Source: Brachybacterium endophyticum
GTDB lineage: Bacteria; Actinomycetota; Actinomycetes; Actinomycetales; Dermabacteraceae
Reading direction: 5' to 3'
Assembly: GCF_003130585.1 (NCBI RefSeq)
Contig: NZ_QFKX01000002.1
Coordinates: 1-64,000 of the forward strand
DNA length: 64,000 nucleotides
Positions 1 to 64,000 of this stretch are shown one piece after another. Under the pieces are notes generated by a model. That model did no database searches. It was given only the letters and a program-made list of their open reading frames with translations, and had not been told where the DNA came from. Every line of letters starts with the position of its first letter. Within the stretch, counting starts at the first letter, position 1. The translations under genes and the position numbers were made by a program.

Positions 1-46
1 GGTACTGCACTCGGAAGGGTGTGGGAGAGTAGGTCGCCGCCGGACA
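1..46 (+). rRNA. rrf: 5S ribosomal RNA, 3' end only
   Basis: The first 46 bases match the conserved 3' third of actinobacterial 5S rRNA: a GGTACTGC segment, the GTGGGAGAGTAGGTC segment and the closing CCGCCGGACA. The 5' part lies outside the window. The exact 3' end could differ by one or two bases. A terminator starts 15 bases later, as expected at the end of an rRNA operon. Confidence 0.85.
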
Positions 47-60
47 TTCTTTGTGAAGGA

Positions 61-148
61 AAGGGGTTGTGGCTCGTCACGGGCTGCTCCCGCCACCAGG
101 TTTCCTGGTGGTGGTCGAGCGCGGTGACGAGCCACAACCCCTTTTTTC
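61..148 (+). terminator. rRNA operon terminator with nested hairpin
   Basis: A perfect 20-bp inverted repeat (61-80 with 124-143) is followed by a T run at 142-147, the classical intrinsic terminator layout. A second perfect 8-bp hairpin with a TTT loop (93-100 with 104-111) sits inside the outer loop. It follows the 5S rRNA and would stop the rRNA operon before the sugar-binding protein gene. Confidence 0.9.
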
Positions 149-547
149 ATGCCGTTTTCCCCTCGTGCTGTCTTCCCCTCGGCGTACCGCGCGCTGCGGG
201 ACAGTACTCGTGGCGCTTGAGTGCTCTGTCTGCATTGCTCCTGATCACGTCACCTCAGGACGCGGGCTCGATGAAGAGCTGTGCCGCTAGGGATCGGTGC
301 GCGCCGTCGACGGCGCCCGGCTCCGCTGAGCGGGTCTTTACACGTTTCAACACCTGCTCTACGGTGTTCCGCATGCCATGCGATCCCTCGCGTCCGCCAC
401 GACGGAAGGCGCTTCCCCGTGGGTGGTGTCGTCTCGCCTCCGTCGGACCGCTCCCCAGGGGCCTGTTCCCTGCGCTGTGAGGCGTGCTGTTGCGCGTGAC
501 GGCTCAAGGGCCTCGCGCCGCCGCTCCCATCGATCGAAGGAGATCCC
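149..547 (+). other. 400-bp non-coding leader before the first binding-protein gene
   Basis: I see no convincing gene here. The open frames on both strands lack recognisable protein character and run antisense or out of frame into the binding-protein gene. The stretch holds a candidate promoter near 337-365, a LacI-type half-site, and the ribosome binding site AAGGAG at 539-544 just before the TTG start. Confidence 0.6.
337..365 (+). promoter_or_regulatory. Candidate promoter with LacI-type half-site
   Basis: TTTACA (337-342) and TACGGT (360-365) are separated by 17 bases. The spacer contains CGTTTCA (343-349), the right half of the LacI-family palindrome TGAAACGTTTCA. TACGGT recurs as the proposed -10 of the rhamnose operon at 28221-28226. 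Assignment is by eye. Confidence 0.45.
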
Positions 548-1855
548 TTGCCCTCTCGTCGTTCCCTGCTCGCCCTGCCGGCCGCCGTGCTGGTGTCGTC
601 GGGGCTCGCTGCCTGCGGGCCCAACATGCCCTCCGGTTCCGGGGGCGGCGCAGGTGGGGCGTCGGACGAGGGGTCCCTGCGCTTCGCGTGGTGGGGGAAC
701 GCTGTCCGCGACGACCTGACGCGCGAGGCGATCTCCACGTATGCGAAGGAGACCCCGGACCTGGCGATCGCGGGCGAGCCCACCGACTGGACGGGCTACT
801 GGGACAAGCTCGCCACCCAGGTCGCCGGTGGGGAGGTCCCCGACATCCTGCAGATGGACGAGGCCTATCTGAGCGAGTACTCGAGCCGCGGCATCCTGCT
901 GGATCTCGGTGACACCGCCATCGACACCGCCGAGTTCGAGTCCTCCGCCGTGGATGCAGGGAAGGTGGACGGCCGGCTCTTCGCGCTCAACGCCGGCGTC
1001 AACGCCCCCGTGCTGCTGGCGAACCCCGAGGTCTTCCGTGCTGCGGGTGCGGAGATGCCGGACGACTCCACCTGGACGTGGGACGACCTGCTCGAGACGT
1101 CCGCTGCGATCACGAAGGCCACTCCTGACGGGACCTACGGCGTCCAGCAGCTCGGCGCCGCGGGCGACCCCTCCCTGAGCGTCTACCTCCGCCAGTTGGG
1201 CGTGGAGAAGTTCGACGGCGAAGGCCTGGGCTTCTCGGCGGACCACCTCGAGCAGTGGATGGACTACTCGCTCCGCCTGCAGAGCTCGAAGGCGTCCCCT
1301 GGCGCCTCTCTCGCCGTGGAGGAGACGGGCAAGGCTGTCGATCAGACGCTGTTCGCCACCGGGAAGTGCGCTCTGGCGTCCGCGTGGTCGAACCAGGTCG
1401 TCAGCAACGACCAGGCCCTGGACGGGGCGGTGAAGGTGCTGAGGCTGCCCTCCATGACCGGGTCGGCCCGGGACGTGCAGCTCTGGTACAAGGCCTCGAT
1501 GTACTTCTGCGCCTCCGCCCGGTCGTCCCAGCAGAGCGCCGCGACGGCCTTCCTCGACTGGCTCGTCAATTCGCCGGACGCCGGGCGGATCCTCGTCGCC
1601 GAACGCGGGGTCCCTGCCAACCTCTCCGTGCGCGAGGAGATCCGTGGAGACCTCTCCGGTGCCGACCTCAAGGCCGTCGACTTCATCGAGTCCATCGCCG
1701 ACGAGCTCGGTGATCCCCCGCCCATCACCCCGCCCGGTGGGACCGCCGTGAGCGATGCATTGGGGCGACACATGGAGGACGTCCTGTTCGGCAGGACGAG
1801 CCCTCCCGAGGCGAGCGAGGCGGCCGTGACCGAAGCCGCCGGGCAGCTCGGCTGA
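548..1855 (+). CDS. Extracellular sugar-binding lipoprotein of a CUT1 ABC importer (copy 1)
   Basis: This 435-residue protein begins with a short Arg-rich n-region and a hydrophobic segment ending in the lipobox LAAC, so Cys23 should be lipidated and anchor it on the outer face of the membrane. A Gly/Ser-rich linker follows, then a family 1 solute-binding fold containing WWGN near the mature N-terminus and SPGASLAVEE in the middle. The start is TTG with AAGGAG just upstream. It is clearly paralogous to the next gene over its whole length. It has no permease directly beside it, so it probably shares the permeases at 3450-5298, or is a diverging spare copy with another ligand preference. The ligand is not visible from sequence; the neighbourhood suggests pectin-derived oligosaccharides. 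Confidence 0.85.
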   Translation: MPSRRSLLALPAAVLVSSGLAACGPNMPSGSGGGAGGASDEGSLRFAWWGNAVRDDLTREAISTYAKETPDLAIAGEPTDWTGYWDKLATQVAGGEVPDILQMDEAYLSEYSSRGILLDLGDTAIDTAEFESSAVDAGKVDGRLFALNAGVNAPVLLANPEVFRAAGAEMPDDSTWTWDDLLETSAAITKATPDGTYGVQQLGAAGDPSLSVYLRQLGVEKFDGEGLGFSADHLEQWMDYSLRLQSSKASPGASLAVEETGKAVDQTLFATGKCALASAWSNQVVSNDQALDGAVKVLRLPSMTGSARDVQLWYKASMYFCASARSSQQSAATAFLDWLVNSPDAGRILVAERGVPANLSVREEIRGDLSGADLKAVDFIESIADELGDPPPITPPGGTAVSDALGRHMEDVLFGRTSPPEASEAAVTEAAGQLG

Positions 1856-1941
1856 GAGCGTGAACGGCTCGACGCGGCGCCGGTCGTCTACCCGGTGGAC
1901 AGCGCTATCCCAGGTCACGAGGTCGTGGTGTTGCGACCGGA

Positions 1942-1981
1942 TGAGAACGTTTGCACAACAGGGGGTCCGTCTGCCTAGAAT
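1942..1981 (+). promoter_or_regulatory. Candidate promoter overlapped by a LacI-type operator
   Basis: TGAGAACGTTTGCA (1942-1955) is an imperfect palindrome around CG (5 of 7 pairs) of the LacI/GalR type. TTGCAC (1951-1956) could be a -35 and TAGAAT (1976-1981) a -10, with a long 19-base spacer. It lies in the 266-base gap between the two binding-protein genes and would allow the second gene and its permeases to be transcribed and repressed separately. Confidence 0.45.
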
Positions 1982-2121
1982 CGCGATCTCTCGTGTGACC
2001 CGGGTCTCCCGGCGCGTGCGGCAGGCAGTGACGCCCCCGCACACCCGACGGACCCTGCCCCGCCTCCACCCGTTCAGCAGTCCAGCACCCGGGGATCCGT
2101 CCCCTGATCGAAGGAGATCAC

Positions 2122-3420
2122 GTGCCTACTCGACGCCAAGCCCTCGGCCTGTCCCTGACCGTCCCCGCCCTCTGGGGCCTCGCCGCCTGCGGCCCGAACC
2201 AGTCCAGCAGCTCCTCCGGTGGCGGGGGTGCGGGATCCCTGCGCTTCATGTGGTGGGGCAACGCGATCCGCGACGACCTGACCCGCAAGGCCATCGACGC
2301 CTACAAGGACGTCCAGCCGGATCTGACGATCTCGGGGGAGCCGGCCGACTGGTCGGGGTACTGGGACAAGCTCGCCACCCAGGTCGCCGGCGGTGACATG
2401 CCCGAGGTGATCCAGATGGACGAGAAGTACCTCAGCGAGTACGGCAACCGCGGAGCCCTTCTCGAGCTGGCGGACGCCGGCCTGGACACGAGCGATTTCG
2501 AGGACACCTCGGTCAAGGCCGGCGAGGTGCCCGACAAGGGCCTGCTCGCCATCAACGCCGGCGTCAACACGCCCGTCCTGCTGGCGAACCCCGCCGTCTT
2601 CGAGAAGGCCGGGGTCGACCTGCCCGATGACACGACATGGACCTGGGACGATCTGATCGACCGGGCCACGCGGATCACCGAGAAGAGTGCGAAGGGCGTC
2701 TACGGCATCCAGCAGATCGGGCTGGTCCAGGCCACCTTCCAGGTCTACATGCGCCAGTTCGGCAAGGACCAGTACGCCACCGACGGCGCCGGCTTCTCGG
2801 CCGAGGACGCCGAGGAGTTCTTCGCCTACGCCCAGAAGCTGCAGGACACCAAGGCCTCGCCCGGCGCCTCCCTCGCCGTCGAGGAGGCCGGCCAGTCCGT
2901 GGACCAGTCGATGTTCTCCACCGGGAAGACCGCCATGCAGGTCGCCTGGTCGAACCAGGTGGTCGCCTTCGACGCCGCCGCCGGCGGGGACGTGCGCGTG
3001 CTGCGCATGCCGTCGATGACCGGCCGGGCCGCCGATGCCCAGCTCTGGTACAAGGCCTCGATGTACTTCGCCGTGGCCGCGAAGGCGTCCGATCCGAAGC
3101 AGGCCGTCGCGTTCGTGGACTGGCTGGTGAACTCGCCGGATGCCGGCAAGCAGCTGCTCGCCGAGCGCGGTGTCCCCGCGAACCTCGAGGTCCGCAAGGC
3201 CATCGAGGGCGACCTCACGGAGTCCGACCGCAAGGCCGTGGACTTCATCGAGGACATCGCCGGGGAGCTCGGCGAGACACCGGTGATCACCCCGCAGGGC
3301 GGCGGCGAGTTCGAGGACATCCTCAAGCGCTGCGGGGAGGACCTGCTGTTCGGTCGCCAGGACGCGAAGGCCGCCGGCAAGGCGCTGCTCGACCAGCTCA
3401 CCTCCGCGATCTCCGTCTGA
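2122..3420 (+). CDS. Extracellular sugar-binding lipoprotein of a CUT1 ABC importer (copy 2)
   Basis: This 432-residue protein has a twin-Arg-containing n-region, a hydrophobic core and lipobox LAAC with Cys23, then a Ser/Gly linker and the same solute-binding fold as copy 1. Shared blocks include WWGNA, SGYWDKLATQVAGG-type sequence, NAGVN and SPGASLAVEEAG. The start is GTG with AAGGAG at 2111-2116; the ten bases GAAGGAGATC precede both copies, so the duplication included the translation signal. It ends 29 bases before the first permease and is the more obvious partner of that permease pair. The likely ligand is an oligosaccharide from pectin, inferred from the neighbours. Confidence 0.9.
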   Translation: MPTRRQALGLSLTVPALWGLAACGPNQSSSSSGGGGAGSLRFMWWGNAIRDDLTRKAIDAYKDVQPDLTISGEPADWSGYWDKLATQVAGGDMPEVIQMDEKYLSEYGNRGALLELADAGLDTSDFEDTSVKAGEVPDKGLLAINAGVNTPVLLANPAVFEKAGVDLPDDTTWTWDDLIDRATRITEKSAKGVYGIQQIGLVQATFQVYMRQFGKDQYATDGAGFSAEDAEEFFAYAQKLQDTKASPGASLAVEEAGQSVDQSMFSTGKTAMQVAWSNQVVAFDAAAGGDVRVLRMPSMTGRAADAQLWYKASMYFAVAAKASDPKQAVAFVDWLVNSPDAGKQLLAERGVPANLEVRKAIEGDLTESDRKAVDFIEDIAGELGETPVITPQGGGEFEDILKRCGEDLLFGRQDAKAAGKALLDQLTSAISV

Positions 3421-3449
3421 GACCCCCGCACCCAGCAGGAAGGACCCCC

Positions 3450-4388
3450 ATGAGTGCACTCGGCGAACTCGCCACCATGGCGAAGACCCGACGCAGAGGC
3501 GGTGTGAAGGAGAAGCACCCCGACAACAAGCCGGCGCTCGCGTTCATGCTGCCGTGGCTGCTGGGGCTTCTCGGCATCACGCTGCTGCCGATGATCGCCT
3601 CGCTGTACCTCTCGTTCACCGACTACAGCCTGCTGGCCGCACCCCGGTGGATCGGGCTGCAGAACTTCGTGGACATGTTCCACGACGCCCGCCTGATGAG
3701 CTCGCTCAAGGTCACCCTGATCTACGTGGTCGTCGGCGTCCCGCTGCAGCTCGCCCTCGCGCTCGCCCTCGCGGTCCTGCTGAACGAGGGCCTGAAGGGG
3801 CTGTCCTTCTACCGCTCGATCTTCTACCTGCCCTCGCTGCTGGGCGGGTCGGTCGCGATCGCGATCCTCTGGCGCCAGATGTTCGGCACCGGAGGACTCG
3901 TCAACCAGTTCCTGGGGATGCTCGGGCTGACGAACCTGCCGGGCTGGATCTCCGACCCCTCGACGGCGCTGGGCACGATCATCCTGCTGCACGTGTGGAC
4001 GTTCGGCTCGCCGATGATCATCTTCCTCGCCGGTCTCCGGCAGATCCCCCAGATGTACTACGAGGCTGCCGCGGTGGACGGCGCGACGAGGTGGAGCCGC
4101 TTCCTGCGCATCACGCTCCCGCTGCTGACGCCGATCATCTTCTTCAACCTCGTGCTCCAGGTGATCAACGCCTTCCAGTCCTTCACGCAGGCGTTCGTGG
4201 TCTCCGGGGGCACCGGAGGACCGTCGGACTCGACCCTCTTCTACACGCTGTACCTCTACCAGAAGGGGTTCACCCAGTTCGACATGGGCTACGCCTCGGC
4301 GATGGCCTGGCTGCTGCTGGTGATCGTCGCGCTCTTCACCGCCGTCAACTTCCTCGTCTCCAAGTTCTGGGTGTTCTACGATGACTGA
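3450..4388 (+). CDS. Sugar ABC transporter permease, MalF/UgpA type
   Basis: This 312-residue inner-membrane protein has about six hydrophobic segments and a binding-protein-dependent transport (MetI-like) domain. The EAA loop, which docks the ATPase, reads EAAAVDGATRW near residue 210. The start is the ATG preceded by AGGAAGGA; the frame stays open further upstream, but that part only shadows the binding-protein gene. It overlaps the next permease by 8 bases, which suggests coupled translation. With 2122-3420 and 4381-5298 it forms a CUT1 importer without its own ATPase. Confidence 0.93.
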   Translation: MSALGELATMAKTRRRGGVKEKHPDNKPALAFMLPWLLGLLGITLLPMIASLYLSFTDYSLLAAPRWIGLQNFVDMFHDARLMSSLKVTLIYVVVGVPLQLALALALAVLLNEGLKGLSFYRSIFYLPSLLGGSVAIAILWRQMFGTGGLVNQFLGMLGLTNLPGWISDPSTALGTIILLHVWTFGSPMIIFLAGLRQIPQMYYEAAAVDGATRWSRFLRITLPLLTPIIFFNLVLQVINAFQSFTQAFVVSGGTGGPSDSTLFYTLYLYQKGFTQFDMGYASAMAWLLLVIVALFTAVNFLVSKFWVFYDD

Positions 4389-5298
4389 CCAGCTCACGAC
4401 CCCCGCCCCGTCGGCCGTCACCACCCCGGCGCCGGCGCCGGCCAACGCCTCCACCCTGCGCCGGCGACGCACACGCCGCGTCGGCCCGGTCGTCCGCCAC
4501 GCGATCCTGATCATCGCCTCGCTGGTCATGATCTACCCGCTGCTGTGGATGGTGGTCAGCTCCCTGCGCCCCAACAGCGAGATCTTCCGCAACCCGGGCC
4601 TTCTGCCCATCCGCTTCAACGTCGAGAACTACGTCAACGGCTGGCACGCGCTCGCCCAGCCCTTCTCGCACTACCTGCTGAACTCGACGTTCCTGGTGCT
4701 GGGCTGCGTGGTCGGCAACGTCATCGCCTGCTCGCTGACCGCCTACGCCTTCGCCCGGCTGCGGTTCTGGGGGCGCAACATCGCGTTCGCGGTCATGCTG
4801 ATGACCCTCATGCTGCCGATCCACGTGGTGATCGTGCCGCAGTACATCATGTTCTCCCAGACCGGATGGGTGAACACGATGCTGCCGCTGATCCTGCCGA
4901 AGTTCCTGGCCACCGACGCCTTCTTCGTCTTCCTCATGGTGCAGTTCATCCGCGGCATCCCGAAGGAGCTCGACGAGGCGGCGCGCATCGACGGCTGCGG
5001 GCACTTCCGGATCTTCTTCCGGGTGATCATGCCGCTGATGACCCCGGCCATCGCCACCACCGTCATCTTCACCTTCATGTGGATGTGGAACGACTTCTTC
5101 GGCTCCCTCATCTACCTCACCACCCCGGACAACTTCACCGTCCCGCTCGCCCTGCGCGCCTTCCTCGACTCGCAGGGCACCTCGGACTGGGGCGCCATGT
5201 TCGCCATGTCCGTGCTGTCCCTGGTCCCCCTGTTCATCGTGTTCCTGTTCGGTCAGCGGTTCCTGATCCGCGGCTTCGCGACCACCGGCATCAAGTGA
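4381..5298 (+). CDS. Sugar ABC transporter permease, MalG/UgpE type
   Basis: This 305-residue protein has a Pro/Ala/Thr-rich cytoplasmic N-terminus of about 35 residues followed by six hydrophobic segments. It ends in GFATTGIK, the ending typical of CUT1 MalG-like permeases. The EAA loop is EAARIDGCGHF, near residue 200. It overlaps the preceding permease by 8 bases and lies 43 bases before the first oxidoreductase gene. No ATP-binding subunit follows; an ATPase shared between importers, as MsiK or MsmX does elsewhere, would have to be encoded outside the window. Confidence 0.93.
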   Translation: MTDQLTTPAPSAVTTPAPAPANASTLRRRRTRRVGPVVRHAILIIASLVMIYPLLWMVVSSLRPNSEIFRNPGLLPIRFNVENYVNGWHALAQPFSHYLLNSTFLVLGCVVGNVIACSLTAYAFARLRFWGRNIAFAVMLMTLMLPIHVVIVPQYIMFSQTGWVNTMLPLILPKFLATDAFFVFLMVQFIRGIPKELDEAARIDGCGHFRIFFRVIMPLMTPAIATTVIFTFMWMWNDFFGSLIYLTTPDNFTVPLALRAFLDSQGTSDWGAMFAMSVLSLVPLFIVFLFGQRFLIRGFATTGIK

Positions 5299-5341
5299 CC
5301 CCCGTCGTCCCACCGTCCCCGACCCCGTGGAAGGACCCTGC

Positions 5342-6751
5342 ATGACCACGCGCTACGGTCTGATCGGCACCGGTCACCGCGCCCAGATGTACATCGATGC
5401 GATCACCGGCCCCCATGCCGACGTCGCCGAGCTCGTCGCCCTGTTCGACACGAACCCCGGGCGCATGCAGCACTACCGCGAGCACCACCCGGCCCTCGCC
5501 GACGTGCCCACCCGCGGACCCGAGCACCTCGAGGAGACCATCGCCGAACTCGGCATCGAGCGCATGATCATCACCTCGATGGACCGCTTCCACGCCGAGC
5601 ACATCGTGCGCAGCCTCGAGGCCGGGGCCGACGTGATCGTCGAGAAGCCGCTGACGATCGACGCCCCGAAGGCCCGCGAGATCGCCGAGGCCGCCGAGCG
5701 CACCGGCCGCAGCGTGACGGTCACCTTCAACTACCGTTACTCCCCGCGCAACAGCGCCCTGCGCGAGGTGATCGCCGACGGACGCATCGGCACCCCGCTC
5801 TCCATGGTCTTCGAATGGGTGCTCGACACCGCCCACGGCGCCGACTACTTCCGGCGCTGGCACCGGGACAAGGCGAACTCGGGCGGACTCTTCGTGCACA
5901 AGGCTTCCCACCACTTCGACCTCGCCTCCTGGTGGGTCGACGCCTACCCGCAGCGCGTCTACGCCCGCGGCGGCGTGCGGTTCTACGGCGCCGAGGCCGC
6001 GGCCCGGCGAGGCGTCACCGCTCCCGCCGAGCGCGGCACCCACGACGGACCGCACGGCCCCTTCGAGCTGGACCTGCGCAGCGACCCCCGCCTGAAGGAG
6101 CTCTACCTCGACCAGGAGCAGCACGACGGGTACCGCCGCGACCAGGACGTCTTCTCCGCCGGGGTGACCACCGAGGACAACCTGACGGCGATCGTCGACT
6201 ACGACAGCGGGCTCACCCTCACCTACGCGCTGACCGCGCACAGTCCCTGGGAGGGCTACCGCGTCGCCGTGAACGGCACCGAGGGCAGGGTCGAGCTCGA
6301 GGTCGTCGAGCGCACCGCCGTGCTCAGGGACCGCGAGGACGGCGTCGCGGCCGACGGGGAGACGGGAGACGCACGCGGCGAGGCGGTCGTCGACCCCAGC
6401 GCGGTGCGCGTGGCCGACGAGGGCGACGGAGCGCGCCACGCGGGCGAGCGCCTCGTCCTGCAGCGTCACTTCGAGGCCGCGCAGGAGGTCGAGATCCCGC
6501 GCGGCGAGGGAGCGCACGGCGGCGGCGACGCCCTCATGCTCGCCGAGGTCTTCCGGGGACGTGGAGCCGGTGCCGGGGACGGGGCAGGTGCCGATCTCGG
6601 TGTCGACGACGGGACGGGAGGTGACCCGCTGGGGCGGGCCGCCGACTGGCACGACGGTCTGCGCGCGATCTCCATCGGCGTCTGCGGCAATGCGTCGATC
6701 GAGACCGGCCGGCCGATCGACGTCGAGACCTTCATGGGCATCGACCGATGA
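5342..6751 (+). CDS. Gfo/Idh/MocA family oxidoreductase
   Basis: This 469-residue protein starts with a Rossmann segment (YGLIGTGHRAQMY, GxGxxA-like) and carries the family's EKP motif (VEKPLTID, near residue 100), whose Lys contacts cofactor and substrate. The C-terminal half is the alpha/beta dimer and substrate domain. At 469 residues it is longer than the usual 330-400 because of insertions near residues 215-240 and 330-400. I chose the ATG after GGAAGGACC rather than the upstream GTG. It overlaps the next oxidoreductase by four bases. Such enzymes oxidise or reduce sugar hydroxyls with NAD(P); the substrate is unknown, and an uronate or unsaturated sugar derivative would suit the locus. 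Confidence 0.85.
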   Translation: MTTRYGLIGTGHRAQMYIDAITGPHADVAELVALFDTNPGRMQHYREHHPALADVPTRGPEHLEETIAELGIERMIITSMDRFHAEHIVRSLEAGADVIVEKPLTIDAPKAREIAEAAERTGRSVTVTFNYRYSPRNSALREVIADGRIGTPLSMVFEWVLDTAHGADYFRRWHRDKANSGGLFVHKASHHFDLASWWVDAYPQRVYARGGVRFYGAEAAARRGVTAPAERGTHDGPHGPFELDLRSDPRLKELYLDQEQHDGYRRDQDVFSAGVTTEDNLTAIVDYDSGLTLTYALTAHSPWEGYRVAVNGTEGRVELEVVERTAVLRDREDGVAADGETGDARGEAVVDPSAVRVADEGDGARHAGERLVLQRHFEAAQEVEIPRGEGAHGGGDALMLAEVFRGRGAGAGDGAGADLGVDDGTGGDPLGRAADWHDGLRAISIGVCGNASIETGRPIDVETFMGIDR

Positions 6752-8019
6752 GCGCGGATCGCGCCGCAGGGCACGGAGGATCCGGTGGCCGTCCGCTCGC
6801 GCTGATCGGCACCCGCGGCTTCGGCGCCGTGCACCTTGAGCAGATGGCCCCTCTGCGCGAGAGCGGGCGGATCCGCCTGGTCGGCGTCGTCGACGTCGCC
6901 GAGCCCGACCCCGGGATCGGCGCCCCGTGGTTCCCGACCCTCGATGCCCTGCTCGAGGGCGCCGAGGAACGCCCCGAGATCCTGGTCGTCGCGACCCCCA
7001 TCACCACCCATGCCGACCTCGCCCTCGCCGGTCTCGCCGCCGGCTGCCACCTCTACCTCGAGAAACCGCCCGTTCCCTCCCTCGCCGACCACGCCCAGGT
7101 GTTGCACGAGGCACGCAGGACCGGGCGCAGCGTCCAGGTCGGCTTCCAGGCGCGCGGCGGAGGAGGCGCGACCCGGATGCGCGAGCTGCTCGCCACCGGG
7201 GCGCTCGGCGAGGTCCGCAGCGTCGACGCCTACGGCGCCTGGCTCCGCGACCGCGCCTACTACGCGCGCAGCCCCTGGGCAGGCCGGCGCCGGATGGACG
7301 GTCGACGCGTGGCCGACGGGGTCGCCACCAACCCCCTCGCCCATGCCGTCGACCTCGCACTCCTGACCGCGGGGATCACCCGTGCCGCCGACATCGGGGT
7401 CATCACCAGCGAACTGCGCCGCGCCCACGACATCGAGGCCGACGACACCACCTATCTGCGCGTGGATCCCGTCGGCGCTGCCGGTCCGGTGGACCCCAGC
7501 GGCACGATGAGCCCCGCTCCCTTCGTCCACGCCGCTCTGACCACCACCGCCCCCGTCCAGGAGGAGCCATGGATCCAGATCCGGGGCGACCAGGGGCGTG
7601 CACGGCTCGAGTACACGACCGACCGTCTCGAGATCGTCGATGCCTCGGGGCGCGCCACCGAGGAGCGCTTCGGCCGCGAGAGCCTGCTGGAGAACCTCCT
7701 GGACCACCTGGACGATCCTGCCGTGGCGCTGCTGTCGCCGCTCGAGAGCACCGAGGCCTTCACGACCGTCCTCGAGGCGACCCAGTCGGGTCCCGATCCT
7801 CGGCCCATCGACGCCGAGCACGTGACCTGGGAGGGCGAGGGGGCGGCGGCTCATCCCCTGGTCCACGACGTCGAGGACTGGATGACGCGCGCTCTGGACG
7901 CCGGCGAGCCCTTCAGCCGCATCGGCGCTCCCTTCGCCGATCCCACGGCGATTCACCAGACCGACCCGTCGACCCTCGGGATCGACACACACCGAACCAC
8001 CGGAGGAGATGCCCGATGA
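6748..8019 (+). CDS. Gfo/Idh/MocA family oxidoreductase
   Basis: This 423-residue protein has an N-terminal NAD(P)-binding fold (LIGTRGFGAVHL) with the EKP motif YLEKPPVPS near residue 110. The second domain contains the region VATNPLAHAVDLAL, where these enzymes usually place a catalytic His (here in AHAVD). It starts inside the stop of the preceding oxidoreductase (ATGA) and its own stop overlaps the uxaE start in the same way, so the three genes are translationally coupled. It is only distantly similar to its upstream neighbour. Substrate unknown; its place beside uronate enzymes suggests a sugar-acid or oligosaccharide oxidation. Confidence 0.85.
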   Translation: MSADRAAGHGGSGGRPLALIGTRGFGAVHLEQMAPLRESGRIRLVGVVDVAEPDPGIGAPWFPTLDALLEGAEERPEILVVATPITTHADLALAGLAAGCHLYLEKPPVPSLADHAQVLHEARRTGRSVQVGFQARGGGGATRMRELLATGALGEVRSVDAYGAWLRDRAYYARSPWAGRRRMDGRRVADGVATNPLAHAVDLALLTAGITRAADIGVITSELRRAHDIEADDTTYLRVDPVGAAGPVDPSGTMSPAPFVHAALTTTAPVQEEPWIQIRGDQGRARLEYTTDRLEIVDASGRATEERFGRESLLENLLDHLDDPAVALLSPLESTEAFTTVLEATQSGPDPRPIDAEHVTWEGEGAAAHPLVHDVEDWMTRALDAGEPFSRIGAPFADPTAIHQTDPSTLGIDTHRTTGGDAR

Positions 8020-9473
8020 CCCTGCGCACCCAGACCCTGCAGGCCGATGTGGTCCGCCGTCGTGACGGCACGGGCCTGCTGCTGCGCGCAGCAGCCGCCG
8101 GCGATCTCGCTGCCTTCGAGGGGACCGTCTCCGAGGCGGACGGCGGCGCCGTGCTCGAGGGACCCGCCGACCACGCCAATGCCCTCGCCCTGCGTGCGGC
8201 GATCCCCGCTCTGCGCCCCCAGCTGGTGAGCGGACACCGCACCTCGGTGGGCACCGGGGACCGCACGGGCCTCGCGACCTCGGGGCAGGCCCGCGCCTTC
8301 GCGGACGTCGGCCAGGGAGTCTTCCCGGTGTTCGCACAGCAGTCGATCCGCGAGATGGACCGACTGGGCCGCAGCGCCCGCGAGGTCCTCGACGATGCCG
8401 TGTTCGGGCTGGTCGAGAACGGGTGGGAGAGCGGGTACGGGGCCGACTGCGACCACATCAAGTCCACCGAGGGCATCGACCGGGGACTCGACGCGGGCTT
8501 CCGGATGTTCACCCTCGACCCGGGCGACGAGGTCCGGGACGTCACCGCAGGGATCACCGACCAGCAGGTCGACGCCCTGCCGTGGGCCGCTCTCGAGGAC
8601 TCCCGCAGCGACGTGCTCGCCCGGTACCGGGGGCTCGTCCTGGAGGCGGCAGGGGAGAGGATCGCCCCCACCGACGCCGAGATCCTGACCGCCGCCGTGA
8701 AGTACGGCGGCGCGGTCGCCGAGGCCGTGCGCCTCCACCGTCACCTGCACGAGAACGCGCCGCGGGAGGCAGGAGCGGAGGTCGAGGTCGAGATCGCGGT
8801 CGACGAGACGGCCTGGCAGACCACCTTCTTCGAACACCACTACCTCGCCACCGAGCTCGAACGACTGGGCGTCGGCTGGTTCTCCTTCGCGCCCCGCTAC
8901 GTCGACGGCTTCGAGAAGGGGCTCGAGTTCCGCGGCAATCGGGAGGAGCTGCGCCGGAACCTGGAGGTCCACCACGCGGTCGCCGAGCTCCACGGCGGCT
9001 ACAAGATCTCCCTGCACTCCGGGTCCGACAAGTTCTCCGTCTACCCCCTGGCGCTCGAGGCGACCGACGGACTCGTGCACCTGAAGACCTCCGGCACCTC
9101 CTACCTGTGCGCGCTCGAGGCCATCGCCGAGGAGGACCCCGAGCTGTTCGGGACGATCTGGGACATCTCCCGCGCCGGCTACGCCCGCGCCAAGGCCTCC
9201 TACCAGGTCTCCGCCCACGAGGACCGCACCCCCGCCGACCTCACGGGGATCCGGACCGAGGACCTCGTGGACCTGGTCCGCGAGAACGAGGACGCCCGTC
9301 AGATCCTGCACGTGGGCTACGGCGACTCGCTCACCGCCGCGCTCGCCGACGGGACCGCGCTCGCCGACCGCTTCGCAGCCGACCTGCGCGCACGCCACGA
9401 CCTGTACACCGAGGTGCTGACCCCGCACATCGCCCGTCACCTCGCTCCCTTCGCCGCCGTCCCGGCGCGCTGA
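8016..9473 (+). CDS. uxaE: D-tagaturonate epimerase (UxaE family)
   Basis: The 485-residue sequence matches the UxaE family, first characterised in Thermotoga, which interconverts D-tagaturonate and D-fructuronate at C4. Recognisable blocks are the TGDRTGLATSGQ segment, PVFAQQSIREM, the GYGADCDHIKS block with likely metal-binding Asp/His residues, SLHSGSDKFSVYPL, and HLKTSGTSYLCALEAI. The start codon overlaps the previous stop (ATGA) and GGAGGAG lies upstream. The open frame extends much further upstream but there only shadows the oxidoreductase gene. With UxaC and the fructuronate reductase nearby it would channel galacturonate into the glucuronate branch without tagaturonate reductase or altronate dehydratase. 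Confidence 0.85.
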   Translation: MTLRTQTLQADVVRRRDGTGLLLRAAAAGDLAAFEGTVSEADGGAVLEGPADHANALALRAAIPALRPQLVSGHRTSVGTGDRTGLATSGQARAFADVGQGVFPVFAQQSIREMDRLGRSAREVLDDAVFGLVENGWESGYGADCDHIKSTEGIDRGLDAGFRMFTLDPGDEVRDVTAGITDQQVDALPWAALEDSRSDVLARYRGLVLEAAGERIAPTDAEILTAAVKYGGAVAEAVRLHRHLHENAPREAGAEVEVEIAVDETAWQTTFFEHHYLATELERLGVGWFSFAPRYVDGFEKGLEFRGNREELRRNLEVHHAVAELHGGYKISLHSGSDKFSVYPLALEATDGLVHLKTSGTSYLCALEAIAEEDPELFGTIWDISRAGYARAKASYQVSAHEDRTPADLTGIRTEDLVDLVRENEDARQILHVGYGDSLTAALADGTALADRFAADLRARHDLYTEVLTPHIARHLAPFAAVPAR

Positions 9474-9477
9474 CCCG

Positions 9478-12177
9478 ATGAGCGCGGACGCTCGGCGCAG
9501 CGGGGGCTCCGAGTCGAGGTCAGAGGGACCGGCCCTGCCGAGCGTCGCCACGCTGCGCGCCGGGTTCGCCGAGCCGGACCCGGCCGACCGGCCGATGATG
9601 CGCTGGTGGTGGTTCGGGCCCGACCAGGAGCACGCCGAGATCGACCGTGAGCTCGCCGCCATGGCCGCGGCGGGCCTCGGCGGGGCCGAGGTCGCCGTCG
9701 TGTACCCGCTGCGGGAGACGACCGACCGTTACGGCTCGGAGCGGATGCTCGCCGCCCTGCGCCACGCCGCCGAGCAGGCACGCTCCCTGGGCCTGCGCCT
9801 GGACGTGACCCTGGGCAGCGGATGGTCCTTCGGCGGTCCCCACATCGGCCCCGAGCACGCCTCCCGGCGCCTGCGATGGGAACGCCGCGAGATCTCCCCG
9901 GCGCCGCTGGAGGTGGGGCTGCGGCCTGCGTGGCCCGGCGACGAGTTCGTCGGCGCGTACCTGGGCGAGGGGGCGTCGCCGACGACCTGGGAGCACCTGC
10001 CGGTGGCGAGCGGCAGCGGCGCGGACGTCGCGCTGCGGATCCCACCCGGCCGCGGTCCACGCACCGTGCTGCTGGCCTGGTCCGAGGTGACGGGACAGCA
10101 GGTCAAACGCTCGGCTGCGGGAGCCGAAGGTCCCGTGCTGGACCACCTCTCGGCCTCGGCCACCCGCCACCACCTCGACGTCGTCGGCGAGGCCCTGCTC
10201 GGCGCGGTCCCCGCCGAACTGCTGGGGTCCGTGTTCTGCGACAGCCTCGAGGTCTACGAGGCCGGATGGACCCCGTCCCTTCCCGAGGAGTTCGCGCGTC
10301 GGCGCGGCTACGACCCCATCCCGGTGCTGCATCGCCTCGTCACCGAGGAACCCGACCCGGCTCCCACGACGCCGTCGGATGCCGTCCCACCGGACCGCGG
10401 CAGGCTCCGCGTCGACATGGGCCGCACCCTCGGCGAGCTCGTCGAGGAGAACTTCCTCGCGGTCTGCCGGGACTGGGCCGCGGCCCACGGCGTGCCCTTC
10501 CGTGTCCAGGCCTACGGCGAGCCGCCGGTCACGCTCAGCGCCTACCGCTCCGTCGACCTCGTCGAGGGCGAGGGCGCCGGCTGGACGTCGATCACCGCGT
10601 GCCGCTGGGCGTCCTCGGCCGCCCACCTGCTGGGCCGCGACGTGGTCTCGAGCGAGATCTGGACCTGGGTGCACTCGCCGTCCTTCCGGGCCACGCCGCT
10701 GGACCTGCAGGCGGAGGCCCACGATCACCTGCTCTCGGGCATCACGCGCTTCGTCGGCCACGGCTGGCCCTACTCCCCGCCCGACGCACCCGGCCTGGGC
10801 TGGCGCTTCTACGCCGCGGGAGCGCTCGACGACCGCAACCCCTGGTGGTCGGCGATGCCGGAGCTCACCGCGTCGCTCGCCCGACTCTGCGGGCTCCTGC
10901 GACAGGGGGAGCCGGTCGCCGACGTGGCGGTGCTGCTCCCGGCCGACGACGCGCGCGCCGCCCACCCCGGCGGCTTCGACCTCTTCAAGGCCTCCCGTGA
11001 CCGCATCGGCCCGAGGATCCCAGCGGCGATCCGCACCGGAGGCCGCGACCTCGACCTGGTGGACGATCCCGCGCTCGAGGACCTCGCGCCCGACGCCTAC
11101 CCGGTGGTCGTCGTGGCCGGGACGAGCCGGGCGCCCGCCTCCACCCGTGCATGGCTCGACGCCGTGCGCGTCGCGGGCGGCACGGTGCTCGCCGTCGACT
11201 CCCCTCTGTGTCCCAAGGACGAGCACGTGAGCGAGGACGCGGTCGCCGCGGCGCTGGACGCCGCGCTTCCTCCCGACGTGTCCCTGACGGGTGACGGCGG
11301 GCAGATCGGTGTCGTGCACCGGCGGCTCGCCGATGCGGACCTCTATCTCATCGCGAACACGGGCGCTGCCGTGCGCTCCATCGCGATCGCCCCGCGCACC
11401 CAGCGGGAGAGCTACGAGATCTGGGATCCGGCCGACGGGAGCGTGCGCGCCCCTGCCACCGCAGGCGCGGGTGCCGGGAACAGGGCGGTGGCTCTCGAGC
11501 TGCACCCCTACCAGGCGATCGTGCTGGTCGGGACCGATGAGCGGGCCACCGGTGCCGGCGGGCCCGAGGGGCCCGGGCCCGCTGCCGGGGAGGGGACCGA
11601 CGCCGGGACCTCGCAGCGTCCGGAGGTCCTCGTCCAGACGCCGCTCGCGGGACCCTGGGCCTTCACGAGCGGGGCGGACGCCGTGCGCGAGGTGATGCTC
11701 CCGCACGGCTGGGAGGGCGAGCTGCCGCCCGAGCGCACGCGCGGAACCTACGAGCAGGAGGTGGAGATCCCCGCCGAGCACCTCGGCCCGGGGCTGCGCG
11801 TGGAGCTCGACCTGGGCCCGTGCACGCCGATGCCGCGGCCGGCGGACGCACAGGGCTTCCGCGCCGAGGTGCAGACGCCCGTCGGAGAGATCGCCGTGGT
11901 CGAGGTCGACGGGCAGCGCGCCGGGATCATCTGGCGCGCGCCGCACCGCCTGGACCTCACCGGCCACCTGCGCCCGGGACGGAACCGGATCAGGCTGACG
12001 GTGCTGACCACCGCGGCGGGGCCCTCCGCCGTCGACCCGCACGTCGAGCCGATGGTCGCCGAGTCGCGCCGCCTCTACGGCGAACGGTTCGAGCTGCAGG
12101 ACCTCGACCGTGCCCTCGAGGGGGTGCGGCGCGGTCTGCACGAGGTGCCGGTGCTGCGGGTCCGGCAGGCCGCCTGA
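9478..12177 (+). CDS. Glycoside hydrolase, GH106-type (alpha-L-rhamnosidase-like), cytoplasmic
   Basis: This 899-residue protein resembles the GH106 alpha-L-rhamnosidase family. An N-terminal MRWWWFGPD block and DSLEVYEAGWTP followed by an RRGYDPIPVL segment are typical of this (alpha/beta)8-type domain. SSEIWTWVHSP and GITRFVGHGWPYSPP come further on. Family knowledge places the catalytic acids in the DSxE and SEIW-like regions. Residues about 720-880 look like a beta-sandwich accessory domain. There is no signal peptide, so it should act inside the cell on imported oligosaccharides. It lies 4 bases after uxaE in the same operon and converges with the fructuronate reductase gene 6 bases downstream. 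Activity on another deoxy-sugar or uronate linkage is possible. Confidence 0.75.
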   Translation: MSADARRSGGSESRSEGPALPSVATLRAGFAEPDPADRPMMRWWWFGPDQEHAEIDRELAAMAAAGLGGAEVAVVYPLRETTDRYGSERMLAALRHAAEQARSLGLRLDVTLGSGWSFGGPHIGPEHASRRLRWERREISPAPLEVGLRPAWPGDEFVGAYLGEGASPTTWEHLPVASGSGADVALRIPPGRGPRTVLLAWSEVTGQQVKRSAAGAEGPVLDHLSASATRHHLDVVGEALLGAVPAELLGSVFCDSLEVYEAGWTPSLPEEFARRRGYDPIPVLHRLVTEEPDPAPTTPSDAVPPDRGRLRVDMGRTLGELVEENFLAVCRDWAAAHGVPFRVQAYGEPPVTLSAYRSVDLVEGEGAGWTSITACRWASSAAHLLGRDVVSSEIWTWVHSPSFRATPLDLQAEAHDHLLSGITRFVGHGWPYSPPDAPGLGWRFYAAGALDDRNPWWSAMPELTASLARLCGLLRQGEPVADVAVLLPADDARAAHPGGFDLFKASRDRIGPRIPAAIRTGGRDLDLVDDPALEDLAPDAYPVVVVAGTSRAPASTRAWLDAVRVAGGTVLAVDSPLCPKDEHVSEDAVAAALDAALPPDVSLTGDGGQIGVVHRRLADADLYLIANTGAAVRSIAIAPRTQRESYEIWDPADGSVRAPATAGAGAGNRAVALELHPYQAIVLVGTDERATGAGGPEGPGPAAGEGTDAGTSQRPEVLVQTPLAGPWAFTSGADAVREVMLPHGWEGELPPERTRGTYEQEVEIPAEHLGPGLRVELDLGPCTPMPRPADAQGFRAEVQTPVGEIAVVEVDGQRAGIIWRAPHRLDLTGHLRPGRNRIRLTVLTTAAGPSAVDPHVEPMVAESRRLYGERFELQDLDRALEGVRRGLHEVPVLRVRQAA

Positions 12178-12183
12178 CGCTGT

Positions 12184-13503
12184 TCAGGCCCGGGGGAGTG
12201 TTCCCTCGGCCGCGACCACCGCGTCCACCAGGTCCTGCGGTGCGGTGCCGTCCAGGACGACGTCCAGCAGGGCCTGCACGCGGCGGGGTGTGTCCTCGAT
12301 GCGCGCGGCCTCGGCGACGGCGTCGGCCTGCGGATCCGAGAACGCCGTGCCGGTGGCGACACGGTCGGTGACGAAGGTGGTCCAGGCGGCGACGAGCGCC
12401 ACCGCACCGGGGGCCTGATCGGGTCCGCCGCGGTCCGTGATCACGGGCAGGGCACGCACGGTGAGCTTCACCGAGCCGTCGGCCGCGATGCGGTCCAGGG
12501 CGTCGGCCATGCGCGGGTTCTCGAACCGCTCGACGAGCGCGCCGGTGTAGGCGTCCAGCTCGTCGGCCGGCAGCGGCAGGGTGGCGCGGGCATCGGCCCA
12601 CAGGGCCTCGACCAGGGCGCGCACGCCGGGGTCGCCGATCGCCTGGTCGACCCGCTCGTGGCCGGCGAGCTGCCCCGCGTAGGCCATCAGCGAGTGCGCA
12701 CCGTTGAGCAGGCGCAGCTTGCGCTTCTCGTGCACCTCGACGTCCTCGACCAGCTGGGCGCCGGATCGTTCCCAGGCGGGGCGGCGGCCGCGGAAGGAGT
12801 CCTGGACGACCCACTCGGTGAAGGGCTCGGTGACCACGGTCGCGTGATCGGCGAAGCCGGTCGCCTCCTCGACGATCCGCTGGTCCTCGGCGCTCGCGGA
12901 CGGGGTGATCCGGTCGACCATCGTCGAGACGACGTCCACGTGGTCGTCGAACCAGGCGCGGGTCTGCTCGTCGGCCGCGGAGAGCACCGCCGCGCGCAGC
13001 ACCTCGCCGTTGCCCGGCAGGTTGTCGCAGGAGACCAGGGCGATCGGCTCCTCGACGCCGGCCTCGCGACGGGCGCGGAGGGCGAGTGCCAGGCGCGCCG
13101 GCGCCGAGACGGCGGGATCATCGCCCGCCGCGTACCCCTTCTCCGTGATGGTCAGGGTGACCACCGAGACCTCGGGGTCGGCCAGCAGGCGCTGCAGGGC
13201 CTCGAGGTCGTCGGCGGGGTGGACGGCATCGATCACGTCGATCAGACGCACCTGGTCGCCGCCGGCCTCGCGGACGACGAGCCCGTACCGGTTGCGCTGC
13301 GCGGAGAGGGTCTCGGCGATCGCGGGGGAGCGGCCGGTGAAGGCGGTGACCCGCCAGGTGTCCTCGGCCGTGCTCGCGTCCGCCGTGTAGGGCAGCGTGT
13401 GAGCGCGGGAGAAGTTGCCGATGCCGAGATGGACGAGGCGGCCCGCCGCGGGGGCGCCGGAGGACGCGGCCGACGGGTCGGCCTCGTGGGCAGCAGTGGT
13501 CAT
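12184..13503 (-). CDS. uxuB: Fructuronate reductase (mannitol dehydrogenase family, UxuB-like)
   Basis: This 439-residue protein belongs to the long-chain mannitol dehydrogenase family. The cofactor loop is LGIGNFSRAH (26-35), and the catalytic block KRKLRLLNGAHS (260-271) holds the Lys, Asn and His of this family. It would reduce D-fructuronate to D-mannonate with NADH. The substrate choice among fructuronate, tagaturonate, mannitol and arabinitol cannot be read from motifs; I infer it from uxaC directly upstream and uxaE across the way. The ATG lies 12 bases after the uxaC stop with GAGGAG in front. Residues 5-20 are a non-conserved Ala/Ser-rich extension. Confidence 0.8.
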   Translation of the reverse strand: MTTAAHEADPSAASSGAPAAGRLVHLGIGNFSRAHTLPYTADASTAEDTWRVTAFTGRSPAIAETLSAQRNRYGLVVREAGGDQVRLIDVIDAVHPADDLEALQRLLADPEVSVVTLTITEKGYAAGDDPAVSAPARLALALRARREAGVEEPIALVSCDNLPGNGEVLRAAVLSAADEQTRAWFDDHVDVVSTMVDRITPSASAEDQRIVEEATGFADHATVVTEPFTEWVVQDSFRGRRPAWERSGAQLVEDVEVHEKRKLRLLNGAHSLMAYAGQLAGHERVDQAIGDPGVRALVEALWADARATLPLPADELDAYTGALVERFENPRMADALDRIAADGSVKLTVRALPVITDRGGPDQAPGAVALVAAWTTFVTDRVATGTAFSDPQADAVAEAARIEDTPRRVQALLDVVLDGTAPQDLVDAVVAAEGTLPRA

Positions 13504-13515
13504 GGAGTGCTCCTC

Positions 13516-14946
13516 TCAGTGCGCGATCGGCGGGTACGCGGCGCGCGGCAGCGTGCTGGACAGGTCGATCGCGACCTCGGTCGCCTCGTCCTCCTGCAGG
13601 CGGTGCTCGGCGACCAGGTTCGCGAGGTAGCCGGCGTCGATGCGGCGCGAGAGATCGTGGCGCGCGGGGATGGAGGCGAAGGCGCGGGTGTCGTCGACGA
13701 AGCCGGAGGTGTTGTAGAACCCGGCCGTCTCCGTGGCGAGCTCGCGGAAGCGGCGCATGCCGTCGGGGGAGTCGAGGAACCACCAAGGGGCGCCCAGGCG
13801 CACCGAGGGGTAGGTGCCCGCGATCGGGGCGAGCTCGCGCGAGTAGACCGTCTCGTCGATCGTGAACAGGATGCAGCGGAAGCGCGGGTCGCGGCCGAAG
13901 CGGTCGAGCATCGGCTGCACGCCGCGCGCGTAGTCGACCGGGACCGGGATGTCGTATCCCTTGTCCTTGCCGTAGGACTGCAGGACACCGCTGTGATGGT
14001 CGCGCAGCACCCCGGGATGCAGCTGCATGACCAGGCCGTCCTCGCAGGACATCTCGGCGGTGGTGAACAGCATGTGCGCCTCGAAGGCGAAGGCCTCCTC
14101 CGCGCTGGGTGCGTGGCCGGCCAGCACGCGGGCGTACAGCGCGGAGGCATCGGCCGCGTCCATCGGGGTGGTGTCGGCCCGCAGGTGACCGTGGTCCGAG
14201 GCCCGTGCGCCGGCGGCGACGAACGCGCGCCGGCGCTCGCGCAGCGCCTCGAGGAAGCCGGTGTAGTCGCCGGTGTCGATGCCGGAGACCTCGCCGAGGG
14301 CCACCACCTCCTGCGCCCAGCTCGGCCCGCCGATCTGGTAGACCGCGTCCGGGCGGAACGTCGGCACCACTCGCTCCCCGAGTCCCTGCTCGGCGATCCG
14401 CGCGTGGTGGGCGAGGTCGGAGGTCGCCGGGTCCGTGGTCGAGATGATCTCGATCCCGAAGCGGTCCAGCAGCTGCTGGGGCCGGAAGTCCGGGCTCGAG
14501 ACCACCGCGTCGATTTGGTCGTAGATGCGGTCGGCGGACTCGGCCGACGGCACCTCGTGGACGTCGAAGACCTCGACCAGCTCGTGCTCGATCCAGTAGC
14601 GCGAGGGCGTGCCGCGGTAGAGCTTCCAGTTCTCGCAGAAGGTGCGCCAGATGGCCCGGGAATCGGCCTCGACCGGGGCGCCGTCCGTCCGCGGGATCCC
14701 CAGCGCGTCGTAGGAGATGCCCTGCGAGGCGAGCATCCGGGTCACGTAGTGGTCCGGGACGATCAGCAGCTGGGCGGGGTCGGCGAAGGGCGTGTTCTCG
14801 GCGAAGGCCTGGGCCTCCACGTGCCCGTGCATCGAGATCAGGGGGAGGTCGGCGATCTGCGTGTAGATCCGGCGGGCGATCTCCCGCACCGCCGGGTCGG
14901 CCGGCAGCGCTCGATCGGGGTGCAGGGTCAGGGGCGACGTGGGCAT
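13516..14946 (-). CDS. uxaC: Uronate isomerase (glucuronate/galacturonate isomerase)
   Basis: This 476-residue protein is an amidohydrolase-fold uronate isomerase. HGHVEA (40-45) supplies the first metal-binding His pair, and DHYVTRMLASQGI is the family's signature after it. It converts D-galacturonate to D-tagaturonate and D-glucuronate to D-fructuronate in the cytoplasm. The ATG was chosen because GAGGAGGA sits a few bases upstream; the frame stays open well beyond but only shadows the divergent LacI gene. It forms a two-gene operon with the fructuronate reductase. The intergenic region with the divergent LacI gene holds LacI-type operators, so induction by a uronate or its oligomer is likely. 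Confidence 0.92.
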   Translation of the reverse strand: MPTSPLTLHPDRALPADPAVREIARRIYTQIADLPLISMHGHVEAQAFAENTPFADPAQLLIVPDHYVTRMLASQGISYDALGIPRTDGAPVEADSRAIWRTFCENWKLYRGTPSRYWIEHELVEVFDVHEVPSAESADRIYDQIDAVVSSPDFRPQQLLDRFGIEIISTTDPATSDLAHHARIAEQGLGERVVPTFRPDAVYQIGGPSWAQEVVALGEVSGIDTGDYTGFLEALRERRRAFVAAGARASDHGHLRADTTPMDAADASALYARVLAGHAPSAEEAFAFEAHMLFTTAEMSCEDGLVMQLHPGVLRDHHSGVLQSYGKDKGYDIPVPVDYARGVQPMLDRFGRDPRFRCILFTIDETVYSRELAPIAGTYPSVRLGAPWWFLDSPDGMRRFRELATETAGFYNTSGFVDDTRAFASIPARHDLSRRIDAGYLANLVAEHRLQEDEATEVAIDLSSTLPRAAYPPIAH

Positions 14947-15021
14947 GAGGTCTCCTCCTCGGGTCGGCGACGGCGGGCGACCGTGCACGGGCGGTGTGCA
15001 CATCGACGGCTCGCCGGTGAC

Positions 15022-15035
15022 TGCAATCGTTTGCA
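15022..15035. promoter_or_regulatory. LacI-family operator between uxaC and lacI
   Basis: TGCAATCGTTTGCA is a near-perfect palindrome (6 of 7 pairs) centred on CG, the form bound by LacI/GalR regulators. It overlaps the -35 of the promoter for the LacI gene, so autoregulation is expected. It is close enough to uxaC to control that operon too. Confidence 0.7.
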
Positions 15036-15059
15036 GGGCGGGCTCCGGACGACTATATA
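15031..15059 (+). promoter_or_regulatory. Promoter of the divergent LacI gene
   Basis: TTGCAG (15031-15036) and TATATA (15054-15059) are spaced by exactly 17 bases, a close match to the vegetative consensus. The A/T-rich -10 is palindromic and might also serve uxaC on the other strand. Confidence 0.65.
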
Positions 15060-15080
15060 GTGACCGGGCACCAGGGGAGT

Positions 15081-15094
15081 TCGAAACGGTTGCA
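15081..15094. promoter_or_regulatory. Second, weaker LacI-type operator
   Basis: TCGAAACGGTTGCA shares the AAACGNTTGCA core with the operator 46 bases upstream, though palindromy is weaker (4 of 7 pairs). It lies just after the LacI promoter, where a bound repressor could block transcription or loop to the first site. Confidence 0.4.
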
Positions 15095-15150
15095 CGCGGA
15101 TGCCGCGCCGTCGCGCCGTCGTGCACGGTCCGCGGAGAAGGGGGAAGAGC

Positions 15151-16134
15151 ATGGTGGCCACACTGCGCGAGGTCGCAGCACAGGCGGAGGTCTCCGTCGC
15201 GACGGCCTCGCGGGCCTTCCAGCGCCCGCAGATGGTCGGGGCGGCCACTCGCGGCCGCATCCTGAAGGCCGCCGACGACCTCGGCTACAGCCCCAACACG
15301 GTCGCCCGTGCTCTGGTGACCGGGCGCCGCGGCGTCCTCGGCGTGGTCGTGCCCGACCTGCTGAACCCCTTCTACCCGGCCGTCCTCAAGGGGGCGCAGG
15401 CCCGGGCGCGCGAGCACGGCGTGCAGCTGCTGCTGGCCGATGCGGAGGAGGCGCCTGCGGGCGAGCTGCCGCTGGTCAGCACCCTGGCCCCGCAGGTCGA
15501 CGGGATCGTGCTGTGCTCGAGCCGGATGGAGGAGGAGAGCCTGCGGCAGGCCGCCGCGCTCACGCGCCTCGCGCTGGTCAACCGGACCCACGAGGGGCTG
15601 CCCGGGATCCTCGCCGATCCCGGGCCCGGTGTGCGCGCCGCCGTGCACCACCTCGTGCAGCTGGGCCACCGCAGGATCGGCTACGCCGGCGGCCCGTCGG
15701 CGAGCAGGTCCGACGCCGATCGACGACGGACCCTGCGGACCGAGTGCGCCCGGGCAGGTGCGGAGCTCGTGGACGTCGGCCACTTCGCGCCGGGCCCCGA
15801 GGGCGGGCGTCAGGCCGCGGGAGCCCTGCAGGGCCTCGAGGTCACCGCGGTGCTGGTCTACAACGACGTCATGGCGCTGGGCATGATCGACCAGCTCACC
15901 AGCACCGGGCTGCGGATCCCCGGTGATCTCAGCGTGATCGGCTGGGACGACATCGAGTACGCGGGGATGCTGCGGCCGGGGCTGAGCACGGTGCGCGTGC
16001 CGCGCGCCGAGATCGGCGCGGCGGCGATCGACGTCCTGCTCGAGGCGGGGTCGGCGACGGAGGCCGACATCGCCCACCGGTTCCTGCCCACCGAGCTGGT
16101 GCTGCGCGGATCGACCGCTCGCGCCGAGAGCTGA
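15151..16134 (+). CDS. LacI family transcriptional regulator (uronate operon)
   Basis: This 327-residue regulator has a helix-turn-helix at residues 3-27 (TLREVAAQAEVSVATASRAF), the hinge helix region near 50-60 and a periplasmic-binding-protein-like effector domain from about residue 60 (VLGVVVPDLLNPFY). The ATG was chosen with GGGGGAAGAG upstream; the frame opens earlier at 15100, but those residues precede the conserved DNA-binding domain. It is divergent from uxaC, and the shared intergenic region holds two LacI-type palindromes. It most likely represses uxaC-uxuB and itself, and possibly the import operon; the TTTGCA-type site at 1942-1955 resembles its own. The effector is unknown. Confidence 0.9.
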   Translation: MVATLREVAAQAEVSVATASRAFQRPQMVGAATRGRILKAADDLGYSPNTVARALVTGRRGVLGVVVPDLLNPFYPAVLKGAQARAREHGVQLLLADAEEAPAGELPLVSTLAPQVDGIVLCSSRMEEESLRQAAALTRLALVNRTHEGLPGILADPGPGVRAAVHHLVQLGHRRIGYAGGPSASRSDADRRRTLRTECARAGAELVDVGHFAPGPEGGRQAAGALQGLEVTAVLVYNDVMALGMIDQLTSTGLRIPGDLSVIGWDDIEYAGMLRPGLSTVRVPRAEIGAAAIDVLLEAGSATEADIAHRFLPTELVLRGSTARAES

Positions 16135-16140
16135 GCGGGC

Positions 16141-18399
16141 TCAGTAGGAGTGGCGGCCTCCGGTCACCTGATGGACGGCGCCCTCGGGCGTGATGATCTC
16201 TGCGGGTATCCCGTCGGGGATCCGCACGTCGAGGTGGACCATGCCGTCCGCACGCTTGTCCCAAGCGACCTCGATCCGGCCGACGGGGGAGTCGAGGGCC
16301 CCGCGCACCCACTCGAGGCCCGGCCCCGGGACAGGCTGGACCTGCACCCGTCGGTATCCGGGCTCCGCAGGGCGGATACCCAGGACGACCTGGTAGATCC
16401 AGTCCGCCACGGCGCCGAGTGCGTAGTGGTTGAAGCTCGTCATCTCCCCGGGGTTGATGGAGCCGTCCGGGAGCATCGAGTCCCAGCGCTCCCAGATCGT
16501 CGTCGCCCCCATCGACACCGGGTACAGCCATGAGGGGCACTGCTCCTCGAGCAGCAGGCGGTAGGCGTCCTCGACGTGGCCCGTCCCCGAGAGCGCCCAG
16601 GTGACGAACGGGGTGCCCGCGAAGCCGGTGGAGACGCGGTAGTCGTGCGCGCGGACCAGCTCGGCCAACCGGGCTCCTGCCGACTCCCGGTCCGCGGCCT
16701 CGAGCAGGTCGAAGGCGATCGCGAGGGCGTAGACCGTCGCGCAGTCCGAGGTAATGGTCCCGTCCTCGTGCACGTAGGCGCGGGTGAAGGCGGCCAGGGT
16801 GTCCTCGGCCAGGCGCTGCCAGTGCGCGGCGTCCGCATCCTCCCCGAGCAGGCGTGCGGCCTCGGCGGCGAAGCGTGCCGAGCGCACCAGGCATGCGGTC
16901 GCCACCACGCCCTTGTCGGCCTTCGCGGCCGCGGGGTCGTGCGGCGAGGCGTCCGGATCCAGCCAGTCCCCGAACTGGAAGCCCGTGTCCCACAGGCCGC
17001 TGGGGGAGAGTGCCTTCTCGACGCTGCGCAGGTGCAGGGCGATTCCGGGGTACTCCTCGCGCAGACGCTCGAGGTCCCCGTAGGCGCTCCACAGTGCTTC
17101 GGCCACCCAGACGGCCGCATCGCCCCAGATCGCCGTCGGGGTGCTCGGGCTGGGCTCGGCATCGGCGGCGCGGGGGACGAGCTTCAGCAGGTCGGGCACC
17201 ACGAACGGGACCACCCGCTCGGGGCTCGCGGCGGTCTCCGCACGGAGGTCGAGCAGCCAGGCGTGCAGGAAGTCGGCGACGTCGAACTGGAAGGCGGCGG
17301 TGGCGGCGAACGCCGCGATGTCGCCGGTCCAGCCCAGGCGCTCGTCGCGTTGCGGGCAGTCGGTGGGGACGGCGAGGAAGTTCCCCCGCTGTGACCAGAT
17401 CGCGTTGCTGATCAGCTGGTTCACCCCGGCATGGGAGCTCTCGAAGGTCCCGGTCGGGCGGATGTCGGAGCCGACGACGACGGCCTCGATGTCCTGCTCC
17501 GTGAGGTCCCCGGGCCAGCCCGTGACCTCGGCGTAGCGGAAGCCGTGGAAGGTGAGTGTGGGTTCGAAGGTCTCCCCGGCGGGATCGCCGGCCAGGACGA
17601 TGCGGTCGGTCGCCGCGGCGCCGCGCAGCGGCCTGGTCCCCAGCTCCTCGTCCTCGAGCACCTCCGCGTGGCGCAGCGTGATCTCCGTGCCCGCGGGGCC
17701 GGAGACGGAGAAGCGCAGGAAGCCGACGAGGTTCTGCCCGAAGTCCACCAGCGTGCGGCCCGAGGGGGAGGACCAGATGCGCTGCGGTGCGACGCTCTCG
17801 TGGCGCGTGATCGGCGGCGAGGCCTGGGGGATCAGGGTGGAGCGCTCGATCTCGACGATGCGCACGGGCTCGGGTTCCGTGGGGGCGAGGCGTCGGTCCT
17901 CGCGCTGACCCTGGTAGAGGTTCGCGAGCTCGATCGGTCCCAGGGACGACGTCCACGACTCGTCGGTGCGCAGGTACTCGACGGTGCCGTCGGTGAAGGT
18001 GACCTCGAGCGCGGCGAGGAAGGCGAGATCCTCCCCGTAGTTCGCGGGGGAGCCCGAGAATCCGAGGTCTCCGCGCCACCAGCCGCCGGCGAGGGTGACG
18101 TCGAGCTGCACCCGGTCCCCGCCCGTGCGGACGAGCTCGGTGACGTCGAAGCTCTGCACCTGCAGGCGGTGCTCGTAGACGGTCCACCCGGGGTTCAGCA
18201 GGGAGGTCGTCACCGGCCGGCCGTCGAGCCGGGCGTCGTAGACGCCGTGGGAGGTCGCATGGAGCACGGCGCCGGTCACCGCGGTGGCGCGCGTCCCCAG
18301 GTCGAGGGAGGACGAGAGCACGGGGAGTCGTCCGCGATCCTCGGGGGCGGTGATCGCGAGGGCGTCGGCGAGCAGGTCGGCGGGTGTGGTGGCTGGCAC
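16141..18399 (-). CDS. Alpha-L-rhamnosidase, GH78, cytoplasmic
   Basis: This 752-residue protein is a GH78 alpha-L-rhamnosidase. An N-terminal beta-sandwich region (including WWRGDLGFSG) precedes the (alpha/alpha)6 catalytic domain. That domain carries DCPQRDERLGWTGD (347-360) with the conserved acidic residues, and GATTIWERWD with Glu637, the likely general base by family homology. A C-terminal beta-sandwich follows. No signal peptide is present, so it acts on imported oligosaccharides, releasing L-rhamnose for the pathway at 21870-26791. The GTG start has no Shine-Dalgarno site, but TGGACT (18406-18411) ends six bases before it with TTGCAA 17 bases further up, so it is probably leaderless. 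The open frame upstream lacks start codons up to the operator. Confidence 0.93.
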   Translation of the reverse strand: MPATTPADLLADALAITAPEDRGRLPVLSSSLDLGTRATAVTGAVLHATSHGVYDARLDGRPVTTSLLNPGWTVYEHRLQVQSFDVTELVRTGGDRVQLDVTLAGGWWRGDLGFSGSPANYGEDLAFLAALEVTFTDGTVEYLRTDESWTSSLGPIELANLYQGQREDRRLAPTEPEPVRIVEIERSTLIPQASPPITRHESVAPQRIWSSPSGRTLVDFGQNLVGFLRFSVSGPAGTEITLRHAEVLEDEELGTRPLRGAAATDRIVLAGDPAGETFEPTLTFHGFRYAEVTGWPGDLTEQDIEAVVVGSDIRPTGTFESSHAGVNQLISNAIWSQRGNFLAVPTDCPQRDERLGWTGDIAAFAATAAFQFDVADFLHAWLLDLRAETAASPERVVPFVVPDLLKLVPRAADAEPSPSTPTAIWGDAAVWVAEALWSAYGDLERLREEYPGIALHLRSVEKALSPSGLWDTGFQFGDWLDPDASPHDPAAAKADKGVVATACLVRSARFAAEAARLLGEDADAAHWQRLAEDTLAAFTRAYVHEDGTITSDCATVYALAIAFDLLEAADRESAGARLAELVRAHDYRVSTGFAGTPFVTWALSGTGHVEDAYRLLLEEQCPSWLYPVSMGATTIWERWDSMLPDGSINPGEMTSFNHYALGAVADWIYQVVLGIRPAEPGYRRVQVQPVPGPGLEWVRGALDSPVGRIEVAWDKRADGMVHLDVRIPDGIPAEIITPEGAVHQVTGGRHSY

Positions 18400-18405
18400 C
18401 GCCTC

Positions 18406-18434
18406 AGTCCACCATGGTGGCTGAAACGTTGCAA
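18406..18434 (-). promoter_or_regulatory. Promoter and LacI-type operator of the GH78 gene
   Basis: On the minus strand TTGCAA (18434-18429) and TGGACT (18411-18406) are 17 bases apart and the -10 ends six bases before the GTG start. The palindrome TGAAACGTTGCA (18422-18433, 5 of 6 pairs) covers the -35, so a LacI regulator bound there would shut the gene off. The divergent LacI gene starts 74 bases away. Confidence 0.65.
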
Positions 18435-18506
18435 GAGCGGTCCCGCATCCTGGCTGCGCCACGGCGCCGTGCCGGTCGTCGCGTGGCCGTGGGGTACCGT
18501 CGGCCC

Positions 18507-19523
18507 GTGGTGAACTCGCGATCGGTGGGCATGAAGGACGTCGCGCGCGCGGCCGGGGTGTCCGTGGGGACGGTCTCGAACGTGCTGAACCGCCCCGGCA
18601 TCGTCTCCGAGGACCGTCGGGCCCGTGTGGAGCAGGCGATCGCAAGCCTCGGGTACGTGCGCAACGATGCCGCCCGCCAGCTCAAGATGGGGCGATCGCG
18701 CACGGTGGGCGCGATCGTCCTGGACTCCACCAATCCCTTCTACGCCGAGCTCGTGCACGGCATGGAGGCCGCCGCCGAGGACTCCGGCCTGGCCGTGATC
18801 GTGGGCAGTTCGGGCAATCGCGCCGAGCGCGAGGAGCTCTACCTCTCGCTGTTCGAGGAGCAGCGGGTCCGCGGGATCCTGCTGGCCTCCGCGGGCGCCG
18901 GGAGCGAGGTGGTCCGAGGGATCATCGAGCGCGGCACCCCGGTGGTGACGGTCGAGGACGAGGGTGCCGTCAGCGGCGGCTCGACGGTCTCGGTCGACGA
19001 CGTCGAGGGCGGCGGTCTCGCGCTGCGCCATCTGCTCGAGGGCGGGTCGCAGCGCCCGGCGATGGTCTACGCGCGCTCCGACCTGCACCAGGTGGCGGCG
19101 CGCATCGACGGGGCCCGGGCGGCCGCCGCCGCGGCCGGCGTGGAGCTCGAGCTGATCGAGGCCGAGGACCTCGACGTGCTCGCCGGACGCGCCGCCGGGG
19201 CCCAGGTCGCCGCGCGGTCTCCCGCGAACCGTCCCGACGGCGTGTTCTGCGTGAACGACCTCGTGGCCGTCGGCATGATGCAGGCCTTCGTGTACGAGGG
19301 GCGGATCGCCGTGCCCGATGACGTGGCCATGGTCGGCTACGACGACATCGCCTTCGCTCGCAGCACCGTGGTGCCGCTGACCTCGATCGCCCAGCCCGCG
19401 GACCTCATGGGTCGCACCGCGCTGGCGCTGCTCGAGGAGAAGATCGTCGGCGGCCCCGGCGCCGAGGACCGCCACGTGCGCTTCAGCCCGGAGCTGGTGC
19501 GGCGGGAGTCCTCGCGGGGCTGA
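18507..19523 (+). CDS. LacI family transcriptional regulator (rhamnosidase)
   Basis: This 338-residue protein has the LacI helix-turn-helix MKDVARAAGVSVGTVSNVL at residues 9-27, the hinge, and an effector-binding domain with typical blocks (VGAIVLDSTNPFYAEL, FCVNDLVAVGMM, VGYDDIAFARS). The start is taken as GTG at 18507 because TACCGT (18495-18500) lies six bases upstream, the layout of leaderless actinobacterial transcripts; GTG 18510 is the alternative. It is divergent from the GH78 gene and the TGAAACG-type palindrome between them is its probable site. Similar palindromes lie before the rhamnose operon (28231-28242) and near 37560-37571, so it may be the rhamnose-responsive regulator of several operons. 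Confidence 0.9.
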   Translation: MVNSRSVGMKDVARAAGVSVGTVSNVLNRPGIVSEDRRARVEQAIASLGYVRNDAARQLKMGRSRTVGAIVLDSTNPFYAELVHGMEAAAEDSGLAVIVGSSGNRAEREELYLSLFEEQRVRGILLASAGAGSEVVRGIIERGTPVVTVEDEGAVSGGSTVSVDDVEGGGLALRHLLEGGSQRPAMVYARSDLHQVAARIDGARAAAAAAGVELELIEAEDLDVLAGRAAGAQVAARSPANRPDGVFCVNDLVAVGMMQAFVYEGRIAVPDDVAMVGYDDIAFARSTVVPLTSIAQPADLMGRTALALLEEKIVGGPGAEDRHVRFSPELVRRESSRG

Positions 19524-19530
19524 CCGGGCG

Positions 19531-19548
19531 CCTGCCGGGACCCGGCAC
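19531..19548. terminator. Candidate bidirectional terminator hairpin
   Basis: TGCCGG (19533-19538) pairs with CCGGCA (19542-19547) across a three-base loop in the 37-base gap between convergent genes. There is no T run, so termination here is only plausible. Confidence 0.3.
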
Positions 19549-19560
19549 GGCCCGGGAGGG

Positions 19561-20901
19561 TCACGCCCCGGCGGGCACCGCGTCCTCCTCGATGCGCAGA
19601 TCGCGTCCGCGGGTCTCGGGCGAGGCGATCGCGCCGATCAGCGAGAGCGCGATCATCACCATCATGTAGACCGCGACCGGCCACCACGAGCCGGCCGCCC
19701 AGGTGATCAGCGCCGAGCACACCAGCGGGGCCACGCCGCCGCCCAGCACGGAGGAGAACTCCCTGGCGAGCGAGATGCCGGCGTAGCGGTAGCGGGCACC
19801 GAAGATCTCCGCGTAGAAGGCGCCCTGGCTGCCCACGGTCCCGTAGCCGGCGACGACGAAACCGACGAACACCACCAGGCCGATCAGGATCGGCTGTGCG
19901 GTGCTGATCAGCAGGAACGCCGGGATCGGGAAGACGAGCAGGAAGCTCAGGACGGCGATCATCACCGGGCGCCGACCGAAGCGATCGGTCGCGGCGCCGA
20001 ACAGCACGCAGCCCACGGCCGCGCCGAGAGCCCCGTACAGCAGGATCTCGGGGATGAAGCTCGCCTCCACGTTCAGCCACGTGACCAGGAACGACCCCAT
20101 GAAGACCTGGTAGATGTAGCTCTGGCCGTTGGATCCCATGTTGATCACGAACACCCGCCACAGCGGCGCGCGTCCGTGGCGCAGCACGTCCCCGATGGGC
20201 GTCGACTCCTGGCCGATGCGCGCCTTCTGGGTCTCGGCGAACACCGGGGACTCCTTGAGGGTCCGGCGCAGCACGTAGGCGGCGATGGTCACGATCGCCG
20301 AGGACCAGAACACCGCCCGCCAGCCCCAGCTGGTCAGGGCCTCCTCCGGCAGCTTCTGCGCGGCGATCCAGGCCAGGGCGCCCAGCACCGATCCCAGGGC
20401 TGCTCCCGAGAAGACGATCGAGGTGAAGAAGCCACGGCGGCGCACGCCCGCGGTCTCCGCCAGCAGGGTGACGCCGCCGGCCTGCTCGGCGCCGGCGCCG
20501 AAACCCTGGAGGATGCGGCAGACGACGAGCAGGATCGGCGCGAGGATCCCGGCCTGGTGGTAGGTGGGCAGGCAGCCGATCGCGAAGGTCGCGATGCCCA
20601 TCAGGAACAGGGTGGTCACGAGCACCCACTTGCGCCCGAGACGGTCGCCGAAGCGGGAGAAGAACAGGCCTCCCAGCGGGCGCGCGGCGAAGCCCACGGC
20701 GTAGGCGCTCATCGCCGCGATGATGCCCACCGCCGGGGTGACATCGGGGAAGAAGAGGCTGTTGAAGATGATGGCGGATGCCGTGCCGTAGATGACGAAG
20801 TCGTACTGCTCGAGCATCGTGCCGACGAGCCCGGCGAGCGAGGCCTGACGAAGATGGGCGCGGTCCACCTCGGGTTCGGCGGCGGCGATGGCGCTGGACA
20901 T
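19561..20901 (-). CDS. MFS transporter, metabolite:H+ symporter (MHS) family
   Basis: This 446-residue protein has twelve predicted hydrophobic segments. The N-terminal GTMLEQYDFVIYG block is characteristic of MHS-type symporters (ShiA/ProP/KgtP-like). GDRLGRKWVL is the MFS loop 2-3 motif. Such proteins import organic acids or zwitterions with protons. Between rhamnosidase and rhamnose genes and beside an IclR regulator, a sugar acid or lactate is a reasonable guess, but nothing in the sequence settles it. The ATG at 20901 follows CCAGGAG. The region before it holds TGAAACGCCTTCGCA on the minus strand, a weak LacI-like half-site. Confidence 0.88.
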   Translation of the reverse strand: MSSAIAAAEPEVDRAHLRQASLAGLVGTMLEQYDFVIYGTASAIIFNSLFFPDVTPAVGIIAAMSAYAVGFAARPLGGLFFSRFGDRLGRKWVLVTTLFLMGIATFAIGCLPTYHQAGILAPILLVVCRILQGFGAGAEQAGGVTLLAETAGVRRRGFFTSIVFSGAALGSVLGALAWIAAQKLPEEALTSWGWRAVFWSSAIVTIAAYVLRRTLKESPVFAETQKARIGQESTPIGDVLRHGRAPLWRVFVINMGSNGQSYIYQVFMGSFLVTWLNVEASFIPEILLYGALGAAVGCVLFGAATDRFGRRPVMIAVLSFLLVFPIPAFLLISTAQPILIGLVVFVGFVVAGYGTVGSQGAFYAEIFGARYRYAGISLAREFSSVLGGGVAPLVCSALITWAAGSWWPVAVYMMVMIALSLIGAIASPETRGRDLRIEEDAVPAGA

Positions 20902-21088
20902 GGCACTCCTGGCGTCGTTGCGAAGGCGTTTCATTGTGCGGTATGCACGATCCACAGAGCGTAACGGGGCGCGTCGGGCGGGGCAACCAGCGTCCGGAGC
21001 GCCGGGACAGAAGCAGAGGGCGGACCCCCGGAGCACGCGCGGGCGTGCGGAGCGAGCGGATCGACCTCGTCGACCAGGGGTCGAGAGC

Positions 21089-21859
21089 TCAGCGGGGGAT
21101 CGAGAGCGGCGCGGGCAGCAGCTCCGAGAGTTCCTCGCGCATGAGGCCGTGGAGCTCCTCGATCCGCGCCGACGTCATCCGCTCGGCGGGAGCCGTGACG
21201 GAGACGGCGGCGACCGCACGTCCGCTGCGCAGCACGGGCATGCCGAGGCAGGCGATCCCGGGCTCGTTCTCGCGGATCTCGGTCGCGCACCCCCGGGCCC
21301 GCGCCTGCTCGAGGGTCTCCCAGACGTGCCGGGTCGAGACTTCGAGGGCGGGGTCGACGACCCGTGTGAAGACCTCGAGCTGCTCCCGGCGCACATCGGT
21401 GAAGGCCAGGAGCGCGCGTCCCATGGCCGAGACGGCGGCCGGGACGGTGCCGCCCACGCTCGACCACACCCGGATCGTGCGCGCGGGCTCGACCTTGTCG
21501 ATGTACCGCACGTGCGCGCCCTCGAGGACGCCGGCATGGACGAGCTCGTGGGTGCGCTCGCTGAGGGCGACCAGGGCCGGGTGCAGCAGCGGCGCGAGAT
21601 GCGCCTCGGCGGTGAAGGCCTCGCCCAGGCGGGCGGCGACGGTCCCGAGGCGGTACCTGCCCTCGACCTGGTCGACGAAGTCCCGGTGCCGCAGCGCCTG
21701 CAGGGCGCGATGTGCGGTCGCCTTGTGCAGACCCGTCAGCGTCGCGAGATCTGCGAGCGAGGAGCCCTCGGGGCCGGCCTCGGCGAGGTGGACGAGCAGG
21801 AGGGCCGCACGATCGATCGCCTCGACCGGGGACTTGGCGGGCGGATCCTCGGCGTTCAT
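21089..21859 (-). CDS. IclR family transcriptional regulator
   Basis: This 256-residue regulator has an N-terminal winged helix (about residues 12-75, with LADLATLTGLHKATAHRALQ as the recognition region) and a C-terminal IclR effector domain beginning near residue 80. It probably responds to a small metabolite of the surrounding catabolic genes. The ATG has no Shine-Dalgarno site; TAGACT on the minus strand (21872-21867) lies seven bases upstream, which suggests a leaderless promoter overlapping the end of rhaB. Targets may include the MHS transporter downstream (gap 187 bases) or the rhamnose genes upstream; the sequence does not decide. Confidence 0.9.
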   Translation of the reverse strand: MNAEDPPAKSPVEAIDRAALLLVHLAEAGPEGSSLADLATLTGLHKATAHRALQALRHRDFVDQVEGRYRLGTVAARLGEAFTAEAHLAPLLHPALVALSERTHELVHAGVLEGAHVRYIDKVEPARTIRVWSSVGGTVPAAVSAMGRALLAFTDVRREQLEVFTRVVDPALEVSTRHVWETLEQARARGCATEIRENEPGIACLGMPVLRSGRAVAAVSVTAPAERMTSARIEELHGLMREELSELLPAPLSIPR

Positions 21860-21869
21860 CCGCCGCAGT

Positions 21870-23489
21870 CTACGGGCGGAACACCTCGAGCTCGACGCTC
21901 TCGCGCACCAGCGCGCGAACGGCGTCCGGTCCCGGGCCGATCGCGCCCAGGCTGCTCGCCTGCAGGGCCAGATTGCCCATCGCCGTCGCCTCCATCGGCC
22001 CGGCGACGACCTCGATGCCCAGTGCGTGCGCCGTCAGCTGGTTCAGCAGGTGGTTGCGACTGCCGCCGCCCACCACGTGCAGCCGGTGCGGGAGGGGGCG
22101 CCCTGCGAGACGGCAGGCGGTGCGCAGCTCGTCGCGGTAGGTCTCGGCGAGGGACTCCAGGATCATCCGCACGATCTCCGCCGGCGTCTGCGGGCGGGCA
22201 TCGGAGCCGTCCAGAGCGTGAGCGGCCTCGACGACGCGATCGGCCATGCGGCCGGGCGGCAGGAACTCCGGATCGGTGGGGTCGATGCGGAAGCGGTCCG
22301 GTGACTCCTCGGCGGCCGCGGCGAGGAGCTCGGCGAGGTCCGGGCAGGTGCCGTCGGCGTCCTCCTGCCACTGCCGGATCGATTCGCTCACCAGCCACAT
22401 CCCGGCGACGTTCTTCAGGAACCGCACGCTGTCGCCCACCCCGCCCTCGTTCGTGAAGCCCGCCGCGCGCACCTCCTCGCCGATGACGGGGCGGGGGATC
22501 TCCAGCCCGATCAGGGACCAGGTGCCGGAGGAGATGAAGGCGAGCGGGGGAGCGGCGTCACCCGCGTCCGCGCCCGCGGACTCGTGCTCCGCGGGGATAG
22601 CGAGCACGGCGGAGGCCGTGTCGTGGGAGCCGACCGCCGTCACCGGGACCTCCGGCACGCCCAGCTGCGCGGCGAGAGCCGGGACCAGCGTGCCGATCCG
22701 CTCGCCCGGGCGCACGAGCGGGGCCAGCAGCGAGGGGATCGCTCCGCTCGCGTCGACGAGCTCGGGGACCCAGTCACCCGCCGCGGCCGCGAACATCCCG
22801 GTCGTCGAGGCGTTGGTGACCTCCGTGCGACGTTCGCCGGTCAGCAGGTAGGCCAGGAGGTCGGGGACCAGCAGCAGCGAGGACCCCTCGGACAGCGTCT
22901 CGAGCCGGTCGTCGGAGGCGAGCTGGTAGAGAGTGTTGAAGGGCTGCTGGGCGATGCCCGTCAGGGCGAACTGCCGCTCCGCGCTGACCCGGCGGGCCAG
23001 GTGAGCGTCGACCCCCTCCGTGCGCTCGTCGCGGTAGGCGATCACCTCCCCGATCCGCTCCCCGGAGCCGGGGAGCGGGCTGCCGTCGGCCTCTGCACGG
23101 TCCGGGCCGACGAAGCCGTAGTCCACGGCCCAGGAGTCCACGCCGATCGATGCGAGGTCCTGCGCCCCGAGCTCGACGGCGAGCCTCCGGGCCGCCGAGA
23201 GTCCCGTGCGGACCTCGGCCCAGAGCGCGTCGACGTCCCAGCTCAGGTGCCCGTCCCGTCGTTCGAGGCGGTTCTCGAAGCGATGGGCGGCGTGCAGGTC
23301 CAGGCGCGCTCGGGCATCGTGGCCGCGGTCGCTGCGAACGAGGCCGAGCATCGCGCGGCCGGAGCTCGCGCCGAGGTCGATCGCCGCGAGGGCGAGGGGC
23401 GGGGGCTGGTCGGCGGTCGTGCACTGCCCGAGGGCCGCGGCAGGCCCGGTAGGCCCGGTGGGCCCCGGGGACCCGGTGTTCCCGGTCAT
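21870..23489 (-). CDS. rhaB: Rhamnulokinase
   Basis: This 539-residue FGGY-family kinase phosphorylates L-rhamnulose to L-rhamnulose-1-phosphate. The RhaB-type signature is clear: AIDLGASSGRAML in the N-terminal ATPase fold, VDSWAVDYGFVG, AVGSHDTASAV, FISSGTWSLIG and HVVGGGSRNHLLNQLTA near the ATP site. Residues 1-30 form a Gly/Pro/Thr-rich extension that is not part of the fold, so an internal start is possible. It is the last gene of the rhamnose operon, starting 10 bases after the aldolase-dehydrogenase stop. Confidence 0.95.
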   Translation of the reverse strand: MTGNTGSPGPTGPTGPAAALGQCTTADQPPPLALAAIDLGASSGRAMLGLVRSDRGHDARARLDLHAAHRFENRLERRDGHLSWDVDALWAEVRTGLSAARRLAVELGAQDLASIGVDSWAVDYGFVGPDRAEADGSPLPGSGERIGEVIAYRDERTEGVDAHLARRVSAERQFALTGIAQQPFNTLYQLASDDRLETLSEGSSLLLVPDLLAYLLTGERRTEVTNASTTGMFAAAAGDWVPELVDASGAIPSLLAPLVRPGERIGTLVPALAAQLGVPEVPVTAVGSHDTASAVLAIPAEHESAGADAGDAAPPLAFISSGTWSLIGLEIPRPVIGEEVRAAGFTNEGGVGDSVRFLKNVAGMWLVSESIRQWQEDADGTCPDLAELLAAAAEESPDRFRIDPTDPEFLPPGRMADRVVEAAHALDGSDARPQTPAEIVRMILESLAETYRDELRTACRLAGRPLPHRLHVVGGGSRNHLLNQLTAHALGIEVVAGPMEATAMGNLALQASSLGAIGPGPDAVRALVRESVELEVFRP

Positions 23490-23499
23490 CGGCCGTGCC

Positions 23500-25542
23500 T
23501 CAGCGCAGGAACGCGGCGGCGACGCCCGCGTCCACCGGGACGTGCAGGCCGGTGGTGTGCGAGAGGTCCCCGGCGGTCAGGGCGAACACGGCGTTCGCGA
23601 CGTTCTCGGGCAGCACCTCCCGCTTGAGGATCGTGCGCTGGGCGTAGAACTCGCCGAGCTCCTCCTCCTTGACGCCGTAGACCTTCGCGCGGCTCGCTCC
23701 CCAGCCACCCGCGAAGATGCCCGAGCCACGGACCACGCCGTCGGGGTTGATGCCGTTGACGCGGATCCGGTGGGCACCGAGCTCGACGGCGAGCAGCCGC
23801 ACCTGATGCGCCTGGTCGGCCTTGGTCGCGGAGTAGGCGATGTTGTTGGGGCCGGCGAACACCGAGTTCTTCGAGGAGATGTAGACGATGTCCCCTCCCA
23901 TGTCCTGCTCGATCATCACCCGGGCGGTCTCGCGGGAGACCAGGAAGGAGCCGCGGGCCATCACGTCGTGCTGGAGGTCCCAGTCCTTCGCGGTGGTCTC
24001 CAGCAGCGGCTTGGACAGGGAGAGCCCGGCGTTGTTGACCACCAGGTCGAGGCCGCCGAAGGCGAGCACCGCCTCGGCGACGGACTGCTGCACGGCGTCC
24101 TCGTCGGAGACGTCGACGCGCACGGCGACGGCGTGGTCCGCGCCGCCGAGCTCCTCGGCCGCCGTCCGGGCGTTCTCGAGGTTCAGGTCCGCGATGACGA
24201 CGCACGCCCCCTCGGCGACCAGCCGCTCGGCGGTCGCCCTGCCGATTCCCGATCCGCCGCCGGTGACCAGTGCGACCCTGGTCGCGAGCGGCTTCGGGGC
24301 GGGGCGCCGGCGCAGCTTCGCCTCCTCGAGGGCCCAGTACTCGATGCGGAACTTCTCCGCCTCGTCGATCGGGGCATAGGTGGAGACGGACTCGGCGCCG
24401 CGCATCACGCGGATCGCGTTGACGTAGAACTCCCCGGCCACGCGTGCGGTCTGCGCGTCGGCACCGAAGGAGAACATGCCCACGCCCGGGACCAGCACGA
24501 TCGCCGGGTCAGCTCCTCGGATCGCGGGGGAGTCCTGATCGGCATGGCGCTCGTAGTAGGCGGTGTAGTCCTCGCGGTAGGTCTCGTGCAGCTCGCGAAG
24601 CCGGGCGACCTGCTCCTCGGTCGTGGCGTCGGCCGGGAGGTCGAGGACCAGAGGCCGGACCTTGGTGCGCAGGAAGTGGTCGGGGCAGGAGGTGCCGAGC
24701 GCCGCGAGGCCCTCGAGCTTCGAGCCCGCGAGGAACTCGTGGACGTCCTCGGTGTCGGTCCAGTGGCCGACCGTCGGTGCGTCGGTCGAGGCCAGGCCAC
24801 GGATGACGGGGAACAGTGCCGAGGCCTTCGCGCGGCGCTCGGCCTCCGGCAGCGCGTGGCGCGAGGCATCGGGGGCGCCGAACGGTCGGCTGTCGCCATG
24901 GGTGTCGAGATACGTCTGGGCCTCGCGGATGATCCGCTCGGAGTTCTGCTGGGCCTGCTGGGAGGTGTCCCCCCAGGCGGTGATGCCGTGGCCGCCCAGG
25001 ATGCAGCCGATCGCCTGCGGGTTCTGCTCCTGGATGGCGGCGATGTCCAGCCCCAGCTGGAAGCCCGGCCGACGCCACGGCACCCACACCACGGCATCGC
25101 CGAAGATCTCCCGGGTCAGGCGCTCGCCGTCGGCGGCGGTGGCGAGCGCGATCCCGGCATCGGGGTGGAGGTGGTCCACGTGCGGGACGTCGACGAGCGC
25201 ATGCATCGCGGTGTCGATGCTCGGTGCCGCGCCGCCCCCGCCGAACAGGCAGTGGTCGAAAGCGGCGACCATCTCGTCCTCCCGCTCCACGCCGGGGTAG
25301 ACGTCCCTCAGCGCCCGCACGCGGTCCAGGCGCAGCACCGCCAGTCCCTTCTCGGTGAGGGTGCCCAGGTCGCCGCCGGACCCCTTGACCCAGAGCAGGT
25401 CGACGTCCTGGCCGGTGACGGGATCGGTGTCGGTGCCCTTGGCGGAGGTGTTGCCGCCGGCGTAGTTGGTGGTGCGTGGGTCGGCGCCCAGAGCGTTCGA
25501 ACGCTCCAGCAGGGCATCGACGGTCTGACGAGCAGTGGTCAT
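23500..25542 (-). CDS. rhaD: Bifunctional rhamnulose-1-phosphate aldolase / lactaldehyde dehydrogenase
   Basis: This 680-residue fusion has a class II aldolase/adducin domain (about 1-400) with NYAGGNTSAKG near the start, Zn-binding HVDHLHPD and a GGHGITAWG block. A short-chain dehydrogenase domain (about 423-680) follows, with TGGGSGIG (427-434) and the catalytic Tyr570 and Lys574 in YSATK. It splits L-rhamnulose-1-phosphate into DHAP and L-lactaldehyde, and the second domain probably oxidises the aldehyde to L-lactate with NAD. This fusion (also called RhaEW/YuxG type) is common in actinobacteria and Bacillus. The ATG at 25542 follows GAAGGAG. The open frame extends upstream but only across the intergenic region and the rhaI end. 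Confidence 0.93.
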   Translation of the reverse strand: MTTARQTVDALLERSNALGADPRTTNYAGGNTSAKGTDTDPVTGQDVDLLWVKGSGGDLGTLTEKGLAVLRLDRVRALRDVYPGVEREDEMVAAFDHCLFGGGGAAPSIDTAMHALVDVPHVDHLHPDAGIALATAADGERLTREIFGDAVVWVPWRRPGFQLGLDIAAIQEQNPQAIGCILGGHGITAWGDTSQQAQQNSERIIREAQTYLDTHGDSRPFGAPDASRHALPEAERRAKASALFPVIRGLASTDAPTVGHWTDTEDVHEFLAGSKLEGLAALGTSCPDHFLRTKVRPLVLDLPADATTEEQVARLRELHETYREDYTAYYERHADQDSPAIRGADPAIVLVPGVGMFSFGADAQTARVAGEFYVNAIRVMRGAESVSTYAPIDEAEKFRIEYWALEEAKLRRRPAPKPLATRVALVTGGGSGIGRATAERLVAEGACVVIADLNLENARTAAEELGGADHAVAVRVDVSDEDAVQQSVAEAVLAFGGLDLVVNNAGLSLSKPLLETTAKDWDLQHDVMARGSFLVSRETARVMIEQDMGGDIVYISSKNSVFAGPNNIAYSATKADQAHQVRLLAVELGAHRIRVNGINPDGVVRGSGIFAGGWGASRAKVYGVKEEELGEFYAQRTILKREVLPENVANAVFALTAGDLSHTTGLHVPVDAGVAAAFLR

Positions 25543-25612
25543 GAAGGCGCTCCTTCGGAGGTCGCGGAGAGGTGGTCGGGGGAGGTGCAAGGGGTTCGCG
25601 GGGGCTCGGGGC

Positions 25613-26791
25613 TCAGGCGCCCCAGCCCATCTGGTCCCCTCCCACGCGCTCGGTGGAGACCTTCTCCTCGTAGCCGCTCGCGCGGAAGGCGGCGAAGGGA
25701 TCGGCCGGCAGGCCGCGCTCCTCGCGGAAGGCCGCGAGCGCCGGTCGCACATCGGTCCAGAAGGCGTCCATGAGGATGCCGTTGGCCTCGAGAACGTCGT
25801 TGCGCGCCTGCGCGTCGGCCAGGGCCTCGAGGTCCACCAGCAGCGCCTTGGCCAGGGCCTCCTGCACGGTCACCACCGACCGGATCTGGCCCTGGATCTT
25901 CGACTCGAGGTTGTGGCACTGGTCGAGCATGAAGTTCACGCCCGACTCGGGGCGGTGCGCGCCCTGCTGGACGATCTCGAACAGGATCCGCACCAGCTGG
26001 AAGGGGTCGGCGGCGCCGACGATCAGGTCGTCGTCGGCGTAGTTGCGGGAGTTGAAGTCGAAGGCGCCCAGACGGCCCTGGCGCAGCAGCTGGGCGACGA
26101 TGAACTCGATGTTCGTCCCCGGGGCGTGGTGGCCGGTGTCCAGGACGACCATGGCCTGCTCGCCGAGGGCCAGGCAGTGCAGCAGGCTCGTGCCCCAGTC
26201 CGGCACGTCCGTGTGGTAGAACGCCGGCTCGAAGAACTTGTACTCCAGCACCATCCGCTCATCCGCTTCGAGACCCGCGTAGACCTCCTGCAGGGACTCG
26301 GCCAGGCGATCCTGGCGGGCGCGGATCGAATCCTGGCCCGCGTAGTTGGTGCCGTCGGCCAGCCAGATCTTCAGCTCCTTCGACCCGGTCGCGCGCATGA
26401 CCTCGAGGCACTCGAGGTGATGGTCGATCGCCTGACGCCGCACCGCGGCGTCGCCGTGGGTGAGCGAGCCGAACTTGTAGGCGTCGTCCTGGAAGGTGTT
26501 GGAGTTGATCATGCCGATGCTCATGCCCTGCTCACGGGCGTAGTCGGCGAGTGCGCCGAAGTCCTCGACCCGATCCCAGGGGTAGTGCAGGGACACCCGG
26601 GGCGCGGCGCCGGTGAAGGCGTTGGTCTGCGCGGCGTCCGCGATCTTCTCGTACGGGTCTCGCGGGGTGCCGGGAGTCGCGAACACCTTGAAGCGGGTGC
26701 CGGAGTTCCCGTAGCCCCAGCTGGGCACCTCGATGGTGAAGTCGGCGAGGTCGCGGGCGATCGCGTCGGGGAGGGTGGTGAGCGTGGACAT
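25613..26791 (-). CDS. rhaI: L-rhamnose isomerase
   Basis: This 392-residue protein is an L-rhamnose isomerase of the RhaI type (Pseudomonas stutzeri-like), a TIM barrel with two metal ions. Blocks seen include SWGYGNSGTRFKVFATPG, RVSLHYPWDRVED, EYKFFEPAFYHTDVPDWGTS, VLDTGHHAPGTN and GAFDFNSRNYADDDL, which carry the conserved metal-binding Glu, Asp and His residues. It converts L-rhamnose to L-rhamnulose. GAAGGAG precedes the ATG. It lies between the transporter and the aldolase in a four-gene operon with gaps of 59 and 70 bases. Confidence 0.95.
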   Translation of the reverse strand: MSTLTTLPDAIARDLADFTIEVPSWGYGNSGTRFKVFATPGTPRDPYEKIADAAQTNAFTGAAPRVSLHYPWDRVEDFGALADYAREQGMSIGMINSNTFQDDAYKFGSLTHGDAAVRRQAIDHHLECLEVMRATGSKELKIWLADGTNYAGQDSIRARQDRLAESLQEVYAGLEADERMVLEYKFFEPAFYHTDVPDWGTSLLHCLALGEQAMVVLDTGHHAPGTNIEFIVAQLLRQGRLGAFDFNSRNYADDDLIVGAADPFQLVRILFEIVQQGAHRPESGVNFMLDQCHNLESKIQGQIRSVVTVQEALAKALLVDLEALADAQARNDVLEANGILMDAFWTDVRPALAAFREERGLPADPFAAFRASGYEEKVSTERVGGDQMGWGA

Positions 26792-26850
26792 GGGGGAGCT
26801 CCTTCGTTCGTCGGAGGGTGTGCGATGTGGCGGGTGCGTGCCGTCGGATC

Positions 26851-28191
26851 TCAGTCGCGTGAGGGTGGATCGGTCACGCGCCCGGCCTCGGCGTCGAGCG
26901 CATCGGCAGAGACCACCTCGCCGTAGCGCTCGATCTCGATCTGCCGGAGCTCCTTGCCCTGGGTGCGCGGCGCGAGGATCGTCCCGATCAGCGTGGAGGC
27001 CAGCAGGAAGGCGATGAGGATGAGCCCGTCGATCAGCAGGCCGTTCGCGCCCATCAGGATCACGGGGAAGACCAGCGAGATGATCCCGGAGGCCACCCGG
27101 ACGGTGAAGAACACCAGGCCCTGCGCCCCGGCGCGGTAGGGGGTCGCGAACAGCTCGGGGGACCACACGGAGTAGAAGGCCTGGGCCGAGGGGCCCGAGG
27201 ACAGGCCCCACAGGATCGCGTAGCCGAAGGCGGTGGCTGCGGCGGTCGGGGGTCCGAAGACCAGCACGACCCAGGACACCACCGCCATGGCGCCGCCGAC
27301 CAGGAAGAACCAGCGGTAGGACACCTTGTCGACCAGCAGCATGAACACGATCGTGCCGATGATGACGAAGGCCCAGGTGAGCATGGAGAACAGGTCGGAG
27401 GCGATGGTGCCGAAGCCCATCGAGCCCAGGATCGTGGGCAGGAAGATGCCGTTCTGGCTCGCCGCCTGGTTCCAGAAGGTGTAGATCGCGACCAGGAACA
27501 GCAGCGCGGTGATGTTGGCCTTGCGGCTGAACAGCCCGCGCAGGGAGGTCCAGATCGAGGGTGCCTTCGCCTGCTGCCCGCCCTTGGAGCGCTGCCAGGC
27601 CTGCGATTCGTAGAGGCCCTGCCGGATGTACCAGGTGACCAGGGCGATCACGACGAGGTGGGCGAAGATCAGCCGGCTCCCCAGCAGGTCGAGCGGGGCG
27701 AGCAGGGCGGCGAGTCCGAATCCCAGGAACGGGCCGACGGACCACGCGAGCTGGGTGGCTCCGATGTGGCGCCCGCGGCGCTCGGTGGGTGCGGACTCGG
27801 CGATGTAGGTCCAGCCCGCGGGCACCGAGGCGCCGACGGCCAGGCCGATCACGACGAAGCCGACGAAGAGCATCGGCAGGTTCATCGCGAAGGTCGCGAT
27901 CAGACCGCCGATCGCGTACAGCAGCAGGTCGTAGGTGTAGATGAACTTGCGTCCGTACTTGTCGCACAGCGGGCCGCCGATCAGCGCGCCGACGGCCGCC
28001 CCGAAGGCGTTCGAGCTGAACGCGGCGAGCAGACCTGCGATCCGGCCGCTGTCGTCGGGGAAGTAGGCGGCTCCCCAGAATCCCAGCGAGGTGGCGATGG
28101 CGATGATCGAGCCGGAGTCGATGTAGTTGGACATCGAGACGGCTGCGGTCGCCTTCCAGCCGGTGAGCGGCTTGCGTCGGCCGAGGGGCAT
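26851..28191 (-). CDS. MFS transporter, probable L-rhamnose permease
   Basis: This 446-residue membrane protein has twelve hydrophobic segments and sugar-porter-like features: GGPLCDKYGRKFIYTYD in the loop after helix 2, and AESAPTERRGRHIG, close to the PESPR-type motif, after helix 4. As first gene of the rhamnose operon it is the probable L-rhamnose importer, although the substrate is inferred from position. The ATG follows GAAGGAG. The cytoplasmic C-terminus, about 40 residues, is acidic. A promoter with a LacI-type palindrome lies just upstream. Confidence 0.88.
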   Translation of the reverse strand: MPLGRRKPLTGWKATAAVSMSNYIDSGSIIAIATSLGFWGAAYFPDDSGRIAGLLAAFSSNAFGAAVGALIGGPLCDKYGRKFIYTYDLLLYAIGGLIATFAMNLPMLFVGFVVIGLAVGASVPAGWTYIAESAPTERRGRHIGATQLAWSVGPFLGFGLAALLAPLDLLGSRLIFAHLVVIALVTWYIRQGLYESQAWQRSKGGQQAKAPSIWTSLRGLFSRKANITALLFLVAIYTFWNQAASQNGIFLPTILGSMGFGTIASDLFSMLTWAFVIIGTIVFMLLVDKVSYRWFFLVGGAMAVVSWVVLVFGPPTAAATAFGYAILWGLSSGPSAQAFYSVWSPELFATPYRAGAQGLVFFTVRVASGIISLVFPVILMGANGLLIDGLILIAFLLASTLIGTILAPRTQGKELRQIEIERYGEVVSADALDAEAGRVTDPPSRD

Positions 28192-28220
28192 GGGTGGTGA
28201 CTCCTTCGTCGGGTAGGGGA

Positions 28221-28250
28221 ACCGTAGATATGAAACGATTCATTCGTCAA
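28221..28250 (-). promoter_or_regulatory. Rhamnose operon promoter with LacI-type operator in the spacer
   Basis: On the minus strand TTGACG (28250-28245) and TACGGT (28226-28221) are 18 bases apart. The spacer is filled by ATGAAACGATTCAT (28230-28243 read on the plus strand; 6 of 7 pairs), a LacI/GalR-type palindrome. A bound repressor would exclude RNA polymerase completely. Confidence 0.65.
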
Positions 28251-28321
28251 GTGGGGCATCTCGCGACGGCGCGGGCCCCGTGGCCCCGGGCGTCGCGACG
28301 GGGGCGGCATACAGTGCGTCC

Positions 28322-29164
28322 ATGAACGCGATGCGAACCCCCGAGGAGGGCGCCCGGAAGGTCGAGGACGCCGCCGAGGAGGTCACCGAGCACCCGGTCT
28401 TCGAGGGCATCGCCCGCGGCGGTTTCGTGATGAGCGGGCTGGTGCACGTCCTGGTCGGGGTGATCGCGCTGCACATGGTGCTCGGCGGGTCCTCGCAGGA
28501 GGCCGACCAGAGCGGGGCGCTGCAGACCGTCGCCTCCGCACCCGGCGGCAACCTCCTGCTGTGGGTGGGCGGCGTGGCCATGGCGGTGCTGGTGATCTGG
28601 CACCTGGCCGAGGCCTGGTTCGGCGCCCGCTGGAGGAAGCGCGCCCGTGACCGGGCCCGCCACCTGGCGAGCACCCTGGGCAAGGCGATCGTCTACGGGG
28701 CGCTCGCCGTGACCGTCCTGCGGTCCGCGGCCGGCGCCGGGAGCGACTCCGACAAGCAGACGTCCCAGCTCACGGGCGACCTGATGGGGAACCCTGCAGG
28801 CCGGGTCGTGATCGTCGCGGTGGGCCTGGTGGTGATCGTGATCGGGTTCTTCCACGTCTACCTCGGGGCGAGTCGGGGCTTCGAGGACCAGCTGCGGGTG
28901 CCGCGGGGTCGGAGCGTCGCGGGTGCTGTCCGTGTCACCGGCGTCCTCGGCTTCATCGCCAAGGGCATCGCCCTGGTGGGGGTCGGGCTGATGTTCGGCT
29001 GGGCCGCCCTGGGCGCGGATCCCCAGAAGGCGACGGGGCTCGACGGCGCGCTGAAGACCATGGCGCAGCTTCCCGCCGGCGGGATCCTGCTCGCCGTGGT
29101 GGGAGCCGGCCTGATCCTCTACGGCATCTACTCGGTGCTGCGCGCCCGCTACGCCCCGATGTGA
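28322..29164 (+). CDS. DUF1206 integral membrane protein
   Basis: This 280-residue protein matches the DUF1206 family, which consists of three repeats of a two-helix membrane unit, giving about six helices. Each repeat opens with a Gly-rich segment (ARGGFVMSGLVHVLVG, LGKAIVYGALAVTVL, LGFIAKGIALVGVG). The function of the family is unknown. TACAGT (28310-28315) lies six bases before the ATG and no Shine-Dalgarno site is seen, so the transcript is probably leaderless. It is divergent from the rhamnose operon and its role there is unclear; it may be an unrelated gene. Confidence 0.85.
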   Translation: MNAMRTPEEGARKVEDAAEEVTEHPVFEGIARGGFVMSGLVHVLVGVIALHMVLGGSSQEADQSGALQTVASAPGGNLLLWVGGVAMAVLVIWHLAEAWFGARWRKRARDRARHLASTLGKAIVYGALAVTVLRSAAGAGSDSDKQTSQLTGDLMGNPAGRVVIVAVGLVVIVIGFFHVYLGASRGFEDQLRVPRGRSVAGAVRVTGVLGFIAKGIALVGVGLMFGWAALGADPQKATGLDGALKTMAQLPAGGILLAVVGAGLILYGIYSVLRARYAPM

Positions 29165-29200
29165 CGCGGCGGAACACGGGCCGAGAGAGAGGATTCCCGC

Positions 29201-30148
29201 ATGAGCACCTCGGAGGAACGCCGCCAACGGCTGCGTGACCTGTTGGGGCTCGACCGTTTCGATGCCCCCTTCGCGGCTCCGCTCTCCGCGCCGCGAGCGG
29301 AGGAAGGCACGGCTCCGTCGGACGCGGCGGCGGCGTGCGGGGCGCCCCAGGAGGTGATCGTCCCCGGGGCCCACGGCGCCGAGATCCCCGCCTTCCTGCT
29401 GCGTCCCGAGCCGGGGCGGGCCACCGGCGCGGGCGCGGTGCTGGTGGCCGGCCACGGCCGTGGCATCGACGACCTGGTGCGCACCGATCCCGCCGACGGG
29501 TCCCACGGCGGTCCCGCCCGCGCACTCGTGCAGGCGGGGGTGACGGTGCTGTGCCCGGAGATGGTCAGCTTCGGCAGGCGCCGCACCCCGCGCCCCGGCG
29601 GTGCCCCGCCCTACGAGGCAGCCGAGAGCAGCTGCAGGATCGACGCCGCCCGATACCTGCTGCACGGCACACCGGTGATGGGGCACCGGACAGCCGATGC
29701 CGGCGCCGCGGTCGCAGCGCTGCGCAGGCTCGACGGCGTGGATCCTGACCGCGTGGCCGTGGTGGGGGCCTCCGGTGGCGGCGCCGTGGCGCTGCTGCGT
29801 GCCGCGGTCGACACCTCGATCAGTGCCGCCCTGGTCGCGAACTACTTCTCCTCGTTCGCCGCGAGCATCGCCGCGATCCCGCACTGCCCCTGCAACATCG
29901 TCCCCGGGCTGCTCCCGGAGTTCGAGATGGCAGACATCGGCGCCCTGGTCTCACCTCGCACACTGATCCTCGAGGCCGGCGAGAGGGACCCGATCTTCCC
30001 CGTGGCCGCGACGCGCCAGTCCTTCGCGCGCCTGCGCACGATGTGGGATCCCGCGCCGGTCAGGGCCCCGCAGCTCGTGGTCACCGGGGCGGGACACCGC
30101 TTCGTGGGCGAGGAGTCCGTGGCACTCCTGGCAGCCGCGCTCGGGTGA
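29201..30148 (+). CDS. Alpha/beta hydrolase (acetyl-xylan-esterase/dienelactone-hydrolase-like)
   Basis: This 315-residue serine hydrolase has the nucleophile elbow GASGGG with Ser191, a candidate acid Asp in EAGERDPIF and His in TGAGHRF, in the order expected of the fold. It lacks a signal peptide and should be cytoplasmic. The layout around the elbow (GHRTADAGAAVAAL before VDPDRVAVVGASGGG) is like sugar-ester hydrolases. In this locus, removal of acetyl groups from imported pectic oligosaccharides is a sensible hypothesis. The ATG sits 8 bases after GAGAGAGGA. Confidence 0.8.
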   Translation: MSTSEERRQRLRDLLGLDRFDAPFAAPLSAPRAEEGTAPSDAAAACGAPQEVIVPGAHGAEIPAFLLRPEPGRATGAGAVLVAGHGRGIDDLVRTDPADGSHGGPARALVQAGVTVLCPEMVSFGRRRTPRPGGAPPYEAAESSCRIDAARYLLHGTPVMGHRTADAGAAVAALRRLDGVDPDRVAVVGASGGGAVALLRAAVDTSISAALVANYFSSFAASIAAIPHCPCNIVPGLLPEFEMADIGALVSPRTLILEAGERDPIFPVAATRQSFARLRTMWDPAPVRAPQLVVTGAGHRFVGEESVALLAAALG

Positions 30149-30283
30149 GCCGACAGGGCTCGTCGGCCCCGCCCCATCCGTCACCCGCGACGCCGATGTG
30201 GAATCATCGAAGGGCCCCCACGGCTCGCGACACTGCCTCTCCGGCAGCCCTCGCGAGCCCACGTCCGACCGATCGGAGCACTG

Positions 30284-31321
30284 ATGCCCGCCGACCTACC
30301 GTCCGCGCAGACCGCGACCGCGACGACTGCACAGGTAGGGGGTGAGATGGCCCGGCGCATGCACGATCTCGGCAGCGCAGGGACCTGGGAGGAGCTCGGG
30401 GAGTCCGCTCGCGGGACCTGGGACGAGGCCTACGGGCCGGCCGAGGAGTGGCCGGTCCAGGCCGCCGACGACGAGGTGCCGGGGCCGAACGGGCCCGTCC
30501 CGATCCGCATCTACACGCCGACCGCGCACGCCTACGGTCCGCGAGCGGTCCTCGTGTGGTGCCACGGCGGCGCGTTCATGCACGGTGACCTCGACATGCC
30601 CGAGGCCGACCACGTCGCTCGCGGGGTCGCCGGCCGCGCCGACGCGATCGTCGTCTCCGTGGACTACCGGCTGTGCGACGAGCCCCCCGAGCTCGGCGGC
30701 ATGGCCGCCCGGAGCGTCGGCGGCTCCACCGGAGGCGTGCACGCGCCGGTGCCGCTCGACGACGTCTGCGCCGTCGTGCGCTGGGCGCGCGAGAGCGCCG
30801 AGGAACTCGGCGGGAACCCGCTGCGGATCGCCGTCGGTGGAGCGAGCGCGGGCGGGAACCTGGCGGCGGCGGCCTCGCTGCGCCTCACCGAGGAGGGGAC
30901 CCCGCTGGCAGCATCCCTCCTGCTGTACCCGGTCGCGCACGCCGCGATGCCGGAGCCGTCGGCCGAGGAGGACGCGGCGCTCACCCAGATCGCGCCCGTG
31001 CTGCGTTTCCTGCCCGAGCGCACCGGGCTGATGGCGACCGCCTACGTGGGCGGGGACCCCGCGGAGGCCGATGCCTACGTGTTCCCCAGCCGCGCGGACG
31101 CGGAGCGTCTGGCGGGCCTGCCCCGCACCTACATCGAGGCCGACGAGTTCGACGACCTCCGCGTCAGCGCCCGCGCCTACGCGGATCAGCTCGCCCAGGC
31201 CGACGTCGACGTCGAGTACACGGTGCGCCGCGGAGTGGCGCACGGTCACCTCAACCGGGTCGGCCTGGCGGAGGCGAGGGAGTCGATGGACCGCATGGGA
31301 CAGATCATGCGGGAGCTGTGA
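30284..31321 (+). CDS. Alpha/beta hydrolase of the hormone-sensitive-lipase type
   Basis: This 345-residue protein has the oxyanion-hole motif HGG (94-96 in CHGGAFMHGD), the nucleophile elbow GASAG with Ser188, Asp in EADEFDDLR and His in VAHGHLN, the arrangement of HSL-family esterases. It has no signal peptide. Residues 1-21 are not conserved-looking; ATG at 30347, preceded by GTAGGGGGTGAG, is an alternative start. It overlaps the DUF2264 gene by four bases (GTGA), so the two are translationally coupled, which suggests a carbohydrate esterase role on the same substrate. Confidence 0.82.
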   Translation: MPADLPSAQTATATTAQVGGEMARRMHDLGSAGTWEELGESARGTWDEAYGPAEEWPVQAADDEVPGPNGPVPIRIYTPTAHAYGPRAVLVWCHGGAFMHGDLDMPEADHVARGVAGRADAIVVSVDYRLCDEPPELGGMAARSVGGSTGGVHAPVPLDDVCAVVRWARESAEELGGNPLRIAVGGASAGGNLAAAASLRLTEEGTPLAASLLLYPVAHAAMPEPSAEEDAALTQIAPVLRFLPERTGLMATAYVGGDPAEADAYVFPSRADAERLAGLPRTYIEADEFDDLRVSARAYADQLAQADVDVEYTVRRGVAHGHLNRVGLAEARESMDRMGQIMREL

Positions 31322-33495
31322 TCAGGCGGCCGGTGCGCGGGTCGACGGTCCCGGGCCTGCCCCCGCCCGATCCGGACCTCTCCCCGTGCACCGGCCTCAC
31401 CCGCGCGCACTGGGAGGCCGTGGCCGACCACCTGCTGCTCGCCCTGCGCCCCCATGCGAGCTCGAACCACGCCTTGATCTGCCCGCCGGGACGCCCGAGC
31501 CGCAGCGGCGCCCGCTCCGACGGGCTCGAGGGGTTCGCTCGCTCGTTCCTGCTGGCCGCCGGGCTGATCCGGGCGCGCGGGGACGAGGACCCCCACGCGC
31601 ACGCCGACCGCTACGCACGGGGACTCGCCGCCGGCGTCGACCCCGCGGCCGAGGACGCCTGGCCCCGTCCCTCCGAGTGCGCCCAGGCGAAGGTCGAGGC
31701 CTGCGCGCTCGCGATCGGCCTCGACGCCACCCGCGCGCAGATCTGGGACCGTCTGGACCCCGCCGTCCGGGCCCGGCTCGTCGACTGGTTCGCCGAGGTC
31801 ATCGGCACGCCGTACCCGGAGACCAACTGGGTGTGGTTCCGGATCACCGTGCTCACGTTCCTGCGCTCGGTCGACGACCGCTTCGTCGGCGGTGAGCGCT
31901 CGGAGGAGGTGCTCGCCGATCTCCGGCGCGACCTCCGCGTGCACGAGTCCCTCGTGCGGGAGGGTGGCTGGTTCGCCGACGGCCCCGACCGCAGCTTCGA
32001 CCACTACGCCGACTGGGTCTTCTCCCTGCTGTCCGCGCTCTGGGGGCGGATGGCGGGATCGTCGACCCTGGATCGCCCCGGCCTGCTGGGGCCCCTCGAC
32101 CGTGAACGCCACCGCCGCCGCCTCGGGAGCTATCTCCCCGCTGCGCTCGGCCTGCTCGGTGCGGACGGCTCCCCGTTGATCCAGGGCCGCAGCCTGGTCT
32201 ACCGGATGGCGAGCGCCGGCACGTTCTGGGCCGGCGCCATCGCTGGTGTCGACGCTGACGTCGCCCCACCGGGACTGCTGCGCCGGGCGGCCTCCGGGAC
32301 CCTCGCGCACTTCCTCGCCCACGGGGTGCCCGACGACGACGGCCTGCTCACCCTGGGCTGGTTCCACCGCTTCGAACCGATGGCCCAGGCCTACTCGGGA
32401 CCCGGGTCGCCCTACTGGGCAGCGATGGGATTCGCCGGTCTCCTGCTGCCTCCCACGCACCCCGTCTGGACCGCGCCGGAGGAGCCGCTGCCCGTCGAAC
32501 GCGGCGACGGCGTGAGCGTCCTGCGGGCGCCCGGCTGGATCGTCTCGCGCACCAGGGCCGACGGGATCGTGCGCGTCCTCAACCACGGCACCGACCACGC
32601 GCGCCAGCGGTCCGAGGGCCTCGACGACCCGTTGTACGCGCGGCTCGGGTACTCCACCGCGACCAGCCCGCAGATGCTCCCCGGCGCGGCGACGCCTGCG
32701 GGCCCCGACGGGGCTGTGGGCGACGGTGAACAGGCGAGCGACGGCGAAATGGTGTGCGACGGCGTCGTCGAACCGCGGGACGCCACCGTCGGGCTCGTCG
32801 ATCCCGTACGCGGGTGGAGCCACCGGACCGGCTTCGAGACCCTCGTGCTGCGAGGCGAGGGCGCCGGCACGGGCGAGGGCGGGATCGGCATCGCCGTGTC
32901 CCGCCAGCGGTGCCACTGGCCGTCGGATGACCGGGGCGAGCCCGAGGACGCGGGACCGGCAGTGGCGGGGGCAGGCCGGGAAGGACCTGAACTGCTCGTG
33001 GGCACGCTCAGCCATGGCCCTGACACGGTGCTGCTCGTGCGCAGTCCCGGTGGGACCGGCGGCCTCCCGATCGGGGTGGCCGGCTGGCCGCTGTGCGGGG
33101 ACCGGGTGGACGTGGAGCCGGACGTCGTCGCCGCGATGGGAGCGACGGCGAGCACCCGACGGGCCGACGGGTCGCTGCTGCGCAGCTCGCTCACGATCCT
33201 GCGCGGCGAGGGCCGGGTGCGGGCGCGTCGGGCAGGGCAGGTCGCCCCGCTGGGGCCCGAGTACGCGGTGCCGGAGGCGATGGTCGACCCGCCCGGGCCC
33301 GGGCCCGGGGGCGTGGTCGTGCTCCTGATGCGGCTCGCGGGCAGCCCGGCCGGCACCGATGCGCCTGCACCCGAGGTCCGCCGCGCCGGGTCCGGAGGAT
33401 TCCTCGTCAGCTGGGGCGGGAGCGAGCAGGCGTTCCTGGATCTCGGCGATCCTGCGGCGCAGGAGGAGCCCACGGACCCCACAGCGTCGCCGTGA
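31318..33495 (+). CDS. DUF2264 domain protein, probable carbohydrate-active enzyme
   Basis: This 725-residue cytoplasmic protein carries a DUF2264 domain over about residues 10-370: ETNWVWFRI, LVREGGWFADGPDRSFDHY, and GRSLVYRMASAGTFWAG are its conserved blocks, consistent with an (alpha/alpha)-toroid. From memory, some DUF2264 proteins have been assigned to GH154 beta-glucuronidases; I cannot check that here. The second half is beta-rich and less conserved. The GTG start overlaps the preceding stop (GTGA), with GGGAG upstream. Its 3' end overlaps the convergent DUF624 gene by 89 bases. Confidence 0.8.
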   Translation: MIRRPVRGSTVPGLPPPDPDLSPCTGLTRAHWEAVADHLLLALRPHASSNHALICPPGRPSRSGARSDGLEGFARSFLLAAGLIRARGDEDPHAHADRYARGLAAGVDPAAEDAWPRPSECAQAKVEACALAIGLDATRAQIWDRLDPAVRARLVDWFAEVIGTPYPETNWVWFRITVLTFLRSVDDRFVGGERSEEVLADLRRDLRVHESLVREGGWFADGPDRSFDHYADWVFSLLSALWGRMAGSSTLDRPGLLGPLDRERHRRRLGSYLPAALGLLGADGSPLIQGRSLVYRMASAGTFWAGAIAGVDADVAPPGLLRRAASGTLAHFLAHGVPDDDGLLTLGWFHRFEPMAQAYSGPGSPYWAAMGFAGLLLPPTHPVWTAPEEPLPVERGDGVSVLRAPGWIVSRTRADGIVRVLNHGTDHARQRSEGLDDPLYARLGYSTATSPQMLPGAATPAGPDGAVGDGEQASDGEMVCDGVVEPRDATVGLVDPVRGWSHRTGFETLVLRGEGAGTGEGGIGIAVSRQRCHWPSDDRGEPEDAGPAVAGAGREGPELLVGTLSHGPDTVLLVRSPGGTGGLPIGVAGWPLCGDRVDVEPDVVAAMGATASTRRADGSLLRSSLTILRGEGRVRARRAGQVAPLGPEYAVPEAMVDPPGPGPGGVVVLLMRLAGSPAGTDAPAPEVRRAGSGGFLVSWGGSEQAFLDLGDPAAQEEPTDPTASP

Positions 33496-34144
33496 GGAGC
33501 GGAGGGAGCGAGAACCCGCAGGCGATCGTGAGGGGCGCCAGCAGCCAGAGCGGGGAGAGCACCGCGACGGCGAGAGGCGCGAGCAGCGCGCGCAGAGGGC
33601 GCGAGGCGCACAGCCCCATCGCCTCGCGCGCGACCGCGAGCCAGTCGACCTCCTCGGACTCGGCCGCCACCCGCACGTAGGCCGAGAGCCACGCGATCAT
33701 CGCCCAGGTGGGAGGGGTCAGGACGCCCGCCACGAGGACTCGCGAGGACGCGGGCAGCGAGGCGAGGAACAGGCCGTCGAAGCCGATCGCCAGGATCGTC
33801 AGCACGAGCAGCGCCGAGGTCGGTGCGTCGCGCAGCAGTGTTCGCCGGATGCGGGAGATCGTCGAGCGGAAGGCGGTGTCGGCGGAGTCCCCGAGCCGGG
33901 TGGTCGTGCGGGTGGCCGCGGCCAGCGCCGTGACCAGGCCGATCACGGTGAGGACCCCCAGCAGCGCCGCCGCGTTCGCCGCGATCAGCGCTCCGGGGAG
34001 GACGAAGAACCGCAGCAGGCCCTGCGGCTCGAGCCGGGGATCACGATCGGACTCGTGCCCCGCGGACGGGATGGTGCGAGAGGCGGAGGGGGCGGTGGGC
34101 GCCGTGACGGCGGTGGCGGCGGGGCCGGTGGCGGAGGTCGTCAT
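33407..34144 (-). CDS. DUF624 (YesL-like) membrane protein
   Basis: This 245-residue protein has about five to six hydrophobic segments and resembles DUF624/YesL: PGALIAANAAALLGVLTVIG followed by a helix ending in TRTTTRL, and a conserved amphipathic stretch RIRRTLLRDAPTS. In Bacillus subtilis yesL heads the rhamnogalacturonan operon next to the yesOPQ importer; here it likewise abuts a binding protein and two permeases. Its job is unknown, perhaps assembly of the importer. The ATG overlaps the permease stop by one base. Its last 89 bases are antisense to the DUF2264 gene. Confidence 0.75.
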   Translation of the reverse strand: MTTSATGPAATAVTAPTAPSASRTIPSAGHESDRDPRLEPQGLLRFFVLPGALIAANAAALLGVLTVIGLVTALAAATRTTTRLGDSADTAFRSTISRIRRTLLRDAPTSALLVLTILAIGFDGLFLASLPASSRVLVAGVLTPPTWAMIAWLSAYVRVAAESEEVDWLAVAREAMGLCASRPLRALLAPLAVAVLSPLWLLAPLTIACGFSLPPLLTATLWGPWAPPAPQDRRDPGTPARSRPS

Positions 34145-35085
34145 CACTTGATCCCCGAGGAGGCGAAGCCCTGCACGAAGTAGCGCTGGAAGATCAGGAA
34201 CAGCACGATCATGGGGACCGCGGCGAGCGTCGTCCCTGCCATCAGCAGGTGCCAGTCGGTCGAGGCCTCCTGCCGGAAGGAGGCGATGCCCACCTGGATC
34301 ACCCGGAGGTCGTCCGAGGTCGTCACCAGCAGCGGCCACAGGAAGTTGTTCCAGCCCGCCTCGAAGCTCAGCAGTCCCACCGTGAGCAGGCCCGGCCGGA
34401 TCAGCGGGGTGATGATCCGGGTGAAGATGCCGAACTCGCTCACCCCGTCCAGCCGTGCCGCCTCGATCAGCTCCGAGGGCGTCGAGACGTAGAACTGGCG
34501 GAAGAGGAACACCATGAACGGGGAGACCGCTCCGGGCACGATCAGGGCCCACCAGGTGTCGATCCATCCGGTGCCGCCCGCTCCCAGGATCGTGTTCCCG
34601 CCGAACAGCGGCATGTGTCGCACCATCAGGAAGACGGGGATCACCGTCGCGTAGAACGGGATCATGATGCAGGCGACCATCCACGCGAAGATGGCCGGGG
34701 CCAGGCGGAACCGCAGCTTCGCGAGGGCGTACCCGCAGGCGGAGGCGAAGACCACGTTGAGCACCGCTGCCGCCGTGGCCAGGATCAGGCTGTTGCGCGC
34801 GTACGTCGCGAACGGGGCGCGGCCCAGCGCCTCGCTGTAGTTCTCCAGGCGCAGGTCCCTCGGGATCAGGGGCATCGGGGTGCGGGCGAGCTCCGTCGGA
34901 TCGCGCAGGGAGGACAGCGCCATCCACAGGAACGGCGCGGCCATGATCAGCGACGCGATGATCAGGAACGCCAGCACGAGCGTGTTCGACAGGCGCTTCT
35001 GACGGCGCAGGCTGCGGTCGCGGGCGCGTCCCCGGTGCGGGGGAGCGAGGGGATCGGGAGCGCCAGGGGCGAGATCAGTCGTCAT
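34144..35085 (-). CDS. Sugar ABC transporter permease, MalG/YesQ type
   Basis: This 313-residue protein has six hydrophobic segments. The EAA loop is EAARLDGVSEFGIF, and it ends in GFASSGIK, the usual ending of CUT1 MalG-like permeases. It overlaps the MalF-like permease upstream by 11 bases and the DUF624 gene downstream by one base. It belongs to the second CUT1 importer of the island, unlike in sequence to the one at 3450-5298. Confidence 0.93.
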   Translation of the reverse strand: MTTDLAPGAPDPLAPPHRGRARDRSLRRQKRLSNTLVLAFLIIASLIMAAPFLWMALSSLRDPTELARTPMPLIPRDLRLENYSEALGRAPFATYARNSLILATAAAVLNVVFASACGYALAKLRFRLAPAIFAWMVACIMIPFYATVIPVFLMVRHMPLFGGNTILGAGGTGWIDTWWALIVPGAVSPFMVFLFRQFYVSTPSELIEAARLDGVSEFGIFTRIITPLIRPGLLTVGLLSFEAGWNNFLWPLLVTTSDDLRVIQVGIASFRQEASTDWHLLMAGTTLAAVPMIVLFLIFQRYFVQGFASSGIK

Positions 35086-36031
35086 CGGAGCCTCCGACGA
35101 TGCGGCGGGACAGGAACGCGAGCACGACCAGGATCAGCAGCAGGATCACCGACTGGGCGTTGGCCAGGCCCACGCGGAACTCCTGGAAGGCCGTCTGGTA
35201 GATGCGGTAGGTGACCACGGAGGTCGAGTTCGCCGGCCCGCCCTCGGTCAGGATGTAGATCAGGTCGAAGGTCTGGAAGTTCGAGATCAGCGAGGTGACC
35301 AGGATGAAGAAGGTCGCCGGCTTGAGCATCGGCACGGTGATGCGGAAGAACTTCTGCACCGCGTTGGCGCCGTCCAGGTCCGCGGCCTCGTAGAGCTGGT
35401 CGTCGACGCCCTGCATGGCCGCCAGGTAGATCAGCATCTTGAGGCCGATGCCCTGCCAGATCGTCACCAGGATGACGCTGCCCAGCGCCAGGTCCGGATC
35501 AGTGAGGAAGGGCAGCGGGCCGATCCCGACGAGACCCAGCACCACGTTCATCAGGCCGCTCTGCGAGGGGCTGTAGATCCACAGCCAGATCATCGCGACC
35601 GCGACGGTGGCGGTGATGTGGGGGAGGAAGACCATCACCCGGAACGCCCCGCGTCCCGGGAGGGCGCGATCGAGCATCGTGGCGAAGACGAGGGCGAGGA
35701 ACATCGAGACGGGGATGCCGACGGCCGCGATGATCACGTTGTGCAGGACCGAGAGCCAGAACAGGCCGTCGGTGAAGATCGTCGCGTAGTTCTCCAGGCC
35801 GGCGAACTCGGGCGCGTGGATGATGTCGTAGGCCGTGAAGCTCAGGACGATCGCGACGAGGATCGGGGCCCCGATCCAGATCAGGGTGTGCAGGGTAGCC
35901 GGTGCCGCGAGCAGCAGGCCCCAGCGTCTCTCGGCGGTGCGCACGGAGCGTCGCCGCCGACCCGGCAGGGCATCGGGTCGCGCGGCGTGCGCGGCGGTGC
36001 CGGCGGATGTGGTGGGGGCTGTGGTGGTCAT
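35075..36031 (-). CDS. Sugar ABC transporter permease, MalF/YesP type
   Basis: This 318-residue protein has an N-terminal cytoplasmic segment of about 30 residues, six hydrophobic segments and the EAA loop EAADLDGANAVQKFF. It starts 5 bases after the stop of the binding-protein gene and overlaps the next permease by 11 bases. It pairs with 34144-35085 to form the channel of a CUT1 importer that again lacks an ATPase gene nearby. Confidence 0.93.
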   Translation of the reverse strand: MTTTAPTTSAGTAAHAARPDALPGRRRRSVRTAERRWGLLLAAPATLHTLIWIGAPILVAIVLSFTAYDIIHAPEFAGLENYATIFTDGLFWLSVLHNVIIAAVGIPVSMFLALVFATMLDRALPGRGAFRVMVFLPHITATVAVAMIWLWIYSPSQSGLMNVVLGLVGIGPLPFLTDPDLALGSVILVTIWQGIGLKMLIYLAAMQGVDDQLYEAADLDGANAVQKFFRITVPMLKPATFFILVTSLISNFQTFDLIYILTEGGPANSTSVVTYRIYQTAFQEFRVGLANAQSVILLLILVVLAFLSRRIVGGSDDD

Positions 36032-36035
36032 GTCC

Positions 36036-37340
36036 TCAGATCCTGCTGATCGCGCCGTCGCACAGCTTCTTCATGTCGGCCAGGGTCTGATCGACCGTGG
36101 CCCCGCCCGTCAGGCAGGTCTCGACGATGCCGTCGAGATTGCTGCGCACCTCCATGTACGCCGCCGAGCCGCCCTCGGCCGCTCCCGCGTGGGCGAGGTT
36201 CTCGAGCCCGAAGGTCATCAGCAGGTTGCTGCGGATCCCTTCGCTCTCGGGGATGTCGGGCGTCGGCGGGACCTTCCCGGTCGCCGCGCTCGCCGCGCTC
36301 AGGATGTCGGGATCGAGCATGTGCTTCATCAGGGCCGCCGCGGCGTCCTTGTTCTTCGACAGGCTCGAGACCGAGATGAAGGTACCGCCCTGGAACATCA
36401 CGGGGTCGCTGCCGGTGCCGCTGGGCAGCAGGAACGTGCCCACCGCGCCCTTCTCACACAGGTCCGGCGTCATGGTCTCCCAGGTGGGCCAGTTGCCGGT
36501 GGACACCAGGGACATGGCCGCCGTCCGCTGCTGGAACGGTGAGGGCTGGCCCTCCGCGGCCCGTATCGAGTAGTCGATGGCGCCGGAGTCCATGCAGTCC
36601 AGCATCCACTGCAGGGCCCGCCGCCCCGGCTCCTCGTGCAGCCGGGGCGCGAGGCCGTCCGCGCTGAAGAGGGTGCCCCCGAAGGCGTAGAGGAGGAACA
36701 CGAAGGCCTGGCGGGCGCTGCCCGCGCTGCCCGAGAGGAAGTCGAGGCCGACGACGCCGTCGCCGGTCAGCTCGGCGGCGACCTGGGCGAGCTCGTCGAG
36801 CGTGCGGGGAGGGTCGTCGATACCCTTCTTCTCCAGCAGGTCCGGGTGGTAGCCGATGAACCTCAGGTCCAGGGCCTGCGGCAGCGAGTAGTACGCGCCG
36901 TCGTACCGCGTGGACATCAGCACGCTCTCGTCGTATCCGAGGCTCTCGATGTACTCGGCCGGGATCTCGGCGAAGATGCCCTTCTCGGCGAACGGCTGGG
37001 TCCATCCCACGCCGGTCATGATGACGTCGGCGATGATCCCGCCGGCGATCCCCGTCGAGATCTTCTCGTTGAGCTTGTCCCAGTCGACCTGGTCGACGGA
37101 CACCTCGACGCCGGTCCTCCTCGTGAACGGGGCGATGATGTCGTCGTCCAGCACGGCGCGGTCATCGCCCACGAAGTCCGGGGTCAGAAGGGCGATCGAC
37201 CCGGTGAGGTCCGCGTCGGGCGCCTCGAGGTCGAGGGGCACGGACGGGTCCATCGCACCGCCCGACCCGCAGGCGGCGCAGCCGAGGGTGAGGGCGCCGG
37301 CTCCCGAGGCGGCGAAGAGGGTGCGACGGGGCAGTGCCAT
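36036..37340 (-). CDS. Extracellular sugar-binding lipoprotein of the second CUT1 importer
   Basis: This 434-residue protein has an Arg-containing n-region, a hydrophobic core and a lipobox ending LGCAAC; Cys24 is the probable lipid-modified residue, although Cys21 also lies in the segment. The mature part is a family 1 solute-binding fold (YYSLPQALDLRFIGYHPDLL, MFQGGTFISVSS). GAGGAG precedes the ATG. It is the first gene of the operon with two permeases and DUF624 and is divergent from the isomerase at 37614. The ligand is not readable from sequence; the YesO-like context suggests rhamnogalacturonan oligosaccharides. Confidence 0.9.
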   Translation of the reverse strand: MALPRRTLFAASGAGALTLGCAACGSGGAMDPSVPLDLEAPDADLTGSIALLTPDFVGDDRAVLDDDIIAPFTRRTGVEVSVDQVDWDKLNEKISTGIAGGIIADVIMTGVGWTQPFAEKGIFAEIPAEYIESLGYDESVLMSTRYDGAYYSLPQALDLRFIGYHPDLLEKKGIDDPPRTLDELAQVAAELTGDGVVGLDFLSGSAGSARQAFVFLLYAFGGTLFSADGLAPRLHEEPGRRALQWMLDCMDSGAIDYSIRAAEGQPSPFQQRTAAMSLVSTGNWPTWETMTPDLCEKGAVGTFLLPSGTGSDPVMFQGGTFISVSSLSKNKDAAAALMKHMLDPDILSAASAATGKVPPTPDIPESEGIRSNLLMTFGLENLAHAGAAEGGSAAYMEVRSNLDGIVETCLTGGATVDQTLADMKKLCDGAISRI

Positions 37341-37491
37341 GAGGCTCCTCGCTGTCCGACGACGCGTCCTCGCGCCGTGCTCGTGGTGCGCCCTCCCGAG
37401 GCGGTCCGACAGTCGGTGCCGCGGCGATGCGGGGTCGACGCTCGGGGAGAAGGGAAGGAACGCGGTCGAGAGTGACCGCGATCACGGTGCC

Positions 37492-37506
37492 TGGAAAGCG
37501 GTTGCA
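37492..37506. promoter_or_regulatory. LacI-type operator candidate
   Basis: TGGAAAGCGGTTGCA has the AANCGNTT core of LacI/GalR sites. It lies in the 273-base gap between the divergent binding-protein and isomerase genes and could regulate the importer operon. Weaker palindrome than the sites at 15022 and 28230. Confidence 0.4.
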
Positions 37507-37559
37507 CGATGTTGTCGCCCGCGAGGTCGGCGCCAGCGGACACGGGTGGATCCGCGTCG

Positions 37560-37571
37560 TGAAACGTGTCA
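37560..37571. promoter_or_regulatory. LacI-type operator before the isomerase gene
   Basis: TGAAACGTGTCA pairs at 5 of 6 positions around the central CG and closely resembles the sites before the GH78 gene (18422) and the rhamnose operon (28231). It ends 42 bases before the GTG of the isomerase. Confidence 0.55.
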
Positions 37572-37613
37572 GTATCCCGGGCACCTGCCGGCCCATCGCG
37601 CGAGGAGCGTCCA

Positions 37614-38387
37614 GTGCCCCACGGAGTCATCGCAGACATCGCCCAGCAGCGCACGGTGCTGCTCGCCGGTGCCGACTACCTCGAACCGACAGTGGTGGGA
37701 AGCCTGGTCGTCCAGGATGCCGGCGGGAGCTGGCGCGACGCCGAGGTCACCCCGGACAGCCCGATCGGATCGTGCGCCGTGCTGGTGCCCTCGACGGTGC
37801 GCATCGCGGATCCCTCCGTGCCGATCGCAGCGGTCCGGGAGTACCTGCGCACCGCCCTGGGCGCGATCGGGCGAGTGGCGCTGCCCGGCACGAAAGCGGT
37901 CCTGGGCAGCGGCGCCGCGCGCACCATCGGGCCCGACGTGCGCCGCGGGGACGGCATCGCCCGCTTCGCCGACGTGCTCACGATCGCGCGGGACCTCGCC
38001 GCGGAGCAGGGCCTGGAGATCATCCTCGAGCCGCTCCACCGCGGGGAGACCGACCTGATCCACTCCATCGAGGAGGCCGCAGAGTTCCTCGATGCGCACG
38101 GGATCGGGGGCGTACGGATCGTCGCCGACCTCTTCCACATCCAGAAGGAGGGGGAGCGCCTGGAGACCGTGGAGCGCTTCGCCGGGCGGATCGGCCACGT
38201 CCACGTCGCCGACACCGACCGGATGCCGCCGGGGCAGGGCGACTGGCCGATCGCACCGTTCCTCGGGGCGCTGCGCCGGGGAGGATGCTCGAGCGACGTG
38301 ACCATCGAGTGCTCGTGGCGGGATCTCGCGGAGGAGCTGCCCGACGCGCTCGCCGTGGTCCGGGCTGCCGACCCGCTCCTGCGCTGA
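37614..38387 (+). CDS. Sugar phosphate isomerase/epimerase family protein (TIM barrel)
   Basis: This 257-residue protein belongs to the xylose-isomerase-like TIM-barrel (AP endonuclease 2) family. Likely metal ligands are the Glu in LEPLHRGE, Asp/His in VADLFHIQKEG, His in GHVHVADTD and Glu in IECSW. Members isomerise or epimerise keto-sugars. I chose the GTG at 37614, preceded by GAGGAG, over the GTG at 37566, which lies inside an operator. It is divergent from the second importer and has a LacI-type palindrome upstream, so it probably acts on a sugar that importer delivers. Confidence 0.85.
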   Translation: MPHGVIADIAQQRTVLLAGADYLEPTVVGSLVVQDAGGSWRDAEVTPDSPIGSCAVLVPSTVRIADPSVPIAAVREYLRTALGAIGRVALPGTKAVLGSGAARTIGPDVRRGDGIARFADVLTIARDLAAEQGLEIILEPLHRGETDLIHSIEEAAEFLDAHGIGGVRIVADLFHIQKEGERLETVERFAGRIGHVHVADTDRMPPGQGDWPIAPFLGALRRGGCSSDVTIECSWRDLAEELPDALAVVRAADPLLR

Positions 38388-38405
38388 GGCCCGCCCGGGA
38401 GCGCC

Positions 38406-39833
38406 TCAGCCGCGTCGCGCCGCGCGCAGCGTGCCGGCCAGCGGCCCGACCATCTCGTCGAAGGCCTCCTCGGGGTCCGTGGGACGCGGCGTGAACAGGA
38501 ACAGCACGACGCCCAGGAGCGCCCAGGCGGCGAGGATCAGGTACTCCTGCGGCCACTGCAGCGACATCTCCACGCCCGGGACGGGGACCAGCGTGAACAC
38601 GATGACCGCGAGCGCGCCGAGGGCGCCCACCGCGGGGAGGAACGCGGGCCGTGCCCGATAACTGCGCTCGAGTCCGGGGTAGACCCGCGGCAGGCGGTAC
38701 TTCGCGAGCACCACCAGGAACCACACGACGCCCAGGAACACGCCTCCCGCGTCGAGGAACCAGATGATCGCCCCCGGGCCGAGCAGGCCGAGCACGACGG
38801 TGACCACCAGGATGAACAGCAGAGCCCGGCGGGGCACCCCAGAGCGTTCGTCGACCCGGGCGAGGCCACGGGGGAGCAGGCGGGCGCGGGCGAGGGCGAG
38901 CACCACGCGGCTGGAGGCGACGAACAGGCCCAGGAAGCTCGTGACCAGTCCGAGCACGGCGATCAGGAAGGCGCCGAGGCTCAGCAGCGGCAGGCCGGCG
39001 GCCGAGAACGCGTCGATCGTGCCCAGCTCCATGCCGCTCACGCTCTCCCACGGCACCACGTACGCCGTGGCCAGCAGCACCACCGTGTAGAACGCGGCCG
39101 CGCAGGCCACGGTCGCCACCACCGCGCGGCCCACGCGCCGCGGGGACAGGCTCGACTCCTCCGCGAGCACCGCCACCAGCGAGAAGCCGACGACGTAGGT
39201 GATGCCGGGGACGACCATCCGCAGCGTCGAGGCGAGGGGCTGCTGATCGGCGGTCCACAGCGGCCACAGGTTGCTCGGGGACCCCACCACCAGAGCCCCC
39301 ACGGCCAGGGCCGCTCCGATCAGCAGCATCGCGGCGAACAGCACCACCTGGATCTGGGCGCCGAGGGAGACCCCGAACCAGTTGAGCCCGAAGATCAGCA
39401 ACGTCAGCACGATCCCGGCCGCGAGCACGGGGAGCGTGACCGCCTCCCCGCCCACCGAGTACAGCGGTACGGCTCCCATCGCCGGGACGTACTTGCCCAG
39501 CAGCGTGCCGAAGGCGGTCACGTAGAAGGCGAGGGAGGAGATGTAGGCGCCGATGTGGAACCAGCCGGTCGCGAATCCCGCTGACCTGCCCAGTGACGTG
39601 TACCCCCACACGACCTCGCCGCCCGCCCGTGGCACCGCGCTGGTCATCTCCCCGTAGGCCAAGGCGACACAGGCCGCGAGCGCCGCGCCGATCAACAGGC
39701 CGATGATCATGCCGCCCGCACCGAGGTCCGCGAAGAACGAGGAGGAGGTGTAGATCCAGCTGGAGCCGACCACGCCGGCGACGCCGAGCGCGATCAGCGA
39801 GGGCAGGCCGAGGGTCTTCTTGAGTTCTGCCAT
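38406..39833 (-). CDS. APC superfamily amino acid permease
   Basis: This 475-residue membrane protein has about twelve hydrophobic segments. The first helix carries the Gly-rich, broken-helix motif of the APC fold (SLIALGVAGVVGSSWIY), and EMTSAVPRAGGEVVW is the typical loop after helix 2. It likely imports an amino acid or amine; the substrate is not evident. The ATG follows GGAGG at a somewhat long distance. It converges with the isomerase at 37614 and is followed 97 bases upstream by another isomerase gene, with no clear functional tie to the sugar island. Confidence 0.88.
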   Translation of the reverse strand: MAELKKTLGLPSLIALGVAGVVGSSWIYTSSSFFADLGAGGMIIGLLIGAALAACVALAYGEMTSAVPRAGGEVVWGYTSLGRSAGFATGWFHIGAYISSLAFYVTAFGTLLGKYVPAMGAVPLYSVGGEAVTLPVLAAGIVLTLLIFGLNWFGVSLGAQIQVVLFAAMLLIGAALAVGALVVGSPSNLWPLWTADQQPLASTLRMVVPGITYVVGFSLVAVLAEESSLSPRRVGRAVVATVACAAAFYTVVLLATAYVVPWESVSGMELGTIDAFSAAGLPLLSLGAFLIAVLGLVTSFLGLFVASSRVVLALARARLLPRGLARVDERSGVPRRALLFILVVTVVLGLLGPGAIIWFLDAGGVFLGVVWFLVVLAKYRLPRVYPGLERSYRARPAFLPAVGALGALAVIVFTLVPVPGVEMSLQWPQEYLILAAWALLGVVLFLFTPRPTDPEEAFDEMVGPLAGTLRAARRG

Positions 39834-39930
39834 CGGGCGGGGCCTCCGGAGCAGGTCGACGGGGGAGGGGGACGGGTTCGGCCATGCTACGGCGGGGCGC
39901 CCGCGTACCCGGGCTTCGTGTCCCGGGGCC

Positions 39931-40725
39931 TCAGCCCGGCGCGGTGTCGAGGAGGTCGCGCAGCGTCGCCGCCTCGCGGGCCAGCAGGGCGGGGTCATCA
40001 CCGGGCACGAACTCGAGCAGTGCGTCCCGCGGTGACCCCTCGGCCCGCAGGATGTCGAAGGCCCGTCGCCACAGCTCGGAGCGCTCCGCGAGCGGCAGGC
40101 GCGTCGAGCCGGGCCACCACGAGAAGACGTGGATGCTCGAGGTGCGGGGGAGGACGGCGCGCAGTGTCTCGAGGGCACTCTCGTCGGGCATGTCCTGCGG
40201 GGGCTGCCAGTACGTGCGGACTCGTCCCTCTTCGGGTTCCGCGCCGTCCCGGTCGGTCTCCTCGAGCAGCCGGAGGGTCGAGCCGACCTCGTCGGTCAGC
40301 GTGTTCCCGTGGAACTCGAGGCCCACCTCGATGCCGCTCCGGCCGGCCTGCGCCGCGAAGGCGCGGATCCGCTCGGTGATCCGTTCCCGCTCCTCGGCCG
40401 GTGTCTCTCGTGATCCTGCGCTGCCCGCCCAGACACGGACGCGGGGTGCCTGCAGCGCCCGCGCGACGGCGAGCACGGAGTCGGCCTCCACCTGGTGGGC
40501 GCGGTCCTCGCCGTCGAACCGCAGGTAGGACCCGTAGGAGGCGACGGCGAGCCCCGCCTGCTCGGTGAGGTCGCGGACCTGCTCGGCGGTCTTCGTGTCC
40601 CCGGGCGGCACGTGCACGTCCCCACCCCACTCGATGCCGACGAGGCCCGCGCGCGCCGCATGGTCGACGACCTGCTGCGGGGAGAGGTCGCGGAAGGTGA
40701 CGGAGCAGAGGCCGGGACGGATCAT
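39931..40725 (-). CDS. Sugar phosphate isomerase/epimerase-like TIM-barrel protein
   Basis: This 264-residue protein opens with RPGLCSVTFRDLSPQQVV and continues with VGIEWGGDVHVPPGD, typical of the xylose-isomerase-like barrel. Candidate metal ligands are the Glu in GLEFHGN, His in SSIHVFSWW and Glu in LLEFVPGDD. It differs clearly from 37614-38387. The ATG was chosen with GGGGAGG upstream; the frame opens earlier, but into the neighbouring gap. Substrate unknown. Confidence 0.8.
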   Translation of the reverse strand: MIRPGLCSVTFRDLSPQQVVDHAARAGLVGIEWGGDVHVPPGDTKTAEQVRDLTEQAGLAVASYGSYLRFDGEDRAHQVEADSVLAVARALQAPRVRVWAGSAGSRETPAEERERITERIRAFAAQAGRSGIEVGLEFHGNTLTDEVGSTLRLLEETDRDGAEPEEGRVRTYWQPPQDMPDESALETLRAVLPRTSSIHVFSWWPGSTRLPLAERSELWRRAFDILRAEGSPRDALLEFVPGDDPALLAREAATLRDLLDTAPG

Positions 40726-40793
40726 GGGGCCATCCTCCCCGGGGGCGGGGAGACCGCGGGGCTCGTTCGCTGCGGCTCCCCGCTCTGACAGGC

Positions 40794-41195
40794 TCAGCCC
40801 CACGTACGGCGGCTGAGGACCAGGCTGTAGCCGTCGGGGTCGCGGATGGTCACACCCCAGGTCTCCCAGTAGGGATTGCGAGCGGTCACGCGCTCGCCAC
40901 CCGCCCGCTCGATGCGCGCGAGCCATTCGGCGGAGGCGGGCTCGCCCAGATAGAGCACCAGCAGGTCCTCCTCGGTGGGGACGGCCTGCGCGGCGCTCGC
41001 GGGATCGTCGACGAACTCGAGGTGCCAGCTGCCGCCCGCGGGACCGATCATCACCAGCCGATGGCCGCCTTCGACGTCCTCCCCGCTGCGCCAGAGGACG
41101 TCGAGGCCGACGCCCTGCACCCAGAAGCGCTCGGTCGCGGCGAGATCGGCCGCCGGACGTGCGATGCGGACGGGAGCGGTGGAGAGATCGGGCAT
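40794..41195 (-). CDS. VOC (glyoxalase/bleomycin-resistance) family protein
   Basis: This 133-residue protein has the paired beta-alpha-beta-beta-beta units of the vicinal oxygen chelate fold: RIARPAADLAATERFWVQGVG at the start, a GPAGGSWHLEFV strand in the middle, and WGVTIRDPDGYSLVLSRR at the end, the classical closing block. It probably binds a metal and a small molecule; function unknown. It follows the sirtuin gene by 24 bases and may belong to the same operon. Confidence 0.85.
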   Translation of the reverse strand: MPDLSTAPVRIARPAADLAATERFWVQGVGLDVLWRSGEDVEGGHRLVMIGPAGGSWHLEFVDDPASAAQAVPTEEDLLVLYLGEPASAEWLARIERAGGERVTARNPYWETWGVTIRDPDGYSLVLSRRTWG

Positions 41196-41219
41196 GGCGC
41201 CGATGATCTCACGGGGGCC

Positions 41220-42215
41220 TCAGGCCGGTGCGCTGTGGTGATGATGCTCGTCCACGCCGAGCTCGAGCGCCCACGCGCCGAGCACGTCGCTCACCCGCCC
41301 GTGAAGACGCACGCTCGCGCGGTCGTCGGCCCGGGTGGGGCCGTCGTTGACGATGACCAGAGGCTTCCCCTCGGCGATGGCCCGCCGGGCGAAGCGCAGC
41401 CCCGACATCACCGTCAGGCTCGAGCCGAGCACGAGCAGCGCGGCCGAGCGGTCGAGGAGCGCGAACGCGTCGGCGACGACCTCGCGGCGCGCGCTCTCGC
41501 CGAAGAACACCACGTCGGGCTTGAGCATCCCTCCGCACAGGGAGCACGGCGGGTAGCGGAAGCGGCTGGTGCGGTCCACCTCGGCATCGCCGTCGGGCGC
41601 CTGCGCGGCGTCCCGGGCGAGCTCCTCGAGTCGCTCGGCGATGTCCGGGTTCATCTCCAGCAGCCGCGCGTGCAGGGAATGGCGGCCGATGGTGCGGTCG
41701 CAGTCCAGGCAGCGCACCAGGTCGAGACGGCCGTGCAGGTCCACGACGGGGGCCGATCCCGCCTGCTCGTGCAGGCGGTCCACGTTCTGGGTGATCACGC
41801 CGGTCAGGTCCATCGGTGCGGCGAGGCGCGCGAGCAGGCGGTGCCCGCGGTTCGGGAGGGCCTTGCCGAACTGGGTCCAGCCGACGGTCGATCGCGCCCA
41901 GTAGCGACGCCGGGAGAGGTCCGAACCCACGAACTCCTGATAGGTCATCGGTGTGCGCGGGACGGCCTTCGGGCCCCGGTAGTCCGGCAGCCCCGACTCG
42001 GTGGAGAGGCCGGCGCCCGTGAGGACGGCGACAGGGCGGCCCCGCAGCAGGTCGAGCGCGTGCAGGACCTCCTCCGGGGTGCTCAGCAGGCCGTAGAGCG
42101 AGGGGTCGTCCGGGCCCCACGGATGCTCGCGCACATGAGCGTGCGCGGGCTCGCGGGCACCGGTGGAGAACCAGCGGCCGACGTCCGCCGCGGGCCCGGC
42201 GCGGCCGGCGCTCAT
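41220..42215 (-). CDS. Sir2 family NAD-dependent protein deacylase
   Basis: This 331-residue sirtuin has the NAD-binding GAG (67-69) with LSTESGLPDYRG, the TQNVD motif (142-146), catalytic His161 in LHG, and a zinc site from Cys169, Cys172, Cys224 and Cys227. The C-terminal Rossmann block (GSSLTVMSGLRF) is intact. It removes acyl groups from lysines using NAD. A 60-residue N-terminal extension precedes the conserved core, and the C-terminus has four His in a row. The ATG overlaps the stop of the unknown gene upstream by four bases, so they are translationally coupled. Confidence 0.93.
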   Translation of the reverse strand: MSAGRAGPAADVGRWFSTGAREPAHAHVREHPWGPDDPSLYGLLSTPEEVLHALDLLRGRPVAVLTGAGLSTESGLPDYRGPKAVPRTPMTYQEFVGSDLSRRRYWARSTVGWTQFGKALPNRGHRLLARLAAPMDLTGVITQNVDRLHEQAGSAPVVDLHGRLDLVRCLDCDRTIGRHSLHARLLEMNPDIAERLEELARDAAQAPDGDAEVDRTSRFRYPPCSLCGGMLKPDVVFFGESARREVVADAFALLDRSAALLVLGSSLTVMSGLRFARRAIAEGKPLVIVNDGPTRADDRASVRLHGRVSDVLGAWALELGVDEHHHHSAPA

Positions 42216-43471
42216 GACCCCACCGTCCGGAATCCGCCGGCGTCACCCGCGCGCATCCATTCGAGACCGTCCGGCCCGTCGTCGGTGTCGACGAAGCGCC
42301 ACGGTTCGGGATCGCCGACCGGTGCGGGCGGATCGTGGAACCAGTAGGTCGCATCGGGGTGCCAGCCGGCGACGAGGGTGAGTGCGGTGCGGGGGCGTCC
42401 CAGACGAGTGTGGCGAGCAGTGATGCCCTCGACAGGGACAGCACGCCCGGCGAGGTCGAGGTAGGCGCCGAGGCTCAGGTGCGCTCCGTCAGCCACCTCG
42501 GCGACCGACGACCAGTCCGGCATCATCCACGGGCCGGCCTCTCCGGTGCATGCGTGCCAGTTCCCCCGACGGCCCCGCCTCGGCTCGAGAGGATGTCGGC
42601 GGCAGAGATCCACCCAATCCTGCTGCGAGCGCACCTCGAGGATCCGCCGACCCTGTGTCGTGGCGATGCGCTGCGCGTCCGCGGACTCGTACCCGAAGTC
42701 GTCCTCTTCCAGCCAGAGTCGCATCGGGGCGCCGTCGGAGAACTGACCGGTGGTGCTCTCGAGGCGGGGTGACGGAGTCGTCCACCAGATGCCCGAACCT
42801 CCGGTGAGCGAGGAATCCCAATCGGCACGCTGCTCGAGGAGCGCGCGCCGTGCGTTCTCCTCGTACCCCGGCGGGTCATGGATCGTCGTCGGCTCTTCCC
42901 CGTCCCATCTCGTCAGGTGCTGACGTCCTGGATCGGCATCGTCGAACCACGCCTGCACCACGGGTGAGGACGCGAGGTGTTCCGCGACCCTGATGAGCGC
43001 CTCGCGCACGGGAGGAGTCGCGGCGACGACGTCGCGACCGTCCATGCCCTGCCAGTAGCGCGCCGTGGTCACGGCGTCGGCGACGCAGCGACGCAGGAGG
43101 TGCTCCATCGGTTCCGCGAGCGGGATGTCGTCGACTGCCTCGGCGATCCGCGCGAGCGGAGGATCCGGTGGCGGGGGAGCGATCGCTCGTCTGCCATCAG
43201 AGGTGTAGAGCATCGCGACGCTGCTGTCGTCACGGTGGTGTGATGCGTCGTCGACGAGGTGATCCAGGGGCCCGATCGAGTCCGGGTGACGTAGAGCCGC
43301 CTGTTCACTGCGGATCGCGAACTCCAGCAGCGTGCGCAGCCCACGCGGGCCGCGAGTGAGTGCGGAGACGACGCCGGCTTCGTTCGCGATTCGCGCCTTG
43401 CTTCCTGGCTCTGGGGCGGAGGCGGCGTCGCCCTTCACGGACGGTTCGCCCGCGCCCTCACCCTCACCCAC
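42212..43471 (-). CDS. Protein of unknown function, coupled to a sirtuin gene
   Basis: I do not recognise a family. The likely product is 419 residues from GTG 43471, which overlaps the SMP-30 stop by 8 bases; GTG 43438 is an alternative, and neither has a strong Shine-Dalgarno site. It is soluble, with no signal peptide or membrane segment, and rich in Trp and acidic residues in the second half (SGIWWTTPSP, RLWLEEDDFGYES, WVDLCRRHPLEPRRG, TYWFHDPPAP). The sequence looks like a real protein in codon bias and composition, with a Ser/Pro-rich first 30 residues. Overlaps on both sides place it in an operon between a lactonase-like protein and a sirtuin. It could be a toxin-like or immunity-like protein of the polymorphic type, but nothing proves that. 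Confidence 0.65.
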   Translation of the reverse strand: MGEGEGAGEPSVKGDAASAPEPGSKARIANEAGVVSALTRGPRGLRTLLEFAIRSEQAALRHPDSIGPLDHLVDDASHHRDDSSVAMLYTSDGRRAIAPPPPDPPLARIAEAVDDIPLAEPMEHLLRRCVADAVTTARYWQGMDGRDVVAATPPVREALIRVAEHLASSPVVQAWFDDADPGRQHLTRWDGEEPTTIHDPPGYEENARRALLEQRADWDSSLTGGSGIWWTTPSPRLESTTGQFSDGAPMRLWLEEDDFGYESADAQRIATTQGRRILEVRSQQDWVDLCRRHPLEPRRGRRGNWHACTGEAGPWMMPDWSSVAEVADGAHLSLGAYLDLAGRAVPVEGITARHTRLGRPRTALTLVAGWHPDATYWFHDPPAPVGDPEPWRFVDTDDGPDGLEWMRAGDAGGFRTVGS

Positions 43472-44327
43472 CGAACACCAGCTCGTCGGCCAGCCCCCGC
43501 GCCCCCGGCTCGACCGCGAACAGGGATCCCGCCGCCGGGTCGTCGTCGGGCGCGAGGTTCTCGCGGCTGGTGGTGATGTAGAGCGTCGCGCGGTCCTGCC
43601 CGCCGAAGGTGCAGGCGGTGACCTGGCGGGCGCCCACTTCGATGCGCTCGGCGACCGCACCGCCGTCATCGAGGCCCAGCACGCGGCCGGCACCGTTCAT
43701 CGCGACCCACACGCGGCCCTCGGTGTCGATGGTGAGGCCGTCGGGGTGGCCGTCCTCCTTGTGCAGATCCGCGAAGGGCCGCCGGTCCATGAGCCCGGCC
43801 TGCTCGTCCCAGTCCAGGACGTCGACGCGTTCGGTGGGGGTGTCGACGTAGTAGGCACGGCTGTGATCGGGGGAGAAGACGAGGCCGTTGGAAATGGTCA
43901 GGTCATCCCAGACCGCCGTCGCCTCCCCGTCGGTGCCCAGGCGCCACATGCGCGCGGCCCCTGTCGCCTGGTCGTAGGCCATCGAGCCGCACCAGAAGGT
44001 GCCGTCGGGCGCGGTGGTGCCCTCGTTCATGCGCACCGGCCCGTCCCAGAGCGTCGCCAGGGGAGTGATGGAGCCGTCGGGGTCCTGCAGGCCGAAGCCC
44101 TTCTCGAGGGCGAGCACGGCGCCCCCACCCCGGCGCGGACGCACACAGGCGACCACGGGGCTGCCCGTCGCGGTGCGGGTGATGCCTCCGCTCGCGGGGT
44201 CGAGCTCGAGGTAGTCCCCGGCGAGCATGTCGACCCAGCGCAGCGCCCCGCCATCGCCCCAGCTCTCGGACCAGATCGGCCCCTCGGCGTGGTAGCAGAG
44301 GGAATCGGTGAGGCGAACGGCGTCCAT
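43464..44327 (-). CDS. SMP-30/gluconolactonase family protein
   Basis: This 287-residue six-bladed beta-propeller has the family's divalent-metal residues: Glu15 (HAEGP), Asn101 (RMNEG), Asn147 (ISNGL) and Asp196 (HPDGLTID). Such enzymes hydrolyse sugar lactones, for example gluconolactone or arabinonolactone. There is no signal peptide, so it acts in the cytoplasm. The ATG follows AGGAGG, and TAGCCT (minus strand, 44364-44359) may be its -10. It is first of a probable four-gene operon ending with the VOC protein. Confidence 0.9.
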   Translation of the reverse strand: MDAVRLTDSLCYHAEGPIWSESWGDGGALRWVDMLAGDYLELDPASGGITRTATGSPVVACVRPRRGGGAVLALEKGFGLQDPDGSITPLATLWDGPVRMNEGTTAPDGTFWCGSMAYDQATGAARMWRLGTDGEATAVWDDLTISNGLVFSPDHSRAYYVDTPTERVDVLDWDEQAGLMDRRPFADLHKEDGHPDGLTIDTEGRVWVAMNGAGRVLGLDDGGAVAERIEVGARQVTACTFGGQDRATLYITTSRENLAPDDDPAAGSLFAVEPGARGLADELVFGG

Positions 44328-44378
44328 GGGTCCTCCTGGTCGAAGCGTGGTCGGTGCCAGGCTATCGGCGCGAGGAGG

Positions 44379-45119
44379 TCAGCGGCCCAGGAGCCGTCCC
44401 ATCGGGACGAAGTCCTCGAACTCGGCGTCCCGTGCAGGGGTGGTGGGGGTGCCCTCGGGATCGGTGTCCGTCTCGCCGCTCTCCGGGTCTCTTGCCGCGC
44501 CGTCCTGGCCGGCATCGGTCGAACCGCTGTGATCGGCGTGCTCGGCGCCCGCTCCGATCCCGGCGCCGAGCATCGAGACCAGCTCGCGGGCGGCGCGCTG
44601 TGCGCGATCGGCGAGCGAGTCCTGTGCGGACTCCGAGGCCGAGGCGCCGCCGAAGTCGGTGGAGGCCGCGAACACGGCCGTCGGCACCATCTCGGCGCGC
44701 AGGTAGGAGAACATCGGCCGGATCGCGTAGTCCAGGGCCAGCGAATGGCGGGCGGTGCCGGCGGTCGCGCCGAGCAGCACGGGCTTGCCGTGCCACAGGT
44801 CCTTGTCGAGCGCGTCGATCAGCAGCTTGAACAGGGCCGACGGGCCGACGTTGAAGATCGGGGTCACCGCGATCACCGCGTCGGCCTCGCGGATCGCCTC
44901 GACGACGGGGCGCAGGCGCTCGCCGGGGAAGTGCGAGACCAGCGCATCGGTGAGGTCGTGGGCGTGCTCGTGCAGCTCGATCGTGGAGGTGGTGACCTCG
45001 TCGCCGGTCCGTGCGATCGCGGCGCACGCCGCCGACGTCAGCTGGTCGGCCAGCATGCGGGTCGAGCTGGGGGTCGACAGCCCCGCGGTCAGGGTGAGGA
45101 TGCGGTAGGTGCGAGTCAC
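44379..45119 (-). CDS. NADPH-dependent FMN reductase (CE1759 type)
   Basis: This 246-residue flavodoxin-like protein starts with RILTLTAGLSTPSSTRMLAD, whose Ser/Thr-rich loop binds FMN phosphate, and has the TPIFNVGPSALFKLLID block typical of NADPH-dependent FMN reductases. The C-terminal 55 residues are acidic and low in complexity. The GTG start follows AAGGAGG. It sits 71 bases after the LLM monooxygenase gene and most likely supplies reduced FMN to it. Confidence 0.88.
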   Translation of the reverse strand: MTRTYRILTLTAGLSTPSSTRMLADQLTSAACAAIARTGDEVTTSTIELHEHAHDLTDALVSHFPGERLRPVVEAIREADAVIAVTPIFNVGPSALFKLLIDALDKDLWHGKPVLLGATAGTARHSLALDYAIRPMFSYLRAEMVPTAVFAASTDFGGASASESAQDSLADRAQRAARELVSMLGAGIGAGAEHADHSGSTDAGQDGAARDPESGETDTDPEGTPTTPARDAEFEDFVPMGRLLGR

Positions 45120-45190
45120 GAGGTCCTCCTTCGAGCAGTGGTGGCGGATGGATGAGTGGGGCCGGGGCCCGGGACCGGGGGCGCTCTCCC

Positions 45191-46345
45191 TCAGGCGCGG
45201 TCCTCGGCGCGCAGCCCGGTCCAGTTGTCCCCGGTCTCGAAGCGGTAGGCCTGGTCGAACGCACCCTTCTCGGCCTCGCGCGCGGCGACCAGCGCCGCGT
45301 GCGTGGGTCCCTCGGGCACGTCGGCCGGGCGGCGGGCGTCCAGCTCCCGGCGCAGCACGGGGACGACCTCGGTGCCCAGCATCTCGATCTGCTCGAGGAC
45401 CGTCTTCCGCGGCAGGCCCGCGTGGTCCATGAGGAACAGCTGGCGCTGGTAGTCGCCCACCTCGTCGGCCATGGTCAGGTAGCGCTCGACGACCTGCTCC
45501 GGGGAGCCGACGGTCAGCGGGGTCTGCGCGGTGAAGTCCTCCATCGAGGGGCCTCCGCCGTAGACGGGCGCGTTGTCGAAGTAGGGGCGGAACTCGCGCA
45601 CGGCGTCCTGGGAGTTGGGGCGCATGAACGCCTGCCCGCCGAGCCCGACGATCGCCTGCGAGGCCTTCCCGTGGCCGTAGTGCTCGTAGCGCTCGCGGTA
45701 CAGCTGGACCATCTGGCGGGTGTGCTGGATGGGCCAGAAGATGTTGTTGTGCAGGAAGCCGTCGCCGTAGTACGCGGCCTGCTCGGCGATCTGCGGGGAG
45801 CGGATCGAGCCGTGCCAGACGAAGGGCGGGACGCCGTCGAGAGGCCGGGGCGTGGAGGTGAACTGCTGCAGCGGCGTGCGGAACTCGCCCTGCCAGTCCA
45901 CGACGTCCTCGCGCCACAGCCGGTGCAGCAGGTCGTAGTTCTCGATGGCCATCTCGAGGCCCTTGCGGATGTCCTTGCCGAACCACGGGTACACCGGGCC
46001 GGTGTTGCCGCGGCCCATCACCAGGTCCACGCGCCCGCCCGTGAGGTGCTGGAGCATCGCGTAGTCCTCGGCGATCTTGACCGGGTCGTTCGTGGTGATC
46101 AGCGTGGTCGCCGTGGACAGGATGATGTCCTTCGTGCGCGCGCCGATGTAGGCGAGCGTGGTGGTGGGGGAGGAGGTCACGAACGGCGGGTTGTGGTGCT
46201 CGCCGAGGGCGAAGACGTCCAGGCCCACCTGCTCGGCGAGCTCGGCCTCCTCCACCATCAGCTCGAGCCGCTCGTGCTCGGTGGGGATGCGCCCGGTGGT
46301 GGGGTCGGGGGTGATGTCGGCGATGGTGAAGATTCCGAACTGCAT
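45191..46345 (-). CDS. LLM class flavin-dependent monooxygenase
   Basis: This 384-residue protein has the luciferase-like TIM barrel: MQFGIFTIADITPDP, VFALGEHHNPPF, RTKDIILSTATTLI, GRVDLVMGRGN and a C-terminal GSPEQVVERYL block. It would use FMNH2 from the neighbouring FMN reductase to oxygenate an organic substrate that is unknown. The ATG was chosen with GAGGAGGA upstream. An unusually A/T-rich stretch precedes the gene and may be its promoter-operator. Confidence 0.9.
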   Translation of the reverse strand: MQFGIFTIADITPDPTTGRIPTEHERLELMVEEAELAEQVGLDVFALGEHHNPPFVTSSPTTTLAYIGARTKDIILSTATTLITTNDPVKIAEDYAMLQHLTGGRVDLVMGRGNTGPVYPWFGKDIRKGLEMAIENYDLLHRLWREDVVDWQGEFRTPLQQFTSTPRPLDGVPPFVWHGSIRSPQIAEQAAYYGDGFLHNNIFWPIQHTRQMVQLYRERYEHYGHGKASQAIVGLGGQAFMRPNSQDAVREFRPYFDNAPVYGGGPSMEDFTAQTPLTVGSPEQVVERYLTMADEVGDYQRQLFLMDHAGLPRKTVLEQIEMLGTEVVPVLRRELDARRPADVPEGPTHAALVAAREAEKGAFDQAYRFETGDNWTGLRAEDRA

Positions 46346-46369
46346 GGGGTCCTCCTCGGGGTGCTGCCG

Positions 46370-46396
46370 CAAGATAGTTCAAATATAAATTACTTC
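46370..46396 (-). promoter_or_regulatory. A/T-rich promoter/operator region of the LLM-FMN reductase pair
   Basis: A 27-base stretch consisting almost wholly of A and T stands out in its G/C-rich surroundings. It contains AGTTCAAATATAAATTACT (46377-46395), whose ends AGT/ACT are inverted and whose left half resembles the AGTTCAAAT half-site seen before other LLM genes. A MarR- or HxlR-type regulator site is possible. Confidence 0.4.
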
Positions 46397-46487
46397 GCGG
46401 CCGACGACAAGCCCCGTGGGTCCCGGGCCACACCCGCTCCCCGCGCGGGCATCGGGTCGCCGAGGGGACACACGTCCGATTTCTCGT

Positions 46488-47495
46488 CTACTCGACCTGC
46501 GAGGACTCGGCCTTCCAGGTGTTGCACGCCGACAGGTCGCCGTCGCTCTCCGCCCCCGTGGCCGTCCACGCGTCGACGGTGCTCTCCTGGATCGAGGGCT
46601 TCTGATCGGGGTCGCGGTTCTGCCGCTCCGCCCGACGCTGCTGGAGATCCGTCGAGGGGCGGGACCCCTCGGGCAGCTGCATCACCGCGGCCGACGCCAT
46701 GCAGGCGTTCTGCAGGAGGTAGCGGCGCGAGGCGTCGTCCTTCTTCTCGGCGTCGTCACCGATGGCGTCCTCGAGGTGCTGGTAGTACAGCCCCACCGAC
46801 GACTGCCACATGAGCGTGTTCTGTTGGACGAACGCGAGGTCCCACAGCAGCAGCGGAGCGAGGTCCCCGGGATGTTTGGCGTCGAAGGAGGCGCCGTAGT
46901 CGGAGGGCCAGTAGATCTTGCCGTCGAGGTTGCAGACCCGCGGATAGTCCTTCTCGAAGGAGTCCTTCCTGCACTCCGAGGTCGGGACGTGGGGCCAGTC
47001 GTAGACCACCACGTCCAGGGTGTCCCAGGGCAGGGAGCGCTGAGAACTCGCCTCGCCCCAGACCGAGGCCAGGCACCCGCTCCCGGTGTTCAGGAACTCC
47101 TCGAGCTGATCGCCGGACAGCTTCTTCGTCGGTGTGGGCAGCTCACACGCATCGCCCGCCGGCAGGGTGCCCTCGGTGAGGGGATTCGTCTCCATCACCT
47201 GCCGCAGACCGTCCTCGTTGAGCGAGACCTCGTCCAGCGGCGTGATGACCTTGAACGCGGGAGCCGTCTCCGGCGGCTTCGACTCCGAGGACGACGTGCT
47301 CGTGCTCGAGGAGCTGCCCGCGGAGGTGGAGGTGCTGGGCGAGGCGTCGCGGTCGGGTCTCGTGCCGAGCACGAAGGCCAGGGTGCCGCCGCCGGCGGCG
47401 ACCAGCAGCAGCGCCAGGCATCCACAGGCCACGGCGGCCCACGCCCACCCGGGTCGTCGTGACTGCTGCTGCCCTGGTCCTGGACCCTGCGTCAT
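46488..47495 (-). CDS. Membrane-anchored protein resembling a zinc metallopeptidase but lacking its motif
   Basis: This 335-residue protein has a short Gly/Gln-rich cytoplasmic N-terminus, one membrane helix (about 18-44), and a Ser/Thr linker (50-72). An extracellular domain follows whose outline resembles actinobacterial neutral zinc metallopeptidases (ETNPLTEGTLPAGDACELP, then a Cys-containing helix and a predicted active-site helix). In the helix where those enzymes have HExxH it reads DLAPLLLWDLAFVQQ (211-225), and the later Glu-ligand helix reads LLQNACMASAA (260-270), without the Glu. It is therefore probably inactive as a peptidase and may bind proteins or peptides. Homology is my reading and needs a profile search. 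Six Cys residues in the ectodomain suggest disulfides. Confidence 0.65.
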   Translation of the reverse strand: MTQGPGPGQQQSRRPGWAWAAVACGCLALLLVAAGGGTLAFVLGTRPDRDASPSTSTSAGSSSSTSTSSSESKPPETAPAFKVITPLDEVSLNEDGLRQVMETNPLTEGTLPAGDACELPTPTKKLSGDQLEEFLNTGSGCLASVWGEASSQRSLPWDTLDVVVYDWPHVPTSECRKDSFEKDYPRVCNLDGKIYWPSDYGASFDAKHPGDLAPLLLWDLAFVQQNTLMWQSSVGLYYQHLEDAIGDDAEKKDDASRRYLLQNACMASAAVMQLPEGSRPSTDLQQRRAERQNRDPDQKPSIQESTVDAWTATGAESDGDLSACNTWKAESSQVE

Positions 47496-47624
47496 GGCGT
47501 TCCCGTCCGCGCCCCCGGGGGCGACGCGCTCGCTCGGTCAGTGGGACGCCCCGTCGACGCCCTGGGGACAGGGTACCCAGCGTTCCCGCCCCGGACGCGA
47601 GGATCGGTGGCAGGATGGCTGGTC

Positions 47625-49709
47625 ATGACGCATCGGAGCATCGAAGAGCTGCTGGACGCCCGCCGGCTCGCGGGACTGACCACGACCCCGGGCGGGAGGA
47701 TCGTCGCCACGGTTTCCGCCCCGGATGCGAAGGGCACCGCCTACCGCACCTCCCTCGTCGAGATGGTGGACGGGGCCCTGCTGCCGCTGACCCGGGGCAG
47801 CGCCTCCGTCGGTTCCCTCGCCCTCGCCGAGGACGGCACCACCCTGTTCACCGCCAAGCGCGTGGGGGAGGACGGCGACGAGGCCGAGGACGCCCAGCTC
47901 TGGGCGCTGCCGGCGCGCGGCGAGGCCCGGGAGATCGCCGCCCGTCCCGGTGGTTTCGGGGGTCTGCACCTGGCCGAGGGCCTGCTGGTCGCCGAGCTCG
48001 AGGTCCACTCGCAGGCGACCGATGAGGCCGCCCACGCGCGACTCGCGGCGACTCGGGAGAAGGCCAAGGTCACCGCGGCCCTGCACAGCGGCTTCCCCAC
48101 CCGCTTCTGGGACCACGACCTGGGGCCGATGCGCAGCGTGCTCGCCGTCGCGACGCTCCCCGACGATCTCCAGCGCGCCGAGGCGACGCTCCCGCCGGGC
48201 GCCTCGGCGGCCACGGAGGCCGGCGCGGAAGCGGAGGAGATCTCGGAGAACGCCCCCGAGACCTCCGACGAGCCCCGCAAGCAGGTCCTGCACTTCCGCC
48301 ACCTGGAGATGCCGCCGGGACGCCTGACCGCCTGGACGGCCGATCGCCAGGGCCGGCACGCGCTGGTCACGATGACCGACTCGGTCGAGGACCGCCTGGC
48401 CGTGGGGCATCTGTACCTACTGGACCTGGTGGGTGGCGGGGCGCCGACACTCGTGCGCGAAGGCACCAGCGAGGTCGAGCACTGGCCCGGCGAGTTCAGC
48501 CCCGACGGCTCCGCGGCGATCATCGCTCGAGAGCAGACCTGGACGCAGACGGCCTCCGCACAGGGCTGGATCGAGGTGCTCGACCTGGCGACCCTCGAGA
48601 GCCGGGAGCTGTGGCCGGATCTCGACCGCGACCCCGAGCCGGTCTGGATCGACGAGAGCACGCTCGTCGGCGCGGGGGACGACCAGGGGCGCGGCTCCGT
48701 GTGGATCGGCGGGATCGACGATGCCGCGCCGCGACGACTCGTCGGCGGCCCCGACCAGGAACTCGCCTTCGGCTCGCTCTCGGTCACCGACGGCGCCGTG
48801 ATCGCGAGCGCCTCCGGGATCGCGGTCGCCCCGCACCCGGTGCGGATCGACCCTGCGACCGGCGCGCTCCAGGACCTGCCGAACCCCGCCGGCGCCCCCG
48901 CCCGCAGCGGGACGCTCACCGAGGTCACCGCGCAGGCCGAGGACGGCACCGACCTGCGTGCCTGGCTGCGGCTGCCCGAGGGAGAGGGGCCGCACCCGCT
49001 GGTCGTCTTCGCGCACGGCGGCCCCTGGGGGTCGTGGAACGCGTGGACCTACCGGTGGAACCCGAACCCGTTCGTGGCCGCCGGGTACGCGGTGCTGCTG
49101 CCGGATCCCGCGATCTCCACCGGGTACGGGCAGGCGATGATCGATCGCGGTCAGCACGAGCTGGGAGGGGCGCCATTCACGGACATCATGGCGCTGACCG
49201 ACGTGACCGTCGGCCGCGAGGACATCGATGCCGAGCGCACCGCGTTCGCGGGCGGCTCCTACGGCGGCTACATGGCCAACTGGGTCGCCGGGCACACCGG
49301 CGACCGCTTCCGCTGCGTGGTCACCCACGCCTCCCTGTGGGACACCGCGACCATGGGCCGGACCACGGACAACGCCGGCTGGGAGCGGCCGATGCGCGAG
49401 CAGAACAAGCATTTCAATCCCAGCGACTTCGTGGCCGACATCGTGGTGCCGATGCTCGTCATCCACGGCGACAAGGACTACCGGGTGCCGATCGCCCAGG
49501 GCCAGGCGCTCTGGTACGACCTGCACGAGTTCTCCGCGACCCCGCGCGACGCCGAGGGCCGCACGCGCCACCGCTACCTGTACTTCCCCGACGAGGGGCA
49601 CTGGGTGGCGGGGCGCGGCAACGCCCAGGTCTGGTACGAGACCTTCCTGGGGTTCCTCGACGAGCACGTGCGCGGTGAGGAATGGGAACGCCCGGCGACG
49701 CTGGGCTGA
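47625..49709 (+). CDS. S9 family peptidase (prolyl-oligopeptidase-like)
   Basis: This 694-residue protein joins an N-terminal beta-propeller (about 1-420) to a C-terminal alpha/beta hydrolase domain. The catalytic triad is Ser545 in GGSYGGYM, Asp618 in HGDKDYRVP and His659 in DEGHWV. HGGPWGSWNAWTYRW is the oxyanion-loop region. It lacks a signal peptide and probably degrades short peptides in the cytoplasm (acylaminoacyl- or dipeptidyl-peptidase type). The ATG at 47625 fits the conserved beginning; no strong Shine-Dalgarno site is seen. It is divergent from the zinc-peptidase-like gene. Confidence 0.92.
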   Translation: MTHRSIEELLDARRLAGLTTTPGGRIVATVSAPDAKGTAYRTSLVEMVDGALLPLTRGSASVGSLALAEDGTTLFTAKRVGEDGDEAEDAQLWALPARGEAREIAARPGGFGGLHLAEGLLVAELEVHSQATDEAAHARLAATREKAKVTAALHSGFPTRFWDHDLGPMRSVLAVATLPDDLQRAEATLPPGASAATEAGAEAEEISENAPETSDEPRKQVLHFRHLEMPPGRLTAWTADRQGRHALVTMTDSVEDRLAVGHLYLLDLVGGGAPTLVREGTSEVEHWPGEFSPDGSAAIIAREQTWTQTASAQGWIEVLDLATLESRELWPDLDRDPEPVWIDESTLVGAGDDQGRGSVWIGGIDDAAPRRLVGGPDQELAFGSLSVTDGAVIASASGIAVAPHPVRIDPATGALQDLPNPAGAPARSGTLTEVTAQAEDGTDLRAWLRLPEGEGPHPLVVFAHGGPWGSWNAWTYRWNPNPFVAAGYAVLLPDPAISTGYGQAMIDRGQHELGGAPFTDIMALTDVTVGREDIDAERTAFAGGSYGGYMANWVAGHTGDRFRCVVTHASLWDTATMGRTTDNAGWERPMREQNKHFNPSDFVADIVVPMLVIHGDKDYRVPIAQGQALWYDLHEFSATPRDAEGRTRHRYLYFPDEGHWVAGRGNAQVWYETFLGFLDEHVRGEEWERPATLG

Positions 49710-49756
49710 ACAGGAGCAGGGGGCTCAACGGGAACACGGGGCTGAACAGGAAAGTG
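49703..49756 (+). repeat. Three 18-bp tandem repeats across the S9 peptidase stop codon
   Basis: Units at 49703, 49721 and 49739 share GGGCTNAACNGGA with an exact 18-base period. The first unit contains the TGA of the peptidase gene. No function is evident. Confidence 0.75.
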
Positions 49757-49783
49757 CCCCGGCCCGTCCCCACGGGCCGGGGC
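49756..49783 (+). terminator. Terminator hairpin after the S9 peptidase gene
   Basis: A perfect 12-bp stem (49756-49767 with 49772-49783) closes a CCCC loop and is followed by CATCCCTTTCCC. The stem is strong but the T run is weak. Confidence 0.65.
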
Positions 49784-49940
49784 CATCCCTTTCCCCCGTG
49801 AGCCGGTCATGGCGGGGAGTCCTCCTCAGTGACTCGCCGCTCCGGCATCACGTGAGGACCACTCAACCCCGCACACCCGGGCAGGGGCTGAACACGGGCT
49901 GTCGGTTTCCTAGGGAGATGGAGCGGTGGGCGCCGTCGGC

Positions 49941-50405
49941 TCAGGTCCCGGGCGGCGGGACGACCTCGAGGACGCCGGAGTCGGCGCGCGAGAGCAGCCG
50001 TGAGACGGGGCAGCGCGCATGCGCGGCCTCGGCCAGCCGGCGAACCTCGTCCTCCGGGAGGTCCTCGATGGCCACCAGGGCGCGCGGGGCGAAGCGGAAG
50101 CCGCCGGCGGGGTCGCGATGCAGGCCGACCTCGACGTGCACGTGGGTCGCGGCGTCGATCCGCTGCTCCCGCAGCACGGCCTTGAGGGTCTCGCCCAGGC
50201 ACGTGCTCCACGCCATCGCCAGGAACTGCTCGGGGTTGCTGCCCGTCGCGTCGGGGGAGGGGCCGCCGGTGGGGATCGTCGGCCCGTTCTCGACGCGGAC
50301 CTCCCCGGCCGTGCCGCCGATGTTCTCCACCCGCGCCGTGTAGAGGGTGCGGGTGTACTTCTCGGAGGTCGTATCGGCCGGGGACTGTGCAGGTGGTTCC
50401 GCCAT
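49941..50405 (-). CDS. OsmC/Ohr family peroxiredoxin-like protein
   Basis: This 154-residue protein is of the organic hydroperoxide resistance (Ohr) subgroup. The peroxidatic Cys69 lies in AWSTCLGET and the resolving Cys132 in ARCPVSRL. It reduces organic hydroperoxides with a dithiol cofactor. TACCCT on the minus strand (50417-50412) ends six bases before the ATG and there is no Shine-Dalgarno site, so it is probably leaderless. The frame is open further upstream but only shadows the flavoprotein gene. Confidence 0.88.
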   Translation of the reverse strand: MAEPPAQSPADTTSEKYTRTLYTARVENIGGTAGEVRVENGPTIPTGGPSPDATGSNPEQFLAMAWSTCLGETLKAVLREQRIDAATHVHVEVGLHRDPAGGFRFAPRALVAIEDLPEDEVRRLAEAAHARCPVSRLLSRADSGVLEVVPPPGT

Positions 50406-50425
50406 GACGCCAGGGTAATCCTGGG

Positions 50426-51715
50426 TCACGTGTACCAGGTCGGCTCCGGGACACGTCCCGCGAGCGCGTACTCGCCGACCTCCCGCTTCTTGTAGGGCAG
50501 CGGGTCGTGCAGGGAGTGCGTGCGCAGGTTCCGCCAGTAGATGTCCAGGCCCACGGAGTTCGCCGAGGCCCGGGCGCCCGTGAGCTCGAAGATCCTCGAG
50601 GTGACCTCGAGGCCGTCCTCGACGATCCGCAGCTTGGAGGCGGCCACCTGCACGGCGATCTCCCCGCGCCGGCGCTCGGTGAGCTGCTCGCGCGGGGCGT
50701 GCAGGATCTCGCTGATCGCGGCGCCCGTGCGGTCGATGAGGGATGCGTCGGCCCACAGCGTCGACTGCAGGCGGCCGTAGCCCTCGAGGATGTACCACTC
50801 CTGGTCAGCCGAGTCCTTGTCGTCCCCGCCGAAGGGCCACGGGCGGGTCTTCTCCCGTGTGTACGCGGTGGCCCGCTCGAGAGCCCCCTCGGCGATGCCC
50901 AGGTAGAAGTTCGCGAAGACCAGCTGGATCGCGGGCACGTTCAGCGTGGCGTAGACGCTGCCGTGGAACGTCTTGTCGACGTATCCGAGCGCGTCGGACC
51001 AGGGGGCGCGGACATCGGTGATGCGCACCGATCCCGACTCCGTGAGGCGCTGTCCCAGGTTGTCCCAGTCGCCCGCGAAGACGATGCCCTCCTGGTCGGT
51101 CGGCACGGCGGTGAAGACGTGGTCGTCGGTGCCCTGCAGGACTCCCTCGAGGATCGTCACGTCCGAGACGACGCCGCCCGTGGAGAAGGACTTGCGGCCG
51201 TTGAAGACCAGCTCGTCCCCCTCGTCGGCGACGGTGAGGTCGTCGTCGCGGGGATTGACCGCACCGCCGATCAGCCACGTCCCCTCGGTCGCCGACCGGG
51301 CGAAGGCGGCGCGCTGCTCGTCGGTGCCGACCAGCTCCGCGGTCCAGAACCACAGGTAGTGGTATCCGAGCAGCTGGCCGATCGACCCGTCGCCGCGCGC
51401 GATGGTGCGCACCACCGTGTACGCGGTCTCCCAGGTCTGGCCGCCTCCGCCGAACTCCGGCGGCCCCAGCAATGTCACCAGCCCCGCGGCCTTCAGCAGC
51501 GCGACCTCCTGGAAAGGGCTCTCGTTCGCGCGGTCTCGCTCGACCGCGTCGAGCGCGAGCAGGTCGGAGACCTCCTGGGCCCGCTCGAGCCAGCCCTCGG
51601 CGGTGGTCGGGTGCTCCGGCCAGCTGGGCGAGGGCGTGCCGGTCGCGGCCGACGGGTCGGCGGCGTCGGTAGCGGTCGTGGGAGGCGCGGTCCTGGACGT
51701 GGCGGTCGTGGTCAT
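50426..51715 (-). CDS. Acyl-CoA-dehydrogenase-fold flavin monooxygenase (SfnB/DszC-like)
   Basis: This 429-residue protein has the acyl-CoA dehydrogenase fold. ARGDGSIGQLLGYHYLW, GTWLIGGAVNPRD, FNGRKSFSTGGVVSDV and SRIFELTGARASANSVGLDIYWRNLRTH are the blocks shared with DszC and SfnB, which use FMNH2 to oxidise organosulfur compounds, rather than with fatty-acid enzymes. The YWRNLRTHSLHDP ending is typical. It might take reduced flavin from the FMN reductase at 44379. The first 30 residues are an Ala/Thr-rich tail. AAGGAGC precedes the ATG. Confidence 0.85.
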   Translation of the reverse strand: MTTTATSRTAPPTTATDAADPSAATGTPSPSWPEHPTTAEGWLERAQEVSDLLALDAVERDRANESPFQEVALLKAAGLVTLLGPPEFGGGGQTWETAYTVVRTIARGDGSIGQLLGYHYLWFWTAELVGTDEQRAAFARSATEGTWLIGGAVNPRDDDLTVADEGDELVFNGRKSFSTGGVVSDVTILEGVLQGTDDHVFTAVPTDQEGIVFAGDWDNLGQRLTESGSVRITDVRAPWSDALGYVDKTFHGSVYATLNVPAIQLVFANFYLGIAEGALERATAYTREKTRPWPFGGDDKDSADQEWYILEGYGRLQSTLWADASLIDRTGAAISEILHAPREQLTERRRGEIAVQVAASKLRIVEDGLEVTSRIFELTGARASANSVGLDIYWRNLRTHSLHDPLPYKKREVGEYALAGRVPEPTWYT

Positions 51716-51862
51716 GGGTCAGCTCCTTCGTGGCGTGCGGTCGGTGCTTCCGGCCGCACGCTACATAGGGCTGCTTAAGGGCGCGCCTGCTGGGACTTAT
51801 GAGTTCGTGCGGGGTCGCACGGCGTCGCGGGAGTTCTTCCGCGGGCCCTCCGCGCACATGCA

Positions 51863-51902
51863 GAACGCCCCTGATCCGCGAACTCGCGGATCAGGGGCGT
51901 TC
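51863..51902 (-). terminator. Terminator of tRNA-Ser
   Basis: A perfect 19-bp inverted repeat (51863-51881 with 51884-51902) lies 6 bases after the tRNA 3' end on the minus strand. The T run is weak, but the stem is one of the strongest in the window. Confidence 0.75.
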
Positions 51903-51908
51903 CCAGGG

Positions 51909-51993
51909 CGGAGGATGGGGGATTTGAACCCCCGAGGGCTTTCACCCAACACGCGTTCCAGGCGTGCGCACTAGGCCGCTATGCGAATCCTCC
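51909..51993 (-). tRNA. tRNA-Ser, anticodon GGA
   Basis: The 85-nt gene has an acceptor stem from GGAGGAT (51993-51987) and ATCCTCC (51916-51910) with G as discriminator. The D arm, the anticodon arm with loop CTGGAAC (anticodon GGA), a long variable arm typical of class II tRNA, and the T arm GGGGGTTCAAATCCCCC are all present. No CCA is encoded. TAGTGT on the minus strand (52020-52015) may be its -10. An intrinsic terminator follows. Confidence 0.95.
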
Positions 51994-52124
51994 ATTGCTC
52001 GTAGAGCAGGAGACACACTACCGGAGGGCCTCCGGTGGTGCGAGCCGGCGTCGGCCCGGCCGGGTGCATGTCACACCCGGACCGGCCGACGGGGCGGCGC
52101 CACGCTGCGGCACCGCCCCCGCGC

Positions 52125-52235
52125 TCAGTCCTCGGGCTCCTCCGGATGCCTCACGATGTTCACGACCGCCGCCGCGAGACCGCCCCAGACGGTGACGATC
52201 GCGACGCACAGCATGACGATGGCCGATGCCGACAT
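52125..52235 (-). CDS. metS: MetS-like small subunit of the NSS amino-acid transporter
   Basis: This 36-residue peptide has a single hydrophobic helix (about 4-28) and an acidic tail ending PEEPED, the pattern of the methionine/alanine importer small subunit. In Corynebacterium glutamicum, MetP needs its small partner MetS for uptake. The ATG overlaps the stop of the transporter gene by one base and GGAGGGA lies just upstream, so the two are translationally coupled. Conventional gene finders would miss it by size. Confidence 0.85.
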   Translation of the reverse strand: MSASAIVMLCVAIVTVWGGLAAAVVNIVRHPEEPED

Positions 52236-53992
52236 CAGTTCCCTCCCTCCGTCTCGCGCAGGGCGCCCGTGGCGAGCGCCTGGTCCCTGCTCCCGGCCGC
52301 AGCGCCGTCAGCGCTGCCGGAGACCTGCGGCGAGCGCAGCTCCTGCGGGGTGGCGGGTGCTCCGCCGGGCGTCACCTCGAGCACGGTGCCCGGTGACGTG
52401 AGGACCGCGTCGGTGACGACCGGCGGGGCGATCGAATCGCCGTCGGAGTCCGGGCGGTCCTTGTTCGAGCCCGCGGGCCACGGCAGCAGAGAGATGGCGA
52501 TGGCGACGATCACCAGGGCGATCGCCATGCCCCAGCCGAACACGTTGACGAACCAGTTCGGGTACCCGGAGTACGCCGTGTCGGCCGACAGCAGCTCCAC
52601 GATCGAGAGGATCATCGTCACGCCCAGGACGAGCGGGGCGATCACCTTCACGCAGGTCTCCCACCCCGTGCCGAGCCGGAAGGTGCCCTTGAAGTTCAGG
52701 TGGTCCCGCAGGGTGGGTAGGCCTCGGATGATGTATCCGAGCGCGATCGTGGACACCAGGGCGGCGCCGACGATCCCGTAGGAGTTCACGAAGTTGTCGA
52801 GCGTGTCCAGCAGCGCGAGCCCCATCGTGGTGGGGAACAGCAGGGTGGAGCCGATAGCCATCGGCAGCAGCACCACGAGCGTCCCGGGGATACGGGAGAG
52901 GCCGAACTTGTCCTGCACCGCCGAGACGATCACCTCGATGATCGAGACCAGCGAGGTGAAGCCCGCGAGCACCAGCGACCCGAAGAACAGCACGCCGATC
53001 AGGGCGCCGCCGGGGGCCTGGGAGATGATCGTCGGGAAGGCGATGAAGGCCAGGCCGATGCCGTCGGTGACGACTTCCTGGATGTTCACGCCCTGGGCCT
53101 GCGCCATGAAGCCCAGTGCCGAGAACACGCCGATGCCGGCGAGGATCTCGAAGCTCGAGTTGGCGAAGCCGACCACCAGGCCGGAGCCGGTGAGGTCGGT
53201 CTTCTTCTTGAGGTAGGAGGCGTAGGTCAGCATGATGCCGAAGGCCACCGAGAGCGAGAAGAAGATCTGGCCGTAGGCCGCGATCCACACGCTGGGCTTG
53301 GTCAGCGCGGCCCAGTTCGGCTCGAACAGGGCGTTCAGGCCGGTGATCGCGCCGGGAAGGAACAGGGCGCGCACCACCAGGATCACGAACATGACCACCA
53401 GCAGCGGGATGAAGATCATCGAGGTCTTGGCGATCCCGCTCTCCACGCCGAGCGCCAGCGTGATGATCACGGCGACCCACACCAGCAGGATCGTCAGCAG
53501 CACCGGGCCCACGTAGTCGAAGCCGATCGACACGTCGGTGCCCTGCAGGGACTTGGTGAAGTCGCCGAAGAAGAAGCCCTCGGCGTCGTCCCCCCACTTC
53601 TGGCTCACGGAGAACACCATGTAGTTCAGCGACCAGGCGATGATCAGGGCGTAGTAGCCGCCGATGATCACGCAGATCAGCACCTGCCACCAGCCGATGA
53701 ACTCGGTCCAGCGCTTCAGGCGGCGCCAGGCGAGGGGAGCCGAGCCGCGCCAGCGGTGCCCGATCGCGTAGTCCACGAACAGCAGCGGGATGCCCGCGGT
53801 GAGCAGCGCGACCAGATACGGGATCATGAACGCCCCGCCGCCGCCCTCGTAGGCGACGGCCGGGAAGCGCCAGATGTTGCCGAGGCCGACGGCACTGCCG
53901 ATGGCGGCGAAGATGAAGGCGGAGCGCCCGGAGAACGCGCCGCGGTTCGCGCGCGTTCTCTGCTGGTCCGCCGGGGCGGGGGAGGATGACAT
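52235..53992 (-). CDS. metP: Sodium-dependent amino acid transporter, MetP-like (NSS family)
   Basis: This 585-residue protein of the neurotransmitter:sodium symporter family has about twelve hydrophobic segments. Its helix 1 motif AVGLGNIWRFP (34-44) forms the sodium and substrate site. With its 36-residue partner it most resembles MetP/MetS of corynebacteria, importers of methionine and alanine; the substrate is inferred. The start ATG is preceded by GGAAGG. The open frame continues for over 500 codons upstream across the divergent peptidase gene, but this is antisense shadow. Confidence 0.9.
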   Translation of the reverse strand: MSSSPAPADQQRTRANRGAFSGRSAFIFAAIGSAVGLGNIWRFPAVAYEGGGGAFMIPYLVALLTAGIPLLFVDYAIGHRWRGSAPLAWRRLKRWTEFIGWWQVLICVIIGGYYALIIAWSLNYMVFSVSQKWGDDAEGFFFGDFTKSLQGTDVSIGFDYVGPVLLTILLVWVAVIITLALGVESGIAKTSMIFIPLLVVMFVILVVRALFLPGAITGLNALFEPNWAALTKPSVWIAAYGQIFFSLSVAFGIMLTYASYLKKKTDLTGSGLVVGFANSSFEILAGIGVFSALGFMAQAQGVNIQEVVTDGIGLAFIAFPTIISQAPGGALIGVLFFGSLVLAGFTSLVSIIEVIVSAVQDKFGLSRIPGTLVVLLPMAIGSTLLFPTTMGLALLDTLDNFVNSYGIVGAALVSTIALGYIIRGLPTLRDHLNFKGTFRLGTGWETCVKVIAPLVLGVTMILSIVELLSADTAYSGYPNWFVNVFGWGMAIALVIVAIAISLLPWPAGSNKDRPDSDGDSIAPPVVTDAVLTSPGTVLEVTPGGAPATPQELRSPQVSGSADGAAAGSRDQALATGALRETEGGN

Positions 53993-54181
53993 GGCATGCC
54001 TTCCACGGTCGAGAAGGGGGATCTGGGCAGGGCCGGACGACGGCCCGGAGGGGCGTGCGTGAACGCGTGTGGCCCCGGTACTGGGGGCAGACCCTAGAGG
54101 ATCGGGGCGTTCCGGGCACCTCCCGCCCAGCACGCGGTCACCCGGGCATGGGACGAAACTCTCCCGACGGCGCTCGTCGAT

Positions 54182-54187
54182 TAGGGT
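54182..54187 (+). promoter_or_regulatory. Leaderless -10 element of the M20 peptidase gene
   Basis: TAGGGT ends six bases before the ATG at 54194 and no Shine-Dalgarno site is present, so transcription would start at or next to the start codon. The -35 is poorly defined. Confidence 0.5.
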
Positions 54188-54193
54188 CTGGCC

Positions 54194-55558
54194 ATGCCCG
54201 ATGATCGTTCCCCGGCCCCCGCTGTCCGTCCCGCTCCCGCCTCCGGCGCGTACCTCGCCGAGCTCGATGCCGCTCGCGAGCAGGCACTGCGCACTCTCGC
54301 CCCGCATCCCGGCTCCGACTTCTCCGGTGCGGGGGACGTGCTGCACGGGCGCCTGGAGGACGCGGTGGCGGCCGACGCCGGCGCGATCGTCGACCTGATG
54401 CTCGACCTCGCCGCCCACCCCGAGACGGCCTTCGCCGAGCACCGTTCGGCCGCCGCCATCGGCACGCTCCTGGAGGACCACGCCCTGGAGGCCGAGGTGG
54501 GCGTGTTCGGACTGGACACGGCCGTGCGCGCGGAGATCCGCGGCGAGGGGGACGGCCCCACCCTCGCGATCCTCGCCGAGTACGACGCCCTGCCGGGCGT
54601 GGGGCACGGCTGCGGCCACAACGTGATCGCCGCGATGGGCGTCGGCGCGTTCCTGGCGCTCGCCCGCCTCGCGGCAGAGGACCCGTCGGCCGTCCCGGGG
54701 CGGGTCGTGCTCCTGGGCACCCCCGCCGAGGAGGGCCACACCGGCAAGGAGTACATGGCACGCGAGGGAGCCTTCGAGGGGCTCGACGCCGCCGTCATGG
54801 CCCACCCCTACGCCGGGTACGACCTGGCCGACCAGGCGTGGCTCGGGCGACGGACCCTGACCGTCGAGTTCACCGGGCACACCGCGCACGCCTCCGCCCA
54901 GCCCTTCATGGGCCGCAACGCCCTGGACGCCGCGAGCCTCATGTACCAGGGGATCGGCCTGATGCGGCAGCAGACCCCGCCCTCGGACCGCATCCACGCC
55001 GTGGTGCGCGAGGGCGGCGAGCGGGCCAGCGTGATCCCCGACCGCTCGCGCCTGGACCTCTACGTGCGCTCGCTGGCCCCCGCCACCCTGCGCGACCTCT
55101 CCCGGCGTGTGGAGGACGTGGCGCGCGGCGCCGCGCTGATGACCGGGTGCGGGGTCGACATCCGCTGGGACGAGCACCCGCCCTCCCTGCCCGTGCGCAC
55201 CAACGAGGCCCTGACCGGCCGCTGGGTCGAGTCCCAGCGCCGCCGGGGACGGGACCCGCTGCCGCGCGGCGTGGTCTCCGAGACCCTCGCCGCCTCCACC
55301 GACTTCGGCAACGTCAGCTTCCGCATCCCCGGCATGCACCCGGTGATCCACGTGTCCGATCCGGGGGTCGCCCTGCACACCCGCGAGTTCGCCAAGGCCG
55401 CCACCAGCGACCTCGCTCGCTCCGCCGCGGCCGACGGCGCCTACGGCCTGGCCGCCACCGTGCTCGACGTGCTCCACGACCCCGAGCTCGCCACCGCCGT
55501 GCGGCGGGAGTTCGAGGACGCCGGAGGCGCGATCGACGTGCCCCACTACTTCGACTGA
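54194..55558 (+). CDS. M20 family amidohydrolase, AbgB-like
   Basis: This 454-residue metallo-amidohydrolase has the M20 metal site: Asp131 in AEYDALPGVGHGCGHN with His138, Cys140 and His142, and Glu179-Glu180 in GTPAEEGHTG. The insert domain follows (about 205-330). The pattern GHGCGHN and the AbgT-family transporter downstream suggest hydrolysis of p-aminobenzoyl-glutamate or a similar acyl amino acid. The gene is likely leaderless and lies 103 bases before the transporter. It is divergent from the NSS transporter. Confidence 0.88.
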   Translation: MPDDRSPAPAVRPAPASGAYLAELDAAREQALRTLAPHPGSDFSGAGDVLHGRLEDAVAADAGAIVDLMLDLAAHPETAFAEHRSAAAIGTLLEDHALEAEVGVFGLDTAVRAEIRGEGDGPTLAILAEYDALPGVGHGCGHNVIAAMGVGAFLALARLAAEDPSAVPGRVVLLGTPAEEGHTGKEYMAREGAFEGLDAAVMAHPYAGYDLADQAWLGRRTLTVEFTGHTAHASAQPFMGRNALDAASLMYQGIGLMRQQTPPSDRIHAVVREGGERASVIPDRSRLDLYVRSLAPATLRDLSRRVEDVARGAALMTGCGVDIRWDEHPPSLPVRTNEALTGRWVESQRRRGRDPLPRGVVSETLAASTDFGNVSFRIPGMHPVIHVSDPGVALHTREFAKAATSDLARSAAADGAYGLAATVLDVLHDPELATAVRREFEDAGGAIDVPHYFD

Positions 55559-55661
55559 CCCCCACCGGTTCGACCGCCCCGCGAACGACCCGGCCCCTCG
55601 GAATCCTCCGCCCCCGATCCCCACCCCGGCCGATCATCCCTCGGCCGACCAGGAGAGACCC

Positions 55662-57254
55662 ATGAGCCGCACCGCCTCCTCAGACACCGCCCCGAGCACG
55701 CGCACCGACCGGCTGCTGAACGTCGTCGAGCGGGCGGGCAACAAGCTGCCCGAGCCGTTCATGCTGTTCCTGATCCTGTTCGCGATCACCGGGATCGTCT
55801 CGACCGCGATGGCGCTCGCCGGGGTGCAGGTCACCGTGCCGGGCTCCGACGAGGCGACGGTCATCAAGGGACTGTTCACCGGGGAGGGCATGGCCTGGCT
55901 GACCACGAACCTCGGCGAGAACTACATGGGCTTCCCGCCGCTGGTCACGGTGATGCCGATCCTGCTGGGAATCGGCATCGCCCAGCACTCGGGGCTGCTC
56001 GCCGCCGGCATCCGCGCGATGTTCGGCTCCTCGCCGCGCTGGCTGCTGCCCTACGTGGTCGGGATCGTCGGCGTGATCGCCTCGATCATGTCGGACTCGG
56101 CGTTCGTGGTGGTGCCGCCGCTCGCGGCCCTCGTGTTCAAGGCTGCCGGTCGCCACCCCGTGGCGGGACTGCTGGGAGGCTTCGCGGCCGCCGGCGCCGG
56201 GTACTCCACGAACCTCGTGCCCACCAGCCTGGACGCCCTGTTCGCCGGCATCACCAACTCCGTGATCGACACCGTCTCGGGCCTGGGCGCGACCACCGTG
56301 AACCCGGTGTCGAACTGGTGGTTCAACATCGTCTCCTCGATCATCCTGGCGCTGATCGCCGGGTTCATCATCGACCGCATCCTCGAGCCGCGCCTGGTGC
56401 GCCAGGGGATCCCCCGCGACGAGACCCTCGAGGACGGGCCGACCGGCTCCGGGGACTCCGCCGAGCAGATGCGCGCCGAGCTCAGCCGGAGCGAGCGCCG
56501 CGGGCTGCTGCTGACGATCCTCGCGGGCGTCGTGCTGACGGCGATCGTGCTGGTGGCGGCGCTGGTGCCCGGGTCCCCGTGGCGCAACGAGGACGGCGGC
56601 TTCCTCCCCACCTCGCCGCTGCTGGACTCGATCGTCTTCCTGGTGTTCGCCTACTTCGTGGTGCTCGGCGTCGTCTACGGGGCGGCGACCGGGGTGCTGC
56701 GCTCCACGGGCGATGCGGTGCGGATGATGAGCGATGCCCTCAAGGAGATGCTCCCCTTCATCGTCCTGGCCTTCATCCTGGGCAACTTCATCGCCCTGTT
56801 CAACTGGTCGGGCATCGGCTCCTGGATCGCCGTCACCGGCGCCGAGGGCCTCGAGCACATCGGCCTCACCGGTTTCGGCGCCGTCATCGGCTTCATCCTG
56901 CTGGCGAGCATCCTGAACCTGTTCATCATCTCCGGCTCGGGCATGTGGACGATCATGGCGGCCGTCTTCGTGCCGATGTTCGCGCTGCTCGGCTACGAGC
57001 CCGCCTTCACGCAGGCGGCCTTCCGCGTGGGCGACTCCGCGACCCAGGTCATCACCCCGATGAACCCCTACATGGTGGTGCTGCTGGGCATGCTGCGCCG
57101 GTACGAGCCCGCGGCCGGGCTCGGCAGCCTCTTCGCGCGCATGCTCCCCTTCGTGGTCCCGTTCTGGATCGCCTGGACGGTGATCCTGGCCGTGTTCTTC
57201 TTCGCCGACCTGCCGCTGGGACCGGGCAACGGCATCCACCTCAGCGGGAACTGA
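55662..57254 (+). CDS. AbgT family transporter
   Basis: This 530-residue membrane protein matches the AbgT family. LPEPFMLFLILFAITGIVS, ENYMGFPPLVTVMPILLGIG and PTSLDALFAGITNSVI are its signature blocks, and the C-terminal half contains the second inverted hairpin region (QVITPMNPYMVVLLGML). Members import p-aminobenzoyl-glutamate or export sulfonamides. Next to an AbgB-like hydrolase, import of p-aminobenzoyl-glutamate for folate salvage is most likely. GGAGAG precedes the ATG. Confidence 0.9.
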   Translation: MSRTASSDTAPSTRTDRLLNVVERAGNKLPEPFMLFLILFAITGIVSTAMALAGVQVTVPGSDEATVIKGLFTGEGMAWLTTNLGENYMGFPPLVTVMPILLGIGIAQHSGLLAAGIRAMFGSSPRWLLPYVVGIVGVIASIMSDSAFVVVPPLAALVFKAAGRHPVAGLLGGFAAAGAGYSTNLVPTSLDALFAGITNSVIDTVSGLGATTVNPVSNWWFNIVSSIILALIAGFIIDRILEPRLVRQGIPRDETLEDGPTGSGDSAEQMRAELSRSERRGLLLTILAGVVLTAIVLVAALVPGSPWRNEDGGFLPTSPLLDSIVFLVFAYFVVLGVVYGAATGVLRSTGDAVRMMSDALKEMLPFIVLAFILGNFIALFNWSGIGSWIAVTGAEGLEHIGLTGFGAVIGFILLASILNLFIISGSGMWTIMAAVFVPMFALLGYEPAFTQAAFRVGDSATQVITPMNPYMVVLLGMLRRYEPAAGLGSLFARMLPFVVPFWIAWTVILAVFFFADLPLGPGNGIHLSGN

Positions 57255-57330
57255 GGGCCGCGACCTCCGAGGATCGGCAGGGCCCGGGATCGGTAGACTC
57301 GCGAGCTGCAGTTCGGCTCCGGAGCGAGAG

Positions 57331-57819
57331 GTGGCAGACGGGATGACCCTCCGCGAGAGCGCACGGCGAACCCGCGATCTGCCCCCGGTGCTGCTGGGCC
57401 TCGCGATCCTCCTGCTCCTGCAGATGATCGGCCTGTCGCTGACCGCCCTTCTGCACCTCCCGGTGCCCGGGGTCGTGCTCGGGCTCGTCCTGCTGGTGCT
57501 GCTGGGGCTGTGGCCGCGCACCCGCGGGATCCTGCGCGCCGCCGAACCCGCCGGGACGCCGCTGCTGGCACATCTGCAGCTGCTGTTCGTGCCCCCCGGT
57601 GTCGGGGTCGTGGTCGAGATGACGGCTCTCGCCCGCAACGCCCTTCCGATCGCGCTCGCCGTCGGCGGATCGTTCGTGATCACCCTGTTGGTGGCGGGGA
57701 GGCTCCTGCAGGCCCTGCTGCGGCGCCAGGACCGGCGCGGCGCCGAGCGCGGGCGACGGGCGCCCGACGGAGGCCCGACCGCTGCGGGAGATCAGGCGAC
57801 CGGGGGAGCGGGCGCATGA
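57331..57819 (+). CDS. LrgA/CidA family membrane protein
   Basis: This 162-residue protein has about four hydrophobic segments, with PVPGVVLGLVLLVLL and FVPPGVGVV, the two hallmark blocks of CidA/LrgA holin-like proteins. The family modulates murein hydrolase export or, in newer work, pyruvate and glycolate uptake. I take the GTG at 57331 because GGAG lies six bases before it; ATG 57343 is the alternative. TAGACT (57294-57299) may be the -10. It overlaps the LrgB-like gene by four bases. Confidence 0.85.
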   Translation: MADGMTLRESARRTRDLPPVLLGLAILLLLQMIGLSLTALLHLPVPGVVLGLVLLVLLGLWPRTRGILRAAEPAGTPLLAHLQLLFVPPGVGVVVEMTALARNALPIALAVGGSFVITLLVAGRLLQALLRRQDRRGAERGRRAPDGGPTAAGDQATGGAGA

Positions 57820-58511
57820 GCACGATCATCCACCTGCCGGTCTTCGGTCTCGTCCTGACCCTCGTCGTCTATCTCGGCGCGCTCTGGCTGCACGGGCGGC
57901 GGGGGCGTCCTGCCCTGCTGACGCCCGTGTTCGTCACCGTCACCGTGGTCGCTCTCGTCCTCGAGGCCACCGGCCTGAGCTACGCGGAGTACCTGCGCCA
58001 GGTCACCGTGCTGACGCTGCTGCTGGGCCCCGCGACCGTCGCTCTCGCCCTGCCGCTCCTGGCCAACGGCCGCGCCCTGCGCAGCTCGGCACCCGCGGTG
58101 CTGCTGACCCTGTTCACCGGGGCCGTGGTCAGCCTCGGCGTCACCATCGGCGCGCTCACCGTCTTCGGCACCCACGCGACGATCCTGCGCTCCGTGCTGC
58201 CCCGATCGGTGACCTCCCCCGTCGCCCTCACGATCGCCGAGACCCTGAAGGCCTCGACGTCGCTGGCCGTCGTGCTGACGATCCTGTCGGGGATCCTCGG
58301 GGCCGTGTTCGCGCCGCTGCTGCTGAGCCTCGCCGGCGTGCGCGACGAGCGGGCCCGCGGCTTCGCGATCGGACTCACCAGCCACGGCATCGGCACGTCC
58401 CGTGCGCTCGCCGAGTCGCCGGTTGCGGGCGGCTGGTCGAGCGCCGCCATGGTGCTGAACGCCCTGGCGATGACGGCGGTGCTGCCGCTGGTGGCCGCCT
58501 GGGTGGCGTGA
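57816..58511 (+). CDS. LrgB/CidB family membrane protein
   Basis: This 231-residue protein has about six hydrophobic segments with the LrgB signature PRSVTSPVALTIAETL and SHGIGTSRALAE near the end. It partners with the LrgA-like protein, with which it shares an ATGA overlap. The frame stays open further upstream but only shadows lrgA. The pair may affect cell lysis or transport small organic acids. Confidence 0.9.
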   Translation: MSTIIHLPVFGLVLTLVVYLGALWLHGRRGRPALLTPVFVTVTVVALVLEATGLSYAEYLRQVTVLTLLLGPATVALALPLLANGRALRSSAPAVLLTLFTGAVVSLGVTIGALTVFGTHATILRSVLPRSVTSPVALTIAETLKASTSLAVVLTILSGILGAVFAPLLLSLAGVRDERARGFAIGLTSHGIGTSRALAESPVAGGWSSAAMVLNALAMTAVLPLVAAWVA

Positions 58512-58538
58512 GAGCGGACGCCCTCGAGGTCGACTGCC

Positions 58539-59057
58539 TCAGACGTCCAGCTGTTCGCGGGGCGCTGCGCCTTCGGGCAGCATCCGGCTGCGGGTCAGGA
58601 ACCGCTTGCCGTCCGGCGACTCGAGGCTGAAGCCCCCGCCGCGCCCGTCGACCAGGTCGATCGTCAGGTGGGTGTGGCGCCAGTAGGCGAACTGCTCGCG
58701 GCTCATCCAGAAGTCCAGCGGGCTGGTCGTGCCGTCGGGCAGCGGGACCTCGACGTGGCCCATGCGCACGTCCGCGTCCCCGGTGATGAAGTCCCCGGCC
58801 GGATAGCACATGGGGGAGGAGCCGTCGCAGCAGCCCCCGGACTGGTGGAACATCAGCGGCCCGTTGCGGTCCACGAGACGCTGCAGCTGGACGACCGCAT
58901 CGCGGGTGAACGCGACCCGGGAGAAGTCCTCGCCCTCTATCGTGGGATCGGCCTCCAGCACGTCGTCGGCCGACGTCGGCTCGGGCAGCGGTGGCGCCGG
59001 CGGCTGTCCGGCCTGGGGTGCCGGTTCCGGCGCAGGGGTGGATGGCTGGGATGACAT
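58539..59057 (-). CDS. DUF779 protein linked to aldehyde dehydrogenase
   Basis: This 172-residue protein has a Pro-rich first 30 residues and then a DUF779 domain. Its HQSGGCCDGSSPMC block includes His71, Cys76, Cys77 and Cys84, likely metal or redox residues. DUF779 genes habitually sit beside NAD-dependent (acet)aldehyde dehydrogenases, as here; the role is unknown. GGAAGGA precedes the ATG. It is 108 bases downstream of the aldehyde dehydrogenase gene, on the same strand. Confidence 0.85.
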   Translation of the reverse strand: MSSQPSTPAPEPAPQAGQPPAPPLPEPTSADDVLEADPTIEGEDFSRVAFTRDAVVQLQRLVDRNGPLMFHQSGGCCDGSSPMCYPAGDFITGDADVRMGHVEVPLPDGTTSPLDFWMSREQFAYWRHTHLTIDLVDGRGGGFSLESPDGKRFLTRSRMLPEGAAPREQLDV

Positions 59058-59165
59058 GGGATCCTTCCGTTCCGGTGAGATCGGGGACATCGTGCGACGA
59101 CGTGGTCGGTGGTCGGTGGTCGGTGGGGAGGGCGGCCTGCGTGGGCCACCCTCCCCACCCCCCGA

Positions 59166-60689
<1,524 letters not shown>

Positions 60690-60892
60690 GACTCTCCTCG
60701 TTGAGATCGGTTCCATCGGTGGGTCGCGCAGGGGTGGAACGCAGAGGCTCCGGATCGCGTGACCGGGGTCACCATCCTACGGCGCCGGGGTGGGCCGTGA
60801 CATCCCGTCGTCGGCCCTCGAAGTGCGCGACCTCCTGCGTGTTCCGTCGCACGGTGCGGCCCCGGGGGTTCGCGCGGGAAGCGCCCTTTCGG

Positions 60893-60898
60893 TAGAGT
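60893..60898 (+). promoter_or_regulatory. -10 element of the SRP RNA gene
   Basis: TAGAGT lies 7 bases before the presumed 5' end of the RNA. A good -35 is not obvious. Confidence 0.45.
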
Positions 60899-60903
60899 CA
60901 TGA

Positions 60904-60996
60904 GCGACCCCTCGCGTGGTGTCACCTCACTGAACTCCCCCAGGGCCTGACGGCAGCAAGGGCAGGTGGGCTCTGGCAGGTGCGCGAGGGGTCTTC
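60904..60996 (+). ncRNA. ffs: Signal recognition particle RNA, small (4.5S-like) type
   Basis: The ends pair perfectly over 11 bases (60906-60916 with 60983-60993). The centre has the SRP helix 8 pattern: CAGGGCC, a TGAC tetraloop, GG, CAGCAAGGG. TGAC fits the URRC tetraloop variant known for bacterial SRP RNA, where GGAA is commoner. It scaffolds Ffh for targeting nascent membrane proteins. Ends are estimated to a few bases. Confidence 0.85.
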
Positions 60997-61188
60997 GCAT
61001 GCCTGGGCGCAGGGAGCCCCGGGGCGTGGTGGGGCAGGCGATGAGGGGCGCGTCCGGAGTGCGCGACGGTGCCGGGCCGGGTGTTCGGTCTCGATTGCGC
61101 AACAAGTCCCGAATTGGCGGCGTGCGGCATTGAGGTGCGTCACACTGCTCAGTGACCTTCCCTGCCCCCTCCTCAGGAGCCACCCCGC

Positions 61189-62730
61189 ATGAGCGACGTC
61201 ATCTCATGGCTGTCCGGACACATCCAGGGCACGCCCTTCATCATCCTGTGCCTGGGTGCAGGCCTGTACTTCACCGCGAGGACACTGCTCCTCCAGGTCA
61301 CGAACATCCCCGACATGCTGCGGCAAATCGTCAAGGGCGAGAAGTCGGAGAGCGGCGTCTCCTCCTTCCAGTCGCTGATGATCTCCCTGGCCGGTCGTGT
61401 GGGAACGGGCAACATCGCCGGCGTCGCCACTGCGATCGCCTTCGGCGGGCCGGGTGCTGTGTTCTGGATGTGGGCGATGGCCTTCCTCGGGTCGGCGACC
61501 TCGTTCATCGAGTGCACGCTCGGCCAGATCTACAAGGAGCGCGACCGCGACACCGGTGAGTACCGGGGCGGCCCGGCCTTCTACATCGAGAAGGCCTACA
61601 AGCACACCGCGGCCAAGGGCTTCTCAGTCGTCTACGCGATCGTCTTCGCGATCGTGACCGTGCTGGCCATGAGCTTCTTCCTGCCCGGTGTGCAGGCCAA
61701 CGGCATCTCCGTCTCGGCCTTCGGAGCCTGGGGCCTGCCGCAGTGGATCTCCACCGTCGTGGTGCTCGCGCTGCTGCTGCTGATCGTGATCGGCGGCGTC
61801 AAGCGCATCGCGACCTTCGCGGGTCTCGTGGTCCCGGTGATGGCCGTCATCTACATCCTCGCCGCTATCGTCGTGCTGTTCGTGAACGCCGACCAGATCG
61901 TGCCCGTCTTCTCCGGGATCTTCAGCTCGGCCTTCGGCCTGGATGCCGTCTACGGCGCGATCTGGGGCCTCGCCGTCTCCTGGGGCGTCAAGCGCGGCCT
62001 CTACTCCAACGAGGCCGGTCAGGGCACCGGCCCCCACTCGGCCGCTGCCGCCGAGGTGTCCCACCCCGCCAAGCAGGGCTTCGTGCAGGCCTTCGCGGTG
62101 TACGTCGACACCCTGTTCGTCTGCTCCGCGACCGCGTTCATGATCCTGTCCACGGGCATGTACCGCGTCTACACGGATGCTGTCGAGGATCCCTCCCAGA
62201 TCCTCACGAAGGGTCCGGGCAATGTGGCCGACTCCGTGCCCGTGGGCCCCGGGTTCGCCCAGGCCGGCTTCGACACCGTGCTGCCGGGCGTGGGGCCCTC
62301 GTTCATCGCCCTCGCCCTGTTCTTCTTCGCCTTCACCACGATCGTGGCCTACTACTACATGGCCGAGACGAACCTGACCTACCTCATGCGCTGGGTCCCC
62401 AACCACTCGGTGCGCCGCGCCCTGGTGTGGGCGCTGCGCGTGCTCATGGTCATCGCCGTCCTGGTGGGTGGCCTGTCCACCGGCACCGGCACCGCCTGGG
62501 CGCTCGGTGACATCGGCGTGGGCGCCATGGCCTGGCTGAACATCCTCGCGATCCTGGTCCTGCAGGTCCCCGCGCTGAAGGCGCTCAAGGACTACCGACG
62601 CCAGAAGCGAGAGGGCAAGGATCCCCAGTTCGATCCGCGTCCGCTGCAGATCCGCAACGCCGAGTTCTGGGAGGAGCGGACCGACTCCCGCGCCGGCGAG
62701 GGACGCACCGGAGTGCCCGCCCTCGACTGA
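61189..62730 (+). CDS. Alanine/glycine:cation symporter (AGCS family)
   Basis: This 513-residue protein has about eleven hydrophobic segments. FQSLMISLAGRVGTGNIAGV and NEAGQGTGPHSAAAA are the family's signature motifs, the second one after helix 6. It takes up alanine or glycine with sodium or protons. The ATG lies 192 bases after the SRP RNA, and CTCCTCAGGAG lies ahead as ribosome binding site. The C-terminal 45 residues are cytoplasmic and charged. Confidence 0.93.
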   Translation: MSDVISWLSGHIQGTPFIILCLGAGLYFTARTLLLQVTNIPDMLRQIVKGEKSESGVSSFQSLMISLAGRVGTGNIAGVATAIAFGGPGAVFWMWAMAFLGSATSFIECTLGQIYKERDRDTGEYRGGPAFYIEKAYKHTAAKGFSVVYAIVFAIVTVLAMSFFLPGVQANGISVSAFGAWGLPQWISTVVVLALLLLIVIGGVKRIATFAGLVVPVMAVIYILAAIVVLFVNADQIVPVFSGIFSSAFGLDAVYGAIWGLAVSWGVKRGLYSNEAGQGTGPHSAAAAEVSHPAKQGFVQAFAVYVDTLFVCSATAFMILSTGMYRVYTDAVEDPSQILTKGPGNVADSVPVGPGFAQAGFDTVLPGVGPSFIALALFFFAFTTIVAYYYMAETNLTYLMRWVPNHSVRRALVWALRVLMVIAVLVGGLSTGTGTAWALGDIGVGAMAWLNILAILVLQVPALKALKDYRRQKREGKDPQFDPRPLQIRNAEFWEERTDSRAGEGRTGVPALD

Positions 62731-62743
62731 GCCGGGAGCTCCC

Positions 62744-62767
62744 GCGGGGTCCGCATCCGGACCCCGC
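62744..62767 (+). terminator. Terminator hairpin after the AGCS symporter
   Basis: A perfect 10-bp stem (62744-62753 with 62758-62767) with a CATC loop starts 13 bases after the stop. It lacks a T run. A second 13-bp stem with one G-T pair, 62791-62803 with 62806-62818, follows. Confidence 0.6.
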
Positions 62768-62895
62768 ATCCCCGCCCCGCCGTGACCTGCGTGCGTCTGC
62801 TCCTCGGAGCAGGCGCACGAACGTCGTTCTGCGCAGGGGCGTAGCGTCGTGCTCACCCTGTCATGCCCGTCCCGACGCCGACCCTGGGAGGGTCC

Positions 62896-64000
62896 ATGCG
62901 CATCGACCACCGCACCGAGCTCCAGCACCCCGTCCAGGACGTCCTGACCTGGCACGAGCGCCCCGGTGCCCTCGTGCGACTGACACCTCCCGGGATCGCG
63001 CGGATCGCCGATCCCGAAGCGGGAGGACTCGACGTCGGCCGACGCACCCGCGTGCTGCTGGGGCCGCCGGCGCTCCCCGGCCCCGCGCACCTGACCTGGG
63101 AGCTGCGCCATGCCGAACGCGATGACGTCGGGGAGGGGGACGAGGCCGTCCACCGCTTCGTCGACCAGCAGGTCACCGGACCGTTCCGGGCCTGGCGCCA
63201 CGAGCACACGATGAGCGGCGCGGGAGCGGGTCGTTCGGTCCTCGAGGACCACCTCGACGTCGAGCTCCCCGCCGCCACGGACCTCGCCGGGTCCCTGTCG
63301 CGCGGGCGGGCCGAGTGGACCGCCCGCCGCTCCATCGGGCAGATGCTCGCCTTCCGTTCCGCCCAGCTGCACGACGACCTCGCCTTCCACGCCCGCCACG
63401 CCCGGGCCCCGCGCCTCACGGTCGCGATCGCCGGCGCCTCCGGCCTGATCGGAACCCAGCTCACCGCGCTGCTGCGCACCGGGGGTCACACGGTGCTGCG
63501 GATGGTCCGCGGTCGCGAAGCGGGCCCCGGGGAGATCGCCTGGGACCCGCAGCGCGGGCTGCTCGACCCGGCGGACCTCGAGGGCGTCGATGCGGTCGTG
63601 AACCTCGCGGGACGCCCCATCTCCAGCCGCTTCACCCCACGCACCGAGCAGGAGATGCTCTCCTCGCGCACCAGCACCGGAGAGCTGATCGCCCGCACCC
63701 TCGCCGGCATGAGCGACGGGCCCCGCGTCCTCTTGCAGGCCAGCGCGATCGGCTACTACGGAGCGGATAGGCCCGGCGAGCAGCTCACCGAGGACGCCGC
63801 GCCCGGTGACGACGTGCTCGCCCAGGTGTGTCGGGCATGGGAGGCGAGCAGCCGCCCCGCGATCGATGCGGGCGTGCGCGTGGTGCACCTGCGCACCGGC
63901 ATCGTGCTGTCCGACGGGGGAGGGGCGCTGCTCCCGCAGATCCCGCTGTTCCTCGCGGGCGCCGGTGGCCGTCTCGCCGCGCGCGGAGCGATGATCAGCT
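62896..64000 (+). CDS. TIGR01777 family epimerase with N-terminal SRPBCC-like domain (5' part)
   Basis: The gene runs off the right edge; 368 codons are visible. An N-terminal region (about 1-160) resembles a START/SRPBCC lipid-binding-like fold (HERPGALVRLTPPG, QVTGPFRAWRHEHTM). It is followed by a Rossmann domain with GASGLIG (180-186) and ASAIGYYG, the marker of TIGR01777 NAD-dependent epimerases. The missing C-terminus should carry DUF1731. Function unknown. GGGAGGG precedes the ATG. Confidence 0.88.
   Translation, partial: MRIDHRTELQHPVQDVLTWHERPGALVRLTPPGIARIADPEAGGLDVGRRTRVLLGPPALPGPAHLTWELRHAERDDVGEGDEAVHRFVDQQVTGPFRAWRHEHTMSGAGAGRSVLEDHLDVELPAATDLAGSLSRGRAEWTARRSIGQMLAFRSAQLHDDLAFHARHARAPRLTVAIAGASGLIGTQLTALLRTGGHTVLRMVRGREAGPGEIAWDPQRGLLDPADLEGVDAVVNLAGRPISSRFTPRTEQEMLSSRTSTGELIARTLAGMSDGPRVLLQASAIGYYGADRPGEQLTEDAAPGDDVLAQVCRAWEASSRPAIDAGVRVVHLRTGIVLSDGGGALLPQIPLFLAGAGGRLAARGAMIS

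Follow-up and report, generated by a model that had tools for sequence, protein, structure and literature searches.

A putative rhamnogalacturonide-scavenging locus in Brachybacterium endophyticum

Positions 548..38387 of contig NZ_QFKX01000002.1 from the high-GC bacterium Brachybacterium endophyticum (GCF_003130585.1) raise the question of which glycans are served by a locus that encodes rhamnosidases, two importers, and catabolic genes for both rhamnose (Rha) and galacturonate (GalA). The window analyzed covered positions 1–64,000 of this contig, and gene identities were assigned to its 48 called genes by profile searches (Pfam and NCBIfam/TIGRFAM curated cut-offs). The locus is real, and it varies on an already known type of system in having no PL11, PL26, or GH88/GH105. 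Judged from its sequence, it most probably constitutes a rhamnogalacturonide-scavenging regulon (probability of roughly 0.7), which would import Rha/GalA fragments and catabolize both sugars inside the cell.

Import and catabolism of rhamnose and galacturonate

As proposed in a first-pass annotation, GH78, GH106-like, and DUF2264 proteins were recovered at the locus by profile searches. By family function, the GH78 (16141–18399, reverse strand) and GH106 (9478–12177, forward strand; PF17132) α-L-rhamnosidases would strip rhamnose from non-reducing ends. E461 and E593 of 5mqm, which we take to be the catalytic glutamates of GH106 (E461 is Q in 5mwk), align with E258 and E393 of the GH106 protein, in which both are kept. 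A hydropathy scan showed the GH78, GH106, and DUF2264 proteins to be without a hydrophobic N-terminus, which supports their assignment as cytoplasmic enzymes.

Rhamnose would, by homology, be converted by RhaI, RhaB, and RhaEW to DHAP and L-lactate. L-Rhamnose isomerase RhaI (25613–26791, reverse; TIGR02635) and the rhamnulose-1-phosphate aldolase/lactaldehyde dehydrogenase RhaEW (23500–25542, reverse; NF006188 and TIGR02632) scored above cut-off, and the rhamnulokinase-like RhaB (21870–23489, reverse; FGGY) scored 373 bits, below the TIGR02627 cut-off of 528; rhaI and rhaB had both been called earlier. The "fused rhaD" of that annotation is indeed a fusion gene, but it corresponds to the RhaE–RhaW fusion described in PMC3870299 and not to rhaD. 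Rhamnose regulons with RhaI–RhaB–RhaEW, this fusion included, are already known from that paper and have the same catabolic enzymes; unlike those regulons, the rha genes here adjoin uronate catabolism and two oligosaccharide-type importers.

The galacturonate arm, also called previously, comprises UxaC uronate isomerase (13516–14946, reverse; above cut-off), UxaE tagaturonate/fructuronate epimerase (8016–9473, forward; PF16257, E 3.6e-111; PDB 9lhu and 6il9), and a fructuronate-reductase-like member of the mannitol dehydrogenase superfamily (12184–13503, reverse; Mannitol_dh), which together would lead by homology from galacturonate to mannonate. The reductase lies under curated cut-offs, with 205 bits versus 603, and its best NCBIfam score, D-arabinitol 4-dehydrogenase (220 bits), is likewise below cut-off. 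UxaE is required for galacturonate but not for glucuronate. Mannonate dehydratase, KDG kinase, and aldolase had been named as steps to be sought elsewhere in the genome, and a second site (C1:188–195 kb) was found to carry ManD (633 bits, above the cut-off of 550), a KDPG aldolase above the PF01081 cut-off and below the NCBIfam curated one, a KDG-kinase-like gene below the curated cut-off, and a further fructuronate-reductase-like gene. These would complete the breakdown of mannonate, and the UxaE pathway (UxaC, UxaE, fructuronate reductase, ManD, KDG kinase, and KDPG aldolase) is complete by homology. The UxaE family is the same as in the galacturonate route of Thermotoga and Cohnella, one of the solved homologues being from Cohnella. 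Unlike that route, UxaE is here rare in the class (2 of 394 sampled genomes, namely B. endophyticum and one congener; the Thermotoga maritima control matched) and is accompanied by an enolase-type ManD, with no UxuA detected in the genome.

Two CUT1-type importers were confirmed, which may take up short Rha/GalA oligosaccharides freed from the plant pectin rhamnogalacturonan-I (RG-I) by other microbes. Importer 1 consists of a predicted lipoprotein binding protein (548–1855, forward; SBP_bac_8; lipobox by eye and hydropathy, with an uncertain TTG start), a tandem second binding protein (2122–3420, forward) 57% identical to it, and permeases at 3504–4388 and 4381–5298 (forward; BPD_transp_1); importer 2 consists of permeases at 34144–35085 and 35075–36031 and a binding protein at 36036–37340 (all reverse). 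No match to an ABC-transporter ATPase was obtained for any of the window's 48 called genes. An MFS permease at 19561–20901 (reverse) may serve uronate or sugar uptake, and another heads the presumed rha operon (26851–28191, reverse).

The Bacillus subtilis yes-type RG-I cluster combines a CUT1 importer and its YesL (DUF624) neighbor with PL11, GH105/GH88, and cytoplasmic finishing. A YesL-like protein had been reported at the present locus, and RG-I had been argued from it. The sole candidate, a small ORF behind importer 2 (33407–34147, reverse) in which simple hydropathy counting gives four TM-like segments and which has a 4-base overlap with the permease gene, gave no match to DUF624 families at E 0.001 or even at E 10, and this argument is thus unsupported. 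The likeness to the yes cluster lies in the CUT1 importer and in oligosaccharides finished in the cytoplasm. The differences are that PL11 and GH88/GH105 were undetected in the B. endophyticum genome, that the regulators are of the LacI family, that rhamnosidases and both monosaccharide pathways share one locus, and that the UxaE route is used.

Lyases and related loci in the genus

The absence of a polysaccharide lyase from the locus, noted in the first-pass annotation, extends to the whole genome (completeness 99.89%) for PL11 and PL26, the two lyase families searched. GH28 was not detected in the whole genome either, and GH88/GH105 (PF07470) had no match in it at E 0.001 in a search that matched 3 of 14 controls; both GH28 and GH105 had been flagged for checking. 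The pathway is therefore incomplete for longer oligosaccharides and lyase products, and the cell probably lives on fragments that others release. The disaccharide Rha-GalA would be fully accounted for by the predicted enzymes. Of the earlier proposal of import followed by internal finishing, the importers with cytoplasmic enzymes stand, but degradation of anything beyond Rha-GalA is unsupported because GH28 and GH88/GH105 were not found. What cuts GalA-Rha under these circumstances is an enzymatic question that the locus raises.

The RG-I reading itself is strengthened by relatives, since in congener G417 locus genes cluster around PL11- and PL26-type RG-I lyases, with orthologues of 20 of 29 genes (g01–g28 plus the candidate YesL-like ORF) within ~50 kb. 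On its contig C9, orthologues of importer 2, the 4-TM protein, the esterase, and the isomerase (51–89% identical) adjoin PL26 and PL11, and next come rhaI/rhaEW/rhaB and a GH78–GH106–SBP–LacI–LacI–UxaE–Gfo–Gfo–permeases–SBP block; UxaC and fructuronate reductase had no orthologue in the fetched C9 stretches. This version resembles the Bacillus yes cluster in its PL11, GDSL/YXIM esterase, and DUF1961. In Micromonospora loci L026 and L027, permeases 51–53% identical to those of importer 1 occur together with DUF2264, and in L026 they flank a PL26 gene (L027 not being annotated).

In the stretches fetched from congeners G426, G405, and G403, matches >50% identical were present for 22, 25, and 25 of the 29 genes, respectively, in largely conserved order. 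Of 38 genomes from the genus, 6 carry both PL11 and PL26, with each family confined to those 6; neither occurs in these three congeners, which keep the locus best. Fragment-making and fragment-eating would be separated within one genus, and the lyase-bearing and lyase-free congeners, with B. endophyticum among the latter, make a producer/scavenger test possible. In six congeners, the neighborhood of PL26 (and PL11) holds 88 unmatched ORFs of 300–900 aa, and the 85 of these that were scanned gave no GH88/GH105.

Regulators and operator-like palindromes

Two LacI-family regulators (15151–16134 and 18507–19523, forward) and one IclR-family regulator (21089–21859, reverse) are encoded at the locus. 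A LacI-type operator-like palindrome precedes the importer 1 operon (338–349, 2 mismatches; the orthologues of G403, G405, and G426 have a similar site upstream), and others lie between the two binding-protein genes (1942–1955), in the uxaC/lacI divergent region (15022–15035 and 15081–15094), and upstream of the presumed rha operon (28231–28242), all present in three of three relatives. Further sites occur between GH78 and the second lacI gene (18422–18433, 0 mismatches; also in G403 and G426) and between importer 2 and the gene at 37614–38387 (37493–37506 and 37560–37571; both in G403 and G405). Nine matches were found in the 64 kb, all intergenic and eight at the locus, to a pattern defined after inspection of these same regions; on its own the 12-mer is weak, with 4 matches reached in 6 of 100 shuffles. 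Most sites keep their places in the three relatives, and because these are close relatives, this conservation partly reflects kinship; in G417, the surroundings of importer 2 gave no such site. Through such shared palindromes, the LacI-type regulators could coordinate the expression of importers, rhamnosidase, and catabolic operons.

The DUF2264 protein and alternative readings

The DUF2264/GH154-type protein (31333–33495, forward) was assigned a predicted uronate-dehydratase active site from profile, alignment, and structure model. Its AF2 model (pLDDT 82.7) matched 8oi4 and 9o4u best in the PDB (TM 0.74–0.78 by target length). The BcGDH residues compared were E74, R78, N176, N177, W178, F181, Y229, R285, Y289, and Y354, of which 9 of 10 are kept (E66, R70, N165, W166, F169, Y225, R286, Y290, and Y354; E66 and R70 fall outside the pairwise alignment and were located from motif spacing), with N176 replaced by T164 at a position that varies in the family. 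The protein shares these residues and the fold of the N-terminal domain with the β-D-glucuronate dehydratase BcGDH of PMC12269599, but unlike BcGDH it has an extra C-terminal β domain and a different locus, and no GH88/GH105 partner was detected in the genome, which raises the question of the role of such a dehydratase. The searches recovered no DUF2264 from G403, G405, or G426, although most other locus genes are kept there, so the view of it as a fixed part of the locus is unsupported. It sits in other contexts within the genus, and the fetched flanks of 33 DUF2264 loci of named genomes gave no UxaE, RhaI, RhaB, GH78, or GH106 match at E 1e-15. It was probably acquired next to the conserved genes, as an accessory dehydratase of uronate glycosides.

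A role for this protein as a true glycoside hydrolase supplying the missing cut (a β-galactosidase or β-glucuronidase, per the original GH154 reports) is very improbable, even though its best-scoring solved relative, 8oi4, was deposited as a β-galactosidase and a GH88/GH105 partner is undetected. PMC12269599 reports dehydratase activity for two GH154 members, without consistent hydrolase activity and with an active site that is not hydrolase-like; the dehydratase residues are largely kept, and RG-I contains α-GalA rather than a β-uronide. The same paper describes a solved DUF2264 relative acting on β-GlcA, which would suit Rha/GlcA glycans (arabinogalactan-protein or gum caps, bacterial exopolysaccharide) or plant rhamnosides as true substrates, with the uronate genes mainly for glucuronate. 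The family name of UxaC denotes a glucuronate isomerase, the GH78 and GH106 families are broad, and the undetected PL11, PL26, GH28, and GH88/GH105 fit as well, yet such substrates are unlikely given the PL11/PL26 linkage of the homologous G417 locus and, from general pathway knowledge, the galacturonate-specific need for UxaE. There is also only a slight chance that three catabolic islands (free rhamnose, galacturonate glycosides, and DUF2264/importer) are merely side by side. The separate operons, the three regulators, the accessory DUF2264, and the other context of UxaE in 17 of 21 fetched congener UxaE stretches would agree with this, but three relatives preserve most of the gene order, the same modules are regrouped around PL11/PL26 in G417, and similar palindromes precede both importers, the rha operon, and the uxaC operon.

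Within the rhamnogalacturonide-scavenging reading, it is a speculative possibility that this lineage degrades fragments without GH28/GH105, the GalA-Rha bond or an unsaturated end being opened by other chemistry. The likeliest agents would be two Gfo/Idh/MocA oxidoreductases between importer 1 and UxaE (5342–6751 and 6748–8019, forward), acting by oxidation and then elimination; the PDB neighbors of this pair are many dehydrogenases, among them glucuronide-3-dehydrogenase 8tdi. They might be aided by a xylose-isomerase-like TIM-barrel protein (37614–38387, forward; PF01261 and a weak IolO match), which we infer to be a sugar or uronate isomerase/epimerase and which has orthologues in G403, G405, and G417. 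Alternatively, DUF2264-type dehydration could be followed by an unknown hydrolase. Two α/β hydrolases, a low-scoring AXE1/DLH protein (29354–30148, forward) and an esterase-like Abhydrolase_3 protein (30347–31321, forward), are possible deacetylases; homologues of the latter lie near PL26 in five congeners altogether (56–65% identical in G402, G406, G407, and G416). The Gfo/Idh/MocA pair, both α/β hydrolases, the isomerase-like protein, and the tandem second binding protein had been overlooked in the first-pass annotation, as had the two LacI and one IclR regulators, the two MFS permeases, and the operator-like palindromes.

Gene content and predicted sugar catabolism of the locus

The window takes up the opening 64 kb of contig C10 in a genome of 3.55 Mb (17 contigs, 99.89% complete), with a GC content of 67–75% along its length. 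Codon composition gave 48 gene calls in the window; Pfam was applied to all of them and NCBIfam to a selection. The locus opens on the forward strand (548–12177) with closely packed genes for importer 1 (two binding proteins that share 57% identity, and two permeases), two Gfo/Idh/MocA proteins, UxaE and GH106. On the reverse strand follow a fructuronate-reductase-like protein and UxaC (12184–14946), divergent from a LacI gene at 15151–16134; GH78 (16141–18399), divergent from a second LacI gene; and an MFS permease, an IclR regulator, RhaB, RhaEW, RhaI and a second MFS permease (19561–28191). Two alpha/beta hydrolases and DUF2264 (29354–33495, forward) precede a small protein with four TM-like segments and importer 2 (33407–37340, reverse), from which a xylose-isomerase-like protein (37614–38387) is divergent. 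The small protein (ORF 33407–34147) had been called YesL-like in the first-pass annotation; it matches no DUF624 in Pfam at E 0.001 or E 10, and the argument built on YesL was therefore dropped.

A simple hydropathy scan found no hydrophobic N-terminus in GH78, GH106 or DUF2264, unlike the three binding proteins, which do show one, and this suggests that the hydrolases of the locus are most likely cytoplasmic. For rhamnose, RhaI and RhaEW exceed their curated cut-offs and RhaB falls below; the products of RhaEW are DHAP and L-lactate (PMC3870299). The galacturonate genes of the locus are UxaC, UxaE and the reductase. Mannonate dehydratase, which the first-pass annotation had left to be sought elsewhere in the genome, is present as an enolase-type ManD at 192–194 kb of contig C1 (633 bits versus a cut-off of 550); UxuA was not detected by profile search of the genome and was dropped as a candidate in favour of the ManD route. 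Beside ManD lie a KDPG aldolase (above its cut-off in Pfam; NCBIfam 146.5 bits versus a cut-off of 156), a KDG-kinase-like gene and a second fructuronate-reductase-like gene. The check set in the first-pass annotation, that the downstream steps should not be missing from the genome, is thus passed, with a different enzyme for mannonate dehydration. The region of C1 at 54–364 kb, regarded as a sugar-acid catabolic region, holds 7 of the genome's 10 enolase-superfamily (MR_MLE_C) matches and 2 of its 3 KDPG-aldolase-family matches.

The Gfo/Idh/MocA pair (5342–8019) is retained alongside UxaE and GH106 in four congeners. Its PDB neighbours are numerous dehydrogenases with scores close to one another, one of them being glucuronide-3-dehydrogenase; the pair was assigned no function. 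A second xylose-isomerase-like protein lies just beyond the locus (39931–40725); its homologues (56–59% identical) are found less than 4 kb from DUF2264 in two congener loci (L149 and L152), and congeners G403, G405 and G426 carry the homologue without DUF2264.

Association with rhamnogalacturonan-I in congeners

The gene content by itself would equally fit other glycans of rhamnose and uronate, and it is gene neighbourhood in congeners that ties the genes of the window to rhamnogalacturonan-I (RG-I). Of 394 genomes sampled from the class, two have a UxaE match, this one and a congener, G230; within the genus the figure is 26 of 38 genomes, counting this one. Surroundings were fetched for 21 congener UxaE genes (20 genomes; five further UxaE genomes were left out). 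Seventeen of these stand in a different context, 15 of them near a LacI gene like that at 15151–16134 and 13, as judged by eye, with a gene resembling alcohol dehydrogenase; the remaining four stand in a block like that of the window. At more than 50% identity, G403 and G405 each retain 25 of the 29 locus genes and G426 retains 22, and the locus is real and conserved.

Congener G417, which has UxaE loci of both kinds, matches 20 of the 29 genes at the same threshold, rearranged on its contig C9 at about 89–136 kb. The order there begins with importer 2, the four-TM protein, the isomerase and an esterase, then PL26 and PL11; continues with a GDSL/YXIM esterase and DUF1961, then rhaI/rhaEW/rhaB; and ends with GH78, GH106, a binding protein, two LacI genes, UxaE, the Gfo pair, permeases and a binding protein. 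UxaC and fructuronate reductase were not found in the fetched C9 stretches. PL26, which we take the PcRGLX Pfam family to represent, and PL11 occur in the same 6 of 38 genus genomes (G402, G406, G407, G411, G416 and G417). Homologues of the esterase at 30347–31321 (56–65% identical) lie near PL26 in G402, G406, G407 and G416, with none within the fetched G411 stretch. The RG-I role proposed for the locus thus holds by gene neighbourhood, with homologous genes beside PL11 and PL26 in G417, and the function of the locus is most likely rhamnogalacturonide scavenging. Among the matches listed in literature searches on RG-I, rhamnogalacturonan, UxaE, GH154 and related enzymes, no title concerned the locus.

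Polymer- and oligomer-cutting enzymes and DUF2264

Profile searches of the genome detected no GH28, GH88/GH105, PL26 or PL11, each of which matched control genomes in the same search; PL26 and PL11 are likewise absent from G403, G405 and G426. The earlier observation that the locus has no polysaccharide lyase can thus be extended, for PL11 and PL26, to the whole genome, and the claim of complete degradation is not yet borne out, with GH28 and GH88/GH105 undetected. Catabolism of unsaturated uronate by KduI is unsupported, as PF04962 has one match in the genome, which is IolB. Standard routes for GalA-Rha or for an unsaturated end were therefore not found. For the disaccharide Rha-GalA, a rhamnosidase alone would suffice, and its breakdown would be fully accounted for. 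With PL11, PL26 and GH88/GH105 all undetected, the locus is a variant of a type of system that is already known. In six congeners, GH88/GH105 was found in none of the 85 scanned of 88 unmatched ORFs (300–900 aa) around PL26 (and PL11), although for part of that scan 25 of 28 families were among the matches listed and a weak family could be hidden. BNR_4 proteins lie near PL26 in congener RG-I loci (L122, 14945–16429; L132, 12030–13445; L133, 3754–5835) and are possibly another lyase.

The closest solved proteins to DUF2264 (31333–33495) are 8oi4 and 9o4u/9nwf, members of GH154. Reclassification of GH154 as uronate dehydratases acting ahead of GH88 is proposed in PMC12269599; of ten residues reported there as mutated, nine are kept in the window protein, eight being invariant in 37 of 37 aligned sequences and the ninth (W) present in 36 of 37, and the tenth varies. 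No GH88/GH105 partner was detected in the genome. The first domain of an AF2 model (pLDDT 82.7, pTM 0.88) matches GH154 structures, and the full-length model, with its added beta domain, shows a less close likeness to GAG and alginate lyases, which with heparinase III make up its lower-ranked structural likenesses. On these likenesses, a role as an exo-lyase of Rha-GalA was retained as no more than a possibility. DUF2264 is an accessory gene of the locus; 5 of the 38 genus genomes carry it, this one among them, and G403, G405 and G426 do not belong to the five. It was rejected as a general marker of RG-I because none of 33 loci of named genomes (E 1e-15, flanks of up to 10 kb) matched UxaE, RhaI, RhaB, GH78 or GH106, although in one locus, from Micromonospora, DUF2264 adjoins PL26 together with permeases 51–52% identical to those of importer 1. 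No literature on DUF2264 was found.

Operator-like palindromes and RNA genes

Allowing up to two mismatches, the palindromes TGMAACGTTKCA and TGMAANCGNTTKCA have four and five matches in the window, respectively. All nine lie between genes, with intergenic DNA making up about 8% of the window, and eight are at the locus, the ninth being at 60702. The patterns were picked after inspection of these same regions, and in dinucleotide shuffles TGMAACGTTKCA is weak (6 of 100 reach four matches) and TGMAANCGNTTKCA better (0 of 100 reach five). All three relatives (G403, G405 and G426) have palindromes at orthologous places: one ahead of each binding-protein gene, two at uxaC/lacI and one upstream of the rha operon; the two sites at importer 2 recur in both relatives that have this importer, and that at GH78 recurs in two of three, its place in G405 being the edge of two fetched stretches. 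The same scan of the relatives' stretches gave further matches elsewhere, one of which falls within a coding region; for G417 it gave sites at some locus genes and none near importer 2. Because the three relatives are closely related, the shared palindromes are support, not proof, for putative regulatory sites.

The window opens inside a 5S rRNA gene, of which bases 1–45 form the 3′ end: the copy of window 1–207 on contig C12 (96%) overlaps a full 5S rRNA match, and contig C10 therefore begins at an rRNA operon. Positions 60–153 are repeated on contig C16 (97%) and a hairpin lies at 60–144. A bacterial small SRP RNA gene is located at 60903–60999.
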